The notes beneath the pieces are model-generated. The model had not been told where the DNA came from, searched no databases, and worked only from the letters and a program-made list of their open reading frames with translations. The translations under genes and the position numbers were made by a program. Positions 1 to 64,000 of a stretch of DNA of 64,000 nt are shown piece by piece. The DNA comes from Prostheceraeus crozeri (lineage: Eukaryota; Platyhelminthes; Polycladida; Euryleptidae): contig CAJQUW010016138.1 of the NCBI GenBank assembly GCA_907163375.1, forward strand, positions 351,001 to 415,000. The letters run 5' to 3'. Position 1 is the first letter of the stretch, and each line of letters starts with the position of its first letter.

Positions 1-2898
1 GATTTTTGTTTTATTAAATGTTATAATGTTTTACGAGGTTTTAATGAAGAACAAGGAGAAATGATGAAAGAAATGTTTAATAATTTTTTATATAAAGAGA
101 AAGCCACATCTAGAACAGGAGTAATGTCAAACTGCAAATTTTCTCAATTCAATAAATATTTTGGAGAATGTGTTCAATATTATAGTCCTGCCAATCGTCA
201 TTTAAATCCTAGAGGAATTGAAACGTTTCATAATTATGTTTATTGCAATTATTTTCACGCAGGTTCAACAATTGGTCACTATTGTTTAATTGATAAATCT
301 CATAAATTAAAAGCTATTAGAGAAATTGAAAATAATTTCAAACCCATATATAAAACAGTTACTGATGAAAATCTAACAACACGTCCATATAAAATCATAA
401 CAAAGAAAAAAATTGACTATAGTTCAACATATATTTGGGATCTCGAAACTTTTCCTGATCCTAACTGTTCAACAGCTCATCCTATTCCTTATGCTGTAGG
501 AGCTATTAATTTTAATAAATTTATATGTTGCTTACCGAAACAAAGATTGAAAGAATTAGAAACACGTTTGTTAAGTGATATGATTAAAATTAAACGATCA
601 AAAGATGAAGATGAAATTAAAAAACTTAAAAAACAGATTAATGAGTATAATAATTTAACTGAATTAGAATTTAATAAACTTCAAAATTGTGTGAAAATAT
701 TTACGAGAACTGAGGATGATGAATGTCCGATCGGGGGAAACCCAGAGGACGTATGTCCGATCCATCAATTTTTTAAAACTCTTGGAAAATTTAATTATTC
801 GAGAGTAACTTTAATAGCTCACAATTCATCAGGTTTTGATTCCTATTTTCCGATAAAAGCTAATTTTAAATTATCTAAACCGCCTCTTAAAACTTCAAGA
901 GGAATATTGACTGCTTCATTACAAAATCCTTATACAACTGAATGTGTTAGTAGATACATTCAAAAATCTTTTAGATTTAAAAACAATATGAAAAAAGATT
1001 CACCGTCAGGTAAATTAGCACTTCAAACTATTATAATGAAATGTAGTTATCAACATGTAAAAACAAGTCTTTCTAAATGGTGTGAGAATTTTAAAATTCC
1101 TATGAATGTGTGTAAATTAAATTATGAAATTGGAGACATAACACATGAAAATTATAAAGAAAAAGAAAATGAATGGAGACCATATTTAGTTAACGATATT
1201 CTTTCTTTAGCTTTTTGTATCTACAAATATAATAATGTTATGCGAGATTTAGTTGGTGAAGATATAACTACTAATTTGACATCCTCTGCTTTAACATTTA
1301 ACGGTTGGATGAAAAGCGTACAAAATAACAATATAAATATTCATTCTCATATAGATTTATGGGCTAGAAATTATATTAGAAAATCTGTTAAAGGTGGAAG
1401 AGTTTCAGCAAATATAAGAAAATACATATCGCCATTTTGTAGCATCTTGTTACCAATATTAAAACAGTATTTACCTGGTCGCTCCCCTGGGGGGACTTTG
1501 TTCCTTGGAAGTAATTTAATAGATTTAATGAAACAGTATCGAGATTTAAGAGATAAAACTGAAATTTGTAAGAAAATTTCAAATCAACTACTTGAACAAA
1601 AAAATGAATTTCTAATGGCTTTTGATGCAACATCTTTATATTCATCAGCTATGTATGATGAAAATTCAGAATACCCTAAAGCTGAATCCGCTAGAAAATT
1701 TAGACAAGAAGAAGAGCGGGAAATAGTATATAAATTTAATACTCAAACGTTTAGACCTAAAACTGGAATATTTACAGTTGTGTTTCAATATCCGAATGAT
1801 ATGTTTTTTCAACCAGTTCCTATTAACGATAAAGTTAAAAATCAAAATAATAATTCTCATGTAAAAGTAATCAGGTTTAGAAATGGTATATGTTATGATG
1901 TATTAACTTCTGTAGACATACAAGAAATTGTTAGATGTGGGGGAAAAATCTTACATATTACTGATGGTATAATCTATGAAAAAAATTATCAAGTTTCACC
2001 ATTTCGAAATTATATTGAAAAACTTTTTAATTTGAGAAAAAGATATAAAGCAGAAGGAAATACTGTAGGCGATGAGTTAATTAAATTATTGATGAATTCG
2101 CTATATGGCAAAACTGTGCAAAAAGATATAACCACTAAATATCATTTATGGAATGAGAATACATTGAGAAAAAATTTCACTCAAGAAGTAAAAGATTATG
2201 AAAAATTAAATGATGAACAATATTTAGCGAAAGTAGAAATGGAAGATGATGAATTTCTCAAAACTAATATTGTAAAAGATGGGAAGACGTCATTCATGCC
2301 ATCACACTTAGGTTCTTTTATTCTTTCTCACTCTAGAAGAATCATGAATAACTTTATTTTAGAAATTAATGGTTTCAACGAAAAATACATTCATTATACA
2401 GATACTGATTCAATATACATTTCTAATGAGCTCTTCAATAAATTAGATGCTGCTGGATATGTTGGTGGGGAATTGTGTCAAGGAAAAAATGATTATGGAA
2501 ATGGTGGAATTATTTTTGCAATGTTTATTGCTCCTAAAATAAAATATTGTATTACTGTAGATGAACAAGGGAGACTTAGTGAAAAGAAAACATTCAAAGG
2601 ATCTTCACAAGATAAAGTAAAAGTAGAAGATTTTCTAAAATTATATTCGGGGAAAACATTATCGACTACAGTTAATAAACCATGGAAAAGATCTTTAGAA
2701 ACTGGAATTAGTATTCCTGATAAAAATAATAATACTGAAGAAAAAAAATTTTCTGGTCAAATAAATATTCTTAAACGTCAAGCACCTGATGAAAATGAAA
2801 TTATGTTACCTTATAACGGAGAAGATATTCAAGCTGAAATATTTCAAACAATCGTCTGTGAGAGTAATTTAAGTGATGATGATGACACGTGGGAATAA
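1..2898 (+). CDS. polB: Type-B DNA polymerase, protein-primed-like (PolB1), 5' partial
   Basis: Replicative DNA polymerase of element E1. The frame is open from base 1, so the Met at 61 need not be the start and the gene runs off the left edge. Counting from that Met: exonuclease motif I WDLETF (D127, E129), Exo II AHNSSGFDSY (about 255-262), Exo III YLVND (D379), palm motif A FDATSLYSSAM (D522), motif B NSLYGKT (about 679-685) and motif C YTDTDSIYI (D781, D783). All catalytic acidic residues are present and no stop interrupts it. It is convergent with gene X (63 bases apart). It is not the polymerase type carried by E2, although the neighbouring genes match. Two GC-rich hairpin inserts lie in its frame (724-762 and 1483-1504). 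Confidence 0.9.
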   Translation, partial: DFCFIKCYNVLRGFNEEQGEMMKEMFNNFLYKEKATSRTGVMSNCKFSQFNKYFGECVQYYSPANRHLNPRGIETFHNYVYCNYFHAGSTIGHYCLIDKSHKLKAIREIENNFKPIYKTVTDENLTTRPYKIITKKKIDYSSTYIWDLETFPDPNCSTAHPIPYAVGAINFNKFICCLPKQRLKELETRLLSDMIKIKRSKDEDEIKKLKKQINEYNNLTELEFNKLQNCVKIFTRTEDDECPIGGNPEDVCPIHQFFKTLGKFNYSRVTLIAHNSSGFDSYFPIKANFKLSKPPLKTSRGILTASLQNPYTTECVSRYIQKSFRFKNNMKKDSPSGKLALQTIIMKCSYQHVKTSLSKWCENFKIPMNVCKLNYEIGDITHENYKEKENEWRPYLVNDILSLAFCIYKYNNVMRDLVGEDITTNLTSSALTFNGWMKSVQNNNINIHSHIDLWARNYIRKSVKGGRVSANIRKYISPFCSILLPILKQYLPGRSPGGTLFLGSNLIDLMKQYRDLRDKTEICKKISNQLLEQKNEFLMAFDATSLYSSAMYDENSEYPKAESARKFRQEEEREIVYKFNTQTFRPKTGIFTVVFQYPNDMFFQPVPINDKVKNQNNNSHVKVIRFRNGICYDVLTSVDIQEIVRCGGKILHITDGIIYEKNYQVSPFRNYIEKLFNLRKRYKAEGNTVGDELIKLLMNSLYGKTVQKDITTKYHLWNENTLRKNFTQEVKDYEKLNDEQYLAKVEMEDDEFLKTNIVKDGKTSFMPSHLGSFILSHSRRIMNNFILEINGFNEKYIHYTDTDSIYISNELFNKLDAAGYVGGELCQGKNDYGNGGIIFAMFIAPKIKYCITVDEQGRLSEKKTFKGSSQDKVKVEDFLKLYSGKTLSTTVNKPWKRSLETGISIPDKNNNTEEKKFSGQINILKRQAPDENEIMLPYNGEDIQAEIFQTIVCESNLSDDDDTWE
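724..762. repeat. In-frame GC-rich hairpin insert with 9-bp direct repeats
   Basis: TGTCCGATC occurs at 724-732 and again at 754-762. Between them lie two short hairpins, GGG-AAA-CCC and GGACGTATGTCC. The added unit is exactly 30 bases (10 codons), so the PolB1 frame is kept and the residues CPI are duplicated. This looks like a small insertion with target-site duplication; a local tandem duplication is the alternative. Confidence 0.6.
1483..1504. repeat. GC-rich hairpin in PolB1 frame
   Basis: TCCCCTGGGGGGA forms a perfect 5-bp stem with loop TGG; the next bases, GGACTTTGTTCC, form a second, imperfect stem. The GC content contrasts sharply with the flanking sequence and the reading frame is kept. 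Same class as the other E1/E2 palindromes. Confidence 0.55.
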
Positions 2899-2960
2899 TA
2901 TTTTTTTATTACATCTAAAATTTTATAACATCTAAAAACTTATTACATATGAAAATATAT

Positions 2961-4442
2961 TTATCGAATATTTTGGTATTTTCTATTAAGTTTTATCATA
3001 TTAAGTTTTATCATATAAAGTTTTATCAAAAGATAATTTAAATTTTTTTCACTAACTATTGATTCTTCATCATCATCATCAATTGATTCTTCATCATCAT
3101 CATAAATTGATTCTTCAAAATCATAAATTACACTTTTTGGTATAGGATGCCATTCCCTGATAGGATACCATTCTCTTATTGGAATATCTAACTCTAAATT
3201 ACATTTATTATTTGATAATAATATAATAGAGAAAAATATTGGTCTTTGATCTCTTTTGGAAAATTTAATAACACCACCATAATCTGAATCACTTTTAGTT
3301 TTTATTAAAGATGATAAAATTTTAAATTGATTAGATGTAAATCCTAATTTAAATTTTGTAGACCCGACACATAGTTGTCTAACAGTATCTTCAACTATAC
3401 CATCATTATTATTTTCAATTGTAAGAAACTGAAATTTAGATAAATTTTGATTATATGTAGTATTAATATCATGTACATCAGTATGAGATATAAATTTTTC
3501 TTCACTTAAATTTTTATAATTACTAATATTTTTGTAATCTTTTTTCCCATTTACACCTTTTTCAGATGTTTCAGAATCATCGTCTATGTTATCATCATCT
3601 ATATTATCATCATCATTATTATTATAAGATTCTCTAAGATCGGGCAAAGCCCTAGAACCTTCGTTTCGTTTATCATTATTAGATTCTTTAAAATTATTAT
3701 TTTTAAAATTATTATGATTATGATTATGGTCATTGTTAATAGTATAAGGTGTAGTCCACATATAAATTTTCTCTTGTTGAGCTAAGCCATTTATATAAGA
3801 TTTTAATAAATTAATATTTAAATTTGAATATAATCCTATATAAGTATCATCATCATATCTTTGCGGCATTTCTAATGTTTCTTGTTTATAAATTGTATCT
3901 CTATAATAAACTTGGCATAATAATTCTTCATTATGTTTTTTACTCTCTATGTGAATGTTATATTGATTTTGATCGTCAACAAATAATCTAAATTTTTCTT
4001 TCGAAAAAGATTTTAATTTTTTAACTAATTCTTTAATATTGATATAATTGATAATTTTAGTTTCTATCCAATCAGTATTACTAATTGGTAATACTGCTCT
4101 AATAAAACCATAAACATTATTATGACCTATTATAACCATATTTTCTTTATTTAATTCCACATAAGCTACATCATTATATTTACTTACTATATCCATAAAT
4201 TTGATAAATGGATCACCTGGAAATAAACAATAATTAGTTTCTATAGAAGGTAAACCTTTAGTCTGTTCTCTAAATATTTCGGCTCGTAATTGAAATAAAA
4301 TATTAACATCTATACATGGATTTGTAATAGTATTATTATTATTATTATCAAAACATTTATTTTCAAATCCCGTTGATCTCGTCGAATAAGAAGAACAGGA
4401 TGATGCGGGCGAATATAATTTTTTTTAATTTGCTTTATCCAT
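2961..4442 (-). pseudogene. Gene X, possible clamp-like polymerase accessory protein; nonsense codon near start
   Basis: Unrecognised protein next to the polymerase in both E1 and E2. The homologous start is the ATG ending at 4442, but codon 6 is TAA (4425-4427) where E2 has a sense codon; a Met at 4196 could still give 411 residues. Two alternating alpha/beta segments (first 200 residues, then about 280-370) are separated by an Asn/Asp-rich low-complexity linker, and the C-terminus is an acidic tail with repeated DDDEES. The second segment resembles the strand-helix-strand pattern of sliding clamps, and the position beside PolB would fit a processivity factor; this is inference. A double hairpin (3642-3668) lies in the linker. 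It is divergently arranged with the fibre-like gene, 47 bases between the starts. Confidence 0.6.
3642..3668. repeat. Double GC-rich hairpin in gene X linker
   Basis: GGGCAAAGCCC is followed two bases later by GAACCTTCGTTTCG, a one-mismatch stem. The same pair occurs in E2 at 59,158-59,183 and, in related form, at 60,167-60,191 in PolB2, showing that the two-hairpin unit is repeated in different genes. Confidence 0.7.
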
Positions 4443-4489
4443 TTTTTTAATTTTTATTGGAAAAAATTTTATTTTTTTATTGTTAAAAA

Positions 4490-5377
4490 ATGATGTTACC
4501 AAATGTTGGTGGAGGTGCATATATCCCGAATAATCGTGAATTAGAAATAGAAATAGAAAATTATATCATGAAAACTGGAGACGTTTTATCTGGTCCATTG
4601 CATCTTTCTATTCTTCCGCAACAAAATACAGAGTTAACAAATAAACAATATGTTGATACACAAATCAATGATTTAAAAGAAAAATATATAAACGATGTTT
4701 TGGTTCCACTGATGAATGAATTAAAGTTGCTAAAACTTAATGACAAATCATTAAACGAAAAATTATTAAAACTTGATAAAAAGGATAGAGAGCTAGAAGC
4801 AGATATAGCAAAACTTTTTAAAAAGATTTCTGAACAATCAAAAATTTTAATATTACTTTCTATAAATTTAAAATCTGCTGTAATTAAAAATAAACATCAG
4901 ATAAAAATGTTAAAAGAACAATTAGAAGATGAAATAGAAAAACTACCTGAAAGAACTAAAAAAAATTTCAAGCAGTTACAAACTACATTCCAAAAAAGTG
5001 TTGATGAATTAAGTTCTAAAATTACTCAACAAATGAAAAAGATGAATAGAATAATATATGAAGTAAACTTACTTAATCAAAGAGTTGATAAAATGAAAAC
5101 TCTTAAAATCAATTTAGAAAATGAATTAAAGAAACATTTACAAGAAAACTCTAAAGAAAATAAAGAACAGTTAGATTCTGTTAAAAGACAATTAGATGTT
5201 CTTAAAATTAAGTTAAATGCACTTAAAACGGCGTTGAAGATTAATCAGCAGAAAATGCAAGTTAATAGAAAAGAAATTAAAGTACATCACACGCTGCTTG
5301 ACGCAATAGATAAAGTGCAACAGTCAATTAATAAAGTTATCTCGACGTTGTTGTCCATTCACAAACGTAAATCTTGA
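4490..5377 (+). CDS. Fibre/spike-like coiled-coil structural protein
   Basis: 295 residues. The first 70 residues contain MKTGDVLSGPLHLS followed by LTNKQYVDTQI, the spacing seen in tail-fibre/adhesin shaft repeats (M-x-GPL-x-L ... KQYVD). From about residue 70 to the end it is a long heptad-rich, Lys/Glu/Leu/Ile-rich coiled coil, so a trimeric fibre is likely. No enzyme motif is seen. The start is the first of two Met codons, in a run of A typical of this element's starts, directly opposite gene X. The E2 copy is nearly identical but is split by the G-rich tract. The fibre role is inferred from motif and coiled coil; partners are unknown. Confidence 0.7.
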   Translation: MMLPNVGGGAYIPNNRELEIEIENYIMKTGDVLSGPLHLSILPQQNTELTNKQYVDTQINDLKEKYINDVLVPLMNELKLLKLNDKSLNEKLLKLDKKDRELEADIAKLFKKISEQSKILILLSINLKSAVIKNKHQIKMLKEQLEDEIEKLPERTKKNFKQLQTTFQKSVDELSSKITQQMKKMNRIIYEVNLLNQRVDKMKTLKINLENELKKHLQENSKENKEQLDSVKRQLDVLKIKLNALKTALKINQQKMQVNRKEIKVHHTLLDAIDKVQQSINKVISTLLSIHKRKS

Positions 5378-5378
5378 T

Positions 5379-5500
5379 CGACGAAGTCTTGGGTTTCTAA
5401 CCTATCGGAGCGAAGCTCCTCGAGGCTTTAGCCGATCGGACCAAACGTCCTCAGGTTACTAACCAATCCTAAACGGAAATCTTAGCGCAAATATTAACGT
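5379..5500. repeat. Intergenic cluster of GC-rich hairpins, absent from E2
   Basis: Perfect or near-perfect stems: GGAGCGAAGCTCC (5407-5419), GGCTTTAGCC (5424-5433) and GGACCAAACGTCC (5438-5450). The cluster is flanked by copies of AAATCTT, and E2 joins the two sides almost directly at the same point. The leading segment with AGTCTTGGG recurs inverted after the capsid gene (about 7536-7572). Confidence 0.7.
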
Positions 5501-5538
5501 AAACATTTTTTCCCAAAATTCAAATTTAATCCTAAAAA

Positions 5539-6072
5539 ATGCCTATAATTTATATACACAATCTTAAACATTTTGCTTCAAATCAAAGAATTGCTCATGA
5601 ACCACGTATGAATCCTGTTTATCATTATGATAATAGAGAAACAGTTCACACGGAAGGAGCTGGCATCTTCTCTGGTATTGGAAGTATCGTTAACTTAATT
5701 AAAAATAATAAAGACTTGATTACATCTGCTGCAAAAGGAGCAGCTGCTATAGGTAGTACAGCTAGTGCAATATCAAATGCTGTCAAGTCTCAAAACGAAT
5801 TAAAACAACTAGAAGCTATTCGTAAACTTAGGAATGATTCCGAAGAACTAAAAAATTTAAAAAAACTTTCAGAGGAAACAAAAAATAAAATTGCTAACAT
5901 AGCTGTGGGGGGTGAAACCTTGAGGAGCGGAGCTCCGTCTGATAGTAAACATAAGAAGAAATCAGGCGTAGCCATAAAACGTTCAATTGAAGAAATAAGA
6001 GGAAATGGCGTGAGCAGCAACCTTCGGTTTAACCAGCAAAGCTGTAGCGGAGCTGGTCTAGCAAAATTCTAA
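5539..6072 (+). CDS. Small Gly/Ala-rich virion-like protein (pVI-like in character)
   Basis: 177 residues. A basic N-terminus (MPIIYIHNLKHF) is followed by a glycine/alanine-rich amphipathic stretch (GAGIFSGIGSIVNLI, then AAKGAAAIGSTASAI) and a charged helical region. This resembles in style the membrane-active internal capsid proteins of adenovirus-like viruses; no sequence-level match is claimed. It lies between the fibre-like and capsid-like genes. Residues around 126-134 come from a 27-base in-frame hairpin insert absent from E2. The C-terminus is also largely palindrome-derived (6019-6056). E2 carries a different in-frame hairpin insert near residue 35. Confidence 0.65.
   Translation: MPIIYIHNLKHFASNQRIAHEPRMNPVYHYDNRETVHTEGAGIFSGIGSIVNLIKNNKDLITSAAKGAAAIGSTASAISNAVKSQNELKQLEAIRKLRNDSEELKNLKKLSEETKNKIANIAVGGETLRSGAPSDSKHKKKSGVAIKRSIEEIRGNGVSSNLRFNQQSCSGAGLAKF
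5914..5940. repeat. 27-base in-frame hairpin insert, E1 only
   Basis: Contains GGAGCGGAGCTCC (5924-5936), a perfect 5-bp stem with a 3-base loop. E2 lacks it: the flanks meet at a shared TGA. The insert adds nine codons and keeps the frame. Confidence 0.75.
6019..6056. repeat. Hairpin cluster at the end of the small Gly/Ala-rich gene
   Basis: AACCTTCGGTT (6019-6029), CAGCAAAGCTG (6034-6044) and an outer CCAGC...GCTGG pair (6033-6056). The same cluster is present in E2 (about 54,041-54,075), so it predates the split of the two copies. Confidence 0.7.
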
Positions 6073-6079
6073 AATTATG

Positions 6080-6170
6080 TTTTTTAGTAAAATTTTTTTT
6101 GGTAAAATTATTTTAGCAAAATTTTCTTAGCAAAATTTTTTTAGTAAAATTATTTTAGCAGAATTTTTTC
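6080..6170. promoter_or_regulatory. AT-rich tandem repeats before the capsid gene
   Basis: About six copies of a unit close to TTTTTTAGCAAAATT precede the capsid start. A matching but differently sized array lies in the same place in E2 (53,930-54,020). A promoter role is inferred only from position. Confidence 0.4.
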
Positions 6171-6211
6171 TGTGTGTGAGAAAAAAAAAAGTCAAATTAT
6201 TTTTTATAAAA

Positions 6212-7546
6212 GTGTCTTCGCTTATCGAAAATAAATTTAGATTAGACGATCCTCCGTTCGTCAGTTACAATCAAAAAAAGAATGACTATATAAGAATTGC
6301 TATGAATCCCGGATCTTCCAGTAGAGTAAATACTGGAGGTGATTTAATTTTTGAAGTTGATAATCAGCAGAGTTATATATATCTACCTGATTCATTTTTA
6401 CACTGTGAATATTCTTTGTATAGTGATGCCAATTTTACAACACCATTACCAGAAACCGATAATATTGCACTAGAGAATAATTTTTTTCCAAGATTATTTA
6501 CACAAATGCGTTTAGATGTTGCAACTCAAAATATAGAAACAATAAGTGATTCTCCAGGTGTAATTGATACAATGCTTAGATTTGTAACAATTGGTGAAAA
6601 TAATAAAAAGTATGAAATCGAAGGTTGGTTTCCTGATACTAATGATTGTATAATTGTTGATGATTTAACTCACGCTGGAACAGATGCAGCAGGAATTGCG
6701 AAAGATGTAGAAAATATTGCAAAACATTTAAATAAAACAAACAATAGTGCATATAAAGAAAAACGTGAATTTAACAAGAAAAGTAAACAGACAGTAAATT
6801 GGTCATTGTCTCCATTATTCGGTTATTTAGATTATGATAAAATATCATACCAATTAAAATTTAAGTTAATAATTCATCGCACAGCAAATAATGAATTAAT
6901 CTTTTTTGGTAAGACTGGAAAAAAAGCATATTTAAAAATTGATAGACTTGAATGGTGGATTAAGCATATTACTCCTAGTTTAGAGATTCAAACAGCTATT
7001 GCAAAAAGATTAAATACTAACAAACCAATTCCAGTAAATTTTCTAAAGCGTACTGCTAGTTCAGTAACTTTTTCCGAACAAAGATTTAACTGGCATTTTA
7101 CTAGAACTGCGAATACTTCAAGATATTTATTACTAACATTTCAAAGAAATAATTCTCCAAGTTTTGATAAGAACAACAATCTTTTTCATATTAATACAAT
7201 TCGAAGTTTACAAGTTTCATTAAATCAAACTCGATATCCAATTGATCCATTAAGATTCGATGATACCAATAATCAATTTATGGAAGGATATGATTCTTAT
7301 AGAAATCTTTGTATAGAATTTGGAGTTGAACCACAATTAACTCCTGGAGATTGGAGACATTTATATCCTGTTTTCTGTTTCGATTTAAGTGCACAATCTG
7401 AAGATATTATCAAGACTGGTTGTGATGTAACAATTAATATTGAAAAGAAAGATTCCACAACTTCATTGATGGCTTATGGTTTATTGCTAGAAGATGTAAA
7501 ATATTCTATTAAAATTCTTAATGGAAAGATGGCTAGGATCGGCTGA
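6212..7546 (+). CDS. Major capsid-like protein, F54H12.2 family
   Basis: 444 codons. It resembles the invertebrate family named after C. elegans F54H12.2, which sits next to the integrase-like F54H12.3 in a Maverick remnant. Features fitting the family: an N-terminal region ending in strand-rich YIYLPDSFLHCEYSLY, then NNFFPRLFTQMRLDV, then WFPDT, with further beta-rich segments to the end. It is likely the structural shell protein; the fold is inferred. E2 starts this protein with ATG, but E1 has GTG at 6212-6214. The frame is open 12 codons further upstream to another GTG (6176), so loss of the ATG may impair this copy. Apart from that it is uninterrupted. Confidence 0.75.
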   Translation: MSSLIENKFRLDDPPFVSYNQKKNDYIRIAMNPGSSSRVNTGGDLIFEVDNQQSYIYLPDSFLHCEYSLYSDANFTTPLPETDNIALENNFFPRLFTQMRLDVATQNIETISDSPGVIDTMLRFVTIGENNKKYEIEGWFPDTNDCIIVDDLTHAGTDAAGIAKDVENIAKHLNKTNNSAYKEKREFNKKSKQTVNWSLSPLFGYLDYDKISYQLKFKLIIHRTANNELIFFGKTGKKAYLKIDRLEWWIKHITPSLEIQTAIAKRLNTNKPIPVNFLKRTASSVTFSEQRFNWHFTRTANTSRYLLLTFQRNNSPSFDKNNNLFHINTIRSLQVSLNQTRYPIDPLRFDDTNNQFMEGYDSYRNLCIEFGVEPQLTPGDWRHLYPVFCFDLSAQSEDIIKTGCDVTINIEKKDSTTSLMAYGLLLEDVKYSIKILNGKMARIG

Positions 7547-7559
7547 AGCCCAAGACTTG

Positions 7560-7712
7560 TCGATTAATTAATTTTTTTTCATAACTAGAATAGATTAAAA
7601 TTTTTTGGTAACTTAAAATTTTTCATAACTGGAATAGATTAAAAATTCTTAACTTAAAATTTTTGATAACTACAATAGATTAAAAATTTTCGTAACTTAA
7701 AATTTTTTTATT
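7560..7712. promoter_or_regulatory. Three tandem AT-rich repeats upstream of the hydrophobic-protein gene
   Basis: Three units of about 47 bases built on ATAACTAGAATAGATTAAAA and AACTTAAAATTTTT. The same array stands before the orthologue in E2 (52,345-52,505). Conservation of position suggests a promoter or replication role, but nothing in the sequence decides this. Confidence 0.45.
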
Positions 7713-7716
7713 AAAA

Positions 7717-8199
7717 ATGTCGCAAGCGAAAAGTAATAATAATAAAAATGTTGAATTAAAATTACGTAATATTGTTGACAAAAATACCCCTAAAACTATT
7801 ACGATTAACAAAAAAAAGTATTACATAAGTAAACCAATGATAGAGAATATTCAATTACAAGAAGAAAAGAATGGCGGGATTCTCCCATTAATTCCTCTAA
7901 TAATAGGTGGCATAGCAGCAGCAGGAAGTGTTGCAGGTGGGACAGCTGGTATTGTACAAGCAGTAAATAAAAATAAATCAGAGAAGGCAGCGTTAGAAGA
8001 ACAAAAAGGTCATAATAGAGAGTTAGAGAAAGTTGCTAGGGGCATGGAGTAGTAGATAATTTTATTAGTAAATTAAAATTAGTTGATGAAGGAAAACGAG
8101 TTCTTAAAAATATTCTCCACAATGTTGATGATTTAATTGAAATTAAAGGAACTAAAGATGGTTCTGGAATATATCTAAGTCCTAGTATGATTCGGTAAT
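7717..8199 (+). pseudogene. Small hydrophobic Gly-rich protein, frameshifted in E1
   Basis: The reading frame gives 111 residues and stops at 8052; E2 has 161. A one-base loss near 8041-8050 relative to E2 introduces tandem TAG stops, and the conserved C-terminal coding (to 8199) continues in another frame. The protein has a basic N-terminus, a hydrophobic segment GGILPLIPLIIGGIAAAGSV (about residues 52-71), then the charged helix EEQKGHNRELEK. It lies between capsid and PLA2-integrase and is probably a minor virion or membrane protein; no enzyme motif is seen. Confidence 0.65.
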
Positions 8200-8206
8200 A
8201 ACCTCA

Positions 8207-8219
8207 GGACCTTTGGTCC
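8207..8219. repeat. Hairpin GGACC-TTT-GGTCC
   Basis: Perfect 5-bp stem with TTT loop in the gap between the hydrophobic-protein gene and PLA2-integrase. At the equivalent place E2 has AGAACCAAAGGTTCT (51,836-51,850): same position and class, different stem sequence. Confidence 0.65.
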
Positions 8220-8268
8220 ATAAGGTAAAACATTTATTTTATCTTTAAAATTTTTTTTATCTTTAAAA

Positions 8269-9606
8269 ATAAATTCTACAAATTCCGCAAATTCTGAAAA
8301 TTTAATTAAATTAAAAATTGCTAATTTAGAGTTATTAAATTATCTATTAAACAAAAATAAAAACTCAAATTGTAAAATTTATGAAGGTAACGACGACAAA
8401 CAAAGTTTGGCTACTACCTACGGTGGTGACATACAAAAAACATTAGAAAACTTTCCTGGAATTATTTGGAGTAAATATTCAAAAGAAAAACATCTTCCTG
8501 GTCATTCATATACCGGTCCAGGAACTCGACTAGATATAAGACTAGATGAGAATAATAATCCGAAACCAGGTGAAGAACCAATAAATAGAGTAGATGCCGC
8601 AGCTTACAGGCATGATTTAGCTTATCGAAATCATGATCTAAGTTCTCGACATGCAGCTGATAAGAAGATGATTCAAGAATTAGATAGTATTCAAAATCTT
8701 ACATTTAGAGAAAAAATTGAAAGAATGTTTGTTAAGAAAGCTTTACAAGCTAAAATATTATTCGGTCAGGGTTTAAATGAAACGACAGCAAAGCTGTCTG
8801 AGAGCAACGCTCGAACCTATGCCTCTGAAATTCATAGGGAATACAGAAGGCCTAAATATTTATTGAAAGTAAAAGTATTTAATAAAGATGATATTTGGAG
8901 TGCTGATCTTATTCATATGCCGAATGAAAGGGACTACAAATACGCATTGACCGTTATAGATTTATATACACGATACGCTTGGGTAAAACCTTTAAAAAAT
9001 AAAAGTGGTCTATCAGTTAAATATGCGTTTGAAGAAATCTTTAAAGAAAGTAATAGAAAGCCAAGGAAATTGTTTGTTGATAAAGGGTCGGAATTTTATA
9101 ACCGAAACGTTCAGCCACTATTTGAAACTGTTTATTCAACTGAAAACGCTGGAAAAGCTGTAGTGATAGAAAGATTCAATCGGACGTTAAAAAATAAATT
9201 ATTCAAGAAATTTACTGAGCAAAGAAATCAGAAATGGTTGAAGATATTACCAGGAGTTGTAGAAGAGTACAATAATAAAGTTCATTCTGGTATTGAAGAA
9301 ACTCCAAAGAATGCTTCTGACAACCCTGATTTAATCCGAAAGAAAATATTCGAGAATAATTATTCGAATGAGAGTAATCCGAATTTTCAGAAACTTAAGC
9401 CGAAATTTAAAATTGGAGATAGAGTTAGAATATTTAAATATAAGAATAAATTTGAAAAAGGCTTCGTCGGATACTGGACGAAAGAGATATTTGAAGTTTG
9501 TAAAATAAACCAAACTTATCCGATTACTTACGAAATCAAAGATTTAGATGATGAAAATATCAGAGGCCGTTTTTATCAAAATGAATTACAACGAACTGAT
9601 TTTTAA
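8269..9606 (+). CDS. Phospholipase A2 domain fused to DDE integrase (ATG lost in E1)
   Basis: One frame joins two modules. Residues about 40-130 (E2 numbering) form a parvovirus-VP1-like PLA2: calcium loop YTGPGTRLD and catalytic HD in AYRHDLAYRNHD. Residues about 180-300 form a retroviral/Polinton-type integrase core with D in WSADLIHM, D in FVDKGSEF and E in VIERFNRTLK; the C-terminal segment KFKIGDRVRIF is an SH3-like DNA-binding module. PLA2 would act in membrane exit, integrase in genome insertion. The codon matching the E2 ATG is ATA (8269-8271), so initiation here is doubtful. A hairpin insert (8784-8812) lies in the linker between modules, adding six codons net relative to E2. Confidence 0.85.
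   Translation: MNSTNSANSENLIKLKIANLELLNYLLNKNKNSNCKIYEGNDDKQSLATTYGGDIQKTLENFPGIIWSKYSKEKHLPGHSYTGPGTRLDIRLDENNNPKPGEEPINRVDAAAYRHDLAYRNHDLSSRHAADKKMIQELDSIQNLTFREKIERMFVKKALQAKILFGQGLNETTAKLSESNARTYASEIHREYRRPKYLLKVKVFNKDDIWSADLIHMPNERDYKYALTVIDLYTRYAWVKPLKNKSGLSVKYAFEEIFKESNRKPRKLFVDKGSEFYNRNVQPLFETVYSTENAGKAVVIERFNRTLKNKLFKKFTEQRNQKWLKILPGVVEEYNNKVHSGIEETPKNASDNPDLIRKKIFENNYSNESNPNFQKLKPKFKIGDRVRIFKYKNKFEKGFVGYWTKEIFEVCKINQTYPITYEIKDLDDENIRGRFYQNELQRTDF
8784..8812. repeat. Double hairpin insert in PLA2-integrase linker, E1 only
   Basis: GACAGCAAAGCTGTC (8784-8798) and GAGCAACGCTC (8802-8812) are perfect stems with 3-base loops. E2 has unrelated AT-rich sequence 18 bases shorter at this point, so the frame is kept. 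Confidence 0.75.
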
Positions 9607-9643
9607 TTATCATTATTATTATTATTATTGGAACTAACGTTTC

Positions 9644-9689
9644 GGGAATGAAATTCCCTTGTTAGGCGTAGCCATAGAACCTACGGTTC
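9644..9689. repeat. Hairpin cluster at protease C-terminus, E1 only
   Basis: GGGAATGAAATTCCC (9644-9658), GGCGTAGCC (9665-9673) and GAACCTACGGTTC (9677-9689). The last one overlaps the protease stop codon and sets its final residues; E2 ends differently. Confidence 0.7.
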
Positions 9690-10135
9690 GTTCAATTCTA
9701 ACAAAATATCTAGAAATGGTACTCCTTCCTGTAATTTCAATAAAACATAAAGACATAATTGCCCACAGTAAGTAGTTCCTGGTTTTTGAATTTGAAATGT
9801 ATTATAAATTCCATTTGCAAGTATTTCTCTTACTTCATTCGTAGGTGGAAGTCCATATGAGTCAAAATAATAATTATCTCCGTTTTTACTAAAGATACCT
9901 GCTGACCAATGTACGCCTTTTTGGTCTGAAGTGTGAAGATTCGTTATGAAATTTACAGTTGAAACTTTGTTCCGGGAACTGAAGGTTCCTGTTGGCTTAT
10001 TTTTGATCAATTGTAATTCGTCTCTCATTAGAACATGAAAATTCTTTATTCCTATTTGATTTGCGATCTTCTTAGGTCGAAATTTGTCGTGGTTTGCGTT
10101 CCATATAATTCAAAAAACTCGATCACGTCAGTCAT
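9681..10135 (-). pseudogene. Adenain-like cysteine protease, N-terminal frameshift
   Basis: Maturation protease of the adenovirus/Polinton type (C5/C48 fold). The catalytic set is visible: His in GVHWSAG, Asp in YYFDSYGLPP, Gln and Cys in QKPGTTYCGQLC. The homologous ATG is at 10,133-10,135. One base is missing near 10,060-10,075 relative to E2, so the frame meets TAG soon after; the next Met gives 115 residues (to 10,028) with all catalytic residues but no N-terminus. It is convergent with PLA2-integrase, as in E2. Paired hairpins (9,968-9,989) encode part of a loop before the catalytic His in both copies. Confidence 0.8.
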
Positions 10136-10141
10136 TTTAAA

Positions 10142-10812
10142 TGAAACAAAAATCCAAATTGAAAATGTCATTGTCACTTTTCAGTCTCCACGCAAATAAG
10201 TTGCAATAAATGTTACTACTTGTTACTTATGAAGTAGAGTCCAACATTTATATGAAAAACAGAAATCCAAATTGCAAATGTCATTATCACTTTTCAGTCT
10301 CCACGCAAATAAGTTGCAATAAATGTTACTACTTGTTACTTATGAAGTAGAGTCCAACATTTATATGAAAACAGAAATCCAAATTGCAAATGTCATTGTC
10401 ACTTTTCAGTCTCCACGCAAATAAGTTGCAATAAATGTTACTACTTGTTACTTATGAAGTAGAGTCCAACATTTATATGAAAACAGAAATCCAAATTGAA
10501 AATGTCATTGTCACTTTTCAGTCTCCACGCAAATAAGTTGCAAAAAATGTTACTACTTGTTACTTATGAAGTAGAGTCCAACATTTATATGAAAACAGAA
10601 ATCCAAATTGAAAATGTCATTGTCACCTTTCAGTCTCCACGCAAATAAGTTGCAATAAATGTTACTACTTGTTACTTATGAAGTAGATTCCAACATTTAT
10701 ATGAAAACAGAAATCCAAATTGAAAATGTCATTGTCACTTTTCAGTCTCCACGCAAATAAGTTGCAATAAATGTTACTACTTGTTACTTATGAAGTAGAG
10801 TCCAACATTTAC
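10142..10812. repeat. Six tandem 112-bp repeats (E1 end module)
   Basis: AAATCCAAATTG recurs at 10,150, 10,263, 10,375, 10,487, 10,599 and 10,711, so the period is 112-113 bases. Units differ at only a few positions. The array starts just upstream of the protease start and its last unit runs into the stop codon of the HTH-like gene. It is unrelated in sequence to the array at the same place in E2. The layout resembles iterons; function is inferred. Confidence 0.9.
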
Positions 10813-11495
10813 AAGTCCTCTAATTCCTGCGTGAGCCCAGTATGTTGCGCAGGTCGCTGTTCAGTTTGTTGCACATTGGGTGAATCAAATATGGATTCTG
10901 CTAATCTTCGCTTTTCTTCTTCTTTCTCATGATCAATGAAATCTTCAAGATATGTAAAATGCTTCATCGCAAAGTAAATTGATAGAGAAGAATTGGCTAA
11001 GTTTGGATAGTTCTTTGATAATTTGAATAATTTGATCAGTAATGTCACATATGAACGTGAAAACTTTATTTTGTGGGTCTCATTTAACTCTTTCACGAAT
11101 TTTGTATAATTCATATTAGACAATAACTTCAGTCGCTGAAGCACTTCTCCTTGTAAAACATAGCAGCGTAGAAGATTCCGATGTGTAATTTTCTCAAAAC
11201 CAATGAGTTTATTCAATGAAGAGATGCACGATGATGTACTTATAATATCCTTTTTCTCGAGAAATACAGGTAAATTGCTGCTGTCAACATCCTTGAATGA
11301 ATCTCGGATTATTTCAAACACTTCTCTCTTTTTATCTTCTTCGCTTCCACTCGTCTTCTGTTTCTTTCTTAGTGATTCAAGAATAAATTTTGTTGATATC
11401 GTTTTGAAGAAATCAAGATGGTCTGGTGAAATAAGAGGCACAACTTGATCCACGAAGCAACAAAATTCTCTCTCTATTTTGCTGACGGAAGACAT
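10809..11495 (-). CDS. Putative helix-turn-helix DNA-binding protein of the end module
   Basis: 228 residues, mostly helical, no known enzyme motif. About residues 115-195 match the E2 end-module protein: the block FSRSYVTLLIKLFKLSKNYP followed by a helix with an LS-x-Y motif. This order (helix, then S/R-rich recognition-like helix, then L...YP.L and a further LS helix) resembles the HTH core of phage DUF3102/ParB-type proteins, which is family-level inference. GC content is clearly higher than in the core genes. The C-terminus is Gln-rich. It reads toward the tandem repeats, which overlap its stop. A role in binding those repeats for replication or partition is plausible but unproven. Confidence 0.7.
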   Translation of the reverse strand: MSSVSKIEREFCCFVDQVVPLISPDHLDFFKTISTKFILESLRKKQKTSGSEEDKKREVFEIIRDSFKDVDSSNLPVFLEKKDIISTSSCISSLNKLIGFEKITHRNLLRCYVLQGEVLQRLKLLSNMNYTKFVKELNETHKIKFSRSYVTLLIKLFKLSKNYPNLANSSLSIYFAMKHFTYLEDFIDHEKEEEKRRLAESIFDSPNVQQTEQRPAQHTGLTQELEDL

Positions 11496-11511
11496 TGCAA
11501 ATGAGAACTTT

Positions 11512-11665
11512 GCTTTCTAGCGCGCACGGAACAATGACAGAAGAGAGAGAAATGAAAACAGCTGCCAGATGCTTTGACGTCATGCGGTTGTGCTGACTTG
11601 CTGGTAAGAATTAAAACAACTTGCCTAACGTACAACTAAAATCTAATTGTATCACAAAGCTGTAG
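11512..11665. promoter_or_regulatory. Conserved non-coding block upstream of end-module gene (E1)
   Basis: Read on the minus strand, this stretch matches E2 at about 47,990-48,145 with roughly 80% identity, including CGTTAGGC, GTTGTTTTAATTCTT and GTCAGCACA...ATGACGT. The genes it precedes are far more diverged. It overlaps the end of the 107-residue ORF. It may be a shared promoter, origin or terminal repeat segment. Confidence 0.75.
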
Positions 11666-11975
11666 CAACTACTGGAATTGTAAGAACGCCAGATGAAATG
11701 ACAATAGTGAGAGCGCCTAAAGAAATTGTTAAACATGCTCCAACGCCTTGTGTTACATTCTTAACTTTAGTCCATCTCTTTCTTAATTTTTTATAATGCT
11801 CTAATCTTAATAATAATTGAGATTCCTTATCTTTCATATAGCGTACTCTATCTTTGTGTTTTTCTTTATTCATTTTTTCAATGTTAATCTTTTCAATGTC
11901 CATTAAAGTAGAACTACGTTCATATGATAACGAAGGATATATTCTTGAGGTTCCTTCCACTTTTGTTTCTTCCAT
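11652..11975 (-). CDS. Small protein with C-terminal hydrophobic segment, unknown
   Basis: 107 residues, not recognised. The first 75 are charged and helical (Lys/Glu/Arg-rich); residues about 76-105 are a hydrophobic stretch ending VVATAL, long enough for a membrane hairpin. Codon use is AT-rich like the element core. No counterpart was found beside the E2 end module, although the DNA around its stop is partly conserved there. It could be a genuine small E1 gene or a chance ORF. Confidence 0.4.
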   Translation of the reverse strand: MEETKVEGTSRIYPSLSYERSSTLMDIEKINIEKMNKEKHKDRVRYMKDKESQLLLRLEHYKKLRKRWTKVKNVTQGVGACLTISLGALTIVISSGVLTIPVVATAL

Positions 11976-11999
11976 TTTTAAATGAATATTTTGAATAAA

Positions 12000-12356
12000 T
12001 ATTTTGAATATAATCTTCTGCTATATTAGGTCAACGTGATATTTTTTGAGCTACCTAAATTTTCATCTGCCTACATTTTCGACCTTCGGCTACGTGATAT
12101 TTTCGGCCACGTGATATTTTTTAGATTGCGTGATATTTTAAGACCGCCTAAATTTTCGTCCACGTGATATTTTGAGACCGCCTAAATTTTCGATTACGGG
12201 ATATTTTGGGACCGCCTAAATTTTTGAAATTTTGATTTTTTTTGAAAATTTGTCACTACCTAAATTTTCGCCCTTCGGCCTTCGGCCACGTGAAATTTGA
12301 AATCTACCTAATTTTTTGAAATTTTGATTTTTTGAAAATTTTGAAAAAACCCGCAA
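12000..12356. repeat. Degenerate short repeats at E1 right end
   Basis: Alternating copies of CGTGATATTTT and CCGCCTAAATTTTCG, about 35-45 bases apart, repeated some six times with drift, plus CTTCGGCC motifs. No ORF. The position between the last element gene and the terminal hairpin suggests an element end structure. Confidence 0.6.
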
Positions 12357-12360
12357 AAAT

Positions 12361-12420
12361 GTGACATCCGGCGCAAGCGAAGCGAAGCAAAGCGAAGCGA
12401 AGCGTCGCGCCGGATGTCAC
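12361..12420. repeat. Perfect 14-bp-stem hairpin, probable E1 boundary
   Basis: GTGACATCCGGCGC at 12,361 is exactly complementary to GCGCCGGATGTCAC ending at 12,420; the loop is a run of GCGAA units. GC-rich in an AT-rich setting. Sequence of E1 type ends here. Confidence 0.75.
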
Positions 12421-12469
12421 ACTATATACTACTGATATTCTGCAACAGCACTTCGTCCCCTTCGCCAAT

Positions 12470-12600
12470 TCAAAGTTCGGTGGGCTGCAGCATTACATCC
12501 TACAAGACGACAATGCGCCACCGCACTGAGAGGCTTCTGTTCGTGAGCTGAAGGAGGAGCTGGGCATCCGAACTCTCTAATGGTACTCACAAAAACTAAT
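12470..12600 (+). pseudogene. Tc1/mariner transposase fragment
   Basis: In one frame the bases around 12,490-12,590 read YILQDDNAPPH, a stop, then RELKEELGIRTL and a second stop before W. QDNAPxH ... LEElGI..L.W is the signature around the second catalytic Asp of Tc1/mariner transposases. Only this patch survives. Confidence 0.7.
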
Positions 12601-13194
12601 GATAAAATTCCTTGCATGAATCAGATAGCGGAATCCTAAATTACGTACATAATATGGAATAACATGATTTTAACCGATAAACATTCATGCAGACATGTGC
12701 TACTTTCAGATGTTTTATTGAATTACTTAATCATGGCCTAATACATTTGATGTATTGACCTTTGTTGTTCAATGTTAACATGCGAATGAGACCAACAAAG
12801 GGTCTAATTAGTTCAACCGACATGCGCCGTGTGCGTCTCTAACAGCCACCGATCGCGAGATGGTTGATCTCTGTTCATAAAGCTTCGCGGACGAGATTTT
12901 CTTCTCTAGCAGAAGAGAATTGCAGAGGGGGGTTTAGCTTCTGTTGAGTGTACTTACTATAAAATGAATCCCGTTAGAATATAGACGACTCTTCTATGCA
13001 ACGGGTGATTTCTGTCGAAAGATTATATCAAGACTACGCGATCGATCGTTAAATGCGCTTATGTTCTCAAAGCAAAGCATCATCTCAGCGATAACTGCTC
13101 ACTTGGGCCTATGAAACGATGATTCATGAGTCCTCTTCAGATGATTTACGAAGTTCCTGCTGATCAGCAGTTCTCTACTAATTTAATAGTCCTA
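12601..13194. other. Intergenic, no gene seen
   Basis: No coding potential or clear repeat was seen between the transposase fragment and the left end of E3. Confidence 0.4.
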
Positions 13195-13933
13195 AGTAGT
13201 ACACAGATGCCAAAAAGGACGACAAATGAGCAGTGATGACTCTTCCCCCTCCCTCTCCCCATTTCTCGGATGGCAATTTTTCGAGATGAAGGAGCAGCTG
13301 GAGAGGAAAAGCGACGGCAAATTCGGACTCTACGTGAAATTTTGGGACGGCAAAGTTGTTTCCAACTCCATCAGATGTCAACTGGAAACCGACCCCTCCC
13401 TCCGGCAAGGACAGTTGGGTTTCACGGTATTCTCTCTAGCATTGGAACGCGATATCGTATGAAGAAATTGCTTTCAGATTTGGAATCCTCATGACCTTCT
13501 GCATCACGGTTTGTGGCAAAAGTTGAGACACGCTTCCTTTCCTGTCTTCTTCCCTTAGGATTTTGCAGGTTTTGGACGTTTGGGATGAGAAAGGCCATTT
13601 TTCGGCATGAAGAAGGCTTCGGAGAGGAAAACGGAGGGCAAATTTGGACTCTACGTGAGATTTTGAGTCGGGAGGGTTGTTTCTAGCTCCATCGGATGAA
13701 ATCTGGAAAACCGACCGCTCCCCCCCCCCCCCCGGCAGGCAAGCAAGCAAGCAGGCAGGGAAAGCAGAGAAGGGTTTGGGAAATAGGAGGAAAGTCGGCT
13801 GGGAGGCAGAAGTGATGTTTCTCGACCGATCGCATCCTCGGCTATATAAGTGGAGTCTCTCTCCACTTATGGGAATCAGTTCTCCTCCCGACTTGGTCGA
13901 GGCAGGTGAACTCCGGAGCTCTGATGATAGCAT
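13195..13933. repeat. E3 left terminal inverted repeat
   Basis: Strongest match to the right end covers about 13,545-13,933 (near identical, with a C-run of different length); the outer 13,195-13,235 also match. Between them the left end holds an extra diverged copy of the 13,590-13,740 segment at about 13,260-13,410, so the left repeat is partly duplicated and longer. ORFs here are repeat shadows. Confidence 0.8.
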
Positions 13934-14199
13934 CGGAAAACTCTAAAAACCGGGATTTTTCGATTTTTCGATTGCCGCAGTCACCTGCGTTGTCAGAGTG
14001 AGTGGAGAGCCCCTAATATGCCGAAAAACTTAAATTCGTTATTTTTGAAGGTTTTCTGGGGTTTTCGACCCTTCTAACACTTAAAAACAACGAAGGTATT
14101 TATAAGTGTGTTGGATGTGCGAGGATTCCTACCACAGGAGAATTGACTATAAAGAAGAGAGTTGACTTTGCGTTTCACATTTACCTTTCACAAGTGCAT

Positions 14200-16200
14200 G
14201 GTACGTAGGTTTCGCTGTAATATTCCAATGACAGGGAGTTCCTTAGGGACAGCGGATGGTGCCGTAGTGATAGGTGTGGCAAGGGACTGTGTCATGTTTT
14301 AGACCGAAACCTCTAGGGCAACTCATGTTGTGCATTTCACACAATTCTCAACGTAGCACTTTGAACGCCAGTCGGTTTAGTCTTAATTATCTTGTCATGG
14401 GTGGCTTATAAACATCTCCATTGCAAAACGCTTGTGGATCGCGACACGGCTTGCTATCAGGCCACATTCAAAAACGGCTTCCTATCAGGCCAATCATTCT
14501 GTAAGTTAAAAATGGCTTGCTATCAGGCCACTCTCCAAGTTAGAAGCGGCTTGCTGTCAGACTTGGAAAGTTAAGTTTCATGTCTTACTATCAAGTCATT
14601 GACGGTGCAAGTGACGGAGATTTTTGGTGTAATACTTCCTGTTGGTGGGCGTTCTTTCGAGACAGCGGTAAAGTTCGCAGCGATGGGTATTGCACGGGAC
14701 GTTGGCAATTGTAATCCTTGTGAAACCTCTCTGCGTCATGCTTACAAGTGGTTGTCTTTCGTCTCAACGTACTACTCTGACCACCAGAACGACATTTAGC
14801 AATCTGCCACAGGTTACCTTATAAAATTTCCATTGCATTGAGTGACTTAACACTCTCCCGTAGGTTAGCCATAGGTAACTCATACATGCGAAAATGAAGC
14901 ATGAGTTCTGTTAAGAACTGCCTCTATCACCGAGGCTAAATTATGAAATGGAATGAAACGGGAGGCCACCCTTGCACCACATGCAGCACACAACATACTT
15001 CTCTCTTCTGTAGCAAACAATCACTTATCATACGAATGAAAAATCATGTTTCAACGATGAACATTAAGAATCAACTGTTTCATCCACAATTCAACATAGT
15101 AGGAATGTTTTATAGATGCAGTTACATTTACGAGTGTTTTCAAATCAGCATTAGAAAGTTCAGGTTTTATTAAATGTGACCGTTAGCGCAGTCAGAATGT
15201 GTAGAATGATGTTTTATAGAAGCAGTGGTTACCGGGGCCAGAAAGTTTTATGAGGTTTACTGCACTGTGTAGATTGCTTTTAGACACTTTCGTTGCTCTT
15301 GCAGTGTTAAAAGGTTCTATATTGAGTTGAGACGATCACTGCACTATGTGGAATGTTTTATAAATACAGTGACGATAACGTCTTGTCACAAATGTTAGGA
15401 GTGATCATGTGAACACTAAATCAAAGACATATGTTTGTGGGAGATGCAACAGATGGAAACTAAGGGTTACCAATCACGAAAAGGTGAACACACAACACTG
15501 CTTCGTTCTCAGAATCAAAGCTTGGAGTGAAGACTGCATCCACAAAATCCACATAGGAAGTAACTATCAATGGCTTCAGGGTAAAGCAGTTACATTGATA
15601 GTAGGATTTTCAGATGATCTCACTGCAGAAAGCTTTGCTATAGGATAGTGGTGCACTTCAACCCTGTGACTTCAGTCGAATTCTAAAAACGGTCCGGCTA
15701 CCAAATGTCTCCCTGTTAGAAAATTCAAACTCCATGACTGTTAGATTACTGAATACTTCAGAATGTCAAACACATTTCCAATCATGCGAAAAATAACTCG
15801 TAAGTGTGTGCATTCAAAGGGAACTCTAGCTCGTCTGTGATTGGACGAGAGGTCTGATCCATTCACAGCTTTGGAAAATCTTATAAAATTGAGAGTGCAC
15901 AAGCTCTGCTCTGCATATTTATTTTTCATAAGGTGAGTATCGATGAGCTCCCAGCCTGCTATCAGGTTGGGTTTCATGTAGCCTCTTCCTATCAAGAGAT
16001 TCATTTCTGCTTATAAAACATATCATCGCTGTAATACCTCCTTTGCTCAAGCGTCCCTTCGGGACGGCGGGTACTGCCGTAGAGGGATTGCAATGCACGG
16101 GTTGTTCGTCGTTTGTTAGACCGAAACCTCTGAGACGTTGCTCATGTTGGGCGTTCGACTTCATACTCAACGTGACGCTTTCTCTCGCCAGGTCAGAGTA
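14200..16200. repeat. Three diverged copies of a ~150-base module
   Basis: Modules start near 14,210, 14,615 and 16,030. Each opens with a version of TGTAATAyyTCC, continues with GG(G)ACrGCGG, a TGCCGTAG- or GCAGCGAT-like patch and GCACGGG/GCAAGGG, and two of the three contain TTAGACCGAAACCTCT. A TATAA-like box stands close upstream of at least one (about 16,013). No long ORF runs through them. They could be structured non-coding RNAs, promoter duplications or remnants of a repeated gene. Confidence 0.45.
14395..14600. repeat. Short tandem motif CTTGCTATCAGGCCA
   Basis: Four to five copies of GGCTTGCTATCAGGCCA and variants about 35-45 bases apart; related copies CCTGCTATCAGG and CTTCCTATCAAG appear at 15,950-16,000. 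Internal to E3, function unknown. Confidence 0.6.
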
Positions 16201-16639
16201 CTTCAGCCATTCAACGAAGGTTAGTCTGCATGATATGGAGCAGGGAAACGTAGAGTTACCTGGTTGAATGATTGTTCACATGATAAATGTTGACTAGGTA
16301 AATGAAACTCCATATTTCCTTTTCAGTGATTAAAGTTTATACCTACAATTAATTGTCAACAATCGAATGTCCAACATAAAATTTTATGGAGAAATTGAAT
16401 ATTACCGCGTCTCTGCCGAGATGGAAAAGGCCACTATTGAGCAATATAAGTTTTTGTGTCAAGGATGAGGTCGACTAGCTAACATCATTGGGGTGGAGAC
16501 ACAAACATCCACGAGAATATTCATTTTTTAACATATATCAAGACCCGTCACCCCCAAAATTTTATTAATTTTTAAACCGAATCCAAAATTTCATTGTGGC
16601 AGTCTGCTTATCTCTGTTCTCATTCTTTTTCAGTGCATG

Positions 16640-17790
16640 AATGCATTCGTAATGGGGAAACCGTCCCCCAATGAGCAATCGGGGAAGCCTATGAGCAGCT
16701 TGGAAAGTGTAAGTATCTCTAACATCTCATGCTTAGATTGTTTAACATCCTCTGTATCATCCTTGTCTCAATGTCTAATCTCATTGTCCTCTGTTTAATG
16801 TGTCTCAGTCTCAGATGTGGCAGAGATGAAGACGTGAGAAGAAGCCGCGAGGAATTTCCGGCCCTACCTTCCCGCCCGTCCACTTCCGCTGAACCACCGA
16901 CTCCTTTGTCGACCTCGGGCATCGTCATCGCCTCGTCTCCACCGCCTGCTCCAGTACCAGCTACCCGTCGTCACATCCCTCCGACACCGAAGCCAAGGAC
17001 CCTTTCACCCTCTGTCCGTGTCCCACTCCTACCCCTTGCGCTTCCATCCTTGCTGCCGGAGATCAATCACTTGATGGTACGTGCAATGGGAAAGGCGATT
17101 AGACTTAAATGCATGCTCATTACTTCAAAACACTAACCTCTTTTCCTTTTTCTCAACGGATCTCGCAGCTTACCTCCTGGACGGAGACGTCCCTTTTCCT
17201 CCAACCATCATTCCTACATCACCACCCGCTTCAGCGGACGAACTCCCTCTCCTCTCCGTAAAGTCCGTGGAGAGATTGCTGGAGAAGCAGGCAATCGAAG
17301 CGGTAGAGATCGAAGAGGAAATCGAAATTGAGGAGATCGAAGTGGAGGAGGAGCTTCGATGACGGCGATGTGAAAAGGTTTTTGCCAAAGCCTTCAACTT
17401 GAGACGACAGACCGCTGGCAACGCCTGCAAGGGAGGAGCTCAGTGGTGACCTCGACGGCCCAAGTGTGAAGGTTGTGGACGCAGGTTCTACAACAGCACC
17501 AACTCACAACGTCACATCGAAGACGGATTCTGTGGCAGTGTGAGGCAACCACTGACGACATCAGTTAGGAAGCATCCTTCATCACACGTCGGCTTTTCCT
17601 GTTCTTTGTGTGAGAAGAGCTTTCCGACAGAGTTTGTTCTTTCTTCGCACACACCCTGTCACACCCATCCCACAGAGCTTTACACTGACAACACTGTCAC
17701 TCCAAGGCTGAGCAAGCTTTCCCTTGAGAGGCTCATTCGCGACAATGCATTAGAAAGCTCTGAACTTAGGATGTTCACTCTTTCTTAATG
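16640..17790 (+). CDS. Zinc-finger protein gene, apparently spliced, decayed
   Basis: Splice-like junctions are visible: a TTTTTCAG acceptor before 16,634, a GTAAGT donor at about 16,710, an acceptor before 16,814, a GTACGT donor near 17,075 and CTCGCAG before 17,169. The middle exon is Pro/Ser/Thr-rich; the next contains SVKSVERLLEKQAIEAVEIE with an acidic run, then a stop. Further on are C2H2-like units CEGCGRRFYNSTNSQRH (about 17,467) and CSLCEKSFPTEFVLSSH (about 17,600), then LSKLSLERLIRDNALESSEL, a relative of the earlier SVERLL segment. It lies directly upstream of PolB remains and could be its N-terminal zinc-finger part or a separate regulator. Confidence 0.45.
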
Positions 17791-18179
17791 AATAATATAG
17801 GTTTAATTAATCAAATGTTGACAAACTTTGTTAGGTTTTTACTAAACGGCATGTTCTACCTGACTGCTCGTTTCAATTCAATGAGGTAGACAGTAGCACG
17901 GGAGAAGTAGAGTCCACTGGACCATTAGGATAGGCTGCTGCTGATCTAATAGGGGATGTAAACGAGTGAATAGAGAGACATGCCAACTATCTCGTCAGCA
18001 ACTTAAATAAATTTAATGTAAGAGACCGCGGTTTGGTTTCTGATGGGATAGAGAAAGTCGACATAAAAATCAATCTCTAAAAAACAGTTTACAAGATAGT
18101 GGTTGTTTCACCCTACCCAAAGCACTAGCCAGCAAAAAGGCTGTCTTCAATGTACATTGTCAGTCCCAGTGTTTCAAGT

Positions 18180-20460
18180 ATGCCGTCCGCTCCATTCTTC
18201 ACTATAGTGATATAAGTATGCATCGTCAAAGACCAGCTAAATATCACGAACGGGAGGATGAGCTTAAGTTTGACGGCTTCGATGTCAACACATTAGATTT
18301 TAGGGACATCGCCCAATTTGAAAAATTAAATAAAATTAACATAGTCGTCCATCTCTTGGAAAAACGTCTAAATGGCGTTAGGTATAACAACCGCCAAAGT
18401 AACCTTGAGCGGGTTGTCAATCTCCTCCAAATGTATAGCGACAACCACCCAGAATGGCATTATTGTGGTATTCCTAAATTTTCTGGATTGTATCGCCACC
18501 AACAAAGTTATGACAACAAAAATTATTACCGTGATTGCTGCACACGACGCTTTAGGTCATAACCATTCTTTGAACAACACCACGAGTGGTGCTCTCGGGG
18601 TAAACGTCAAATGGAAATCATGCCCAAAGGTAAATTTTATAGGTATGAAGAAAACGGCAATGAGCTCAGTCCCATGTGCACCATTTATGCGGACATTGAA
18701 TGTTACATTGAACAAGAAGACCAAACGCATGAGCCAGTAGCCATTGCCTGTTATGAAGTATGGCATCCATCCTAGGGGAATCAAAAGAAGATGCATGTGT
18801 GGCAAGGGGAGGAGTGCGTTGAAAACTTCCTCAACTTTTTAGATAGGAAAGGCCGTTTTCATCAACGGTATGAAACGGAGCTGACTAGGAAGCCCATGTG
18901 CTTCACAGAAGCCGATAAACTAATATTTGATAGGATCACGGAATGTCCTCGCTGCTGCTCATCCTTTCATGATCGGCGACATAGGAAAGTGAGGGACCAT
19001 TGCCATCTCAGTGGTAAATTAGGTCTGCCTTATGCAGTAAATGTAATTTGACTCTTAGGCTCAAAAGGCGAACGCGCTCCGTCATCTTCCATAGCTTTAA
19101 ATGTTATGATGCTCACATTCGCCATGGATTCGGTAAAATGAAATCCTGGTCATCCAAAGTCATTGCACAAAGTAAGGAAAAATTTATGTGCATCACTGCC
19201 AAAGTACAAGTGGACAAAGCAGCTGAAGGGAAGTCTGTCTTCTATGACATACAGTTTCTAGATAGCTTTCAATTTATGTCTTCTTCCTCAGCTGCGTTGG
19301 CCAGTAATTTAGAAACACATCCCCTCACTCAACATTTAAAAAAAGACTATCCCAACATTAGTGAAGGTCTCATGCGACAGAAAGGGGTGTTTCCTTATAG
19401 TTATTTTAGTTCAATGGAGACATTGAGGGAGACATCCCTTCCGTCCATAGATAAATCTAAAAATGATTTGACGGGTGAGGACTGTTCGCCGGATGACTAT
19501 AGGCATGTAGAGCAAGCATGGTTAGAATTTAGGTGTCGCACTTTTCATGACTATATGCTTGCCTACCTAAAATTAGACGTCTATCTGTTGGCTGACGCAT
19601 TTGAGACTTTTAGGAAAGTTACATTAGAACAGGACGCCTTAGACCCCGTCCATTTTGTTAGTCTGCCGGGTCTGTCCTATCAGTCAGCCTTCAAGATGAC
19701 GAAAGAGAGAATAAATTTACTGCAAGATGCAGAAATGTATACATTATTTGAACGTGGTATTAGAGGGCTTAACGCTTGTCAACAAGCATGTTGTGAGCAG
19801 CACCCAAGACATAGGATCTACCCTAAATTTAATGTACATAGACCAGAATAATTTGTATGGAAGTGCATCATCCAATCCTTTGTTACTGTCTGACTTCCAA
19901 TGGGTAGAGCCTATGACATTGGGCACTTCTCCAATCCAGCACACATCATGGCAGTGGAAGATGAGACCGATGTAGGTTATTTATTTGAAGTCGGTCTCAT
20001 CTATCCAGAGTGTATCAAGAAAAAGACAGTTCATTTTCCTCTCGCAAATAAATTTAAAATATTTACCACCAAAGTTTGATAGTTCCAACTATCCCACTGA
20101 CCATCGACTTTACTCTAACACAAATAAAGCGAAGCTTGGCTGCTTTAAGGATGAGCGCGCCGGCAAAGAGATAGAGATTATCTTGCTTCGTCCCTAGATG
20201 CACTCCATGAAACTAAAATCCACAATTAACGGGCAAAAGGCATCTCGAAGTCAGTCGTTGGGAATATGACACATATGTAGGGACTGTCGAGATGCCATAA
20301 ATTCTCTTAAAATTAAAAAGGCAGAAATGACCATTATAAAATCTCAGTCGCATCAAGTCAGAACAACAACGTTTAGGAATCGAGGCCTCTCAGCTTAGGA
20401 AGATAAGCGATGCTGGATGAGTCCTAGTCAATTACTACCTTACGGACATCCAGACACACA
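18180..20460 (+). pseudogene. polB: Polinton DNA polymerase B (PolB3), broken, palm partly deleted
   Basis: Recognisable pieces in shifting frames: an N-terminal part with NNRQSNLERVVNLLQMY (18,218-18,562), exonuclease motif I CTIYADIECYI (about 18,680), an HNH/endonuclease VII-like patch CPRCCSS...RDHCHLSGK (18,945-19,020), an Exo II-like YDAH patch, LDSFQFMSSS (about 19,260), Exo III in YLKLDVYLLAD (about 19,580) and palm motif A YIDQNNLYGSA (about 19,845). Motifs B and C (K..YG, DTDS) are absent: the sequence jumps to a C-terminal tail resembling GLSA-x-EDKR ... LPYGHP (20,380-20,450). At least five stops or frameshifts make it inactive. The layout resembles PolB2 more than PolB1. Confidence 0.85.
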
Positions 20461-20865
20461 TTCACCACCACCCAAAAGACAGAAACTTTCTCCTCTTCCG
20501 TCCGGCGATGTTTGATGATGAATGCTTCCTCTCTGCTGTGGTTGATGTTTTGATTTTTCACTACTTGGCGTTTTCTATGGGGTGTTGTGAATAAGTACCT
20601 TGTGACGTGCGTCCAACTCCTGATCACTCCATATCATCGGTGACCTATCAAATTGTTTTCCTGACTTTGTTTTGTCCCTGTACAGCTTGCTGCACGACAG
20701 TGACCTTGTTTTCTCCGATGATGTGTGAAATAAAAACTTTGATTTCTGCAACCATCAGTAGTACCTATGTGTGGTTCCATGAAAATCGGGTGTGTCATGT
20801 ATATGCTGCGTCGTTTACTTTTCACATGAAGTTGGGGTTCAAATAGGTGGGACTGAATTAGTAAT

Positions 20866-21065
20866 GAACCATTCCACTGTTTGTTCAGTTAGAAATAAAG
20901 TCATAACCATTTCACTGTTTGTTTAGTTAGAAATAATGTCATAGCCATTTCAGTGTTTGTAAGATAGGTAAAGTATAAAATAATGTCAGAACCATTTCAC
21001 TGTTTGTTAAGTTAGAAGCAAAGACAGAACCATTTCACCGCTTGCAAAATTAGAAATAAAGTCGT
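20866..21065. repeat. Tandem repeats of ~45 bases
   Basis: ACCATTTCACTGTTTG...AGTTAGAAATAAAGTC occurs four times with small changes. Lies between the PolB remains and the minus-strand gene block of E3; no ORF. Confidence 0.75.
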
Positions 21066-21453
21066 ATTTTTATCTGACAACGCATCTTCTGGGTTTTAGG
21101 CAGACATGTCAATGTTATCAATTTCCTGACATGTTTCATCATCAAGTAATCATTCGCAAAAGTTTTTCTATCCGTAGGATAACATCCTCCTATAGCATCC
21201 TTTGCATCTTTATTTAGTTTGGGTTGTTGACTTGCAGTCGCAATGACTCATGTCTATAAATAGTACTGACTCATCATAAGTGGAAAGGCGCCAATCAAAC
21301 TTGTTGATGACTTTCTCACCGGCAAGTGTGTGTGGGCGTTGCTTGACTCATATTGATGGCGCCTCAAGTCAGACAGCGCGACCTTTTCACTGACAAGTGT
21401 GTGTGTGTGTTGGCGATAGTTCATCAGCAATGGGATGACTTATTCAAAGCACA

Positions 21454-21967
21454 TCATGGGATTAACATGACTATTAATTGTGACTTAAACAGATAACGCA
21501 TCAAAGATTTAAAAATGTCTACTTTACTGACATAATGTAAACCGGCTATGATACAATGTCCGTTGTGAAACACTGCAATATGTACAGGATGCCACTTCCG
21601 AATCAGGGCAGCAGGAAAGAGTCCAGTTTCATGAAATATACAATCATTACTGGTTTTAATGTTTGCTAGATTTACAAACATCTTCAATTGAACAGACACT
21701 ACTACATTCTTGAGTGTCAGGGGGCTGAGAAGTAGATGAGGCATGAGTGTTTGCACTTCCTTGACGACTTCGTAACACATGGACTGCATCACGAAATGGG
21801 AAAGGTTTCCTAGGACTTGTATTTTGCCAGTGAAAGATTTCAAGATTTCGGCCATTGGTTATGCGAATGACCAACATTTGTGGACGCCCGCGATGATACA
21901 CTGAATCGGGAAGATGGGCGTGCAACTGTTCTAAATCGATGTCTCTTCTGAGATTCATTTCGCGCAT
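21454..21967 (-). pseudogene. TATA-binding-protein-like gene, frameshifted
   Basis: Two overlapping frames together follow the whole TBP core. The first repeat is in the frame from 21,967: NLRRDIDLEQLHAHLPDSVY then MLVIRITNGRNLEIF, matching the TBP pattern NL...LDL..IALHARNAEY ... VIMRI......LIF. The frame then shifts near 21,850 and continues as FTGKIQVLG (TBP SSGKMVCTG), PLTLKNVVVSVQLKMFVNLA (TBP linker plus second-repeat start), ETGLFPAALIRKWHP (ELFPGLIYRM..P), AVFHNGHCIIAG (IFVSGKVVLTG) and a final helix. TBP would recruit transcription machinery to promoters; in large DNA viruses such genes serve late transcription. The break is one frameshift; the rest is intact. Confidence 0.75.
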
Positions 21968-22494
21968 GGCGTTGATGATGCGGATGGGGAGCGTGATTCA
22001 CAAAAGACATGAGGGTTGAGTGAACTTCTCTTTTATACTTTTCCCATTAAGGCTTTGGAACAACGATGTAGCAGTGATCATTATGTAGAATATCATGAAT
22101 GTATAATTATATGAATATAATGAACATATAATAGAATTATATGTAAATAATTATGTAATATCTTCTCCCAAACTTATCACACGACAAGTGTTAGACGTTA
22201 TAGAACGATGCAACTTTCGCAATTGAAAGCGTTCTAGAGTTATCTGAATATGACATTTCATATCATGAAATGTGACACACTGATTTGTTCATGACACAAA
22301 GAGGCATGCAGATAATTTCCTCATGACTCTACTTTTATTCGAAACTTAGTGAAGAGGTTCCTCTGTGCCTATGAAAGATGGAGAGTGGTGTTCATGTGTG
22401 GCACGGTGAGTGTAAATTTTTATTTCTTGATAAGGTGATCGTTAGGACTTGGTCTCATAAAGACCGATGGTGCGTTCTCAGTGTGTGGAGAATG

Positions 22495-23061
22495 TTACTG
22501 TGGCTGATCATTATCAACATGGACATCATTTGTAAAGGTCATGGAGACAAGATGAAGATTCAACGTAAACAGTCTTCCGTCCCTGCACGGACCCATGTAG
22601 ATGGTATATATTTTAAATGCAAAGGAGTAGATACTTTTTCCTAATATGGGGAGGGGTTTGCAACTGAGTATGTCGAATTCGTTACCCTCCATTTCATGGA
22701 TGATGAGACAGTGTCTATCTATATGAACATACATGAATCTTCTTTCCATGATTGGAACTTCTGGCCATTTCTCGTTGTGTCGAACAATCTCTTTGGGAAT
22801 GGTGAGATTTTCTTTAAGGAATGTGTCAAGAGTATTGAATTGCAACCGTGTCCAAATGTCGAACGGCACAAATACAGCGATACCATGCTCTGTTGAGACA
22901 ACCTTAAGATAATCTATCCGGTGACTTGGTGTTTTTATGGCAACGACTTCTCCGTGATGAGTAATCTTTGGATTGAAAGCATTTTTGCCCAATGCTAAAG
23001 TAAGGGAGTTCAGTGTATCCAGTGCGAGAGCAGAAGAGTTGATGGCTTCGGGCAACTGCAT
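22495..23061 (-). CDS. Unknown E3 protein, paralogue of the 26.3-26.8 kb ORF
   Basis: 188 residues, no known motif recognised. The central pattern P-x-D-x-W ... L-D ... IP-x-E ... WPE (VFVPFDIWTRLQFNTLDTFL, IPKEIV, KWPEVPI) recurs in the ORF at 26,258-26,782 (SIPIDNWLRQQLDILEDVV, IPTELL, LWPERKI), followed in both by a hydrophobic strand with YVHI or CYIL. The two are probably diverged duplicates within E3. A structural or regulatory virion protein is possible; no function is assigned. Confidence 0.55.
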   Translation of the reverse strand: MQLPEAINSSALALDTLNSLTLALGKNAFNPKITHHGEVVAIKTPSHRIDYLKVVSTEHGIAVFVPFDIWTRLQFNTLDTFLKENLTIPKEIVRHNEKWPEVPIMERRFMYVHIDRHCLIIHEMEGNEFDILSCKPLPILGKSIYSFAFKIYTIYMGPCRDGRLFTLNLHLVSMTFTNDVHVDNDQPQ

Positions 23062-23339
23062 GATTAGCGCAGGGACGGAAATGATTGTAATGATTCAGTC
23101 ACCCGTTTTACAGCCTCACCTAGCTCTAATCACCAGCTTTTCCCTTTTCATGTTTTCCTAGTCTTTGTTACGTGACAAAGAGTGCTGTTCCATCATGGTA
23201 GTCAGCGTGAACTTTTCACCGTGTGAGTGGTTGATCTGACTCATTGTTGACACGCCCCTATTCATGCGCAATGACTGTACTCTCAAAGCGAACAAAGTCG
23301 TTCTAGTGGTTACTACTCAGTTCACGAAGACTTTAATGA

Positions 23340-23530
23340 CACGCCTCTTTTAACGAACAAAGACCCATTCATCTCTCTAACAAAGCAGAGTGACTCATGT
23401 TGCAACACGCCCGCTTTAACGAACAAAGACATGTTAGTAACAAAGCAGAGTGGCTCATGTTACGACACGCCCCTCTTGACAAACAAAAACCTATTAGCAA
23501 CAAAGCAGAATGACTCATTTTGCTCTATAG
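23340..23530. repeat. Tandem repeats with ACAAAGCAGAGTGACTCATG
   Basis: Three to four copies of a ~63-base unit containing CACGCCC(C/G)-CTTT/TTG-AACGAACAAAGAC and AACAAAGCAGAGTGACTCATGTT. TGACTCA is an AP-1-like site; repeated copies suggest a regulatory array between two minus-strand ORFs. Confidence 0.6.
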
Positions 23531-23573
23531 CCCATTGCAAAGGTGTATCTCAGTAAAACGAAACTTCATTGAA

Positions 23574-24020
23574 TTATCTCATCTGCACAACATGTTGACT
23601 ATCAAACAAAGTCGTCGTTGTAAACACACTCAGTTGAATCATTATATGTTTAACAACATATGCATTTCCTTCCATCGTCTCTTCCATTCTCTCCATAATT
23701 CTCTCCATATGTCGTGCATAAAATAGGTCACCCTGAGTAATCCGTTCTGAGCAATAGGATCCAAAACAAAGTGGTTTTTGCGAATCTTTCAACTCAATAT
23801 AAGCAATGAGTCTACCCTTCACATCTTGAGGTTGTAAACTCTCTATTAATCTTTTGAAGAGAGGAAGGCTTTTAGGTACTGCCACTTTCATATCATTTGT
23901 CTTTACCATAAATGTAAGTTTCGAATCTTGTAAAAATCCATCGAATCCTTGTTTACCAACAGTCAAATCACACATGTAGTTACTTAACATACGATGTGTC
24001 ATCATAAACGTCGTTAACAC
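23574..24020 (-). CDS. Hypothetical E3 protein
   Basis: 148 residues, unrecognised. A mixed alpha/beta composition with DVKGRLIAYIELKDSQKPLC in the middle and a Met/Glu-rich helix (HMERIMERMEETMEG) near the end. It lies in the same orientation as the other minus-strand E3 ORFs. It may be real or a remnant; no homologue is claimed. Confidence 0.4.
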   Translation of the reverse strand: MLTTFMMTHRMLSNYMCDLTVGKQGFDGFLQDSKLTFMVKTNDMKVAVPKSLPLFKRLIESLQPQDVKGRLIAYIELKDSQKPLCFGSYCSERITQGDLFYARHMERIMERMEETMEGNAYVVKHIMIQLSVFTTTTLFDSQHVVQMR

Positions 24021-24161
24021 TCACTAGATTTACTATCGCTTCAATGACTTCCACTATGAATATAACGGAAATGACAAACATGCTCTACTGTAAGTTTATT
24101 CAACATCAGTCAAAAGTCACAAAGCAATCAGAGGGTAGTGAATACAATTCATGAAAGATCA

Positions 24162-24468
24162 TCACTCATTCGCAAGGAGTAAAACATGCTCTATTTCAGA
24201 CTCTATTTCCATGCTGTTGACAATAATATAGATACAGTTTATAAACATCATAATGACTACAATGCCAGTGTGAAGAGAGTTTTGCAATGTAGGTGGCTTT
24301 ACTTCTAGTATCACAGCGTGATGGTGGTCTGTAAAGGCAGTGGCGTCGCGTGCTCTCAGACCATGGGCCCTCACTCGGCATTGGTATACTATTTCGATAC
24401 CAGACATTTTTTGTTACAACATCAATTTTCATAAAAGCTGAATTTTCAATGACAATCTCCCCGAACAT
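24162..24468 (-). CDS. Hypothetical E3 ORFs, two overlapping frames
   Basis: Two overlapping frames (24,468-24,196 and 24,407-24,162) cover the same stretch. The second ends in a hydrophobic segment TGIVVIMMFINCIYIIVNSM, a likely membrane helix, preceded by a strand-rich part. The first starts with a better Met context. They may be one gene with a frameshift; function unknown. Confidence 0.35.
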
Positions 24469-25365
24469 TTTTTAAGGCCAAGTGAATGTGCACATGAGAA
24501 GGGACTGCTCATATCGCTTAACCGCCTTAACTCATTGAGCTGAGATTACTATATACCTCTCTGTCCGGACCACATTTTCTCGAGGAAAGAGGAGGCAAGA
24601 CCATCTGCTTCTTGCGTTTCTCACGGCCGGTCAGTCGCTCATGTGTTTGAACTTTGATGCATTAAAATGTCTTATCTATTTCTTATTTCTTTCTCTTTTA
24701 GTACTTTCAATTTTTATATCAGGTGTTGGCCTACCTTGCTTGATGACTGTCATCTTTTCAGTATATTCCTTTCGGACAAAAGACGTGGTCATACTCTTAT
24801 CTGCAGTACTAAACATAGCGTCACATCATTCACGTAAAAACAAATTTTGGAATTCTGCCGAATCTATGGGTGTTCGTGTCAGATGCATTATTCTGCATTC
24901 ATTAGTGAACACTCATCATCTGATCGCAGTTTTGTCTGAACGTCAGCCATCTGCCACTGTTGACGTAGTGGCCTCTCTGACATAAAGCGAACCCAGGAAC
25001 AATTGCGTTGCGCTTCCCTTACTATATATAGATACCGCGCATCGATCAAGAATTTCGTAGAATTTCATTGCAAAAATTGGAGAAGTCAAAGTATTGTGTC
25101 TATTGGGAAAGCTAATATTGGCGAGGGCGCGTGCGCTTGCTGCCTCAAACGCACACAACTATCGCTCTGTCTCACATCAATGCTCCGTCTGAACACACGA
25201 CGAGCTTGTGTGTCTAATTGTTCGAAGAAAACAATTGCGATTCGAGCACGTGCTGCAAAGCTGTTCACTCTTGAGGTTTATCGTCTGATTTTGAGACGTA
25301 AAGCAGCTGTGCACAGCTATCACGAAAATCTGTCGAATTTAAATGAATGATGGCACTTTTCATTT

Positions 25366-25833
25366 TTATAATTGTTGGAAAATTATTTTTGAGGATTCGC
25401 CGAAGGCCTCGCAGGTACGGAGAAGACGCCACTGTGTAAAGGTGATGCCTCTCACCGAAACATACAGCCATATCAAAATCATTTCATCTCTAAACTTCTT
25501 TTGATCACAATGCATATGATAGTCTTGTCTTCCACGATCTACCCGACATGGTAAATTTAAGTTATCAATGTGTAGCTGAAGTGTTGCCGCCTCTCGTTTA
25601 GTATGATTTCCTAATATTTTAACAATGTGAAAACTTGACAGCCATCGTTTGAAATCACATATCAAATACGTTTCATTTAGAAATCCAATATGAATCAATA
25701 TAGAAGGATCAAGTCCATGCACATGACGTCGTGACCATTCGTCTTTGTGTGGAGGACAGTAGGCAAATCTATGATACACACTAACAGCAGCTGGATCGCT
25801 TTCCTTCATTGCAATAGCACTCAACTCCTGCAT
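25366..25833 (-). CDS. Hypothetical E3 protein
   Basis: 155 residues, no recognised motif. Rich in His, Trp and Tyr (HRFAYCPPHKDEWSRRHVHG near residue 20) and without coiled coil or membrane segment. It is in line with the other minus-strand ORFs and ends close to a TATA-poor gap. Could be a structural protein piece. Confidence 0.4.
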   Translation of the reverse strand: MQELSAIAMKESDPAAVSVYHRFAYCPPHKDEWSRRHVHGLDPSILIHIGFLNETYLICDFKRWLSSFHIVKILGNHTKREAATLQLHIDNLNLPCRVDRGRQDYHMHCDQKKFRDEMILIWLYVSVRGITFTQWRLLRTCEAFGESSKIIFQQL

Positions 25834-25893
25834 TGGAATCCCTCACTGTCTATGAAGATGACAACCTACAACATTAAAAAGACTTAATGTACA

Positions 25894-26208
25894 TTACAAA
25901 ATAATGCATTGAGTAGGAACTTTGCAAGGATGTCTGTCATTCAAATAACAAATATACTTGCAAATACATGCAGTATGATTGAAATGTATTAATTTAATAT
26001 AGCGCGGAATACCACGTTTACCACATTCACTACAAACTAACTGATTAGAATGCTCAAGATTTCTCTTAGGTGACAGCAGCCTCTTTCTTTGATGAACGAC
26101 GACGTTTAGGTTTGGTGACAGGTTCTTGACACTCTTTGACACAACAATCAATGACTTTCTCAATGTGATCAAGTCCTGTTGACTCAGGTTGATGATGAAT
26201 TTCAGCAA
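25894..26208 (-). CDS. Small Cys-rich protein
   Basis: 104 residues. The C-terminal half carries CSECGKRG, then CICKYIC and C, a spacing that could bind zinc; the N-terminal half is basic. Unknown function. It sits just downstream of the 26.3-26.8 kb ORF on the same strand, 49 bases apart, so the two may be co-transcribed or once one gene. Confidence 0.4.
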   Translation of the reverse strand: MLKFIINLSQQDLITLRKSLIVVSKSVKNLSPNLNVVVHQRKRLLSPKRNLEHSNQLVCSECGKRGIPRYIKLIHFNHTACICKYICYLNDRHPCKVPTQCIIL

Positions 26209-26257
26209 TACGTGGATTGAGAGAAATCAAATTATCATCTGATTGATGAGGTCCCCC

Positions 26258-26782
26258 TTAAACAGCAGGCACCTCAATACGAAAGGAATGAAAGCCTGCA
26301 CCTTGAGATGACAATTCTGTTTCAACTGACTGTTCAACTGTCACTCCTGAAGTGACTTTACAATACTTGCTTTGCAAAATATAGCAGCGAGTGCCGCGAT
26401 ACAAAGGTTTATAAGATGAAATTTTCCTTTCTGGCCACAACTGCAATAGTTCAGTTGGAATAAGAGCCTTTTGCCTCACAACGTCTTCTAGAATGTCAAG
26501 CTGTTGACGCAACCAATTATCGATAGGTATACTCAGATTTTGACCGCAACGATTTACCTGCGTATCCACTTTTTGCAAGTATACTGCCGGCGTTTGAAGA
26601 TAGAGTCGAACACCGTTGTAGCGCACTTGTTGTTTGTAGGTGGGATAGCCTTGAATTGCCTTTTCAATTTTCGAAGTCCGCAGCTCGAGATGATGAGGAT
26701 TCAGTGATGCAGAAGTAGGAGTAGGATTCATGGTCATGGCAGTCCGCAACGAAAGAATACCACTAAGTACATTCATGATCAT
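26258..26782 (-). CDS. Unknown E3 protein, paralogue of the 22.5-23.1 kb ORF
   Basis: 174 residues. Shares the P-x-D-x-W ... L-D/E-x-L ... IP-x-E-L ... WPE arrangement with the ORF at 22,495-23,061, at similar spacing. The N-terminal 25 residues are Ser/Thr/Pro-rich. Intact frame. It is the outermost gene near the right terminal repeat. Function unknown; duplication within one element suggests subunits of one structure. Confidence 0.55.
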   Translation of the reverse strand: MIMNVLSGILSLRTAMTMNPTPTSASLNPHHLELRTSKIEKAIQGYPTYKQQVRYNGVRLYLQTPAVYLQKVDTQVNRCGQNLSIPIDNWLRQQLDILEDVVRQKALIPTELLQLWPERKISSYKPLYRGTRCYILQSKYCKVTSGVTVEQSVETELSSQGAGFHSFRIEVPAV

Positions 26783-27212
26783 CAGAGAAAAGAAAATCCT
26801 TAGCTTAGCAGTGACATATGAGCTGGCCCTGAAGAGGACCTTTTGTTGCGTTCACATTATTTACAGCTATTAATATAGCTCCTCGTCTTCATCTAGTAAA
26901 ATGAGTGTACCCTTCCGCCTCAAATTAAGCTTCAATTCCTTAAAGGACTTGAAGGTATAACGTCTAGGTGGCGGTGGTGGAGGCGCTGGTGGTGATGGTT
27001 CAACAAAATATGTTTGTACAATTATCAGCAACACTATCTCCTGCTCCTCTCTTCTAAAATGATCTAGGCCACACAGTCGTGATACTCACTTGCAAATTTG
27101 GAGACAGGATTGAATCTGGAAAAATTGAGACGGAGAATGGCTTGAGCAAGTCACACACTCTTTTCAATTCAAGAGAATGAAATGAAGAGAAAATGGGGAG
27201 ATGACTGCTTTT

Positions 27213-27789
27213 ATATGCATGCTATCATCGGAGCTCCGGAGTTCACCTGCCTCGACCAAGTCGGGAGGAGAACTGATTCCCATAAGTGGAGAGAGACTCC
27301 ACTTATATAGCCGAGGATGCGATCGGTCGAGAAACATCACTTCTGCCTCCCAGCCGACTTTCCTCCTATTTCCCAAACCCTTCTCTGCTTTCCCTTCCTG
27401 CTTGCTTGCTTGCCTGCCGGGGGGGGGGGAGCGGTCGGTTTTCCAGATTTCATCCGATGGAGCTAGAAACAACCCTCCCGACTCAAAATCTCACGTAGAG
27501 TCCAAATTTGCCCTCCGTTTTCCTCTCCGAAGCCTTCTTCATGCCGAAAAATGGCCTTTCTCATCCCAAAACGTCCAAAACCTGCAAAATCCTAAGGGTG
27601 GAAAACTAAAGTCTAACAGTCAACAGCCAAAGACAGACAGGAGGGGGGAGGGGGATCGGTTTCCTCCTCTAGGTCCGATCACCTCCATCACATCCTTTGC
27701 CATGTCCTTCCTGCCTGGAGGGGGGAGGGAGGGGATGGGGATGAGCCATAACTGCTCATTTGTCCTTCTTTTTGGCATCTGCTTACTAC
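27213..27789. repeat. E3 right terminal inverted repeat
   Basis: Inverse complement of the left end: near-identical over 27,213-27,600, then a region with a different inner segment (Polinton ends often vary there) and a matching outer tip ending ACTACT at 27,789. The G-run near 27,420 is shorter than its counterpart C-run on the left. Confidence 0.8.
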
Positions 27790-28999
27790 TGTTCTGTAAA
27801 GAAAACATTCATTTTTTCTAAATAAGTTTCATTACTAATAATGTAATTCGTCTGACAGTTGAGCTTTCAATACCTACCCTAGGTATGAGTAAATTAAATT
27901 AAATGGAAATATGAGCTGATTGATTGAATGATACTCGGACCTAATACCACAGTTATAAACTACTCCTCGCCTTTTCAGCTACGCTGTACTTCTTGCTACT
28001 CCTTGACGCTGACAGTTTGTCCAAACGTTGACCTCGCATATGTACTGTATTTTACCTATACTATTTTATTCAAGCGTCTGGCCTTCTAAAAGCATGCTTA
28101 TTGCTTATTTGCCTCACGAATGAGTATAACAATGAATGAAGCACGAGGGAACCAATACTTTCTGATCTCTCTTTTGATATATTGTTCATCGAAATCGGTG
28201 TGCTAAGAAAGAAATAGCGATGTCGTAAAGTTATCACAAAACTTGATTCTAATGACTGAAAATATCACATTCTCACCTGTTCATCAAAAATGCTAGTTAG
28301 GAACCTGCGAATCAGAAAATTTTGAGTCGAATCGAATCGAAATTTCGCAGATCCCTAATGTTATTGTTTGTTTTTTTCAGAATCCATGCGACGTAGTCTA
28401 AGCAACAAGAATATGTAAGTTCAATAGTTATTTGCTAGACTTCTTTCAATATTTTTCTCGTTACTAATAAGAAAAATATTGAAAGTCATTACAACCTAAA
28501 GTGCATTAACACTATGAAAGTCAATTAAGATTCAAAACACTATAGTTGAATAAAATTAGCAGCTGCACGACAACGCACAAGCAAGTAGCGAAGCTGTTTC
28601 TCTGTCTTCTTACTTGCAGATGCTCATTATTCATGTTCATCAATCAATTGAATAGATTAGGCGGTCATAAGAAAAATGCTTGAAAACTAACATCTTTTTT
28701 GTGAAAAAGTAGGAATGTGGCATTTTCAGTCAATGGAGCCCCGATTACATGGCAACTTAACGATGTCGTTTCTTTCCTAGTTCACCGATTTCGATGAGCG
28801 ATGCATCAAAAGAAATCTCAGAAATAAGAAAAGAGGACAAGTCAGGTAGATAATCAATCACAATAAAGAGTGTAAACAAACAAAAGATGCTCAAAGAAGC
28901 AACAAAAGAAAGAAAAACCCAATCAAAGAATGAAAAGCCGATCACAAAATTCAGGTCAAACCAATCCTGTAAAACAGCCATCATTGAACAATTGTTTAT
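27790..28999. other. Intergenic, no gene seen
   Basis: Only short ORFs without homology signals. A patch near 28,310-28,365 (GAGTCGAATCGAATCGAAATTTCGCAGATCCC) looks like an end of a small non-autonomous DNA transposon, but no partner end was located. Confidence 0.4.
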
Positions 29000-30060
29000 T
29001 CAGAGAAGGTTTATGGGCGGGCAATGTGTATGGCTTCATAGATATTTATGTTCCGAAGTGGCGGATGGCCTTACTAATGTAAGAATAGCGCGTAAAATGA
29101 CGCCAGCTAAAAGGATTTGGGAGTCAAAAATTTCAAGTTGATGCAATGACCCAGGATCGTAGTGTAAAACGCAAAATTCATACTAAGATCTATGTCAATG
29201 TTGAGAAAAACTGTTTTGAACGCTTTTATGATTTCTTCCCTACATGGGTATGAAAGGAATCTTGATACAAAATTTTCTGTTTTGGTCAGATAATTTGTGG
29301 ATATTTGATTGATCATGTTTAGAGTATAAGGCCCGTTTTATGTGCTTGTAAATAAAATTTATAGGCTATCCGTTTGATCAAAATGTCTAATGATGTAGTT
29401 ATGAACATTTGTCGAAGAACTGCAAACAGTTCAAGCCCTATGTAAAAGAGCGATCAAATGTACACGTTTCTAAGCATTAGGACACATCATTTAATAATTG
29501 AAATCAAGTATATGTTGGCTTGCGATAGACAGATGACTTGTGTCAAGACCATTGTTGACTATGTTGATGTCGATATCTAAGAAGGTGATTGCCACCAACT
29601 TCCTCAGTAAATTCAACATTTGGATGCCAATAGTTGGCAATTAGGCATAACCAAAAAATAGTTAAAAAATCATGACCCTCAAGGAAATTTATGAAATCTA
29701 ATGAAATTTCAAATTCATGTATCGGTAGCTCTTAGCATGTACAACTTTGTTCTCAAGGACACCCATAAACAAGTTACTCAGCGAAGGATCCAGAGGAGAG
29801 CCCATGACCAGTTCATCAACTTGCTCATCATCAAATAAGAAAAGCCCTGTTGCAACTCTAAGTAATTGCATGAAAGTGTTATTAGGAAAAGGTGGGAGTT
29901 CATGACTTGTATTGTCATAAACCAAATTAGCTGTCATTTGTACAGGTTCCTTTAAAAGGATGTTCGTGAACAGAGATGTGATATCAAAGTTGATAAGACA
30001 AGAATTTTCAATAAAATTGAAATCGCGTAGTGAATCAAGCAGCTCAGAGTTTTACTGACT
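29000..30060 (-). pseudogene. Penelope-like element reverse transcriptase fragment
   Basis: Minus-strand reading gives LINFDITSLFTNILLKEPV (about 29,945-30,000), then continuing in the ORF at 29,698-29,937 VDELVMGSPLDPSLSNLFMG. DITSLFTN and the MGSPL-x-P-x-LSNLFM block are hallmarks of Penelope-like RTs. After a frameshift, NYWHPNVEFTEE (about 29,630) and SVYRKP (about 29,530) match the segment after the catalytic domain. No GIY-YIG endonuclease was seen. Several stops: inactive. Confidence 0.75.
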
Positions 30061-33000
30061 GAATAACAAATTGGGATAACGGGAGTAATAAAATTGCTGA
30101 AAAATGAAATGCCTTTAAATTCTGTGCACCGGTTATTCTGCTTGCACCGATTTTCCGCTCGGTGCAACGAAATGCACGAATTTCGATCAAATTGGTAGTT
30201 TACTATAGCCCTATACTTCCAATTGTAATTGAGTTATTTTATGTTATCGTACAGTCACAGCAAATATGATGGGAAAACTTTTTAAGCATACAACACAGTT
30301 GGTCTAACTAGGAGAACATTATTCAATTCTATATCAATTCAATTCAAGCTTTTACTTTGTATATCATGAAAATGAAACTTTTTGAAAAGCAGTTAGCAAA
30401 TTAAGCTAGTTCGTAAAAAACCGATGTTTTTCTTGATGATATTCAGAAAAAAGTAACGAAACTTAGGTCGTTCAAGTTCATGATAAATAATTTCACGCCG
30501 AGAAATCTCAAATTCCGCGACCTAAGAATTTCGGAATCTCATAGTCTCTGCTGCATAGTGCATATCCTGCCCTTCCCCTCTTGCTAAGATTACTTGCTTC
30601 TTAGTATTCCAGGTGTCACCGTTCCGTCTTAAAGATTGTTATCGACATCCTGTAACATTGTAGCACAGAGACAATGCTTGAAGCCGATCCGGCTCCTTAT
30701 GCCGAGATGTTAACTTTCTTGCATAGTAATTTATTGATTGCGGCGACATTGTCTCGGATCTTTCTGCTGCACCTTTCCCGTTGTTTTGATGTTTTCAGGT
30801 ATTGTATTTTTTCGTGATTATGAAATACGCTTGTTTATTTATTTTGTTTTGCCATTTTTGTTGCATATTTTTCTGCTATATAAGGTCTGCTTTCATCTGG
30901 TTTTACAGAATTCTACTAGAGCTATCGCACAGGTTAAGTATGATGATTAATTATAAGGCTCCAAGAGCCTTCCCGCAACTTCGCTTCAAAAATGTTAATC
31001 TGCCAAAATTCTTTACTCGCTGAAAATTATTATTCAAGGTATCCTATGTGGCGATGGCAAAATTTTGGTTCCGAATGATGTACTTTCACCAATATGTGGT
31101 GTACTGATCTACATAATGTGTCAGAATACTTGAAAATGTGATTCAAAATCAAAGGGATCGCTGAAAAATCTATAATACCTGACAAATCTACAATTTCACC
31201 AATGCAATCAGGTGTTAGCATCTAAAATTTGGAATTTCAAAATATGCAGAATTGTAGATGAAGGGAAAAGCACTTTCTATGTATGAAAAGTCGATGCATC
31301 GTTAGGAGGAGCAAAAATTGTAAAACTTCATTTCAAGAAGCTTCAGTTCACTTCATTCATAAATTCATGAACGGCAAATTCACAGCTCAGTTCAGTAGTG
31401 ATAGCTCGGATATCCCGTTCAGTTCACTCACTCAAAAGTTCGAATGCACTGCATCTGAGGCTGATCAGTAGGCCTACGGATTAGGTTCAAAGCTGATTTC
31501 TATAAGTAGCAGTCTATTGTAGAGAACATGTATATATAAATCAGCTTAACAGACCCACGACAGAAAGGCGTCCATTGAACGGTTCGGCGATTGACTTGGG
31601 ATTTTCACTCTTATTCTGCTCGTAGGATTCGATTTTATGCATACTCGATAATAACCCTATCCGCCCATACTTGTGACGAAGTTTCTATCTACTCGTATCC
31701 GCCGCTACCCGCGGGTACAGGCGGTACGGGTATGCCCACATGTCACTAGCCTTGATTCGGAAACTGGCCATCTGAATTTATGCCACCTGAAAGCATATGT
31801 AAATAGATCTCAAAAACGTAAGCAAAATTTTATGATTCAGACAACAAAACCACGGTCATTGCCACACTTCAGCGCTTTGAACCAAAGCAAGTGGTATGTT
31901 ACTGATTTTAAGACAGCTGGTGGCTGGCATTTATAGTTGAAATTTTCAACGGACGATTTTGACATAGAAAATTTCTATTCCAAGACATTTAGGATTGAAG
32001 AGTATACAATTTAACGCTTGTGGTGTTTCAACAAAAATGTAATAACTTTTAATCGCCATTAAGACGAGCTTTGCTTGCATCACGGGACCATTTATTTAAC
32101 ACCGAAAACTCTGAGTACATATCCTAGTTTGCAATAGCATCAGTAAGTTGACTTCAATGAAGTGAAACATTTGAAATAATGAAAGAAGGTATTAGTTTCA
32201 AGGTGCCAAATCTTCTATGAAAACAAGTAGGTGGCGGCGCGCCGCTGATTCCAAAACAGGGGTAAAAATTAAAAAATTGAATTAACGAAAGTTAAAAGGC
32301 AAAGATTCAAAGAACTGCGAAACAATCGAAATATTTTGTTTGTATTTCTCAGATATCGTCTCTATACTTGTACGTAGGTCATCTGTGTGTTCGGACGTAG
32401 CTCCAAAGTGGAACCAATGAGGTTAAACTATGACGACTCAGTGACACACACAGCTTTTGCATTACAAAATTAAATGGTGTTCAAGCATAAGTATGTGAAT
32501 TCAAGCATGAAGTAACCCGAGTTGGGCTCTCGGGATTTGCTGGCATTCAACCGAGAAAAACCGGATTATTTAAACAATAATCCGAAATACTGAAATGAAA
32601 TTGCATTTCCAGCATGATTTCCAGCTCGAGGATTCGCGTCTCGTTCAAATATGGTGGATCGCACTGTAAGCTATGCGGTAATATACATTTCTTTACTTCG
32701 ATTTTTAGCAACATTTTCGCGAAGTGACACATGCACAACATATAAAAGAAATTGATAGACTTATTAAATAAATACCGACGTAGAAATCCATTTTTGCACT
32801 TTGCACCATAAGCTACGTTGTCAATGTTTTTGCTGGTGCACTGAAACCCCTTACAGTATGAATAATTTAATCTGATATTGGCGCCTGTTGTGGGTTTGCC
32901 ATACCTGTTTTGGGAGGAATTAGGTCAGGAATCACAGATAAAGTAATAATAATAAGAAGAAGAATTTGGAGCAATTCAAATAAAAGGAGGCATATTCCAA

Positions 33001-33880
33001 GGAGAGTCACTGTCATCGTTGCTCTTCTGCCTAGCGGTGAACTAAATGAAATAAATTCTAAGTCAAATAAAGAATTCATACAAGTTGGCAATTGGATACG
33101 GGATAAAACATCGCATCTACATGAACGACCAGAAACTAGGTGGAAGAACAGAAAATGATATCAATAACCTCATCAACGTAGTCGATACCGACTGCCTAGT
33201 CAGTGTCGATACCTAACTCATGCAGTGCGGAGTTAGGTATCGATAGATGCGCAAGGCTCGTCATCTGCCGTGGGATCGGGGAGGAAAAGGACTGAAAGAC
33301 CTGGCTGAAGTCATAGAGCAAGAGAATTGAAGCCTTACGCAGCAAATGCATGGCAGCAACCGTGGTTCTCTTGCCGTTGCCTATACAAGTCACTATCTCG
33401 TACCACCGCCAGCAGTGAGTCGCTGTGGTACTGGGTCTCAACTCGAGTTCATTTGATAAAATCGAAACAGTATACGCATTGGGGATTTTACAGTATTAAT
33501 GCTGAGTTTCTTCTCTACCCAATATACTTGCGCTATGCATCACACCCAGCAGTAGATTACTAACCATATTATTAATCCCATTATTTAATCGGCGGTACGG
33601 CAGATTTAGACATGATACTTTTTATATCATTGATGTTAAACACACACCTGGAATGTGATTGAGAAAATGATTAGCAGGTTGGACTTCAACCCGTGTTGTC
33701 AACCGACCTCCGATTAAGACTTGAAGCGAGTGATCGAGACGATCCTCTAACCTGTTGTCGATGTCTGTGAGTAATTTTCAGTACCTCTTGACAATACAAC
33801 AATGTATAGAAATAAAATCATAAAATCAAAAAATCATAGAGTGCAATGAAACCATAGAATTCCATTCGTGATATATCATT
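30061..33880. other. Intergenic with degenerate repeat patches
   Basis: No ORF with support. A patch of TACCCGCGGGTACAGGCGGTACGGG (31,700-31,730) resembles hAT-type terminal sequence, and 33,180-33,250 holds an inverted GTATCGA/TCGATAC-rich segment. Nothing else was identified. Confidence 0.4.
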
Positions 33881-34387
33881 AAAGCGTTGTATCTCAGCGG
33901 TTGTGTCTGACGGTTGTGTCTTGAGGCTTGCTCCGATGGTACAGCGTTTTTCTCAAATTACCCGGGTAACAGTTGCCGTACACAGAAGATTTTTGTATCA
34001 TTTGTTTCACCGTCTCCTGATCGTTGGCATCGTGCAAATTATTATTGAATTCTCTTCGATTCGCTTCGAATTTTCGGCATTATTCAACTTTGAATATTAC
34101 TTCGGCGAAGTGATCTCTTTGTTCTGATATTGCATCTGGGATTTATTCTCCCCTTGTTCGCGCTGATATCGGTCGACATCATCACTTCTCCCATCTCGCC
34201 TCCATCCGCAATCTGAATTAAGTGCTGCTGCTACAACGTCTTCCGTGCTCTCAAATTCATCACTGCAATCAGTTTCCCGCGTTAGTATTGCCCAAAACTT
34301 TCCCTTCTCAGGGAAAAATTCTGCAGGGAAAATATTGCTGCGATAAATTGTGACCTTACTCCACCTCCTCTTCTAGCACAATAGCAA

Positions 34388-35098
34388 ATGTCTGAGAGGC
34401 GAAGCTCTCGATCTGGGTCTCAAAACGCATCTTTGATGGATGAAATCAGATTACTGTTTTCCGAATTTGAATCACGAATTAGCGCCAAAATTGATGCCTT
34501 GACGTCAAGAATTGATCAGATAGAATCGAACTTTGATGGTCTACGACTCAATCAAGCGAAAATTGACATCAATATCAAACATATGAAAGATGTAATCACC
34601 TCTCAACAATTGTATATAGAAAAGCAAGAGAATAGCATCAGAGCCAATAATTTGATGGCACATGGAATTCCAGAGTCTGGTTTATTAACGGATGATTCTG
34701 TTTTGTTGAGTGAGGACATTACAAAGCTTCAATATATTTGCAATAAAATTGATTCAGATTTTAACAAGGCTGACATAGTCTCTACGTCTCGAATTGGTCG
34801 TCACGATGAAAACAAAGTAAGACCATTGAAGATAATTTTTGCTAACCGCGAAGCAAAGAATTGCGTTTTATTTAACCAAAAGCGTACCCGTGCAGATGCA
34901 TCACTTTCTTCACAAAATATTTTCTTTGTCAAAGATTTATCAGTTCTACAGCGGAAAGAGGAGAAACGATTAAGAGACGTTTGCAAGGAGTTGAGAGCCT
35001 CGAATTCAGATGGAAGTAAAATTTTCATCAAATCAGGAAGATTGTTCAAAGATGGTAAAGTTCTAGATCGTATTGATATTTCTAAACAACTGTTTTGA
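34388..35098 (+). CDS. LINE ORF1, nucleic-acid-binding protein
   Basis: 236 residues. An N-terminal Ser/Arg-rich stretch, a coiled coil (about 20-85) and then RANNLMAHGIPE leading into an RRM-like fold, the arrangement of L1/CR1-type ORF1 proteins that bind the element's RNA as trimers. Intact frame. The stop is 18 bases before the ORF2 start codon used here. Confidence 0.75.
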   Translation: MSERRSSRSGSQNASLMDEIRLLFSEFESRISAKIDALTSRIDQIESNFDGLRLNQAKIDINIKHMKDVITSQQLYIEKQENSIRANNLMAHGIPESGLLTDDSVLLSEDITKLQYICNKIDSDFNKADIVSTSRIGRHDENKVRPLKIIFANREAKNCVLFNQKRTRADASLSSQNIFFVKDLSVLQRKEEKRLRDVCKELRASNSDGSKIFIKSGRLFKDGKVLDRIDISKQLF

Positions 35099-35116
35099 CA
35101 AATTGGCACAGTTGGC

Positions 35117-38085
35117 GTGTATTCATTAGCTCAGAAGTATGTTTCGTATGTTAATCGCTATTACATTGAAACGTCTCATTCCCTTTCAACTTCATTAATA
35201 GATTTGGCAAAATGCAGTCGCAAAGTTCAAGATCAATGTTCCGATACTTTTAAGATTGGATTATTCAACGCTCGCTCCGTGTGTTCTTTTGAAAAATGCT
35301 CCGAAATTTCCCTGTTCATCGATGACAATGATATAGATATTATGTTCCTGACTGAGACTTGGCTTCGTTCTGTAGGAGATGAACATTTTTGTGGAGCATT
35401 GTCCTCTTCAACCCATCTAATGAATTCATTTCCTCGTACGACATCAAGAGGTGGTGGTATTGGCATTATATATAAACGGAGTCTTCGTCATGTGAGTTTC
35501 ATTGCGTCGTTTCCGTTTGTGCACACAACTTTTGAATTGATGCAATTATCAATAATGGTAAAAAAGCTTTCTCTAACATTCTTTTGCATTTATCGTCCTC
35601 CTCCAAGCTCTAAGAACCAGCTAAAAATTTCAACATTTTTTGACGAATTTTCAGTATTTCTCGACTATGTCAATTTGATTCAAGATTATGTTTGTATTGT
35701 TGGTGACTTTAATTTTCATATTGATAATTACAAGGATACCAGTACAATGAAATTCTTAAAATTCCTGCAGATGTTTGATTTGAAGCAAGTTGTAATGCAT
35801 CCAACGCATATAAAGGGTCACATTCTGGATTTGGTTATTTTACGTGAGTCAGATGAGTTGATATTCACTGCGGAAACTTCTGATACCTTGGAATCTGATC
35901 ACCGTGTTGTTCTTACTAACTTTTGCATAGAAACATTACATACTACTTCTACCGCCGCTTGTCGCAATTTATGGCGTATTGATCATTCTGCGTTTGGTCA
36001 TGATTTATCTGATGGATTAAAAAGCTTGGACCCTTCTGATGTTACAAACTACAATAACAGATTGAGAAAAACATTGAACATTCATGCTCCTGAAGAACAA
36101 CGTCAGTGTAAACGAAGATCCTCGCCTTGGTTTCGGTCAATTAGCACCGAACTTCTTTCCCTTAAGCGTACGCGTCGTCGTGCTGAGCGCAAATGGCGCA
36201 AGTCCGGACTAACTGTAGACATGCTCGCTTATAAAAATGCTAAGCTTCAGGTAATCAGACTTGTTACCCGAGCAAAGTCAAATTACTATAACAAATTGAT
36301 CAATGAGGTTAAAACCAGTAAAGAGCTGTTTAAAGTTGTGAATGATCTAACCTCAAACAAGAAGCGGAATCAAGTTCCAACAATTTACTGTTCTACGGAT
36401 TTGCCTGATTTATTTCGGAATTATTTCGTTGATAAGATTTTGTACGTAAAGAGACAAATCACTGGTGCCACTAATAGTGATACTGATGATAGTCATGTTT
36501 TTGATTTGCGTTTCTCCGGGGTTCCATTGTCTTCTTTCAAAGTAATGTCACAGTCTGACATACGTGAAGTCATAGCTAAATTGTCGATGACGTCATCAGT
36601 TTTGGATCCCATCCCTGTAGCTCTACTGAAAGATCACATTGATGATGTGCTACCTGTGATTACTGAAATTGTCAATTATTCATTGAAAACTGGTGTCTTT
36701 CCTGTTGCTTTAAAGCATGCTGTTATCAAGCCCCTATTGAAAAAGGCCACATTGGATAGGAATTCTTTTGAAAATTATCGTCCGGTGTCACAATTACCTT
36801 TTCTTTCAAAAGTGATAGAGAAAGTAGCTTCTCAACAGTTGATGCAACATCTGACTGCGAATAACTTATTTGAATCTTATCAATCGGCTTACCGGTCGAA
36901 TCATAGCACGGAGACGGCGCTATTGAAAATATCATGAATGACTTGCTATTATCTTTTGACAATGGTCAAGTGTCTGTCCTTGTGCTTGATGATTTGACTT
37001 CTGCATTTGATACGGTTGATCATGATATTTTGAAATCCCGTCTGAAATATACGTATGGCGTGATAGGAACAGCTCATGAATGGTTCGTATCATACTTATC
37101 TCAAAGGACTCAGTCTGTTATGGTGTCTCACAGTACATCCAAAAAATCATTTCTTTCATGTGGTGTACCGCAAGGCTCCGTCCTAGGACCTATTTTATTC
37201 TCGCTTTATCTCTCACCAATCTCGAAAGTGTTCGGCTGCCACTCTTTCAAATACCATATGTATGCGGATGACTGCCAATTCTATCAAAGCACGACTTCTG
37301 AGCGAGTACATGAGCTCTTGCTGTCTGCGAATAATTGTCTTCATCAAGTGGAGGATTGGTTGGCAAGTAATCAACTGATTTTGAATAGACGGAAGACTGA
37401 AGTGATTATGTTATATCCTCCAAGCATAAGAATGCCAACTGAGCCACTATCGCATTTTGATTTTTCTCAGAAAGTGAGGAATCTTGGTATATCATTCGAT
37501 CGAAACCTCGATTCATCGTGTCACGTTATCAACTTGATTCGTGTTTTAAATTGTGAGTTGCGCCGCTTGCGCCATATCCGACGCTTTTTATCAACGGATG
37601 CGTGTAAAACTGTGGTGTGCAGTACTATTCTTTCTCGAATTGATTACTGTAATTCAATTCTATACAACTGTCCAACGTATCTTCTGGATAAGCTACAGCG
37701 TATTCAAAACAATGCGGCGAGGTTAATTATGCGTATTCCGAAATATGATCATATATCGTGTCATCTTTCTGATTTACACTGGCTTCGTATCAGACAACGG
37801 ATATGTTTTAAAATTTGTGTCACTGTGTACAAGATTCTTCAGGGCTCTTGTTCGTCCTATTTGTCAGATCTCGTATCCGTATATGTTCCTAGGCGATCGT
37901 TGCGTTCATCTGATGATGACCGAATTCCGGAGTCTCGCAATTATCGGACTCGATTCGGAAGAAGATCATTTTCCTATGCTGCACCCGTATTGTGGAATTC
38001 CTTACCCAGAGACGTGAGGAACTCAGCATCCCTACACTCATTTAAAAAGTCTTTGAAGACACACTTTATTTCTTCCAATCGCTGA
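35117..38085 (+). pseudogene. LINE ORF2, endonuclease-reverse transcriptase, one frameshift
   Basis: The N-terminal part is an AP-type endonuclease: IGLFNARSV, FLTETWL, IVGDFNFHID and LESDHRVV. The reverse transcriptase follows: PVSQLPFLSKVIEK, then after a frameshift at about 36,925-36,935 LVLDDLTSAFDTVDH, CGVPQGSVLGPILFSLYL and MYADDCQFY (catalytic YADD), then a CR1-like C-terminus ending near 38,085. The shift is the only break, so this copy is young or carries a sequencing error. It would copy and insert the element at a nicked target. Confidence 0.85.
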
Positions 38086-38199
38086 TGTGTTTATGTTATT
38101 TTATAATGTTGTATAATTTTGTTGCGCCATGAGCTCACCAAGTAATGGCGCTCTATAAATATACAGTTATTATTATTAACAACATGGAATTAAAGCATT

Positions 38200-39764
38200 T
38201 ATCACATTATCATAGCATGGATACATAACAAAGAAATGAAAGATATCTCCAATCTCATCATGTTCGCATAATTCACAAACATAATCTTTATATGTACAGA
38301 GGTTATGGCACGTTCCAATTTCTGCTGCTATTGCATGATTTCCTGTTCTGATTTTGATAATATTATTGATTCTAGTTTATTGATACAGTTTTTGTAAAGA
38401 AAGACATTGATATAATTTTTTGGAAATTAATGAAATAAAATTGTTTTTCAGTCTTTTAGTCTTTCTACGCACAAAAATTAATTAATAAATTGTATCAAAA
38501 TATATTTCGCCGATCTGGCCTTATCAATTGAAATAGAAAGAGATCTTAAGCAAAAAGTTTTGGAAATAAAATGCTAAATCATTTGAAATCTCGTTACAAA
38601 AATTATTGACTATCAATGTTCTCATTGATATCTAGCAAATATCCACATATATCATAGTTCATTATTCAATAGTCTCATAGTTCACAATAGTTCATTCTAT
38701 ATCTCTCTAGTTCCTCTGTATAGTTACTGTTGGCATGTTTGGTTGGTTCCGCTCTGTTTTGTTGCTGATGACGATCCGTTGTTGCATACTGTTTTTGATG
38801 TTGACTGATTCCGCTATTTGACGTTCCATTGGGTTATTATGATGTATACCTGTTATATTCATTGAAAATTCTTGTTCTATGCTGTTATGTCTCTTTGCAA
38901 TGTCTCTATAAACTTGATGTATCATTCTTTTCCCTCAATTGCTTTTTATGTCTTTTTCCTCTGATATAGTTTTTGTTCACATTGAAATCTACAGAGCTTC
39001 AAATAATTAAAACCTCTATTGTCATATATGGCACTATAAATCCGTTCCTTCCTAAAGAATTCCGCTACAGCATAATTAAATATTTTTTGGACTTTCCACT
39101 TTAACCCAAGCCTTGCACGTCTTTGAACATGATTTTGTTAAACAGAAAAAACAACATGTATTACGATAAGACTTATGGTGTGTATTTCTTGGTATGTTTT
39201 TGAATATTCGTGTGATTAATCGCGCATCACTATTGTCATTTAGCTTAAGAAAATAATTCATTTCTGATTTATAGCAATCACATTCTATTGGTCTAACACC
39301 GAAGTCATCGGTAATGCGGCGTAGTTTGGGGTAGTTATTTTTAAATGGTGAAATCTTTTGTTGAATTGCATAATCTCACCATTTAGATCAGTTAATTTTT
39401 TATCGAAAAACAATTCACTGCAATATCGTATTTTCGATATCGTTAACATTTCAAATGCTTCTGTTAGCATTTTACCGTCTACATTGTCAAATTCCTTGAA
39501 AGTTTTAGCGGTTATGTACGATGATGCCTTCCCTTTTTTCGTTAATTCTTCAATGTGTTTTCTATCCTTCTTTGTAATCCAATAACCTGAATATTTACAT
39601 TCATCTATAGCTTCGATTGGTAATATATCATGATCAGCGTTTAAATGCAGGTTATCATATTTTTCAGTTTCATTAAGAATCATCATTACCTTCTTCTTAT
39701 TGTAGTTTATTTTTAGACTGTTACTTTCACAGATTTGATGAAGAAGCTTCTCTCTCTCTCTCAT
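38200..39764 (-). pseudogene. 3' part of a second non-LTR element
   Basis: The ORF at 39,285-39,764 reads as the region after the RT palm: NYNKKKVMMI, then CKYSGYWITKKDRKHIEELTKKGKAS and a helical part. Downstream on the minus strand (about 38,220-38,400) a Cys/His-rich segment around CELCEHDEIGD survives. The same family is found in two pieces at 43.4-44.4 and 46.06-46.73 kb. Confidence 0.65.
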
Positions 39765-40099
39765 TCTTTCCCGTCATTTTCCTTTTTCACGCTCACGCTT
39801 CGCGTAGTCTAAGATTTGATGGATCACTATCGTGGGAAAGAATGGTTGCGGAGAAGTTGTAACTATGGCATTCCGGAAGATACATAGAAGACTTGCTGCT
39901 TGTTTTATGCTAACGGCAACGGATATGCAATGGTCTAATAGTTAACTTCCAATATAGAAGTTACCACACTTATCACAATTCAGGTAATAAATAACACATT
40001 TTTGATTGCAAATTTTGTTGTTGCTAATTGGACAATTTCTTAAGTGACAATTCTGGTTTATATTACTTTGATTCAATACACGTCTTAGAGTTCTTGACC

Positions 40100-41420
40100 T
40101 TCTTGTTAACCTTACAAGTTTTCTCGACGAGGAACATTTTGTAGTTGTTTATACACTTTTTCAGAAATAAATGGAAAATTGAAGTAAAAGTAGTATCCTT
40201 CTTTCCTCTTTCTGTTATTTGGTTTATGTGTTTTACGATAATTGTTGGTGATGCTGCGTATGATATTTTCGGGATACATGTTTAGTCGTAGAATATCATT
40301 GAAATTGTCTATGTGTCTGTTTTGAGTTAGATTATTGGAACATTTCCGCGATTCTTGTTTTTTCGTTTCTAATGAAGTTAATTTTGCTAGTGTACACTCT
40401 AAACCAGCACCTCCTAAATCACACACTGAAGCGAGACACTATTCGTAACTAATAAAAAAATCCTAAAGCAAAGCGTTTTAGGAGGCTAGCGCACTACTGT
40501 TATTGTTCTCTTTAGTATGTCAGCATTCTATTTCACGCAACCTCCTAAAATTCTAGTGTGTCGAGCTTTAGGATGCAGATTTCTTCGATTTTAGGAGGTG
40601 ACAGTTTACAGTGTATGGTACATGTGAGTGATAATTCACAAACAGATCTTTTCTTGCAGATTTACGGTAAAATTCTGGTTCATTTAGCGCCTTCAGTGTT
40701 ACTCGGTAGTCAAGTAGGCTTAATGTTTTGTTGTCGTTTGGTAATTCAATTTCGATTTCGATGATGGAATGTCGCACAATGAGATATTGGAGAAGTTTCA
40801 AGGCTTACTCTTTGTTTAAAATTATTGCGAAACAGTCATATACATATCTCATAAAAAGTGCGACATTATATTATTACATAATTTGTCGGAGGGCTACTGC
40901 TTCGATCCTGTCCATGAATATCATTGCAAGCACACCAGAAAGAGACGGACCCATAGGTAAACCTTTAACTTGCAAGAAAAGGTTATCATAAAATTATAGA
41001 TATGTGTTTCTTAAGATCACATTCAATAACCGTTCAATTTGGTCGATTGTCAATCTTTTCATGTTCATGATGTTGCAGTTTTCCATTTTGTAAACCAGGG
41101 CTTGAATGGCATAAGGAATTGGAATGGAAGTGCACATGCCTATCACATCAAAGCTGCAAGGTTAAAGTTGCTCTTTTTGACAGGCACTTTTGATGCTATC
41201 AATGATATGCATGCCTGATTTTAAATGTGCGGGGATATTTTGAAGCAAAGAAATTAAAATTCTGGAAAGAAGCCATGACAAATTTGTTGTTGGTCCGCAC
41301 GTTTTAGATACAATAGATCTCAGGCCTTCCTGTGGGTTTTGATGAGATGGTAAATATGGTCATGATGAATTGCTTGTAATGTAGCCATTCTTTATGCTAC
41401 ATCTTGCTTTTATCCTGGTC
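40100..41420 (-). pseudogene. Penelope-like element, split by a MITE-like insert
   Basis: Minus-strand frames give PCSFDVIGMCTSIPIPYA (about 41,130), LPMGPSLSGVLAMIFMDRIE (about 40,930), a YVYDCFAI patch that replaces the usual (Y/F)-x-DD, then the ORF at 40,801-40,568 LIVRHSIIEIEIELPNDNKT ... LLDYRVT. After the insert (40,408-40,600) the ORF at 40,426-40,112 carries the C-terminal linker with NGYP-like NMYPENIIRS. Stops and frameshifts throughout. Confidence 0.7.
40408..40600. mobile_element. MITE-like insertion, 193 bp
   Basis: Ends are inverted: CACCTCCTAAATC on the left, GATTTTAGGAGGTG on the right. Internal sub-copies of CCTCCTAAA and TTTAGGAGG (40,470-40,550) make it a nested fold-back. 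It interrupts the Penelope-like sequence. No clear target-site duplication. Confidence 0.65.
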
Positions 41421-43380
41421 ATCTTGCTGATGAGCCCCTTGTATGTATTCTTGCATATACTTGTTTTAGTGTTGTTTTGTCCAGTTTTATTTTTGTATTT
41501 TCGTTCTTGTCTTTGTGAACTTTTGAGAATCCATGTGTCCAGGTCGGTGAACGCTTAATGAGTCCTTTTTATGACTACCTTACATTCTTTATATACAAAT
41601 AATTTTTATGTTTTATTATATGTGTTATCCACACGTTAGCGGACTTCAGTTACAAATATGTAATATGGAATATTGTTTTCACTGGCTCTAATTTTCCAGC
41701 TTGCGTTGATGCGCTTTTCAACAGTCTTACGTGTCATTCGTTGGTATGTGTCGTGATCTCTCTCTCTCTCTCTTAAGAACTCAAGATGTTTATAAGCCAA
41801 AAAAATTTGACAAAACATTGATGACGTTAAAATGAAGTGATAAAATGATACAATGATTCTACGACGTCATGTGATAAAATGAGCACGATGAGAGGATGAT
41901 AAAATGAAGTGATAGGCAACTGTGACAAAGGCAACTGTTAACGTTGAAACGTTGAAAATTCTGCAGGAACTTTCACAGCTAAAATCACTGAGTGGAGAGG
42001 AGACATCATGCATGAAAAATTGATGGTATTCAGTATTTCATCATGAATTTTGATTTTAACATGTGCATTTAATCGCTAATAAATATATTTATCATGCAAC
42101 ACTGTGATTGAGAACATTATAGCCGAATAAGCAAAAATACTTTCCTTTTGTCTAAATTCAAGTAAGTACTGATCAGAGATGGTGCAGAGTAATTGATCGT
42201 AGAGGAGACATTTTGCATGAAAAATCAATGTTATTTACAATAGTTCCAAAGAAACTTGCATGTATCAACTTTGATTAATAACTGAGCATTCTTGACAGTG
42301 TTCTTTTATTAATTGTTGTTTTCATTAGGCATGGCATTAAGTATTTTCTACAATAATGTTTTATCTACATTACTCCAATTGCAGACATACTATCACATGC
42401 AGTCATCCATAATAAACTCATTCTGTTATAAATTATTGTTTGAAAGTCGAAAATTCAAATCATCATAATTTATGGCAAGTTGAATAACACAAGGTTATCA
42501 TATCTGTAGCGTTAGAATTATAATGAAAATGTCATACAAGAAACAGATGACATATTTGAACTAAATTAAGAATTGATATCTCTGACGCTCACCTGTAAAT
42601 AGATTTGTTCCGAAAGACAATATAAATAGTAAATATGGAATACATCGGACTTCGACTTCGTCTTTTATTTGTCGCAATTGAGTTAGGCCTGAATCAGCAT
42701 TAAATTGGAACAATTGTGCAGGACAGTGAGCTGTATTTATTGATGACATCATGCATCGATTTCCTCATTCGGGTTTAGAAATTTAATGCTTTCAAGAATA
42801 ACCGTATCCATGAGCTGTATCTATGCCTTGGCTAAGTGTCGATTAAGAAGGGTGTTATATCATAGCAATCGAATCATGTTGATATCTTACCCAGACTGTC
42901 ATTATAAAATTTTATTTGTCACAGGGATGAATCACTCATTGTTTTACGTAACTTGACCTTAATTTATCTATGATGCGTAACTTCATTCCATATCTATGCA
43001 TGTTTGCATGAATCTGCTATTATTGTTACTTCTCAGTGTTGTCAGTGTCGACATTCATTCAATACGTACTTCGTCAACGTATTGCCTGAAGGTTGCACTC
43101 TGTATCTTAGATATCTAGGCGGCCAATATCTTACCGTTGCTTCCTATATCTGATATTAATGTCAACTTTCGCTGTTGTCGCATAGTGTTTGTCTATCGGT
43201 GGATGTTCACAGTCAGATATCTATGTTCATTATCGACTTTTCTCTTTTGTGATCTATTGTCTTCTGTAGTGCTATCAACTTATTCTAATTTCATTTGCTT
43301 GGTCAATACACAAAGTGGAAATGTTAGAAATGTAGATATTTCGTTTAACATTAGGTATATGCAAACTTTTTGACCACTCG
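41421..43380. other. Intergenic, nothing recognised
   Basis: AT-rich, with short ORFs only and no convincing motif on either strand. Confidence 0.4.
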
Positions 43381-43399
43381 GTATTTTACAAGTAACTTC

Positions 43400-44440
43400 A
43401 ATTCTCTCTGTTTTAACGTGTCCATAATATGACAAAACTGTGATTTTATGTTTGTTTTCATAAAAGGAATGACAGAATTTCTGATATCAGTGTATTTTGA
43501 ACAAGTGCAAAAATAATGAAACACATCTTCAATTTCATTGTCATTACAATTCTTGCAAATGCATTCGTCGTATGTCTTTCGGTCGTTATATCTTCCAGTT
43601 TCAAAGATTAAGTTATGATTACCTGTTCTTATTTTCAGTATTGTTGAAATTATTTTGTTGACGTTTGTTATATTCCAGTAACTTTTTGCATTTCATTAAA
43701 ACGACACAATTCTAAGTAGTTTAAACATTTGTTACTATCTTTAGTAATATCTATTCATTGTTGTCTGAAATATTCCGTTAATTTAAAATTAATTGTCTTT
43801 TTCAAATACTTTAATGAACTAGAATTTATGTTTTGATGTATATTGATGCATATCAGTTAGACTGAGCTTTTTAATTTATTTATGCGAAATATCCAAGTAT
43901 TATAAAATATAGGATTCTCCACGTCAGTTTTAATGATGTTAAATATTTTCTTCACAAAGTGATGTTTCGTACATATAATTCAATTACATCCAGTAATTTA
44001 ATGCTGCTTTGTAGAAATGAAATTCTATGGGTTTAATTCCAAATTCACCTATTATGTAATAATTTGATGTTGTGCGTTTCAAATGATAAAGGTTTTTATA
44101 AAATTGAGTCTGGACTTTATTGAGATCTTTTATATTTCGATCGAAATAAAACTCTGCGCCGTATTTCATTTTTGAAATAATTAACATCTCTAATGCATTT
44201 ACAAGAATATCTCCGTCTATGTATCCAAAATTCTTTACTGTTTTTCCGGTTATACAGACTGAGATTTTTCCATGCTTTGTTCACTCTTCTATATGTTTTC
44301 GATCACATCTTTAGAAGAATATTCCGAGGTATTTATATTCGCCTACTATTTCAATTTCTATAGTGCTTCCATTTATATTGATTTCGACGTGACTGTAGTT
44401 ATTGACTGTATGACTGTAAGACACAATCTGCTGCAATACG
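43400..44440 (-). pseudogene. Non-LTR element, 3' piece (interrupted copy)
   Basis: Minus-strand GEYKYLGIFF, RKHIEE, KISVCITGKTVK and LEMLIISKMKYGAEFYFD (44,187-44,330) are homologous to the fragment at 39.3-39.76 kb; a Cys-rich patch around 43,540 (CICKNCNDNEIEDVFH) corresponds to its C-terminus. It continues the piece at 46,060-46,730, being split by the plus-strand insert. Confidence 0.65.
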
Positions 44441-46045
44441 TGGTCATGTAGGTCATAGGTCGCGACAATGTCATTGCTAACAACTCCATTGATGCTTCTG
44501 CATTGTGCTATGCATTCTCATCTGTCTTTCAAAACACTGATATCGCGATAGTTTCGAGTGATGTGCCCTCTGTCCCTTTAGTCATAACCGAAAGGGATGT
44601 CATGGAAGTGATTTTCAGCCTTCAAAAAAGTTCTCCTGGACCTGATGGCCTACCTACATGGCTCTACAAAGACTTCTGTGATCCTCCGATCCCCATCATC
44701 CATCATATCTGTACATTGAGTGTCAACAGTGGCATTTTCCCCGCTACTCTCAAGCGGGCGTATGAAGTGCCTATACCGAAATGCAAAAAGCCACAATTTA
44801 CTGATTACCAATCTCTATTTTGCCTGTTCTGGCCAAAATACTTGAGAAAATCATACTGAAGAACTGGTTTCATTCCATCTTGCCAAAGCTTTCAAGTGAT
44901 CAATTTGCATTCATGCCAAGACATGGACAGGGGACTGTTTGTGCACTAACCTATATGGTCAATCGTATCTTGTCTCATTTGGATTCACCTGGTACTATCA
45001 GACTTCTTATCGTGGATTTCACGAAAGCGTTCGACAAAATACCACATAACGTCATCATAAACTCGTTGTATTCCCTTGCCGCTCCTATTGAACTCATTAA
45101 ATGGATTCAATCATACCTTGATTCTAGAGTGCAATGTGTGAAAACTAATGGACAACTTTCTTCTTGGTACCCAGCTATTAGTGGAGTGCCCCAGGGAGGT
45201 GTGTTATCACCTCTTCTGTTCGCCATAGCTGTTAACGATTATCATGCTCAACAACCAAATAGCACTCTCCTAAAATTCGCGGATGACTTTTTTATTATCC
45301 ATGCCCTACGGCATGCCAGCGAAAATCATCTTAGTTCTGAACTTGACCATCTGACTTATTGGTCTGAATCTCATGCATTCAAACTTAACAACAATAAGAC
45401 GAAAGTGATGAACATACAAACGAAACGGTCCATTGTTTTGGCTCCATTGGAAGATACAGCATCTAATTGTGAAATTGAAGCAGTAAAGACGGCAAAAATC
45501 TTGGGCATTACATTTGATGATCAGCTAACGTGGCACCATCACATTGATAAGTGCCTTGAGCCGTGCCAGGAAAAGACTGTACATGCTCTACTCTCTTAAA
45601 CGGATTAACGCTCCTCAGCGCATCATGTGGCTGGTATACTGTACACTCATACGATCGGCAGCCAGCTACAGCTTTCCTGCATGGTGTAGCGTTAACAAAA
45701 TCTGTTTCCGACAGTTAACCCAATTTGAAGAACGTGTTTTCCGAATTTTTCGGATTAAGGGGAAAATCAAATTTGCTGATTTTTGTGACTTGATGGCAAG
45801 ACGCCCATCAAGTAAAGCGATCTGCCCTCAGCATCCCTTGCATGTGATATTTGACAAATCATCATCTAGGTCTTCTACTCGCAAAGGATTCCTTCACAGG
45901 AAAGTGATGGCCAAAACCAAGCGGTTTCACTCGTCTTTCATTAGATTTGCTTAACTTTCTTTCATGTTCCATCTTCTGTAATGTTGTACATGCCACTTCC
46001 GAATCTTGTTTTGAAGTGTAATAAAGCCATATTATTGTTATTATT
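44430..46045 (+). pseudogene. Second non-LTR element inserted within the first
   Basis: RT pieces in three frames: SSPGPDGLPTWLYKDF (about 44,630), ILEKIILKNWFHSILPKLSS, RLLIVDFTKAFDKIPHNVII, SGVPQGGVLSPLLFAIAVND and LKFADDFFII (catalytic ADD), then a C-terminal part (45,544-45,954). It ends in AATAAAGCC...ATTATTGTTATTATT. Two frameshifts (about 44,815 and 45,560). Its endonuclease and 5' end are missing, a typical 5' truncation. Confidence 0.8.
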
Positions 46046-46059
46046 ATTTTTATCATCAC

Positions 46060-46730
46060 AGACCATAATTTTAGTTTAATCAAAGTTGATACTCAAACAA
46101 TTTTCATTGCAATAATTCTGTATAATTTTTATTTGTTGGATTATTCCTGCTTTAGAACTGGTTATTAGTAATACATCGCCTGCATAAATAAAGGATGCTA
46201 ACTTCATGTCCATGATTTCTATCGGGTCTGTTATGTCCGAATTTCTCTCCAATTTTAAGAGTAGGTCGTTGATATAAAGACAAACCAGTTCTATAGGCTA
46301 TCTCCTTTGGCATGTGATTTTTTAGTTGAAAGACATCGCTTTCTTCACCATTGAATAAAATTTTATAGCCATTGTTCAAAAGAACATGTGATAGTAGAGA
46401 TAGAAATTTCCCTTTTACAATTGTGCTACTGAGTTTTGAGATTAATCTATTCTTTGGAATACTGTCAAAGGCCTTCGATGAAACAAAGATATAAAGTTGT
46501 ATTATTGTTTTTGTATATTCTGATAATTTCTTTAAGGATCCATATGCAATCAATGGTAGAATTATCTTTCGTGAAGCCAATCTGCGATTGATGGAGTAGT
46601 CCATATTTTTCAATCCACTGATTCAATCGGCTGTTAAAGATTTTGTTAGGAGCTTTTCTAAACACGATGACAGGTTGATGAATCTGTATGAATTAATATC
46701 ATTTTGTCACTTTTCTTGAACAAAGGTGTA
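46060..46730 (-). pseudogene. Non-LTR element, RT piece (interrupted copy)
   Basis: Minus-strand frames give FNSRLNQWIEKYGLLHQSQI (46,465-46,665), FVSSKAFDSIPKNRLISKLS (46,440-46,520), a YRTGLSLY patch near the expected GVRQGxxLSP position, and YAGDVLLITSS (about 46,170) at the catalytic (Y/F)ADD position. Together with 43,400-44,440 this is one element cut by the plus-strand insert. Confidence 0.65.
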
Positions 46731-46734
46731 CTCT

Positions 46735-47000
46735 AACCAGGGATGCGGAGTCCTATCATTTTGATAGGACTCCGACTCTGGGGGTTGATAGGACTCCGAC
46801 TCCGAGTGGCAAGTGTATAAGCCTAGTTTTTTGAAAAATTAACTGGTAACCTACATCATAGATCATTATAGGCTTACCTGAACCTATATTTAGCAGGCTT
46901 GCCGTGGGAATTGATTTTGAATTCGCATTCCCACGGGATTTTTGATGGGAATCCCATGGGAGTTCCCGTTCCCACGGGATTTTTCAGTATTTCCCATCAG
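46735..47000. repeat. Two degenerate short repeats
   Basis: ATAGGACTCCGACTC units at 46,750-46,810 and TTCCCACGGGATTTTT/TGGGAATCCCATGGGA units at 46,920-47,010. Both look like terminal parts of small DNA transposons. Confidence 0.5.
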
Positions 47001-47329
47001 AATTCCCATGGCTCATTACTCTTCCTATATACGGTTTATGGTTCTCTTCTTTCGGACTACAAGTCGATTAACGGATTTTCGTAATTAAACTGATGAGATT
47101 AAGCGCTTTTAGTTGGATGAACCTATCTTTTGGATGAAAAAGTATTGGCATATCAATCTATCTTATCTTGCAATTTCCAAAAATTGCAAGTTTTTACTAA
47201 TTATCAAAAATATCTATCATTTTGTTTCAGTAATTAGTCAATCAATAAAGACGACTTGATCGAAATAGTCTTCGATTACATATATGCCTATATATACACA
47301 TATTCGCATGTGTATTCACACTGATTAGT

Positions 47330-47780
47330 AATGGGCAAAAGACCGTTCCAGGACACCATAAAATCAGAAAAAATAGTATCTTTAAAAACGACATAAATTC
47401 ATGAATTTGAACCCTTTTTCAGGTTTTTAAGACCTAAATACATGAATTTAGTCCATTCAAAAAGTACCATTTTTGAAAAAATGGTACTTTTTAAAAACGA
47501 CATAAATTCATGAATTTGAACCCTTTTTCAGGTTATGAAGACCTAAATTCACAAATTTGGGCGTTTTTAAAAATACCCAATTTTTCAAATTTTTCAAAAT
47601 CTCAAAATTTGAGAATTACAATTTTCACCCTCGCTTAAATCATGACCGTTCCAGGACACCGAAAAAATCAGAAAAGTTAAGAATCTCAAATTTGAGAATT
47701 ACAATTTTCACCACTTAAATCATGACCGTTCCAGGACACTGAAAATTAGTATTTTTAAAAACGTCTTTTAAATCCATTTT
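47330..47780. repeat. Repeats left of E2
   Basis: GACCGTTCCAGGACAC occurs three times (about 47,341, 47,643 and 47,726) and ACATAAATTCATGAATTTGAACCCTTTTTCAGG twice, with AAATTTGAGAATTACAATTTTCACC twice. Structurally like the E1 end repeats (12,000-12,356) though unrelated in sequence; may mark the E2 end. Confidence 0.6.
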
Positions 47781-47989
47781 TCAGGTTTTTAAAATATATC
47801 ATGTGACTAAAAATATTTGAAGGAATTGACATATTCTTAACAATAAGTTTAGGTACTTTTACAATTGTCATTCAATTGTAGAGAACATCTGCTTCTCGCA
47901 TTTATGAATAAAATGCATTTCAGTGTAAGGAGCTGTGTCCTCCAACTCAAACATTTGAAAGGAAACAATGTATGAAAGAACAAACAGCT

Positions 47990-48150
47990 GCTACTACTCT
48001 GTGAAACAATGACATTTTAATTGTACGTTAGGCGAGTTGTTTTAATTCTTGTTAGTGCGTCAGCACATCCGTATGACGTTAAGATATCTGCCAGCTGTAC
48101 TGTTTTCATTTATCTCTCTCGTCTGTCATTGTATCGTGTGCTCAGATTGT
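47990..48150. promoter_or_regulatory. Conserved non-coding block upstream of end-module gene (E2)
   Basis: Aligns with the minus strand of 11,512-11,665 at roughly 80% identity, including TTGTACGTTAGGC, AGTTGTTTTAATTCTT and GTCAGCACA. It precedes the HTH-like gene in both elements, while the genes themselves have drifted far apart. Confidence 0.75.
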
Positions 48151-48266
48151 TGTGTTATTATTTCAATCAACACTTATCATCTGCTTGCTCTCATCGTTCC
48201 GCTATCTTTAATTACGTTATTCTTATATTTTGAACATAGTGATTTGTACTAATTTATCGGTCAATC

Positions 48267-48935
48267 ATGAGTCAAGCAGTCGTTGAACAACAAGCCAACA
48301 TAGCAACGGTACTTCCAGAGTTCTTCAAAAATATTGCGGATTTGTTCATTCCATCGGAGAAACATTCTGAATACTTTTCGTATATAGACCAGCAAGTGAA
48401 GAAAGCGCCTCTACTCTTCAATCCTGACGCTATACGTTCTGCTCGAAAAGCATACAAAGAGCAACATAAAATCGCAGCCAGAGCAAAGAAGGAAGCAGCA
48501 CTTCCCTTCAGAATCGAAACATTTACAAAACAGTTGAAGGAAAGTGTTGTTGAACGTCATACATTCATCGAATCAGTGGAATATTTTACAGAACCGGCGG
48601 GGGACATTTCAACGACAGTGAATTCTTTGAAACAACACTTGAAATACGAAAAACAAAGCCATCTTTTGAGTGTCACATGTAAAATTTTTATTGGAAAACA
48701 CGCAAATCATATATTATCCTTGTGTGAGAATAATAAAGCAGATTTCACATATCTCTTAAAACATCACAATATTAACTTTTCACGAACTGAATTGAGTTTC
48801 GCAATGAAGTTGGCAAAACTGGCAGATAAATATCAGACTCTTTGTAGAGTCTCGCTTCCTATACGACTGTTAAAAACTAATCTTTCAATCTTGGAGCAGT
48901 GTCTTTCACAAGATGAGGGTTTTTGGAATAATTGA
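48267..48935 (+). CDS. Putative helix-turn-helix DNA-binding protein (E2 end module)
   Basis: 222 residues, intact. Its C-terminal half matches the E1 protein: INFSRTELSFAMKLAKLADK aligns with KFSRSYVTLLIKLFKLSKNY, followed by LP-x-LL ... LS. N-terminal halves are barely alignable, so overall identity is low (about a quarter) against close to 90% nucleotide identity in the core genes. Composition is GC-richer than the core. It reads toward the repeat array, as in E1. Interpreted as the partner of the adjacent repeats (inference). Confidence 0.7.
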   Translation: MSQAVVEQQANIATVLPEFFKNIADLFIPSEKHSEYFSYIDQQVKKAPLLFNPDAIRSARKAYKEQHKIAARAKKEAALPFRIETFTKQLKESVVERHTFIESVEYFTEPAGDISTTVNSLKQHLKYEKQSHLLSVTCKIFIGKHANHILSLCENNKADFTYLLKHHNINFSRTELSFAMKLAKLADKYQTLCRVSLPIRLLKTNLSILEQCLSQDEGFWNN

Positions 48936-48949
48936 TTATTCAACCCTTC

Positions 48950-49480
48950 TGTTTTAAATGCAATGTTATTTCCTCTTGCACATGTAAATACAATAGAGTG
49001 TTTCATCCAATGAAACCTTGTCCTCGCGTGGACAGAAAACCCATTGTTTAGAAAATTTGTATCTGTCGGTTTTAAATGCAATGTTATTTCCTGTTTTAAA
49101 TGCAATGTTATTTCCTCTTGCACATGTAAATACAATAGAGTGTTTCATCCAATGAAACCTTGTCCTCGCGTGGACAGAAATCCTATTGTTTAGAAAAATT
49201 GTATCTTATATGCAATGTTACTTCCTGTTTTAAATGCAATGTTATTTCCTGTTTTCAATCATTTTCATTATGTTGTTATATGCAATGTTATTTCCTGTTT
49301 TAAATGCAATGTTATTTCCTATTTTAAATGCAATGTTATTTCCTGTTTTAAATGCAATGTTATTTCCTGTTTTAAATGCAATGTTATTTCCTGTTTTCAA
49401 TCATTTTCATTATGTTGTTATATGACGTCATTTTTCTCTCATCCAATGAAACCTTGTCCTCGCGTGGACAAATTTACATG
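48950..49480. repeat. E2 end-module repeat array (24-bp units and hairpins)
   Basis: About ten copies of TTTTAAATGCAATGTTATTTCCTG, in runs with a 23-24-base period, alternate with three copies of a unit holding two hairpins, TTTCAT-CCA-ATGAAA and TGTCC-TCGCG-TGGACA. ORFs here are repeat shadows. Same place as the E1 112-bp array but no sequence similarity. Confidence 0.9.
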
Positions 49481-49627
49481 TAGTTCAATGTATCCAAATT
49501 GAATGTATGCAAAGTGGTTGTAACCAAATTGAAATATCCATGTGTTGTTTTTAATTTCTCATTTACGGGAATATAATAGAAACATTGTACCTTCTATAAA
49601 AATGAGAAACATTAGAGACATTCTAAA

Positions 49628-49790
49628 AATATACAGCAAACAAAACCACATTAAATTTCGATTTAAATGAGATTGCTAAGCAATTGGGAATAAAGAATTT
49701 TCACATATTGATGAGTAATGAATTACTATTGATAAAAGATGAGCGAAACACCAACTCTACTGCTACAATGCAACAATGTAACGTTTAAAT
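49628..49790 (+). pseudogene. Degenerate duplicate of the protease 5' end
   Basis: Bases from about 49,650 match the protease N-terminal coding (TTTCGATTTAAATGAGATTGCTAAG... AAAGAATTTTCACATATTGATGAG) found at 50,090-50,145. It then diverges where the hairpin-derived segment of the true gene would start. No full gene follows. An ancient duplication or recombination scar. Confidence 0.75.
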
Positions 49791-49825
49791 TTAGATTAAA
49801 TTAAATTAAATCATTTCAAAATTGA

Positions 49826-49995
49826 ATAAGTAGTAAAGAAAGACATCATTAGAGACCAGTTTTAAATCAATACCCCCCCCCAAGTAGTAAGGAAAGTCAT
49901 CATTATAAAAATGTTTTAAATCAATACCCCCTTCTGACTAAGTAGTAAGGAAAGACATCATTAGAGAACAGTTTTAAATCAATACCCCCCCCCCT
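49826..49995. repeat. Three tandem repeats of ~56 bases
   Basis: AAGTAGTAAGGAAAGACATCATTAGAGA...TTTTAAATCAATACCCCC three times, with C-runs of differing length (5 to 10). Directly upstream of the protease; could act as promoter. Confidence 0.75.
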
Positions 49996-50034
49996 GCCTT
50001 CTAGGGGTCCCTTAAGAAATTTTTTTATTATAAA

Positions 50035-50493
50035 ATGAGCAACATAAATGAGTTTTTTAAATTATATGGAACACAGACAACAACGAATTTCGATTTAAAT
50101 AAGATTGCTAATCGATTAGGAATAAAGAATTTTCACATATTGATGAGGGATGAATTACAATTCCTAAAAAATAGGCCAACAGGAACCTTCAGTTCCCGGA
50201 ACAAAGTTCCATCAATAACTGTAAATTTCATAACAAATCTTCATACGTCAAATGAAAAAGGTGTACATTGGTCAGCAGGCGTTAAAAATCATCAGCAGAA
50301 CTATTATTTTGATTCATACGGTTTGCCCCCTACAAATGAAGTAAAAGAATTAATTGGAACGGGAACATACAATACGTTTCAAATTCAAACACCAGGCACT
50401 ACTTATTGTGGACAATTATGTCTTTATGTTTTATTTAAATTACAGGAAGGAGTACCATTTCTAGATATTATGTTAGAGTTAAACAATCTATAA
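50035..50493 (+). CDS. Adenain-like cysteine protease, intact
   Basis: 152 residues. Visible catalytic set: H78 in GVHWSAG, D93 in YYFDSYGLPP, Q118 and C125 in QTPGTTYCGQLC, with the spacing of the adenovirus maturation protease. It would cleave capsid precursors. The start is the ATG following an A/T run; the homologous ATG exists in E1. Convergent with PLA2-integrase (35 bases apart). Hairpins GGAACCTTCAGTTCC (50,182-50,196) and GGAACAAAGTTCC (50,198-50,210) encode residues about 50-58, a loop before the catalytic His, in frame. Confidence 0.85.
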   Translation: MSNINEFFKLYGTQTTTNFDLNKIANRLGIKNFHILMRDELQFLKNRPTGTFSSRNKVPSITVNFITNLHTSNEKGVHWSAGVKNHQQNYYFDSYGLPPTNEVKELIGTGTYNTFQIQTPGTTYCGQLCLYVLFKLQEGVPFLDIMLELNNL

Positions 50494-50527
50494 CTCAAGC
50501 GAAGCTAGCTAAAGCGCCACCTAGAGG

Positions 50528-51799
50528 TTAAAGCCCTGTTTTCTGTAATTCATTTTGATAAAAACGGCCTCTGATATCCTCATTATCTAAATCTTTAATT
50601 TCATAAGTAATCGGATAACTTTGATTTATTTTAGAAACTTCAAATATTTCTTTAGTCCAATAGCCAACAAAGCCTTTTTCAAATTTATTCTTATATTTGA
50701 ATATTCTAACTCTATCTCCAATTTTAAATTTCGGCTTAAGTTTCTGAAAATTCGGATTACTCTCATTCGAATAATTATTCTCGAATATTTTCTTTCGTAT
50801 TAAATCAGGGTCGTCAGAAGCATTCTTTGGGGTTTCTTCAATACCTGAATGAACTTTATTATTGTACTCTTCTACAACTCCTGGTAATATCTTCAACCAT
50901 TTCTGATTTCCTTGCTGAGTAAATTTTTTGAAAATTATATTTTTCAACGTCCGATTGAATCTTTCTATCACTACGGCCTTCCCTGCATTTTCAGTTGAAT
51001 AAACAGTTTCAAATAGTGGCTGAACGTTTCGGTTATAAAATTCCGACCCTTTATCAACAAACAATTTCCTTGGCTTTCTATTACTTTCTTTAAAGATTTC
51101 TTCAAACGCATATTTAACTGATAGACCACTTTTATTTTTTAAAGGTTTTACCCAAGCGTATCGTGTATATAAATCTATAACTGTCAATGCGTATTTGTAG
51201 TCCCTTTCATTCGGCATATGAATAAGATCAGCACTCCAAATATCATCTTTATTAAATACTTTTACTTTTAATAAATATTTAGGCTTTCTATATTCTTTAT
51301 GAATTTCAGATGCATAAACGTCTGAATTATGATTTTCATTTAAACCCTGACCGAATAATATTTTAGCTTGTAAAGCTTTCTTAACAAACATTCTTTCAAT
51401 TTTTTCTCTAAATGTAAGATTTTGAATACTATCTAATTCTTGAATCATCTTCTTATCAGCTGCATGTCGAGAACTTAGATCATGATTTCGATAAGCTAAA
51501 TCATGCCTGTAAGCTGCGGCATCTACTCTATTTATTGGTTCTTCACCTGGTTTCGGATTATTATTCTCATCTAGTCTTATATCTAATCGAGTTCCTGGAC
51601 CGGTATATGAATGACCAGGAAGATGTTTTTCTTTCGAATATTTACTCCAAATAAATCCAGGAAAGTTTTCTAATGTTTTTTGTATGTCACCTCCAATATG
51701 CTGACAGTTTGAGTTTTTATTTTTGTTTAATAGATAATTCAATAAATCTAAATTAGAAATTTTTAATTTAATTAAATTTTCGGAATTTTTAGAATTCAT
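50528..51799 (-). CDS. Phospholipase A2 domain fused to DDE integrase, intact
   Basis: 423 residues with ATG start. PLA2: calcium loop YTGPGTRLD (G67-G69), catalytic H99-D100 in YRHDLAYRNHD. Linker about 130-180. Integrase core: D191 in WSADLIHM, D249 in FVDKGSEF, E279 in VIERFNRTLK; C-terminal module KFKIGDRVRIFKYKNKF (about 340-356). The 30-residue D-E spacing is near the Polinton norm. Nearly identical to E1 over both modules but lacks the E1 linker hairpins. PLA2 in DNA virus capsids opens endosomes; its covalent tie to integrase is unusual, and a processing site was not identified. Confidence 0.9.
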   Translation of the reverse strand: MNSKNSENLIKLKISNLDLLNYLLNKNKNSNCQHIGGDIQKTLENFPGFIWSKYSKEKHLPGHSYTGPGTRLDIRLDENNNPKPGEEPINRVDAAAYRHDLAYRNHDLSSRHAADKKMIQELDSIQNLTFREKIERMFVKKALQAKILFGQGLNENHNSDVYASEIHKEYRKPKYLLKVKVFNKDDIWSADLIHMPNERDYKYALTVIDLYTRYAWVKPLKNKSGLSVKYAFEEIFKESNRKPRKLFVDKGSEFYNRNVQPLFETVYSTENAGKAVVIERFNRTLKNIIFKKFTQQGNQKWLKILPGVVEEYNNKVHSGIEETPKNASDDPDLIRKKIFENNYSNESNPNFQKLKPKFKIGDRVRIFKYKNKFEKGFVGYWTKEIFEVSKINQSYPITYEIKDLDNEDIRGRFYQNELQKTGL

Positions 51800-51835
51800 T
51801 TTAAAAGATAAAATAAAATATTTGTTTTACCGAAA

Positions 51836-51850
51836 AGAACCAAAGGTTCT
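51836..51850. repeat. Hairpin AGAACC-AAA-GGTTCT
   Basis: Perfect 6-bp stem in the gap between two genes; counterpart of the E1 hairpin at 8207-8219 with a different stem. Confidence 0.65.
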
Positions 51851-51857
51851 GAGGTTA

Positions 51858-52343
51858 TTACCTTATCATACTAGGACTTAGATATATTCTAGAACCATCT
51901 TTAGTTTCTTTAATTTCAATTAAATCATCAACATTGTGGAGAATATTTTTAAGAACTCGTTTTCCTTCATCAACTAATTTTAATTTACTAATAAAATTAT
52001 CTACTACTCCTTCACCCCTAGCAACTTTCTCTAACTCTCTGTTATGACGTTTTTGTTCTTCTAATGCTGCCTTCTCTGATTTATTTTTATTTACTGCTTG
52101 GACAATACCAGCTGTCCCACCTGCAACACTTCCTGCTGCAGCTATGCCTCCTATTATTAGTGGAATTAATGGGAGAATCCCGCCATTCTTTTCTTCTTGT
52201 AATTGAATATTCTCTATCATTGGTTTACTTATGTAATACTTTTTTTTGTTAATCGTAATAGTTTTAGGGGTATTTTTGTCAACAATATTACGTAATTTTA
52301 ATTCAACAGTTTTATTATTAATATTACTTTTCGCTTGCGACAT
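51858..52343 (-). CDS. Small hydrophobic Gly-rich protein, intact
   Basis: 161 residues. Basic N-terminal 45, hydrophobic GGILPLIPLIIGGIAAAGSV with flanking Gly/Ala (about 53-80), charged helix EEQKRHNRELEK, then a C-terminal domain with DEGKRVLKNILHNVDDLIE. Probably a minor capsid or membrane-interacting protein judged by place and composition. It lies 515 bases from the capsid-like gene end with the AT-rich array between. Full-length reference for the truncated E1 copy. Confidence 0.7.
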   Translation of the reverse strand: MSQAKSNINNKTVELKLRNIVDKNTPKTITINKKKYYISKPMIENIQLQEEKNGGILPLIPLIIGGIAAAGSVAGGTAGIVQAVNKNKSEKAALEEQKRHNRELEKVARGEGVVDNFISKLKLVDEGKRVLKNILHNVDDLIEIKETKDGSRIYLSPSMIR

Positions 52344-52344
52344 T

Positions 52345-52505
52345 TTTAATAAAAAAATTTTAAGTTATCAAAAATTTAAATCTATTCTAGTTATGAAAAA
52401 ATTTTAAGTTAAGAATTTTTTTAATCTATTCTAGTTATGAAAAAATTTTTAAGTTAAGAATTTTTAAGTTAACAAAAATTTTAATCTATTCTTGTTATGA
52501 AAAAA
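52345..52505. promoter_or_regulatory. AT-rich tandem array, counterpart of 7560-7712
   Basis: Three units with CTATTCTAGTTATGAAAAAATTTTAAGTTAAG on the plus strand. Conserved between elements upstream of the hydrophobic-protein gene. Confidence 0.45.
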
Positions 52506-52532
52506 ATTAATTAATCGACTAAGTCTTGGGCT

Positions 52533-53868
52533 TTAACCTATCCTAACCATCTTCCCATTAAGAACTTCAATAGAATATTTTACATCTTCTAGCAATAAAC
52601 CATAAGCCATCAATGAAGTTGTGGAATCTTTCTTTTCAATATTAATTGTTACATCACAACCATTTTTAATAATATCTTCAGATTGTGCACTTAAATCGAA
52701 ACAGAAAATTGGATATAAATGTCTCCAATCTCCAGGAGTTAATTGTGGTTCAACTCCAAATTCTATACAAAGATTTCTATAAGAATCATATCCTTCCATA
52801 AATTGATTATTGGTATCATCGAATCTTAATGGATCAATTGGATATCGAGTTTGATTTAATGAAACTTGTAAACTTCGAATTGTATTAATATGAAAAATAT
52901 TATTGTTCTTATCAAAACTTGGAGAATTATTTCTTTGAAATGTTAGTAATAAATATCTTGGGGTATTCGCAGTTCTAGTAAAATGCCAGTTAAATCTTTG
53001 TTCGGAAAAAGTTACTGAACTAGCAGTACGCTTTAGAAAATTTACTGGAATTGGTTTGTTAGTATTTAATCTTTTTGCAATAGCTGTTTCAACCTCTAAA
53101 CTAGGAGTAATATGCGTAATCCACCATTCAAGTCTATCAATTTTTAAATATGCTTTTTTTCCAGTTTTGCCAAAAAAGATTAATTCATTATTTGCCGTAC
53201 GATGAATTATTAATTTAAATTTAAATTGATATGATATTTTGTCATAATCTAAATATCCGAATAATGGAGACAATGACCAATTAACTGTCTGTTTACTTTT
53301 CTTGTTAAATTCACGTCTTTCTTTATATGCATCATTATTTGTTTTATTTAAATGTTTTTGCAATATTTTCTACATCTTTCGCAATTCCTGCTGCATCTGT
53401 TCCAGCGTGAGTTAAATCATCAACAATTATACCATCATTAGTATCAGGAAACCAACCTTCGATTTCATACTTTTTATTATTTTCACCAATTGTTACAAAT
53501 CTAAGCATTGTATCAATTACACCTGGGGAATCACTTATTGTTTCTATATTTTGAGTTGCAACATCTAAACGCATTTGTGTAAATAATCTTGGAAAAAAAT
53601 TATTTTCTAGTGTAATATTATCGGTATCTGGTAATGGTGTTGTAAAATTAGCATCACTATATAAAGAATATTCACAGTGTAAAAATGAATCAGGTAAATA
53701 TAAATAACTCTGCTGATTATCAACTTCAAAAATTAAATCACCTCCAGTATTTACTCTACTGGAAGATCCGGGATTCATAGCAATTCTTATATAGTCATTC
53801 TTTTTTTGATTATAACTGACGAACGGAGGATCGTCTAATCTAAATTTATTTTCGATAAGCGAAGACAT
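52533..53868 (-). pseudogene. Major capsid-like protein, F54H12.2 family, one-base frameshift
   Basis: Two frames, 53,868-53,344 (N-terminal 174 residues, ATG start) and 53,363-52,533 (C-terminal 276), together cover the E1 capsid. The break is an extra A in an A-run at about 53,360 relative to E1. This is a typical homopolymer error site, so the gene could be intact in reality. Family features are as in E1: YLYLPDSFLHCEYSLY, NNFFPRLFTQMRLDV, WFPDT. Confidence 0.8.
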
Positions 53869-54019
53869 TTTTATAAAAAATAATTTGACTTTTTGTTTTT
53901 CTCACACACAGAAAAAATTCTGCTAAAATAATTTTACTTAAATAATTTTACTAAAAAAAATTTTACTAAAAAATTTTACTAAAAAAATTTTACTAAAAAA
54001 AATTTTACTAAAAAATATA

Positions 54020-54544
54020 TTTTAGAATTTTGCTAGACCAGCTCCGCTACAGCTTTGCTGGTTAAACCGAAGGTTGCTACTCACGCCATTTCCTCTTATT
54101 TCTTCAATTGTTTTTTTCATTATGTTTACTATCACCCTCTACAGCTATGTTAGCAATTTTATTTTTTGTTTCATCTGAAAGTTTTTTTAATTTTTTTAGT
54201 TCTTCAGAATCATTCCTAAGTTTACGAATAGCTTCTAGTTGTTTTAATTCGTTTTGAGACTTAACAGCATTTGATATTGCACTAGCTGTACTACCTATAG
54301 CAGCTGCTCCTTTTGCAGCAGATGTAATCAAATCTTTATTATTTTTAATTAAGTTAACGATACTACCAATACCAGAAAAGATGCCATCTCCTTCTTTTTG
54401 GACGGCACCTGCGGTGCCTAGGAACTTTTGTGTTCCGACAGTTTCTACACTATCATAATGGTACACAGGTTTCATAGATGGTTCATGAGCAATTTTATTA
54501 TTTGATGCAAAATGTTTAAGATTGTGTTTATAAATTATAGGCAT
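54020..54544 (-). pseudogene. Small Gly/Ala-rich virion-like protein, C-terminus shifted
   Basis: The ORF from 54,544 to 54,104 gives 146 residues. It matches E1 through the GIFSGIGSIVNLI and Ala-rich part, then leaves the E1 frame after a stretch that differs by a non-multiple of three; the conserved end coding (54,020-54,103) is out of frame. Near residue 35 it has an in-frame 36-base net gain of hairpin sequence (54,404-54,436) that E1 lacks. Confidence 0.65.
54404..54436. repeat. In-frame double hairpin, E2 only
   Basis: GGCACCTGCGGTGCC (54,404-54,418; 6-bp stem, 3-base loop) and GGAACTTTTGTGTTCC (54,421-54,436; 5-bp stem). E1 lacks both; the net length difference is a multiple of three. 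Confidence 0.75.
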
Positions 54545-54586
54545 TTTTTAGGATTAAATTTGACTTTTGGGAAAAATATCTACGTG

Positions 54587-55741
54587 TTAAGATTTACGTT
54601 TGTGAATGGACAACAACTTCGAGATAACTTTATTAATTGCCTGTTGCACTTTATCTATTGCGTCAAGCAGTGTGTGATGTACTTTAATTTCTTTTCTATT
54701 AACTTGCATTTTCTCCTGATTCATCTTCAACGCCGTTTTAAGAGCATTTAACTTAACTTTAAGAACATCTAATTGTTTATAAGGGGGGGGGGATGTGCGG
54801 GGGGGGTTGGGGGGGGGTGAGTGGGGGAGCTATGGCTGTGATGTGGGGTATTGGGTGCTTGGATGATGGGGGGGGGGAGGGGGGAATCGGGTTGTGGGGG
54901 TGGGGGGGGAGGGGATTATGGGGGGGGTAAGAGAGGTGTTGGGACGGTTCGTAAGGGGGGTGATTTGTAGGATGGGGAGTGGTTGGGGGGGGGGCCTTGT
55001 GATAAGCGATGGGGGTGGGGATGGGGGGTGGGGGGGGGGGTGGGGAGGGGGGGTGGGGGGGGGGTGGGGTGGTGGTTGGGGTGGGTGGGGGCGTGGGTTG
55101 GGGGGGGGGTGGGGGGGTGGGGGTGGGGGGGTGGGGTGGGGGGGGGGGGTGGGGTGGGGGGGTGGGGTGGGGTGGTGGTGGGGGGGGGAGTGGTGGGGTT
55201 GGGTGGTGTTGGGGTGGTGGTGTGAGGGGGGTTGTGGGGGGTGGGAGGCGAGGTAGGGTTGTTGGGTGGGGGGGGGTTTGGGGGGTGGGGGTGGGGAGGG
55301 GGGGGTTACGCGGGGGCGTGGGGGGCGGGGGGGGGGGGGGGGGGATGTGGGGGGGGGGCCGGTGGTCCGTGGGGGAGGGGTGGTTGGGGGGGGGGGTGGG
55401 GGTGTATTTTCGTGGAGGGGGGGGCGTTTGGGGGGGGGGGGGGGGGGTTTGTGGGGGGGGGGTGTTGCAGGGGGGGGGGGGGGGGTGGGAGGTGGGAGTG
55501 GGGGGGGGGTGGGGTCGGTGGGGGTCTAAGGGGTGGGGGGGGGGGGTGGGTCGTAGATGGGGCGGTGGGCATGGGTAGGGGGGGGTTGGGGGTGTGAGGG
55601 TGGGGGGGTTGGTAGGGGGGTAGTCTTGTGGGGGGTGGGTCGGGGGGGGGGGGGGGGGGGGGGGGTGGTTGGAGCGGGGGGGGGGGGTGGCAGGAGGGGT
55701 GGTGGGGTGCGGGGGGGTGGGGGGGTTGGGGGAGGGGGTGG

Positions 55742-55775
<34 letters not shown>

Positions 55776-58358
55776 GGGGTGGGGGGTGAGAGAGGTGGGG
55801 GTGTGGGCGGCCGGGGGTAGGGTGGCGGGGGCAGGATCCGGGGGTTCGGTGGGGGGGGGGGGGGCTTGGGGGGGGTTGGGGGAGGGGTGGGGGGGGGGGG
55901 GTGCGGGGTGGGGGGGGGGGTGATAGAATGGGCGGGGGGGGAAGTGGGGGGGGGGGGGGGGGGGATGGTTCGGGGGGGGGGGTGGGGGGCCGGGTCGGTG
56001 GAGGCGTCGGGCGGCGGGGGGGGTGGGGGGGGGGGCAGTCCCCCCGGGGGTGGGTGGGGGGGGGGGGTGGCTTGGGGTGGGGGTGGGAAGGGGAGGGGGG
56101 GGGGGTGGGGGGTTGGGCGGGCGTGGGGTGGGGGGGGGGGGGCGCGGTGGGGTTGGGGGTGGCGGGGGGGGGGGGGGGGGGGGGGGGAGGGTGGGGGGTG
56201 GGGGTGTGGTTGGGAGGGTGGTCGGGGGGGGATTGGGGGGGGGGGTGGCCGGGGGGGGGGGGCGTGGGGGGGGGGGCGGGGCTTGGGGGGAGCAGTCGGT
56301 TGGGTGGGGAGATTGGGGGGTGGGGGTGTGGGGGGAGGGGGGGGGGGGGGAGGAAAAGGGGTGGGCTGGGGGGGGGGGGGGGGGTGGGTGGAAGGGGTTT
56401 GGCTGGGGGTGGGGGGGTGGTCGTAGGGGTATAGTGGGGGAGGGGGTGGGGGGTAGGGTGCGGGGGGGCTTGTCTGGGGGGGGGGGGGGGGGGGGGGGGG
56501 CGGGGGTTGGGGGGGGGGTTGTGGGGGTGGGGGGGGGTAGGGGGTGAGGGGGGGGGGGTGGGGGCAAGTGTGGGCGGGGGTGCAGAGGTAGGAAACGGGG
56601 GGGCGGAGGGGGGGGGCTGGGGGTCGCTGAGGCGGGGTCGGGGGGGGTGGGAGGGGGGGGGGTGGGGGGAGGTCGGCGGGGGCGGGGGGGGGGGTGGGGG
56701 GGGAGGGTTTGGGGGGGGGGAGGGGGGGGGGCGCGGGTGGGCCGGGTAGATAATGGGGGGGAAGCTGAGGGGGGGGGATGGTTGGGTTAGGCGGGGGGGC
56801 GGGGGGGGGGCGGGGGGGGGGGGGTGGGCGGGGGGGGGGGGAGGGTGGGGGGGGTGGGCGGGGGGGGGGGGGGTGGGGGGCAGGGGGGGGGGGGGATGGG
56901 GTGGTTGGGCAGGGATGTGGTTTGGTTGGTTGTGGTTTGGTGGGCTTAGTGGGGGTGGGGGGCGGGGCGGGGGAGGTGGAGGCGGGGCGTGGGGGTGTGT
57001 CATGGCGAGGGGAGGGGGAAAGGTGGGGACGGTGTGGGTGGGGTGGGGGGGGGTGGGGTGGGAGGGGCCGAGGGGGGTGCGGGGGGGTGGCGCGGGTTCG
57101 AGGGGTGGGGAGGGGGGGTCGGGGGGCGGGGTGGGGGGGAGGGAGGGGGGACGGAGGGTAGGGGTGGGGTTCGTGGGGGGTTGGGAGGGGGGGGGGGTGG
57201 TGGAGCTGGGAAGCTGGGGTTGAGGGGCTGTGGTGGTGGGGTGCGGGGGGGCGTGAGGGGCGGGGGGGCTTCGGGTGGGGGGGGTTGTTTGGGTGGGGTT
57301 GGTGGGGGGTGAGGTGCGGGGGGGGGAGGGGGGGGAGGGGGGGGGGGTGGGTGGTTGGGGGTTTGGTGTGGGGGTGGGGGTGGGGTGTAGGGGTGGGTGG
57401 GGTTGGGCGTGGTGGGGGGTTTGGTTTGGGTGGGGGGGGGGGTGGGTTGGAGTGGGGTTGGGAGGGGTTGGGGTGGGGGGGGTGGGGGGGTTGGGGGGTG
57501 GGGGGGGGGGGTGGGTGGTGGGGTTTGGGGGGGGGTTGGGGGGGTGGGGGGGGTGGGAGGGGTGGGTGTGGGGTGTGGGGGGGTTGGTGGGAGGGGGTGA
57601 TGATATCGTGGGGGGGGTGAGGGGGGTTGGTAAGAGTAGTTTGGTGTAGTGAGGGGTCTGGTGGGGGGGGAATCTAACTGTTCTTTATTTTCTTTAGAGT
57701 TTTCTTGTAAATTTTTCTTTAATTCATTTTCTAAATTGATTTTAAGAGTTTTCATTTTATCAACTTTTTGATTAAGTGAGTTTACTTCATTTATTATTCT
57801 ATTCATCTTTTTCATTTGTTGAGTAATTTTAGAACTTAATTCATCAACACTTTTTTGGAATGTAGTTTGTAACTGCTTTAAATTTTTTTTAATTCTTTCA
57901 GGTAGTTTTTCTATTTCATCTTCTAATTGTTCTTTCAATATTTGTATCTGATGTTTATTTTTAATTACAGCAGATTTTAACTTTATAGAAAGTAATATTA
58001 AAATTTTTGATTGTTCTGAAATCTTTTTAAAAAGTTTTGCTATATCTGCTTCTAGCTCTCTATCCTTTTTATCAAGTTTTAATAATTTTTCGTTTAATGA
58101 TTTGTCATTAAGTTTTAGCAACTTTAATTCATTCATCAGTGGAACCAAAACATCGTTTATATATTTTTCCTTTAAATCATTGATTTGTGTATCAACATAT
58201 TGTTTATTTGTTAACTCTGTATTTTGTTGCGGAAGAATAGAAAGATGTAATGGACCAGATAAAACGTCTCCAGTTTTCATGATATAATTTTCTATCTCTA
58301 TTTCTAATTCACGATTATTCGGGATATATGCACCTCCACCAACATTTGGTAACATCAT
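54587..58358 (-). pseudogene. Fibre/spike-like coiled-coil gene split by G-rich tract
   Basis: The 5' part (58,358 to about 57,675) matches the E1 fibre-like protein from its first Met through the coiled coil; the 3' part (54,780-54,587) matches its end, with stop at 54,587-54,589. Between them lies the 2.9-kb G/T tract, replacing about ten bases of the E1 sequence. The frame runs on into the tract with an artificial Pro-rich translation. If the tract is artefactual, the gene may be whole. Confidence 0.75.
54781..57675. repeat. 2.9-kb G-rich (G/T) low-complexity tract
   Basis: Plus strand is almost only G with interspersed T and few A or C, in runs of 3 to over 20 G. No periodic unit was found. 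Both edges are abrupt, inside a conserved coding sequence. Either an artefact (poly-G calls, mis-filled gap) or an extreme G-quadruplex-prone expansion. All long ORFs here are composition shadows. Confidence 0.85.
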
Positions 58359-58432
58359 TTTTTAACAATAAAAAAATAAAATTTTTTCTAATAAAAATAA
58401 AAAAATAAAATTTTTTCTAATAAAAATAAAAA

Positions 58433-59726
58433 ATGGAAAATCCAAATTTAAAAAAATTATATTCGCCCGCATCATCCTGTTCTTCTTATTCGACGAGATC
58501 AACGGGATTTGAAAATAAATGTTTTGATAATAATAATAATAATAATCCATGTATAGATGTTAATATTTTATTTCTATTACAAGCCGAAATATTTAGAGAA
58601 CAGACTAAAGGTTTACCTTCTATAGAAACTAATTATTGTTTATTTCCGGGGATCCATTTATTAAATTTATGGATATTGTTAGTAAATATAATGATGTAGC
58701 TTATGTGGAATTAAATAAAGAAAATATGGTTATAATAGGTCATAATAATGTTTATGGATTTATTAGAGCAGTTTTACCGATTAGTAATACTGATTGGATA
58801 GAAACTAAAATTATTAATTATATCAATATTAAAGAATTAGTTAAAAAATTAAAATCTTTTTCGAAAGAAAAAATTAGATTATTTGTTGACGATCAAAATC
58901 AATATAACATTCACATAGAGAGTAAAAAACATAATGAAGAATTATTATGTCAAGTTTATTATAGAGACACAATTTATAAACAAGAAACATTAGAAATGCC
59001 GCAAAGATATGATGATGATACGTATATAGGATTATATTCCAACTTAAATATTAATTTATTAAAATCTTATATAAATGGTTTAGCTCAACAAGAGAAAATT
59101 TATATGTGGACAACACCTTATACTATTAACAATGACCATAATCATATCATAATAAACGAACCGAAGGTTCTAGGGCTTTGCCCGATCTTAAAGAATCTTA
59201 TGATAATAATGATGATTCTGTAACATCTGAAAAAGGTGTAAATGGTAAAAAAGATTATAAAAATATTAGTAATTATAAAAATTTATCTAAATTTCATTTT
59301 CTTACAATTGAAAATAATAATGATGGTATAGTTGAAGATACTGTTAGACAACTATGTGTCGGGTCTACAAAATTTAAATTAGGATTTACATCTAATCAAT
59401 TTAAAATTTTATCATCTTTAATAAAAACTAAAAGTGATTCAGATTATGGTGGTGTTATTAAATTTTCCAAAAGAGATCAAAGACCAATATTTTTCTCTAT
59501 TATATTATTATCAGATAAAAGATGTAATTTAGAGTTAGATATTCCAATAAGAGAATGGTATCCTATCATGGAAGGGCATCCTATACCAAAAAGTGTAATT
59601 TATGATGATGAAGAAACAATTTATGATGATGATGAAGAAACAATTTATGATGATGATGATGAATCAATAGTTAGTGAAAAAAAATTTAAATTATCTTTTG
59701 ATAAAACATTATATGATGAAACTTAA
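58433..59726 (+). pseudogene. Gene X, possible clamp-like accessory protein, frameshifted
   Basis: Starts with an ATG and lacks the codon-6 stop of E1, but one base is missing near 58,650 relative to E1 (TTTCCGGGGATCC against TTTCCAGGTGATCC) and the frame changes again near 59,150, beside the double hairpin. The pieces are 58,433-58,699, 58,636-59,223 and 59,178-59,726. The C-terminal acidic repeats are DDDEET instead of DDDEES. Tandem with PolB2, 186 bases apart, whereas in E1 X is convergent with PolB1. Confidence 0.65.
59158..59183. repeat. Double GC-rich hairpin in gene X
   Basis: GAACCGAAGGTTC (59,158-59,170) and GGGCTTTGCCC (59,173-59,183). Same unit as E1 3642-3668, in the same gene position. 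The gene X frame changes beside it. Confidence 0.75.
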
Positions 59727-60166
59727 TAAGATAAAACTTAATATGATAAAACTTAATATGATAAAACTTAATGTGATAAAGAAAAAAATAACTAAAGAAC
59801 GTGAAATATATAATAATATAAAATAACACTCAAGTCCTTGATATTAGAATGTTTATATCTAAAATTAAAACACAAATTTTTTTCTTAAATTTTCTCTAAA
59901 AAAATAAAAAAAATGGAAAATACCAAGTTTTATTGTGTCTTATGTAAAAAAAAGTTGCAAACAAAAAGAAGTTATCAATCTCATTTAAATAGTAAATTGC
60001 ATTTACAAAATGTAGAACGAGTTGATGAAGGAAATATATTAAAATTAAATAGTTATAAAAACTATCTAGAAACATTGCCTACTGATATAAAAGTTAAAAA
60101 AATGTTTGATGATTATTCACATTCGGAATATAAAAAAGTTTTTAATAGTGAAGATGAGACCATACA

Positions 60167-60191
60167 AACCGAAGGTTCTAGGGCTTCGCCC
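60167..60191. repeat. Double hairpin in PolB2, in frame
   Basis: AACCGAAGGTT (60,167-60,177) and GGGCTTCGCCC (60,181-60,191), separated by CTA. It is the same unit as in gene X, in an unrelated gene. Frame kept. Confidence 0.75.
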
Positions 60192-61809
60192 GTACCAGAT
60201 GGAAGATATTTATTTAGCGATACTGATGAATTTGATGAAGCTGAACGAACCGATGAAGCCTTAGCAAATATAAAATATTTATTTAATCAGTCTTTTGAAT
60301 ATAATGAAACCGATAAAACTTTTTCTGATATTCTAACCAACTTTTATAATATATTTAAGAAATCTTTCAAATGTTATATGAATGTAGAAGTACTTTATAC
60401 AAAAAATGGACCTGATGGAATTCCTGAAGAAATAATACAAGGACATTTTACAAATTCACAAGAAATTCATAATGTAAATGATATACAACCCATATTTGAA
60501 TCGATGATACTTAAATTAGAAAATTGTATAATTGAAGCCCAGTTACGTGAATCTGGTTGGAGATTTGTTAAAATACTATCTAAGAAAATAGTAATTGATA
60601 AATATAAAAATAATACTGGTGGTAGTTATGTTCCTTTACCTTTCAGTTCACCACAATTAATCAACATAAAAAATGAAGATGATTATTGTTTTCTGTGGAG
60701 TATTATAGCACATTTACATCCTGCAGAATATCATAAAGAAAGACTAAGTCATTATAATAAAGAAGAATACATAAATGAATTTGATCTTTCTGATGGCTTA
60801 GATGAATTTCCATATGATTATAATAGGTTAATAAAGTTTCATAAAAAGAATAAAAATTTAATAGAAGTAAATGTTTTTGAATTAAATGTGAATTATGTTT
60901 CTATTGGTAAAATTATTCCACTTTACTCAGATTCAAAAAAATTTTATTTGAATAATAAAAATTTATGTCAATCAGAAATAGTATATAATGATAGAGGAAA
61001 TTACATGCATCATAATATTTTTTACCAAGGAAATATAATATGTACTGAAAAATTTGAACTTGTTAAAACACTATCACCAATAATGATTAATCATAATAAT
61101 TATAAAGGACGTACTGATGATTATAATTACAAATATTCATCTTTATCTTCAGAATATCAACAAAAATTAGAAAATTTAAATAAAAGTTTACAAAAATGTA
61201 AAATAGATTATCAACAACAAACAAAAATGTTACTACAAGAATATCACCATAAATATCAAAATAAGATAGAAACAATTCAAAAATTAAATGAAGAAAATAA
61301 TAAAGAATTAAATAATGAAGAAAATAAAGAATTAAATGAATGTTTAAAAAAATGTCTACAACAATATAAAGAACAATATGATAAAGAATATATTTATCAG
61401 CTACAAATATTAAATCAAAATTATCATCAAAATACATTTAATATTACAAAAGAAATTAATGAAACACATGAAATATATAAAGATGAATTTGTAAAATTAG
61501 AACAGTCAAAACAACCAGCACAAGCGAATATATTATATTATCAGGGACATTTTATATTGTGTAAAGATGTTTCTATATTTACAAAAACTTCAGATAATAA
61601 AAATTTTCCTTGTCTTCAATGTATGACAAGTTTTAGAACTTTAGAAGAAATGAATAGACATTTGGAGAATTGTCAACAAAACGAAGCAGTTCAAAATACT
61701 TTTCCTAAAGATGATTATTTAGAATATAATAAATGGTATTTTAAAAATAAAGTACCCTTTACTATTTATTGTGATTTTGAAGCATATAATGTTAATATGA
61801 CACAAAATC

Positions 61810-61879
61810 GAACGGAAAGTTCCAGGGCTTCACCCGATTCTGAAAATTATAATTCTGAAAAGTCCTAGAACCTTCGGTT
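61810..61879. repeat. Hairpins around the PolB2 stop
   Basis: GAACGGAAAGTTC (61,810-61,822), GGGCTTCACCC (61,825-61,835) and AACCTTCGGTT (61,869-61,879). The TAG that ends the frame (61,866-61,868) is the usual CTAG- linker of this hairpin unit; the frame beyond it stays open in phase. Confidence 0.7.
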
Positions 61880-62608
61880 AATTAAAAGTGCACCTGGAAA
61901 AAGTTCAGCTGAACAAAGTAAAGAAAAATATTTATTTGAACAAAAACCATTATGTTGGGGAATGTACATTCATTCAAATTATCCTGAATTATTTAAATCA
62001 GAATATTTACAATACTATGGTGAAGATAGTTCAGAAATGTTTACAAAGAAAGTAGAAGAATTACAAGGACGTTTTTCACAATTGCTTGAAACAAATATAC
62101 CAATGATACCATTAACGGATGAAGAAAGAAAAGAATTTTATGATGAAATAAATTGTTATTACTGTGGAAAAGGTTTTACAAATAAATATAAAACTGGCAG
62201 AGGTAGATATATTGATAAAGTAAAAGATCATGATCATCTAAATGGATTATATAGAGGTGCAGCACATAATTCTTGTAATCTTAATGCTAATAAATTTAAA
62301 TATAACTTTGTTCCTTTATATTTCTACAATGGTTCTAAATATGATTTCCATCTAGTAATGAAAGATTTATTTTCATCTGAAAAATTACAACAACAACAAA
62401 TAAATGTACTATGTAAAACAGAAGAAGAATATTTTTCAATGCAATTAGGTTGCATTAGAATTTTAGATGCATTTAGATTTTTTACTCCTTATTCATTAGA
62501 TGTTATGGGAAAAACTTTGAAATCTGAACAATGTAAAATATTAAATAAATATAATTTAAAACCTTTAAAAGGCATATTTCCGTATGAATATTTAACTGGA
62601 GATAAAAC

Positions 62609-62628
62609 CTGTGTTCACAGTCGAAGAC
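62609..62628. repeat. Hairpins at the PolB2 frameshift
   Basis: CTGTGTTCACAG (62,609-62,620) and GTCGAAGAC (62,620-62,628). The PolB2 frame changes exactly across this patch, consistent with an insertion that was not a multiple of three. Confidence 0.65.
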
Positions 62629-64000
62629 TGATTTTAATTCTGTGAATAAAATTATGGAAGAAAAACAACTTCCTCCAATAAATAAATTTAAATCAACATT
62701 AAAACAATCACAATTATCTGAAGAAGACTATGCAGAAGCTGAAAAAAATTGGAGAGAGTTAAATTGTAAAACAATGTATGATTATACAATGAAATATCTA
62801 CAGATAGATGTATTAATACTAGCTGATCTTTTTGAAAACTTTCGTGATATGTGTTTAGAATATTACGGAATAGATCCATGTTATTGTTATTCTACACCAG
62901 GTTTAACATGGCTAGCAGGATTAAAACATACTGGTGTTAAACTTAAACATTATAAAGAAAATACATATGATAAATTATTATTTTTTGAATCTGGAATTAG
63001 AGGTGGAGTTTCATCAGTTTTAGGTAATAGATATGTTAAATGTTATAATAAGAAAGTAAATCCACAAGAATATGGAATAATGAAACCTTTATCTCCAGAA
63101 GAAAAAGAAAAAATATTAGAAATTTTTCGAACGAAACGAGAAGGAGTAGAACGTGAAAATGCAATTGATGAATTCATGAGAGAAAACTATTTGTTATATT
63201 ATGATTTTAATAGCTTATATTCTTCTTGCATGATACAAGAATTACCAACAGGTGAAATGTCATGGTGTAATATTCTAGATTATCAAAAAACATATGATGG
63301 AAATTATAATCATGGTTATATATATGAAGTTGATTTAGTATACCCTGATGAAATAAAAGATAAAACAAAATATTATCCTTTCTGTCCAGAAAACAAAATT
63401 CCTAATATAGAAGATTTTTCAGATTATCAAAAATCTTTAATTCCTAAGAAATACAGACCAACAAAAAAACTTATGTTAACACAAAGCAATAAAGGAAAGT
63501 ATGTTGTTGAAGGAAGAATGCTAGATTGGTATTTAGATCATGGAATGATTCTCACCAAAATACATCGAAAACTATTTTATCAAAAATCTAGGTGGTTAAA
63601 AAATTATATAGAGTTCAATATTGAAAAACGTAAAATAGCTAAAAGAAATAAAGATGATTTTGGAAACGTGTTCTTCAAATTAATGAATAATGCATTTTAT
63701 GGTAAGACTTTAGAAAATGTGCGTAATAGACAAAATATTGAAATAGTTTATGATAAAGATAGGTTTCAAAATTTAACAAGGAAACCTACATATAAAAGAA
63801 CTACTAGATTTAGTGATGAACTATGTGCTGTACATTTACGTCGAATCAGCGTAAAACATGATAAGTTTAATTTTATTGGTTTCACTATATTAGAATTAGC
63901 TAAACTATTTATGTATAGATTTATATATGATTATTTAGCACCTGCTTATGGCAAAAACTATAAATTACACTTTACAGATACCGATTCTGTTTTCTTAGAA

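What the first reader, a model, noticed from the sequence alone, without database searches (positions are those of the whole stretch)
724..62628. Mobile-looking GC-rich mini-palindromes spread through E1 and E2 genes
At least 25 hairpins of 9-16 bases (stem 3-6, loop mostly AAA, TTT, TTC, GAA or TGC) sit in and between the AT-rich genes. Copies differ: the 27-base insert at 5914-5940, the linker pair at 8784-8812 and the intergenic cluster at 5379-5500 are in E1 only; the pair at 54,404-54,436 is in E2 only. Net length differences in coding regions are often multiples of three (27, 18, 36), and one in PolB1 has 9-bp direct repeats and adds 30 bases. The same two-hairpin unit (GGGC-x3-GCCC next to GAACC-x3-GGTTC) recurs in gene X and PolB2. 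In-frame insertion of palindromes is known from Rickettsia palindromic elements; in an animal virus-like element I know of no description.
Basis: partly seen in the sequence, partly recalled or inferred. Interest (0 to 1): 0.88.

Follow-up and report, generated by a model that had tools for sequence, protein, structure and literature searches.

The report
Tiny mobile double hairpins in adintovirus-like elements
A family of virus-like elements in this animal genome is littered with double-hairpin DNA units of about 28 letters that have been copied into many of their genes and ends, usually adding a multiple of three letters so that proteins stay readable; they look like a very small kind of mobile DNA that resembles units known from bacteria and mitochondria.

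Summary
E1 and E2 are two copies of a roughly 17-21 kb adintovirus/Polinton-like element in a 2.05 Gb genome. Their GC-rich hairpins are far above shuffled expectation, have 3-base loops, are closed C...G (149 of the 158 G/C-closed ones in element DNA; 14 of 27 in host flanks) and come in pairs (51 in 133.5 kb of element, 0 in 69.9 kb of host DNA). One 28-nt unit, CGGGCNNNGCCCTAGAACCNNNGGTTCG, has 5,072 exact genomic copies (reversed control 0). Of 79 sampled hairpin places, 78 lie inside copies of this element. Aligned copies show empty and filled alleles at 10 of 15 sites, in polymerase, integrase, protease and other genes. The commonest insert is 30 nt, typically a 28-nt core plus a 2-bp repeat of the target. 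Inserts in genes are nearly all multiples of three, but so are most others, because the unit plus repeat is itself 30. So these are very small, apparently non-autonomous mobile double-hairpin units, confined, as far as sampled, to one viral lineage. How they move is inferred, not shown. They behave like Rickettsia palindromic elements and mitochondrial double-hairpin elements but belong to neither. My four searches on Polintons and adintoviruses listed no description.

The parts
1..10150 (+). E1, partial adintovirus/Polinton-like copy (PolB1, X, coiled-coil gene, minor protein, capsid protein, small protein with a sub-threshold Adeno_PX match, PLA2-integrase, protease candidate)
   Evidence: Pfam PF03175, PF21738, PF00665, PF08398; E1/E2 alignment
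47325..64000 (-). E2, second copy, inverted, with terminal repeat from ~47325; PolB2 broken; G-rich stretch inside the coiled-coil gene
724..756 (+). PolB1 insert (11 residues more than relatives), hairpins GGG-GAAA-CCC and GGAC-GTAT-GTCC, with 10-bp repeat ATGTCCGATC
   Evidence: A2: absent in 8 of 8 spanning relatives, present in P0034; present in 4 of 4 genome copies
1470..1511 (+). PolB1 hairpin site, lengths 41/71/101 in four copies (30-nt steps)
   Evidence: S2
3641..3668 (+). unit A in gene X (GGGC-AAA-GCCC TA GAACC-TTC-GTTTC, one stem broken in E1)
   Evidence: no unit in 3 of 11 sequences (L010, L018, L027; S3)
5379..5465 (+). array of three units of 25, 29 and 29 nt separated by AT
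   Evidence: positions; order and number vary, 26 to 174 nt in 22 sequences (S4)
5911..5940 (+). 27-nt insert GGT-GAA-ACC / GGAGC-GGA-GCTCC in the minor protein, 3-bp repeat TGA
   Evidence: E2 empty; S6; 20 of 20 capsid-anchored copies filled
5964..5976 (+). AGGCGTAGCCATA half-unit; the same 13 bases recur at 9664-9676
6019..6054 (+). triple hairpin AACC-TTC-GGTT, CAGC-AAA-GCTG, AGC-GGA-GCT in the minor protein
   Evidence: missing or shortened in 5 of 20 capsid-anchored copies (S7)
8207..8219 (+). GGACC-TTT-GGTCC; E2 counterpart 51836-51850 AGAACC-AAA-GGTTCT (both stem sides changed)
   Evidence: S9
8386..8424 (+). 39-nt insert with CAAAC-AAA-GTTTG in the PLA2-integrase gene
   Evidence: empty in 2 of 6 sequences (E2, L019; S11)
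8783..8813 (+). unit E, C GACAGC-AAA-GCTGTC TGA GAGC-AAC-GCTC G, in the integrase linker
   Evidence: empty in 3 of 7 sequences (S10); 33-nt insert with AA repeat in L017
9644..9689 (+). hairpin cluster between integrase and protease: GGGAAT-GAA-ATTCCC, GGC-GTA-GCC, GAACC-TAC-GGTTC
   Evidence: E2 and seven other loci carry a different 62-nt segment here (S12)
9961..9989 (-). protease insert with GGAAC-TGAAG-GTTCC (first hairpin degenerate in E1); E2 counterpart 50176-50208 with both hairpins
   Evidence: 33 nt, empty in 2 of 9 sequences (L016, L028; S13)
54404..54436 (-). unit D GGCACC-TGC-GGTGCC / GGAAC-TTTTGT-GTTCC in the E2 minor protein (36-nt insert)
   Evidence: E1 empty; filled 15 of 20, empty 5 of 20 (S5)
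59157..59184 (+). unit A in gene X of E2 (GAACC-GAA-GGTTC TA GGGC-TTT-GCCC)
60163..60192 (+). unit A insert in PolB2, 30 nt with TA repeat, reads QTEGSRASPV
   Evidence: absent in relative P0047; 14/44/53 nt alleles in 7 sequences (S14)
61809..61880 (+). two unit-A-like stretches in PolB2 (61809-61836, 61863-61880); an in-frame TAG (61866-61868) lies in the second
   Evidence: absent in P0047 and P0048; lengths 96-147, all multiples of 3, in 7 sequences (S15)
62618..62630 (+). CAGTC-GAA-GACTG hairpin at the PolB2 frameshift; 30-nt unit present 0, 1 or 2 times in copies
   Evidence: 12/42/72 nt in six loci, E2 itself 41 (S16)

Best explanation
The hairpins are copies of a family of tiny, apparently non-autonomous mobile DNA units that live inside one lineage of integrated adintovirus/Polinton-like elements. 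A unit is two adjacent stem-loops (stems 3-6 bp, mostly 3-base loops closed by a C-G pair, spacer 1-4 nt), often with a C at one end and a G at the other. The commonest core is 28 nt; insertion repeats about 2 bp of the target, so each event adds 30 bp and does not shift a reading frame. Shown: presence/absence at many sites, the same unit in unrelated genes and in both orientations, target-matching short repeats, confinement to element copies in the places sampled, exchange of one hairpin for another at four sites. Inferred: movement happens as DNA while the viral genome is replicated. Strand displacement by a protein-primed PolB exposes single strands; the C-GNA-G/C-AAA-G mini-hairpins fold at once and resist nucleases, and a hairpin piece copied from one place is captured at a ~2-nt staggered break elsewhere. 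Selection then keeps inserts that sit in tolerant linkers and read without stops.
For: Excess and 3-base loop. Closing pair C..G 149: G..C 9 in element vs 14: 13 in host flanks; pairs 51 vs 0 (p=8e-34 and 1.0; distinct hairpins 30: 5; E1+E2 alone 17: 0). Copy numbers with reversed control: 7,588/19, 5,072/0, 4,920/4. Location: 59 of 59 GAACCTTCGGTTC places and 19 of 20 GACATC places in element copies. Empty/filled sites. The gap can be slid by >=2 bases at 35 of 53 hairpin site clusters vs 23% of random segments (p=1.6e-11), and by exactly 2-3 bases in 59 of 99 hairpin gaps vs 61 of 301 other gaps. Absence in relatives: PolB1 8 of 8, PolB2 P0047/P0048; none of 88 database proteins fetched carries the insert peptides searched for (most of these are other genes or distant). 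Unit nearly invariant (0.55% in the half not used to choose loci) between flanks that differ by 12% and 23% over 26 terminal-repeat copies. GNA-loop mini-hairpins with G-C stems are extraordinarily heat-stable and nuclease-resistant (PMC4686876, passages).
Against: No movement was observed and no enzyme identified; the only recombinase seen among the element ORFs examined is its rve integrase. The strict form '2-bp repeat + C...G core' is met at 13 of 55 hairpin clusters and at a like rate, 18 of 106, for other gaps; and sliding by >=2 bases is as common in other gaps (71 of 106 clusters; 195 of 301, 75 of them by 8 or more, the mark of tandem repeats). 10 of 53 hairpin clusters have no repeat at all, and fuzzy clustering counts a few sites twice. 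Some units are plainly multiplied by tandem duplication (S2, S10, S16). The commonest distinct C-G-closed loop is AAA (11 of 30), not GNA (10 of 30, strand chosen purine-first), so the nuclease-resistance argument covers only part. DNA folding of 10 units gives modest z-scores (-0.75 to -3.86). The PolB1 724 insert has 4-base loops. In one search the left flanks come from different tandem contexts, which inflates their divergence. L009-L068 were chosen by a hairpin hit (L049 excepted), from the first contigs listed; only L089-L108 were chosen without it.
Confidence: 0.8

Rival explanations
1. The hairpins are old and the polymorphism is loss: replication slippage between 2-3 bp direct repeats across a hairpin deletes it precisely. 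Nothing moves now.
For: A hairpin flanked by short direct repeats is a classical deletion hotspot (general knowledge). Some alleles look like partial losses, e.g. -5 and 13 vs 43 nt at S7.
Against: Relatives outside this genome are empty. The same 28-nt unit sits at several unrelated sites in both orientations, which needs copying. Repeated bases differ from site to site.
Confidence: 0.12
2. Spread by template switching and gene conversion between copies, without transposition to new sites: homologous exchange moves units among elements and swaps hairpins in place.
For: One hairpin is exchanged while its neighbour stays at S14 and S15, a site near the terminal repeat (L016 vs L037) and the L011-5942 site. 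Arrays at S4 are reshuffled. Loop TCT, GGA or TGA at one site.
Against: Explains turnover at existing sites but not the first arrival at non-homologous sites with target-matched repeats.
Confidence: 0.3
3. A dedicated enzyme (the element's rve integrase, a host transposase, or a homing-type nuclease) moves them as a minimal substrate.
For: Constant core length and often C...G ends suggest a fixed cut; yeast mitochondrial GC clusters are thought to move as DNA (PMC2800124, section read).
Against: No candidate besides rve among the element ORFs given to Pfam or PHROGs. Repeated dinucleotides vary (AT, AA, TT, TA, AC), unlike the fixed TA of Tc1/mariner (recalled).
Confidence: 0.25
4. They are RNA-level signals (terminators, mRNA stability) or functional cis sites, not mobile elements.
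For: Strong conservation of the unit against diverged flanks in the terminal repeats; several lie at gene ends and between genes.
Against: No Rfam family reaches its threshold in the window. In the element 3-base loops outnumber 4-base loops 169 to 18. Many units lie inside open frames.
Confidence: 0.15

Closest known systems
Rickettsia palindromic elements (RPE)
   Same: Palindromic units scattered in a genome and variable between close relatives (PMC2694212: 10 RPEs absent from the compared species, passage); in-frame insertion in protein genes is recalled
   Different: RPEs are bacterial and, as I recall, ~100-150 bp; here mostly 24-39 bp, double hairpin with 3-base loops, ~2-bp target repeat, in an animal-genome viral element
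Double-hairpin / repetitive hairpin-forming elements of fungal and sponge mitochondria (DHE, RHE)
   Same: Repetitive hairpins or double hairpins that invade genomes, sometimes in coding regions, not removed from transcripts in fungi
   Different: Organellar; lack of flanking duplications is reported for Allomyces (PMC2800124, abstract and two sections), whereas short repeats are seen at most sites here; the carrier here is a nuclear viral element
Yeast mitochondrial GC clusters
   Same: GC-rich clusters, thought to move as DNA (PMC2800124)
   Different: Other genome; sequence not compared here
REPINs and small dispersed repeats of bacteria
   Same: Tiny non-autonomous hairpin-forming repeats
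   Different: REPINs are tied to RAYT transposases and lie in extragenic space (PMC3116915, passages); here units also lie in genes, and no such transposase was seen or specifically sought
Adintoviruses / Polintons (the carrier)
   Same: PolB, rve integrase, double-jelly-roll capsid, A32-like packaging ATPase, terminal repeats, ~17-21 kb
   Different: No record found of internal double-hairpin units; extensive adintovirus integrations are reported in Ixodes ticks (PMC10675110, passages), but the host here is not identified

Membership tests
Adintovirus/Polinton (carrier) | family B DNA polymerase | tested here: met
   PF03175 in PolB1 (E 1.3e-30) and a PolB2 piece (3.2e-13)
Adintovirus/Polinton (carrier) | retrovirus-like integrase | tested here: met
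   PF00665 rve, E 8.2e-10
Adintovirus/Polinton (carrier) | double-jelly-roll major capsid protein | tested here: met
   PF21738, E 6.5e-18
Adintovirus/Polinton (carrier) | A32/FtsK-like packaging ATPase | tested here: met
   PF04665 Pox_A32 3.5e-05 (just above cut-off) and a PHROG terminase family 1.9e-08, in L011; not found in the window
Adintovirus/Polinton (carrier) | adenovirus-type protease | tested here: inconclusive
   candidate at 9684-10109 and 50035-50490, no Pfam or PDB match
Adintovirus/Polinton (carrier) | terminal inverted repeats | tested here: met
   left end of L020 and reversed right end of L017 85% over 449 nt; end units in opposite orientation 17.0-21.0 kb apart in the 7 contigs that I measured
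Rickettsia palindromic elements | location in Rickettsiales genomes | tested here: not met
   2.05 Gb genome; a 17-nt part of the unit has 5 hits in 84,980 bacterial/archaeal genomes, none continued by the second hairpin
Rickettsia palindromic elements | in-frame insertion in coding genes | tested here: met
   62 of 62 coding inserts after my reassignment; exceptions under looser filters (20 nt; 29 nt in E2 PolB2)
Rickettsia palindromic elements | RPE-type length (~100-150 bp, recalled) | tested here: not met
   30 nt in 84 of 125 events between 20 and 45 nt and 53 of 99 between 15 and 60 nt
Mitochondrial double-hairpin elements | two adjacent GC-rich hairpins | tested here: met
Mitochondrial double-hairpin elements | organellar location | tested here: not met
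   carrier has viral genes and is flanked by other DNA in long contigs
Mitochondrial double-hairpin elements | no flanking duplication (Allomyces) | tested here: inconclusive
   slide >=2 at 35 of 53 clusters vs 23% of random segments, but other gaps show it too (71 of 106)
REPIN | associated RAYT (HUH) transposase | not tested
   no targeted search of the genome for HUH proteins; none among ORFs given to Pfam

The most novel reading that the evidence does not exclude
A self-spreading DNA of about 28 nt, possibly among the smallest mobile elements with a target repeat, that needs no enzyme of its own: its information is the fold, two very stable C-GNA-G/C-AAA-G mini-hairpins that survive in the single strands of viral replication and are captured at 2-nt staggered breaks. 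It is a parasite confined to one virus lineage, with lengths tuned to multiples of three so that it can colonise genes.
Probability: 0.3. Interest if true: 0.93.

Novelty: new variant of a known kind. Interest (0 to 1): 0.82.

Why it matters
Very small palindromic mobile units are known from bacteria and mitochondria, but how they move is still debated. Here thousands of copies sit in an abundant, multi-copy viral element, with empty and filled sites side by side in one genome, so gain, loss, target repeats, hairpin exchange and effect on proteins can be measured directly. It would also add a new source of in-frame protein variation in eukaryotic DNA viruses.

Tried and rejected
Relatives' DNA in viral contigs: MCP and PolB1 found no locus, PolB2 only two distant ones (27-32% identity); their triloop hairpins, 4 and 8, are within shuffled expectation (2.4, maximum 7; 3.2, maximum 9), though L003 has 8 pairs by a looser rule from a tandem CATCG-CCC-CGATG. 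Unit patterns in viral contigs: 0, 1 and 0 stretches; the one is a GC-rich stretch whose surroundings I only read. One search used a loop orientation that no unit has; one search covers the right one. Bacterial genomes: 5 chance-like hits. Rfam: none. A first all-vs-all script failed through an illegal gap cost. Neither the strict '2-bp + C...G' test nor sliding by >=2 separates hairpin gaps from other gaps; the peak at 2-3 does (59/99 vs 61/301), and I rest mainly on named sites. labels 12 inserts as coding that lie after a stop or before a start (fiber 4, MCP 2, MEET 5, one upstream of 'minor'); I moved them by hand: coding 62 of 62 multiples of three, non-coding 31 of 37 (copies, not independent events). 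Looser filters give exceptions: 20 nt in the minor gene, 29 nt in E2 PolB2 and a 73-nt reading beside a 72-nt one in L017, 50 for 51 nt in L092. Of the coding rows, L010 3997 reads a stop next to the unit and L011 5942 one at the end of its gene. L049 was not chosen for a hit and is left out of location counts. Capsid-gene number: 101 scored of 17,396 first-look candidates, so only a lower bound.


Full report
What the window is. The window is G000:C13380:351001-415000 of a 2.05 Gb genome in 14,165 contigs. Its two ends hold two copies, in opposite orientation, of one adintovirus/Polinton-like element: E1 (1-10150) and E2 (from ~47325 to the window's end). Aligned in eight pieces, they are 92-97% identical in seven and 78% in the protease end. 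Pfam finds PolB, a double-jelly-roll capsid protein, an rve integrase fused to a PLA2-like domain and, in locus L011, an A32-like packaging ATPase. The genome holds at least 101 copies of the capsid gene at 97-100% identity, E1's own included (101 scored of 17,396 candidates). In seven contigs the end units lie 17.0-21.0 kb apart in opposite orientation.

The hairpins are real. Against 100 dinucleotide shuffles, triloop hairpins with stem>=4 and >=4 G/C are 6 vs 0.06 in E1 and 3 vs 0.10 in E2, while 4-base loops give 0; the DNA between the elements shows 6 vs 2.5, a mild excess. Paired hairpins are 5 and 2 vs 0.00, and 0 vs 0.15 between the elements. In 133.5 kb of element sequence (20 pieces) there are 169 triloop hairpins and 51 pairs; in 69.9 kb of host flank (11 pieces, higher GC) 36 and 0. 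Closing pairs are C..G 149 and G..C 9 in elements, 14 and 13 in host DNA. Most element pieces were chosen for holding a hairpin, but E1 and E2 were not, and they alone show C..G 17, G..C 0. Of 30 distinct C-G-closed hairpins, read on the strand that makes the loop purine-rich, 11 have AAA, 10 GNA and 3 AGA loops.

They are abundant and, where sampled, confined to the element. GAACCTTCGGTTC: 7,588 hits, reversed control 19. The 28-nt unit CGGGCNNNGCCCTAGAACCNNNGGTTCG: 5,072, control 0. GACATCNGAGATGTC: 4,920, control 4. Of 59 sampled places of the first, 59 lie in copies of this element; of 20 sampled places of the third, 19 do, and the twentieth (L082) is an isolated palindrome in other DNA without the partner hairpin. 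The sampled places are from the first listed contigs, not a random draw.

They are insertions. Of fifteen sites compared across E1, E2 and 20 loci, ten show empty and filled alleles (S3, S4, S5, S6, S7, S10, S11, S13, S14, S16): PolB2 14, 44 or 53 nt; protease 5 or 38; integrase linker 22, 40, 55, 94; minor protein 15 or 51; gene X with or without the unit; PolB2 end 12, 42, 72. The PolB1 site S1 is filled in all four. In 20 copies chosen by their capsid gene, not by hairpins, the 36-nt unit of the minor protein is present in 15 and absent in 5, the 27-nt insert present in 20, the triple hairpin missing or short in 5. PolB1 relatives lack the 724 insert in 8 of 8 that span it, and the PolB2 relatives P0047 and P0048 lack the PolB2 inserts that they span. 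None of the 88 database proteins fetched holds the insert peptides searched for.

Anatomy of an insertion. The commonest event is a gain of 30 nt (84 of 125 events of 20-45 nt): GAGAATTACA|ATTTTC becomes gaattaca[ATCGGGCGAAGCCCTAGAACCTTCGGTTCG]attttc. At the 13 clusters that meet the strict form the repeated bases are AT 7, AA 2, TT 2, TA 1, AC 1. A gap can be slid by two or more bases at 35 of 53 hairpin clusters against 23% for random segments (p=1.6e-11). Against this, gaps without hairpin pairs can be slid as often (71 of 106 clusters) and meet the strict form at a like rate (18 of 106); many of those are tandem-repeat changes. The peak at exactly 2-3 bases is peculiar to hairpin gaps (59 of 99 vs 61 of 301). 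Other families have inserts of 24, 27, 31, 33, 36 and 39 nt. In the intergenic site S4 several units stand in a row separated by AT (in some copies AA), in varying order and number (26 to 174 nt in 22 sequences).

Frame. Of 87 hairpin inserts 75 are multiples of three, against 129 of 212 other gaps. After moving 12 mislabelled rows, coding inserts are 62 of 62 and non-coding 31 of 37, counted by copy. So selection on frame is visible (31, 38 and 59 nt occur only outside genes in that set), but most of the excess is built in, since 28 + 2 = 30. Unit-A- and unit-C-like inserts in genes read in one frame at nine sites (three PolB2 sites with (Q/R)TEGSRASPV or -PI, integrase RTEGSKTKSD, ESSRASPD, EMSSRASPE, EMSTRASPD, ADGSRTKS, and X with NEGSRALPD), as GTGQALEPSV at one, and in a stop-bearing frame at the end of the gene at L011:5942. 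Insertions can also break genes: E2's PolB2 has an in-frame TAG in a unit at 61866-61868 and a frameshift beside another at 62618, and E2's minor protein is truncated by a 20-nt difference.

Hairpin exchange and conservation. At four sites one hairpin of a pair differs between copies (GAACC-type or GACATC-type) while the other stays. At one site the loop is found as TCT, GGA or TGA, and at 8207/51836 both stem sides differ between E1 and E2. Over 26 terminal-repeat copies the half of the unit not used to choose loci differs by 0.55%, the flanks by 12% and 23%; the left flanks come from different tandem contexts, so 23% is inflated. The units are younger than their surroundings, homogenised, or under constraint.

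Mechanism. I think that the units move as DNA during viral replication. Reasons: GNA loops with G-C stems make DNA hairpins extraordinarily stable and nuclease-resistant (PMC4686876, passages), though AAA loops are as common here; 4-base loops are rare (18 vs 169); units are confined to a DNA with a PolB of the protein-primed kind (inference from family knowledge); repeats of ~2 bp suggest capture at staggered breaks. None of these steps was observed. Template switching and conversion surely add to turnover; a trans-acting enzyme is not excluded.

What is known. Four literature searches named Polintons, adintoviruses or Mavericks (6 of 6, 2 of 2, 13 of 14 and 25 of 44 papers listed); in the listings I recognised no description of such units. 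In three papers on such elements 'palindrom' occurs 0 times and 'hairpin' 1, 1 and 0 times (one of these is a reference title, the other was not shown). The original adintovirus paper is not held. Five more searches were on other hairpin elements and loops. Behaviour matches Rickettsia palindromic elements and mitochondrial double-hairpin elements; membership fails on host and, for the former, on length as I recall it.

Noticed in passing
54780-57680: About 2.9 kb of almost pure G/T-rich low-complexity sequence splits the E2 coiled-coil gene where E1 is continuous; looks like a sequencing or assembly artefact.
   Followed up: partly
1-2898 and 59889-64000: The two copies carry different, deeply diverged PolB genes (PolB1 on the opposite strand to X in E1, PolB2 on the same strand as X in E2); of the loci compared some have one and some the other, so the polymerase module has been exchanged within the lineage.
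   Followed up: partly
10812-11495, 48267-48935, L015:3779-4661: Small proteins near the element end that look alike by eye, without Pfam match (one weak PHROG of unknown function); possible variable cargo.
   Followed up: no
10200-10800: Tandem repeat of about 118 bp (by eye), some five to six copies, next to the E1 end.
   Followed up: no
L021:2796-3626: A second integrase only 36% identical to that of E1, beside an element end: another Polinton-like family in the same genome; in the 3.9 kb examined only one triloop hairpin (closed G-C) was found.
   Followed up: partly
G000: 99 of the 101 scored capsid-gene copies have no stop inside, which suggests a recent expansion.
   Followed up: no
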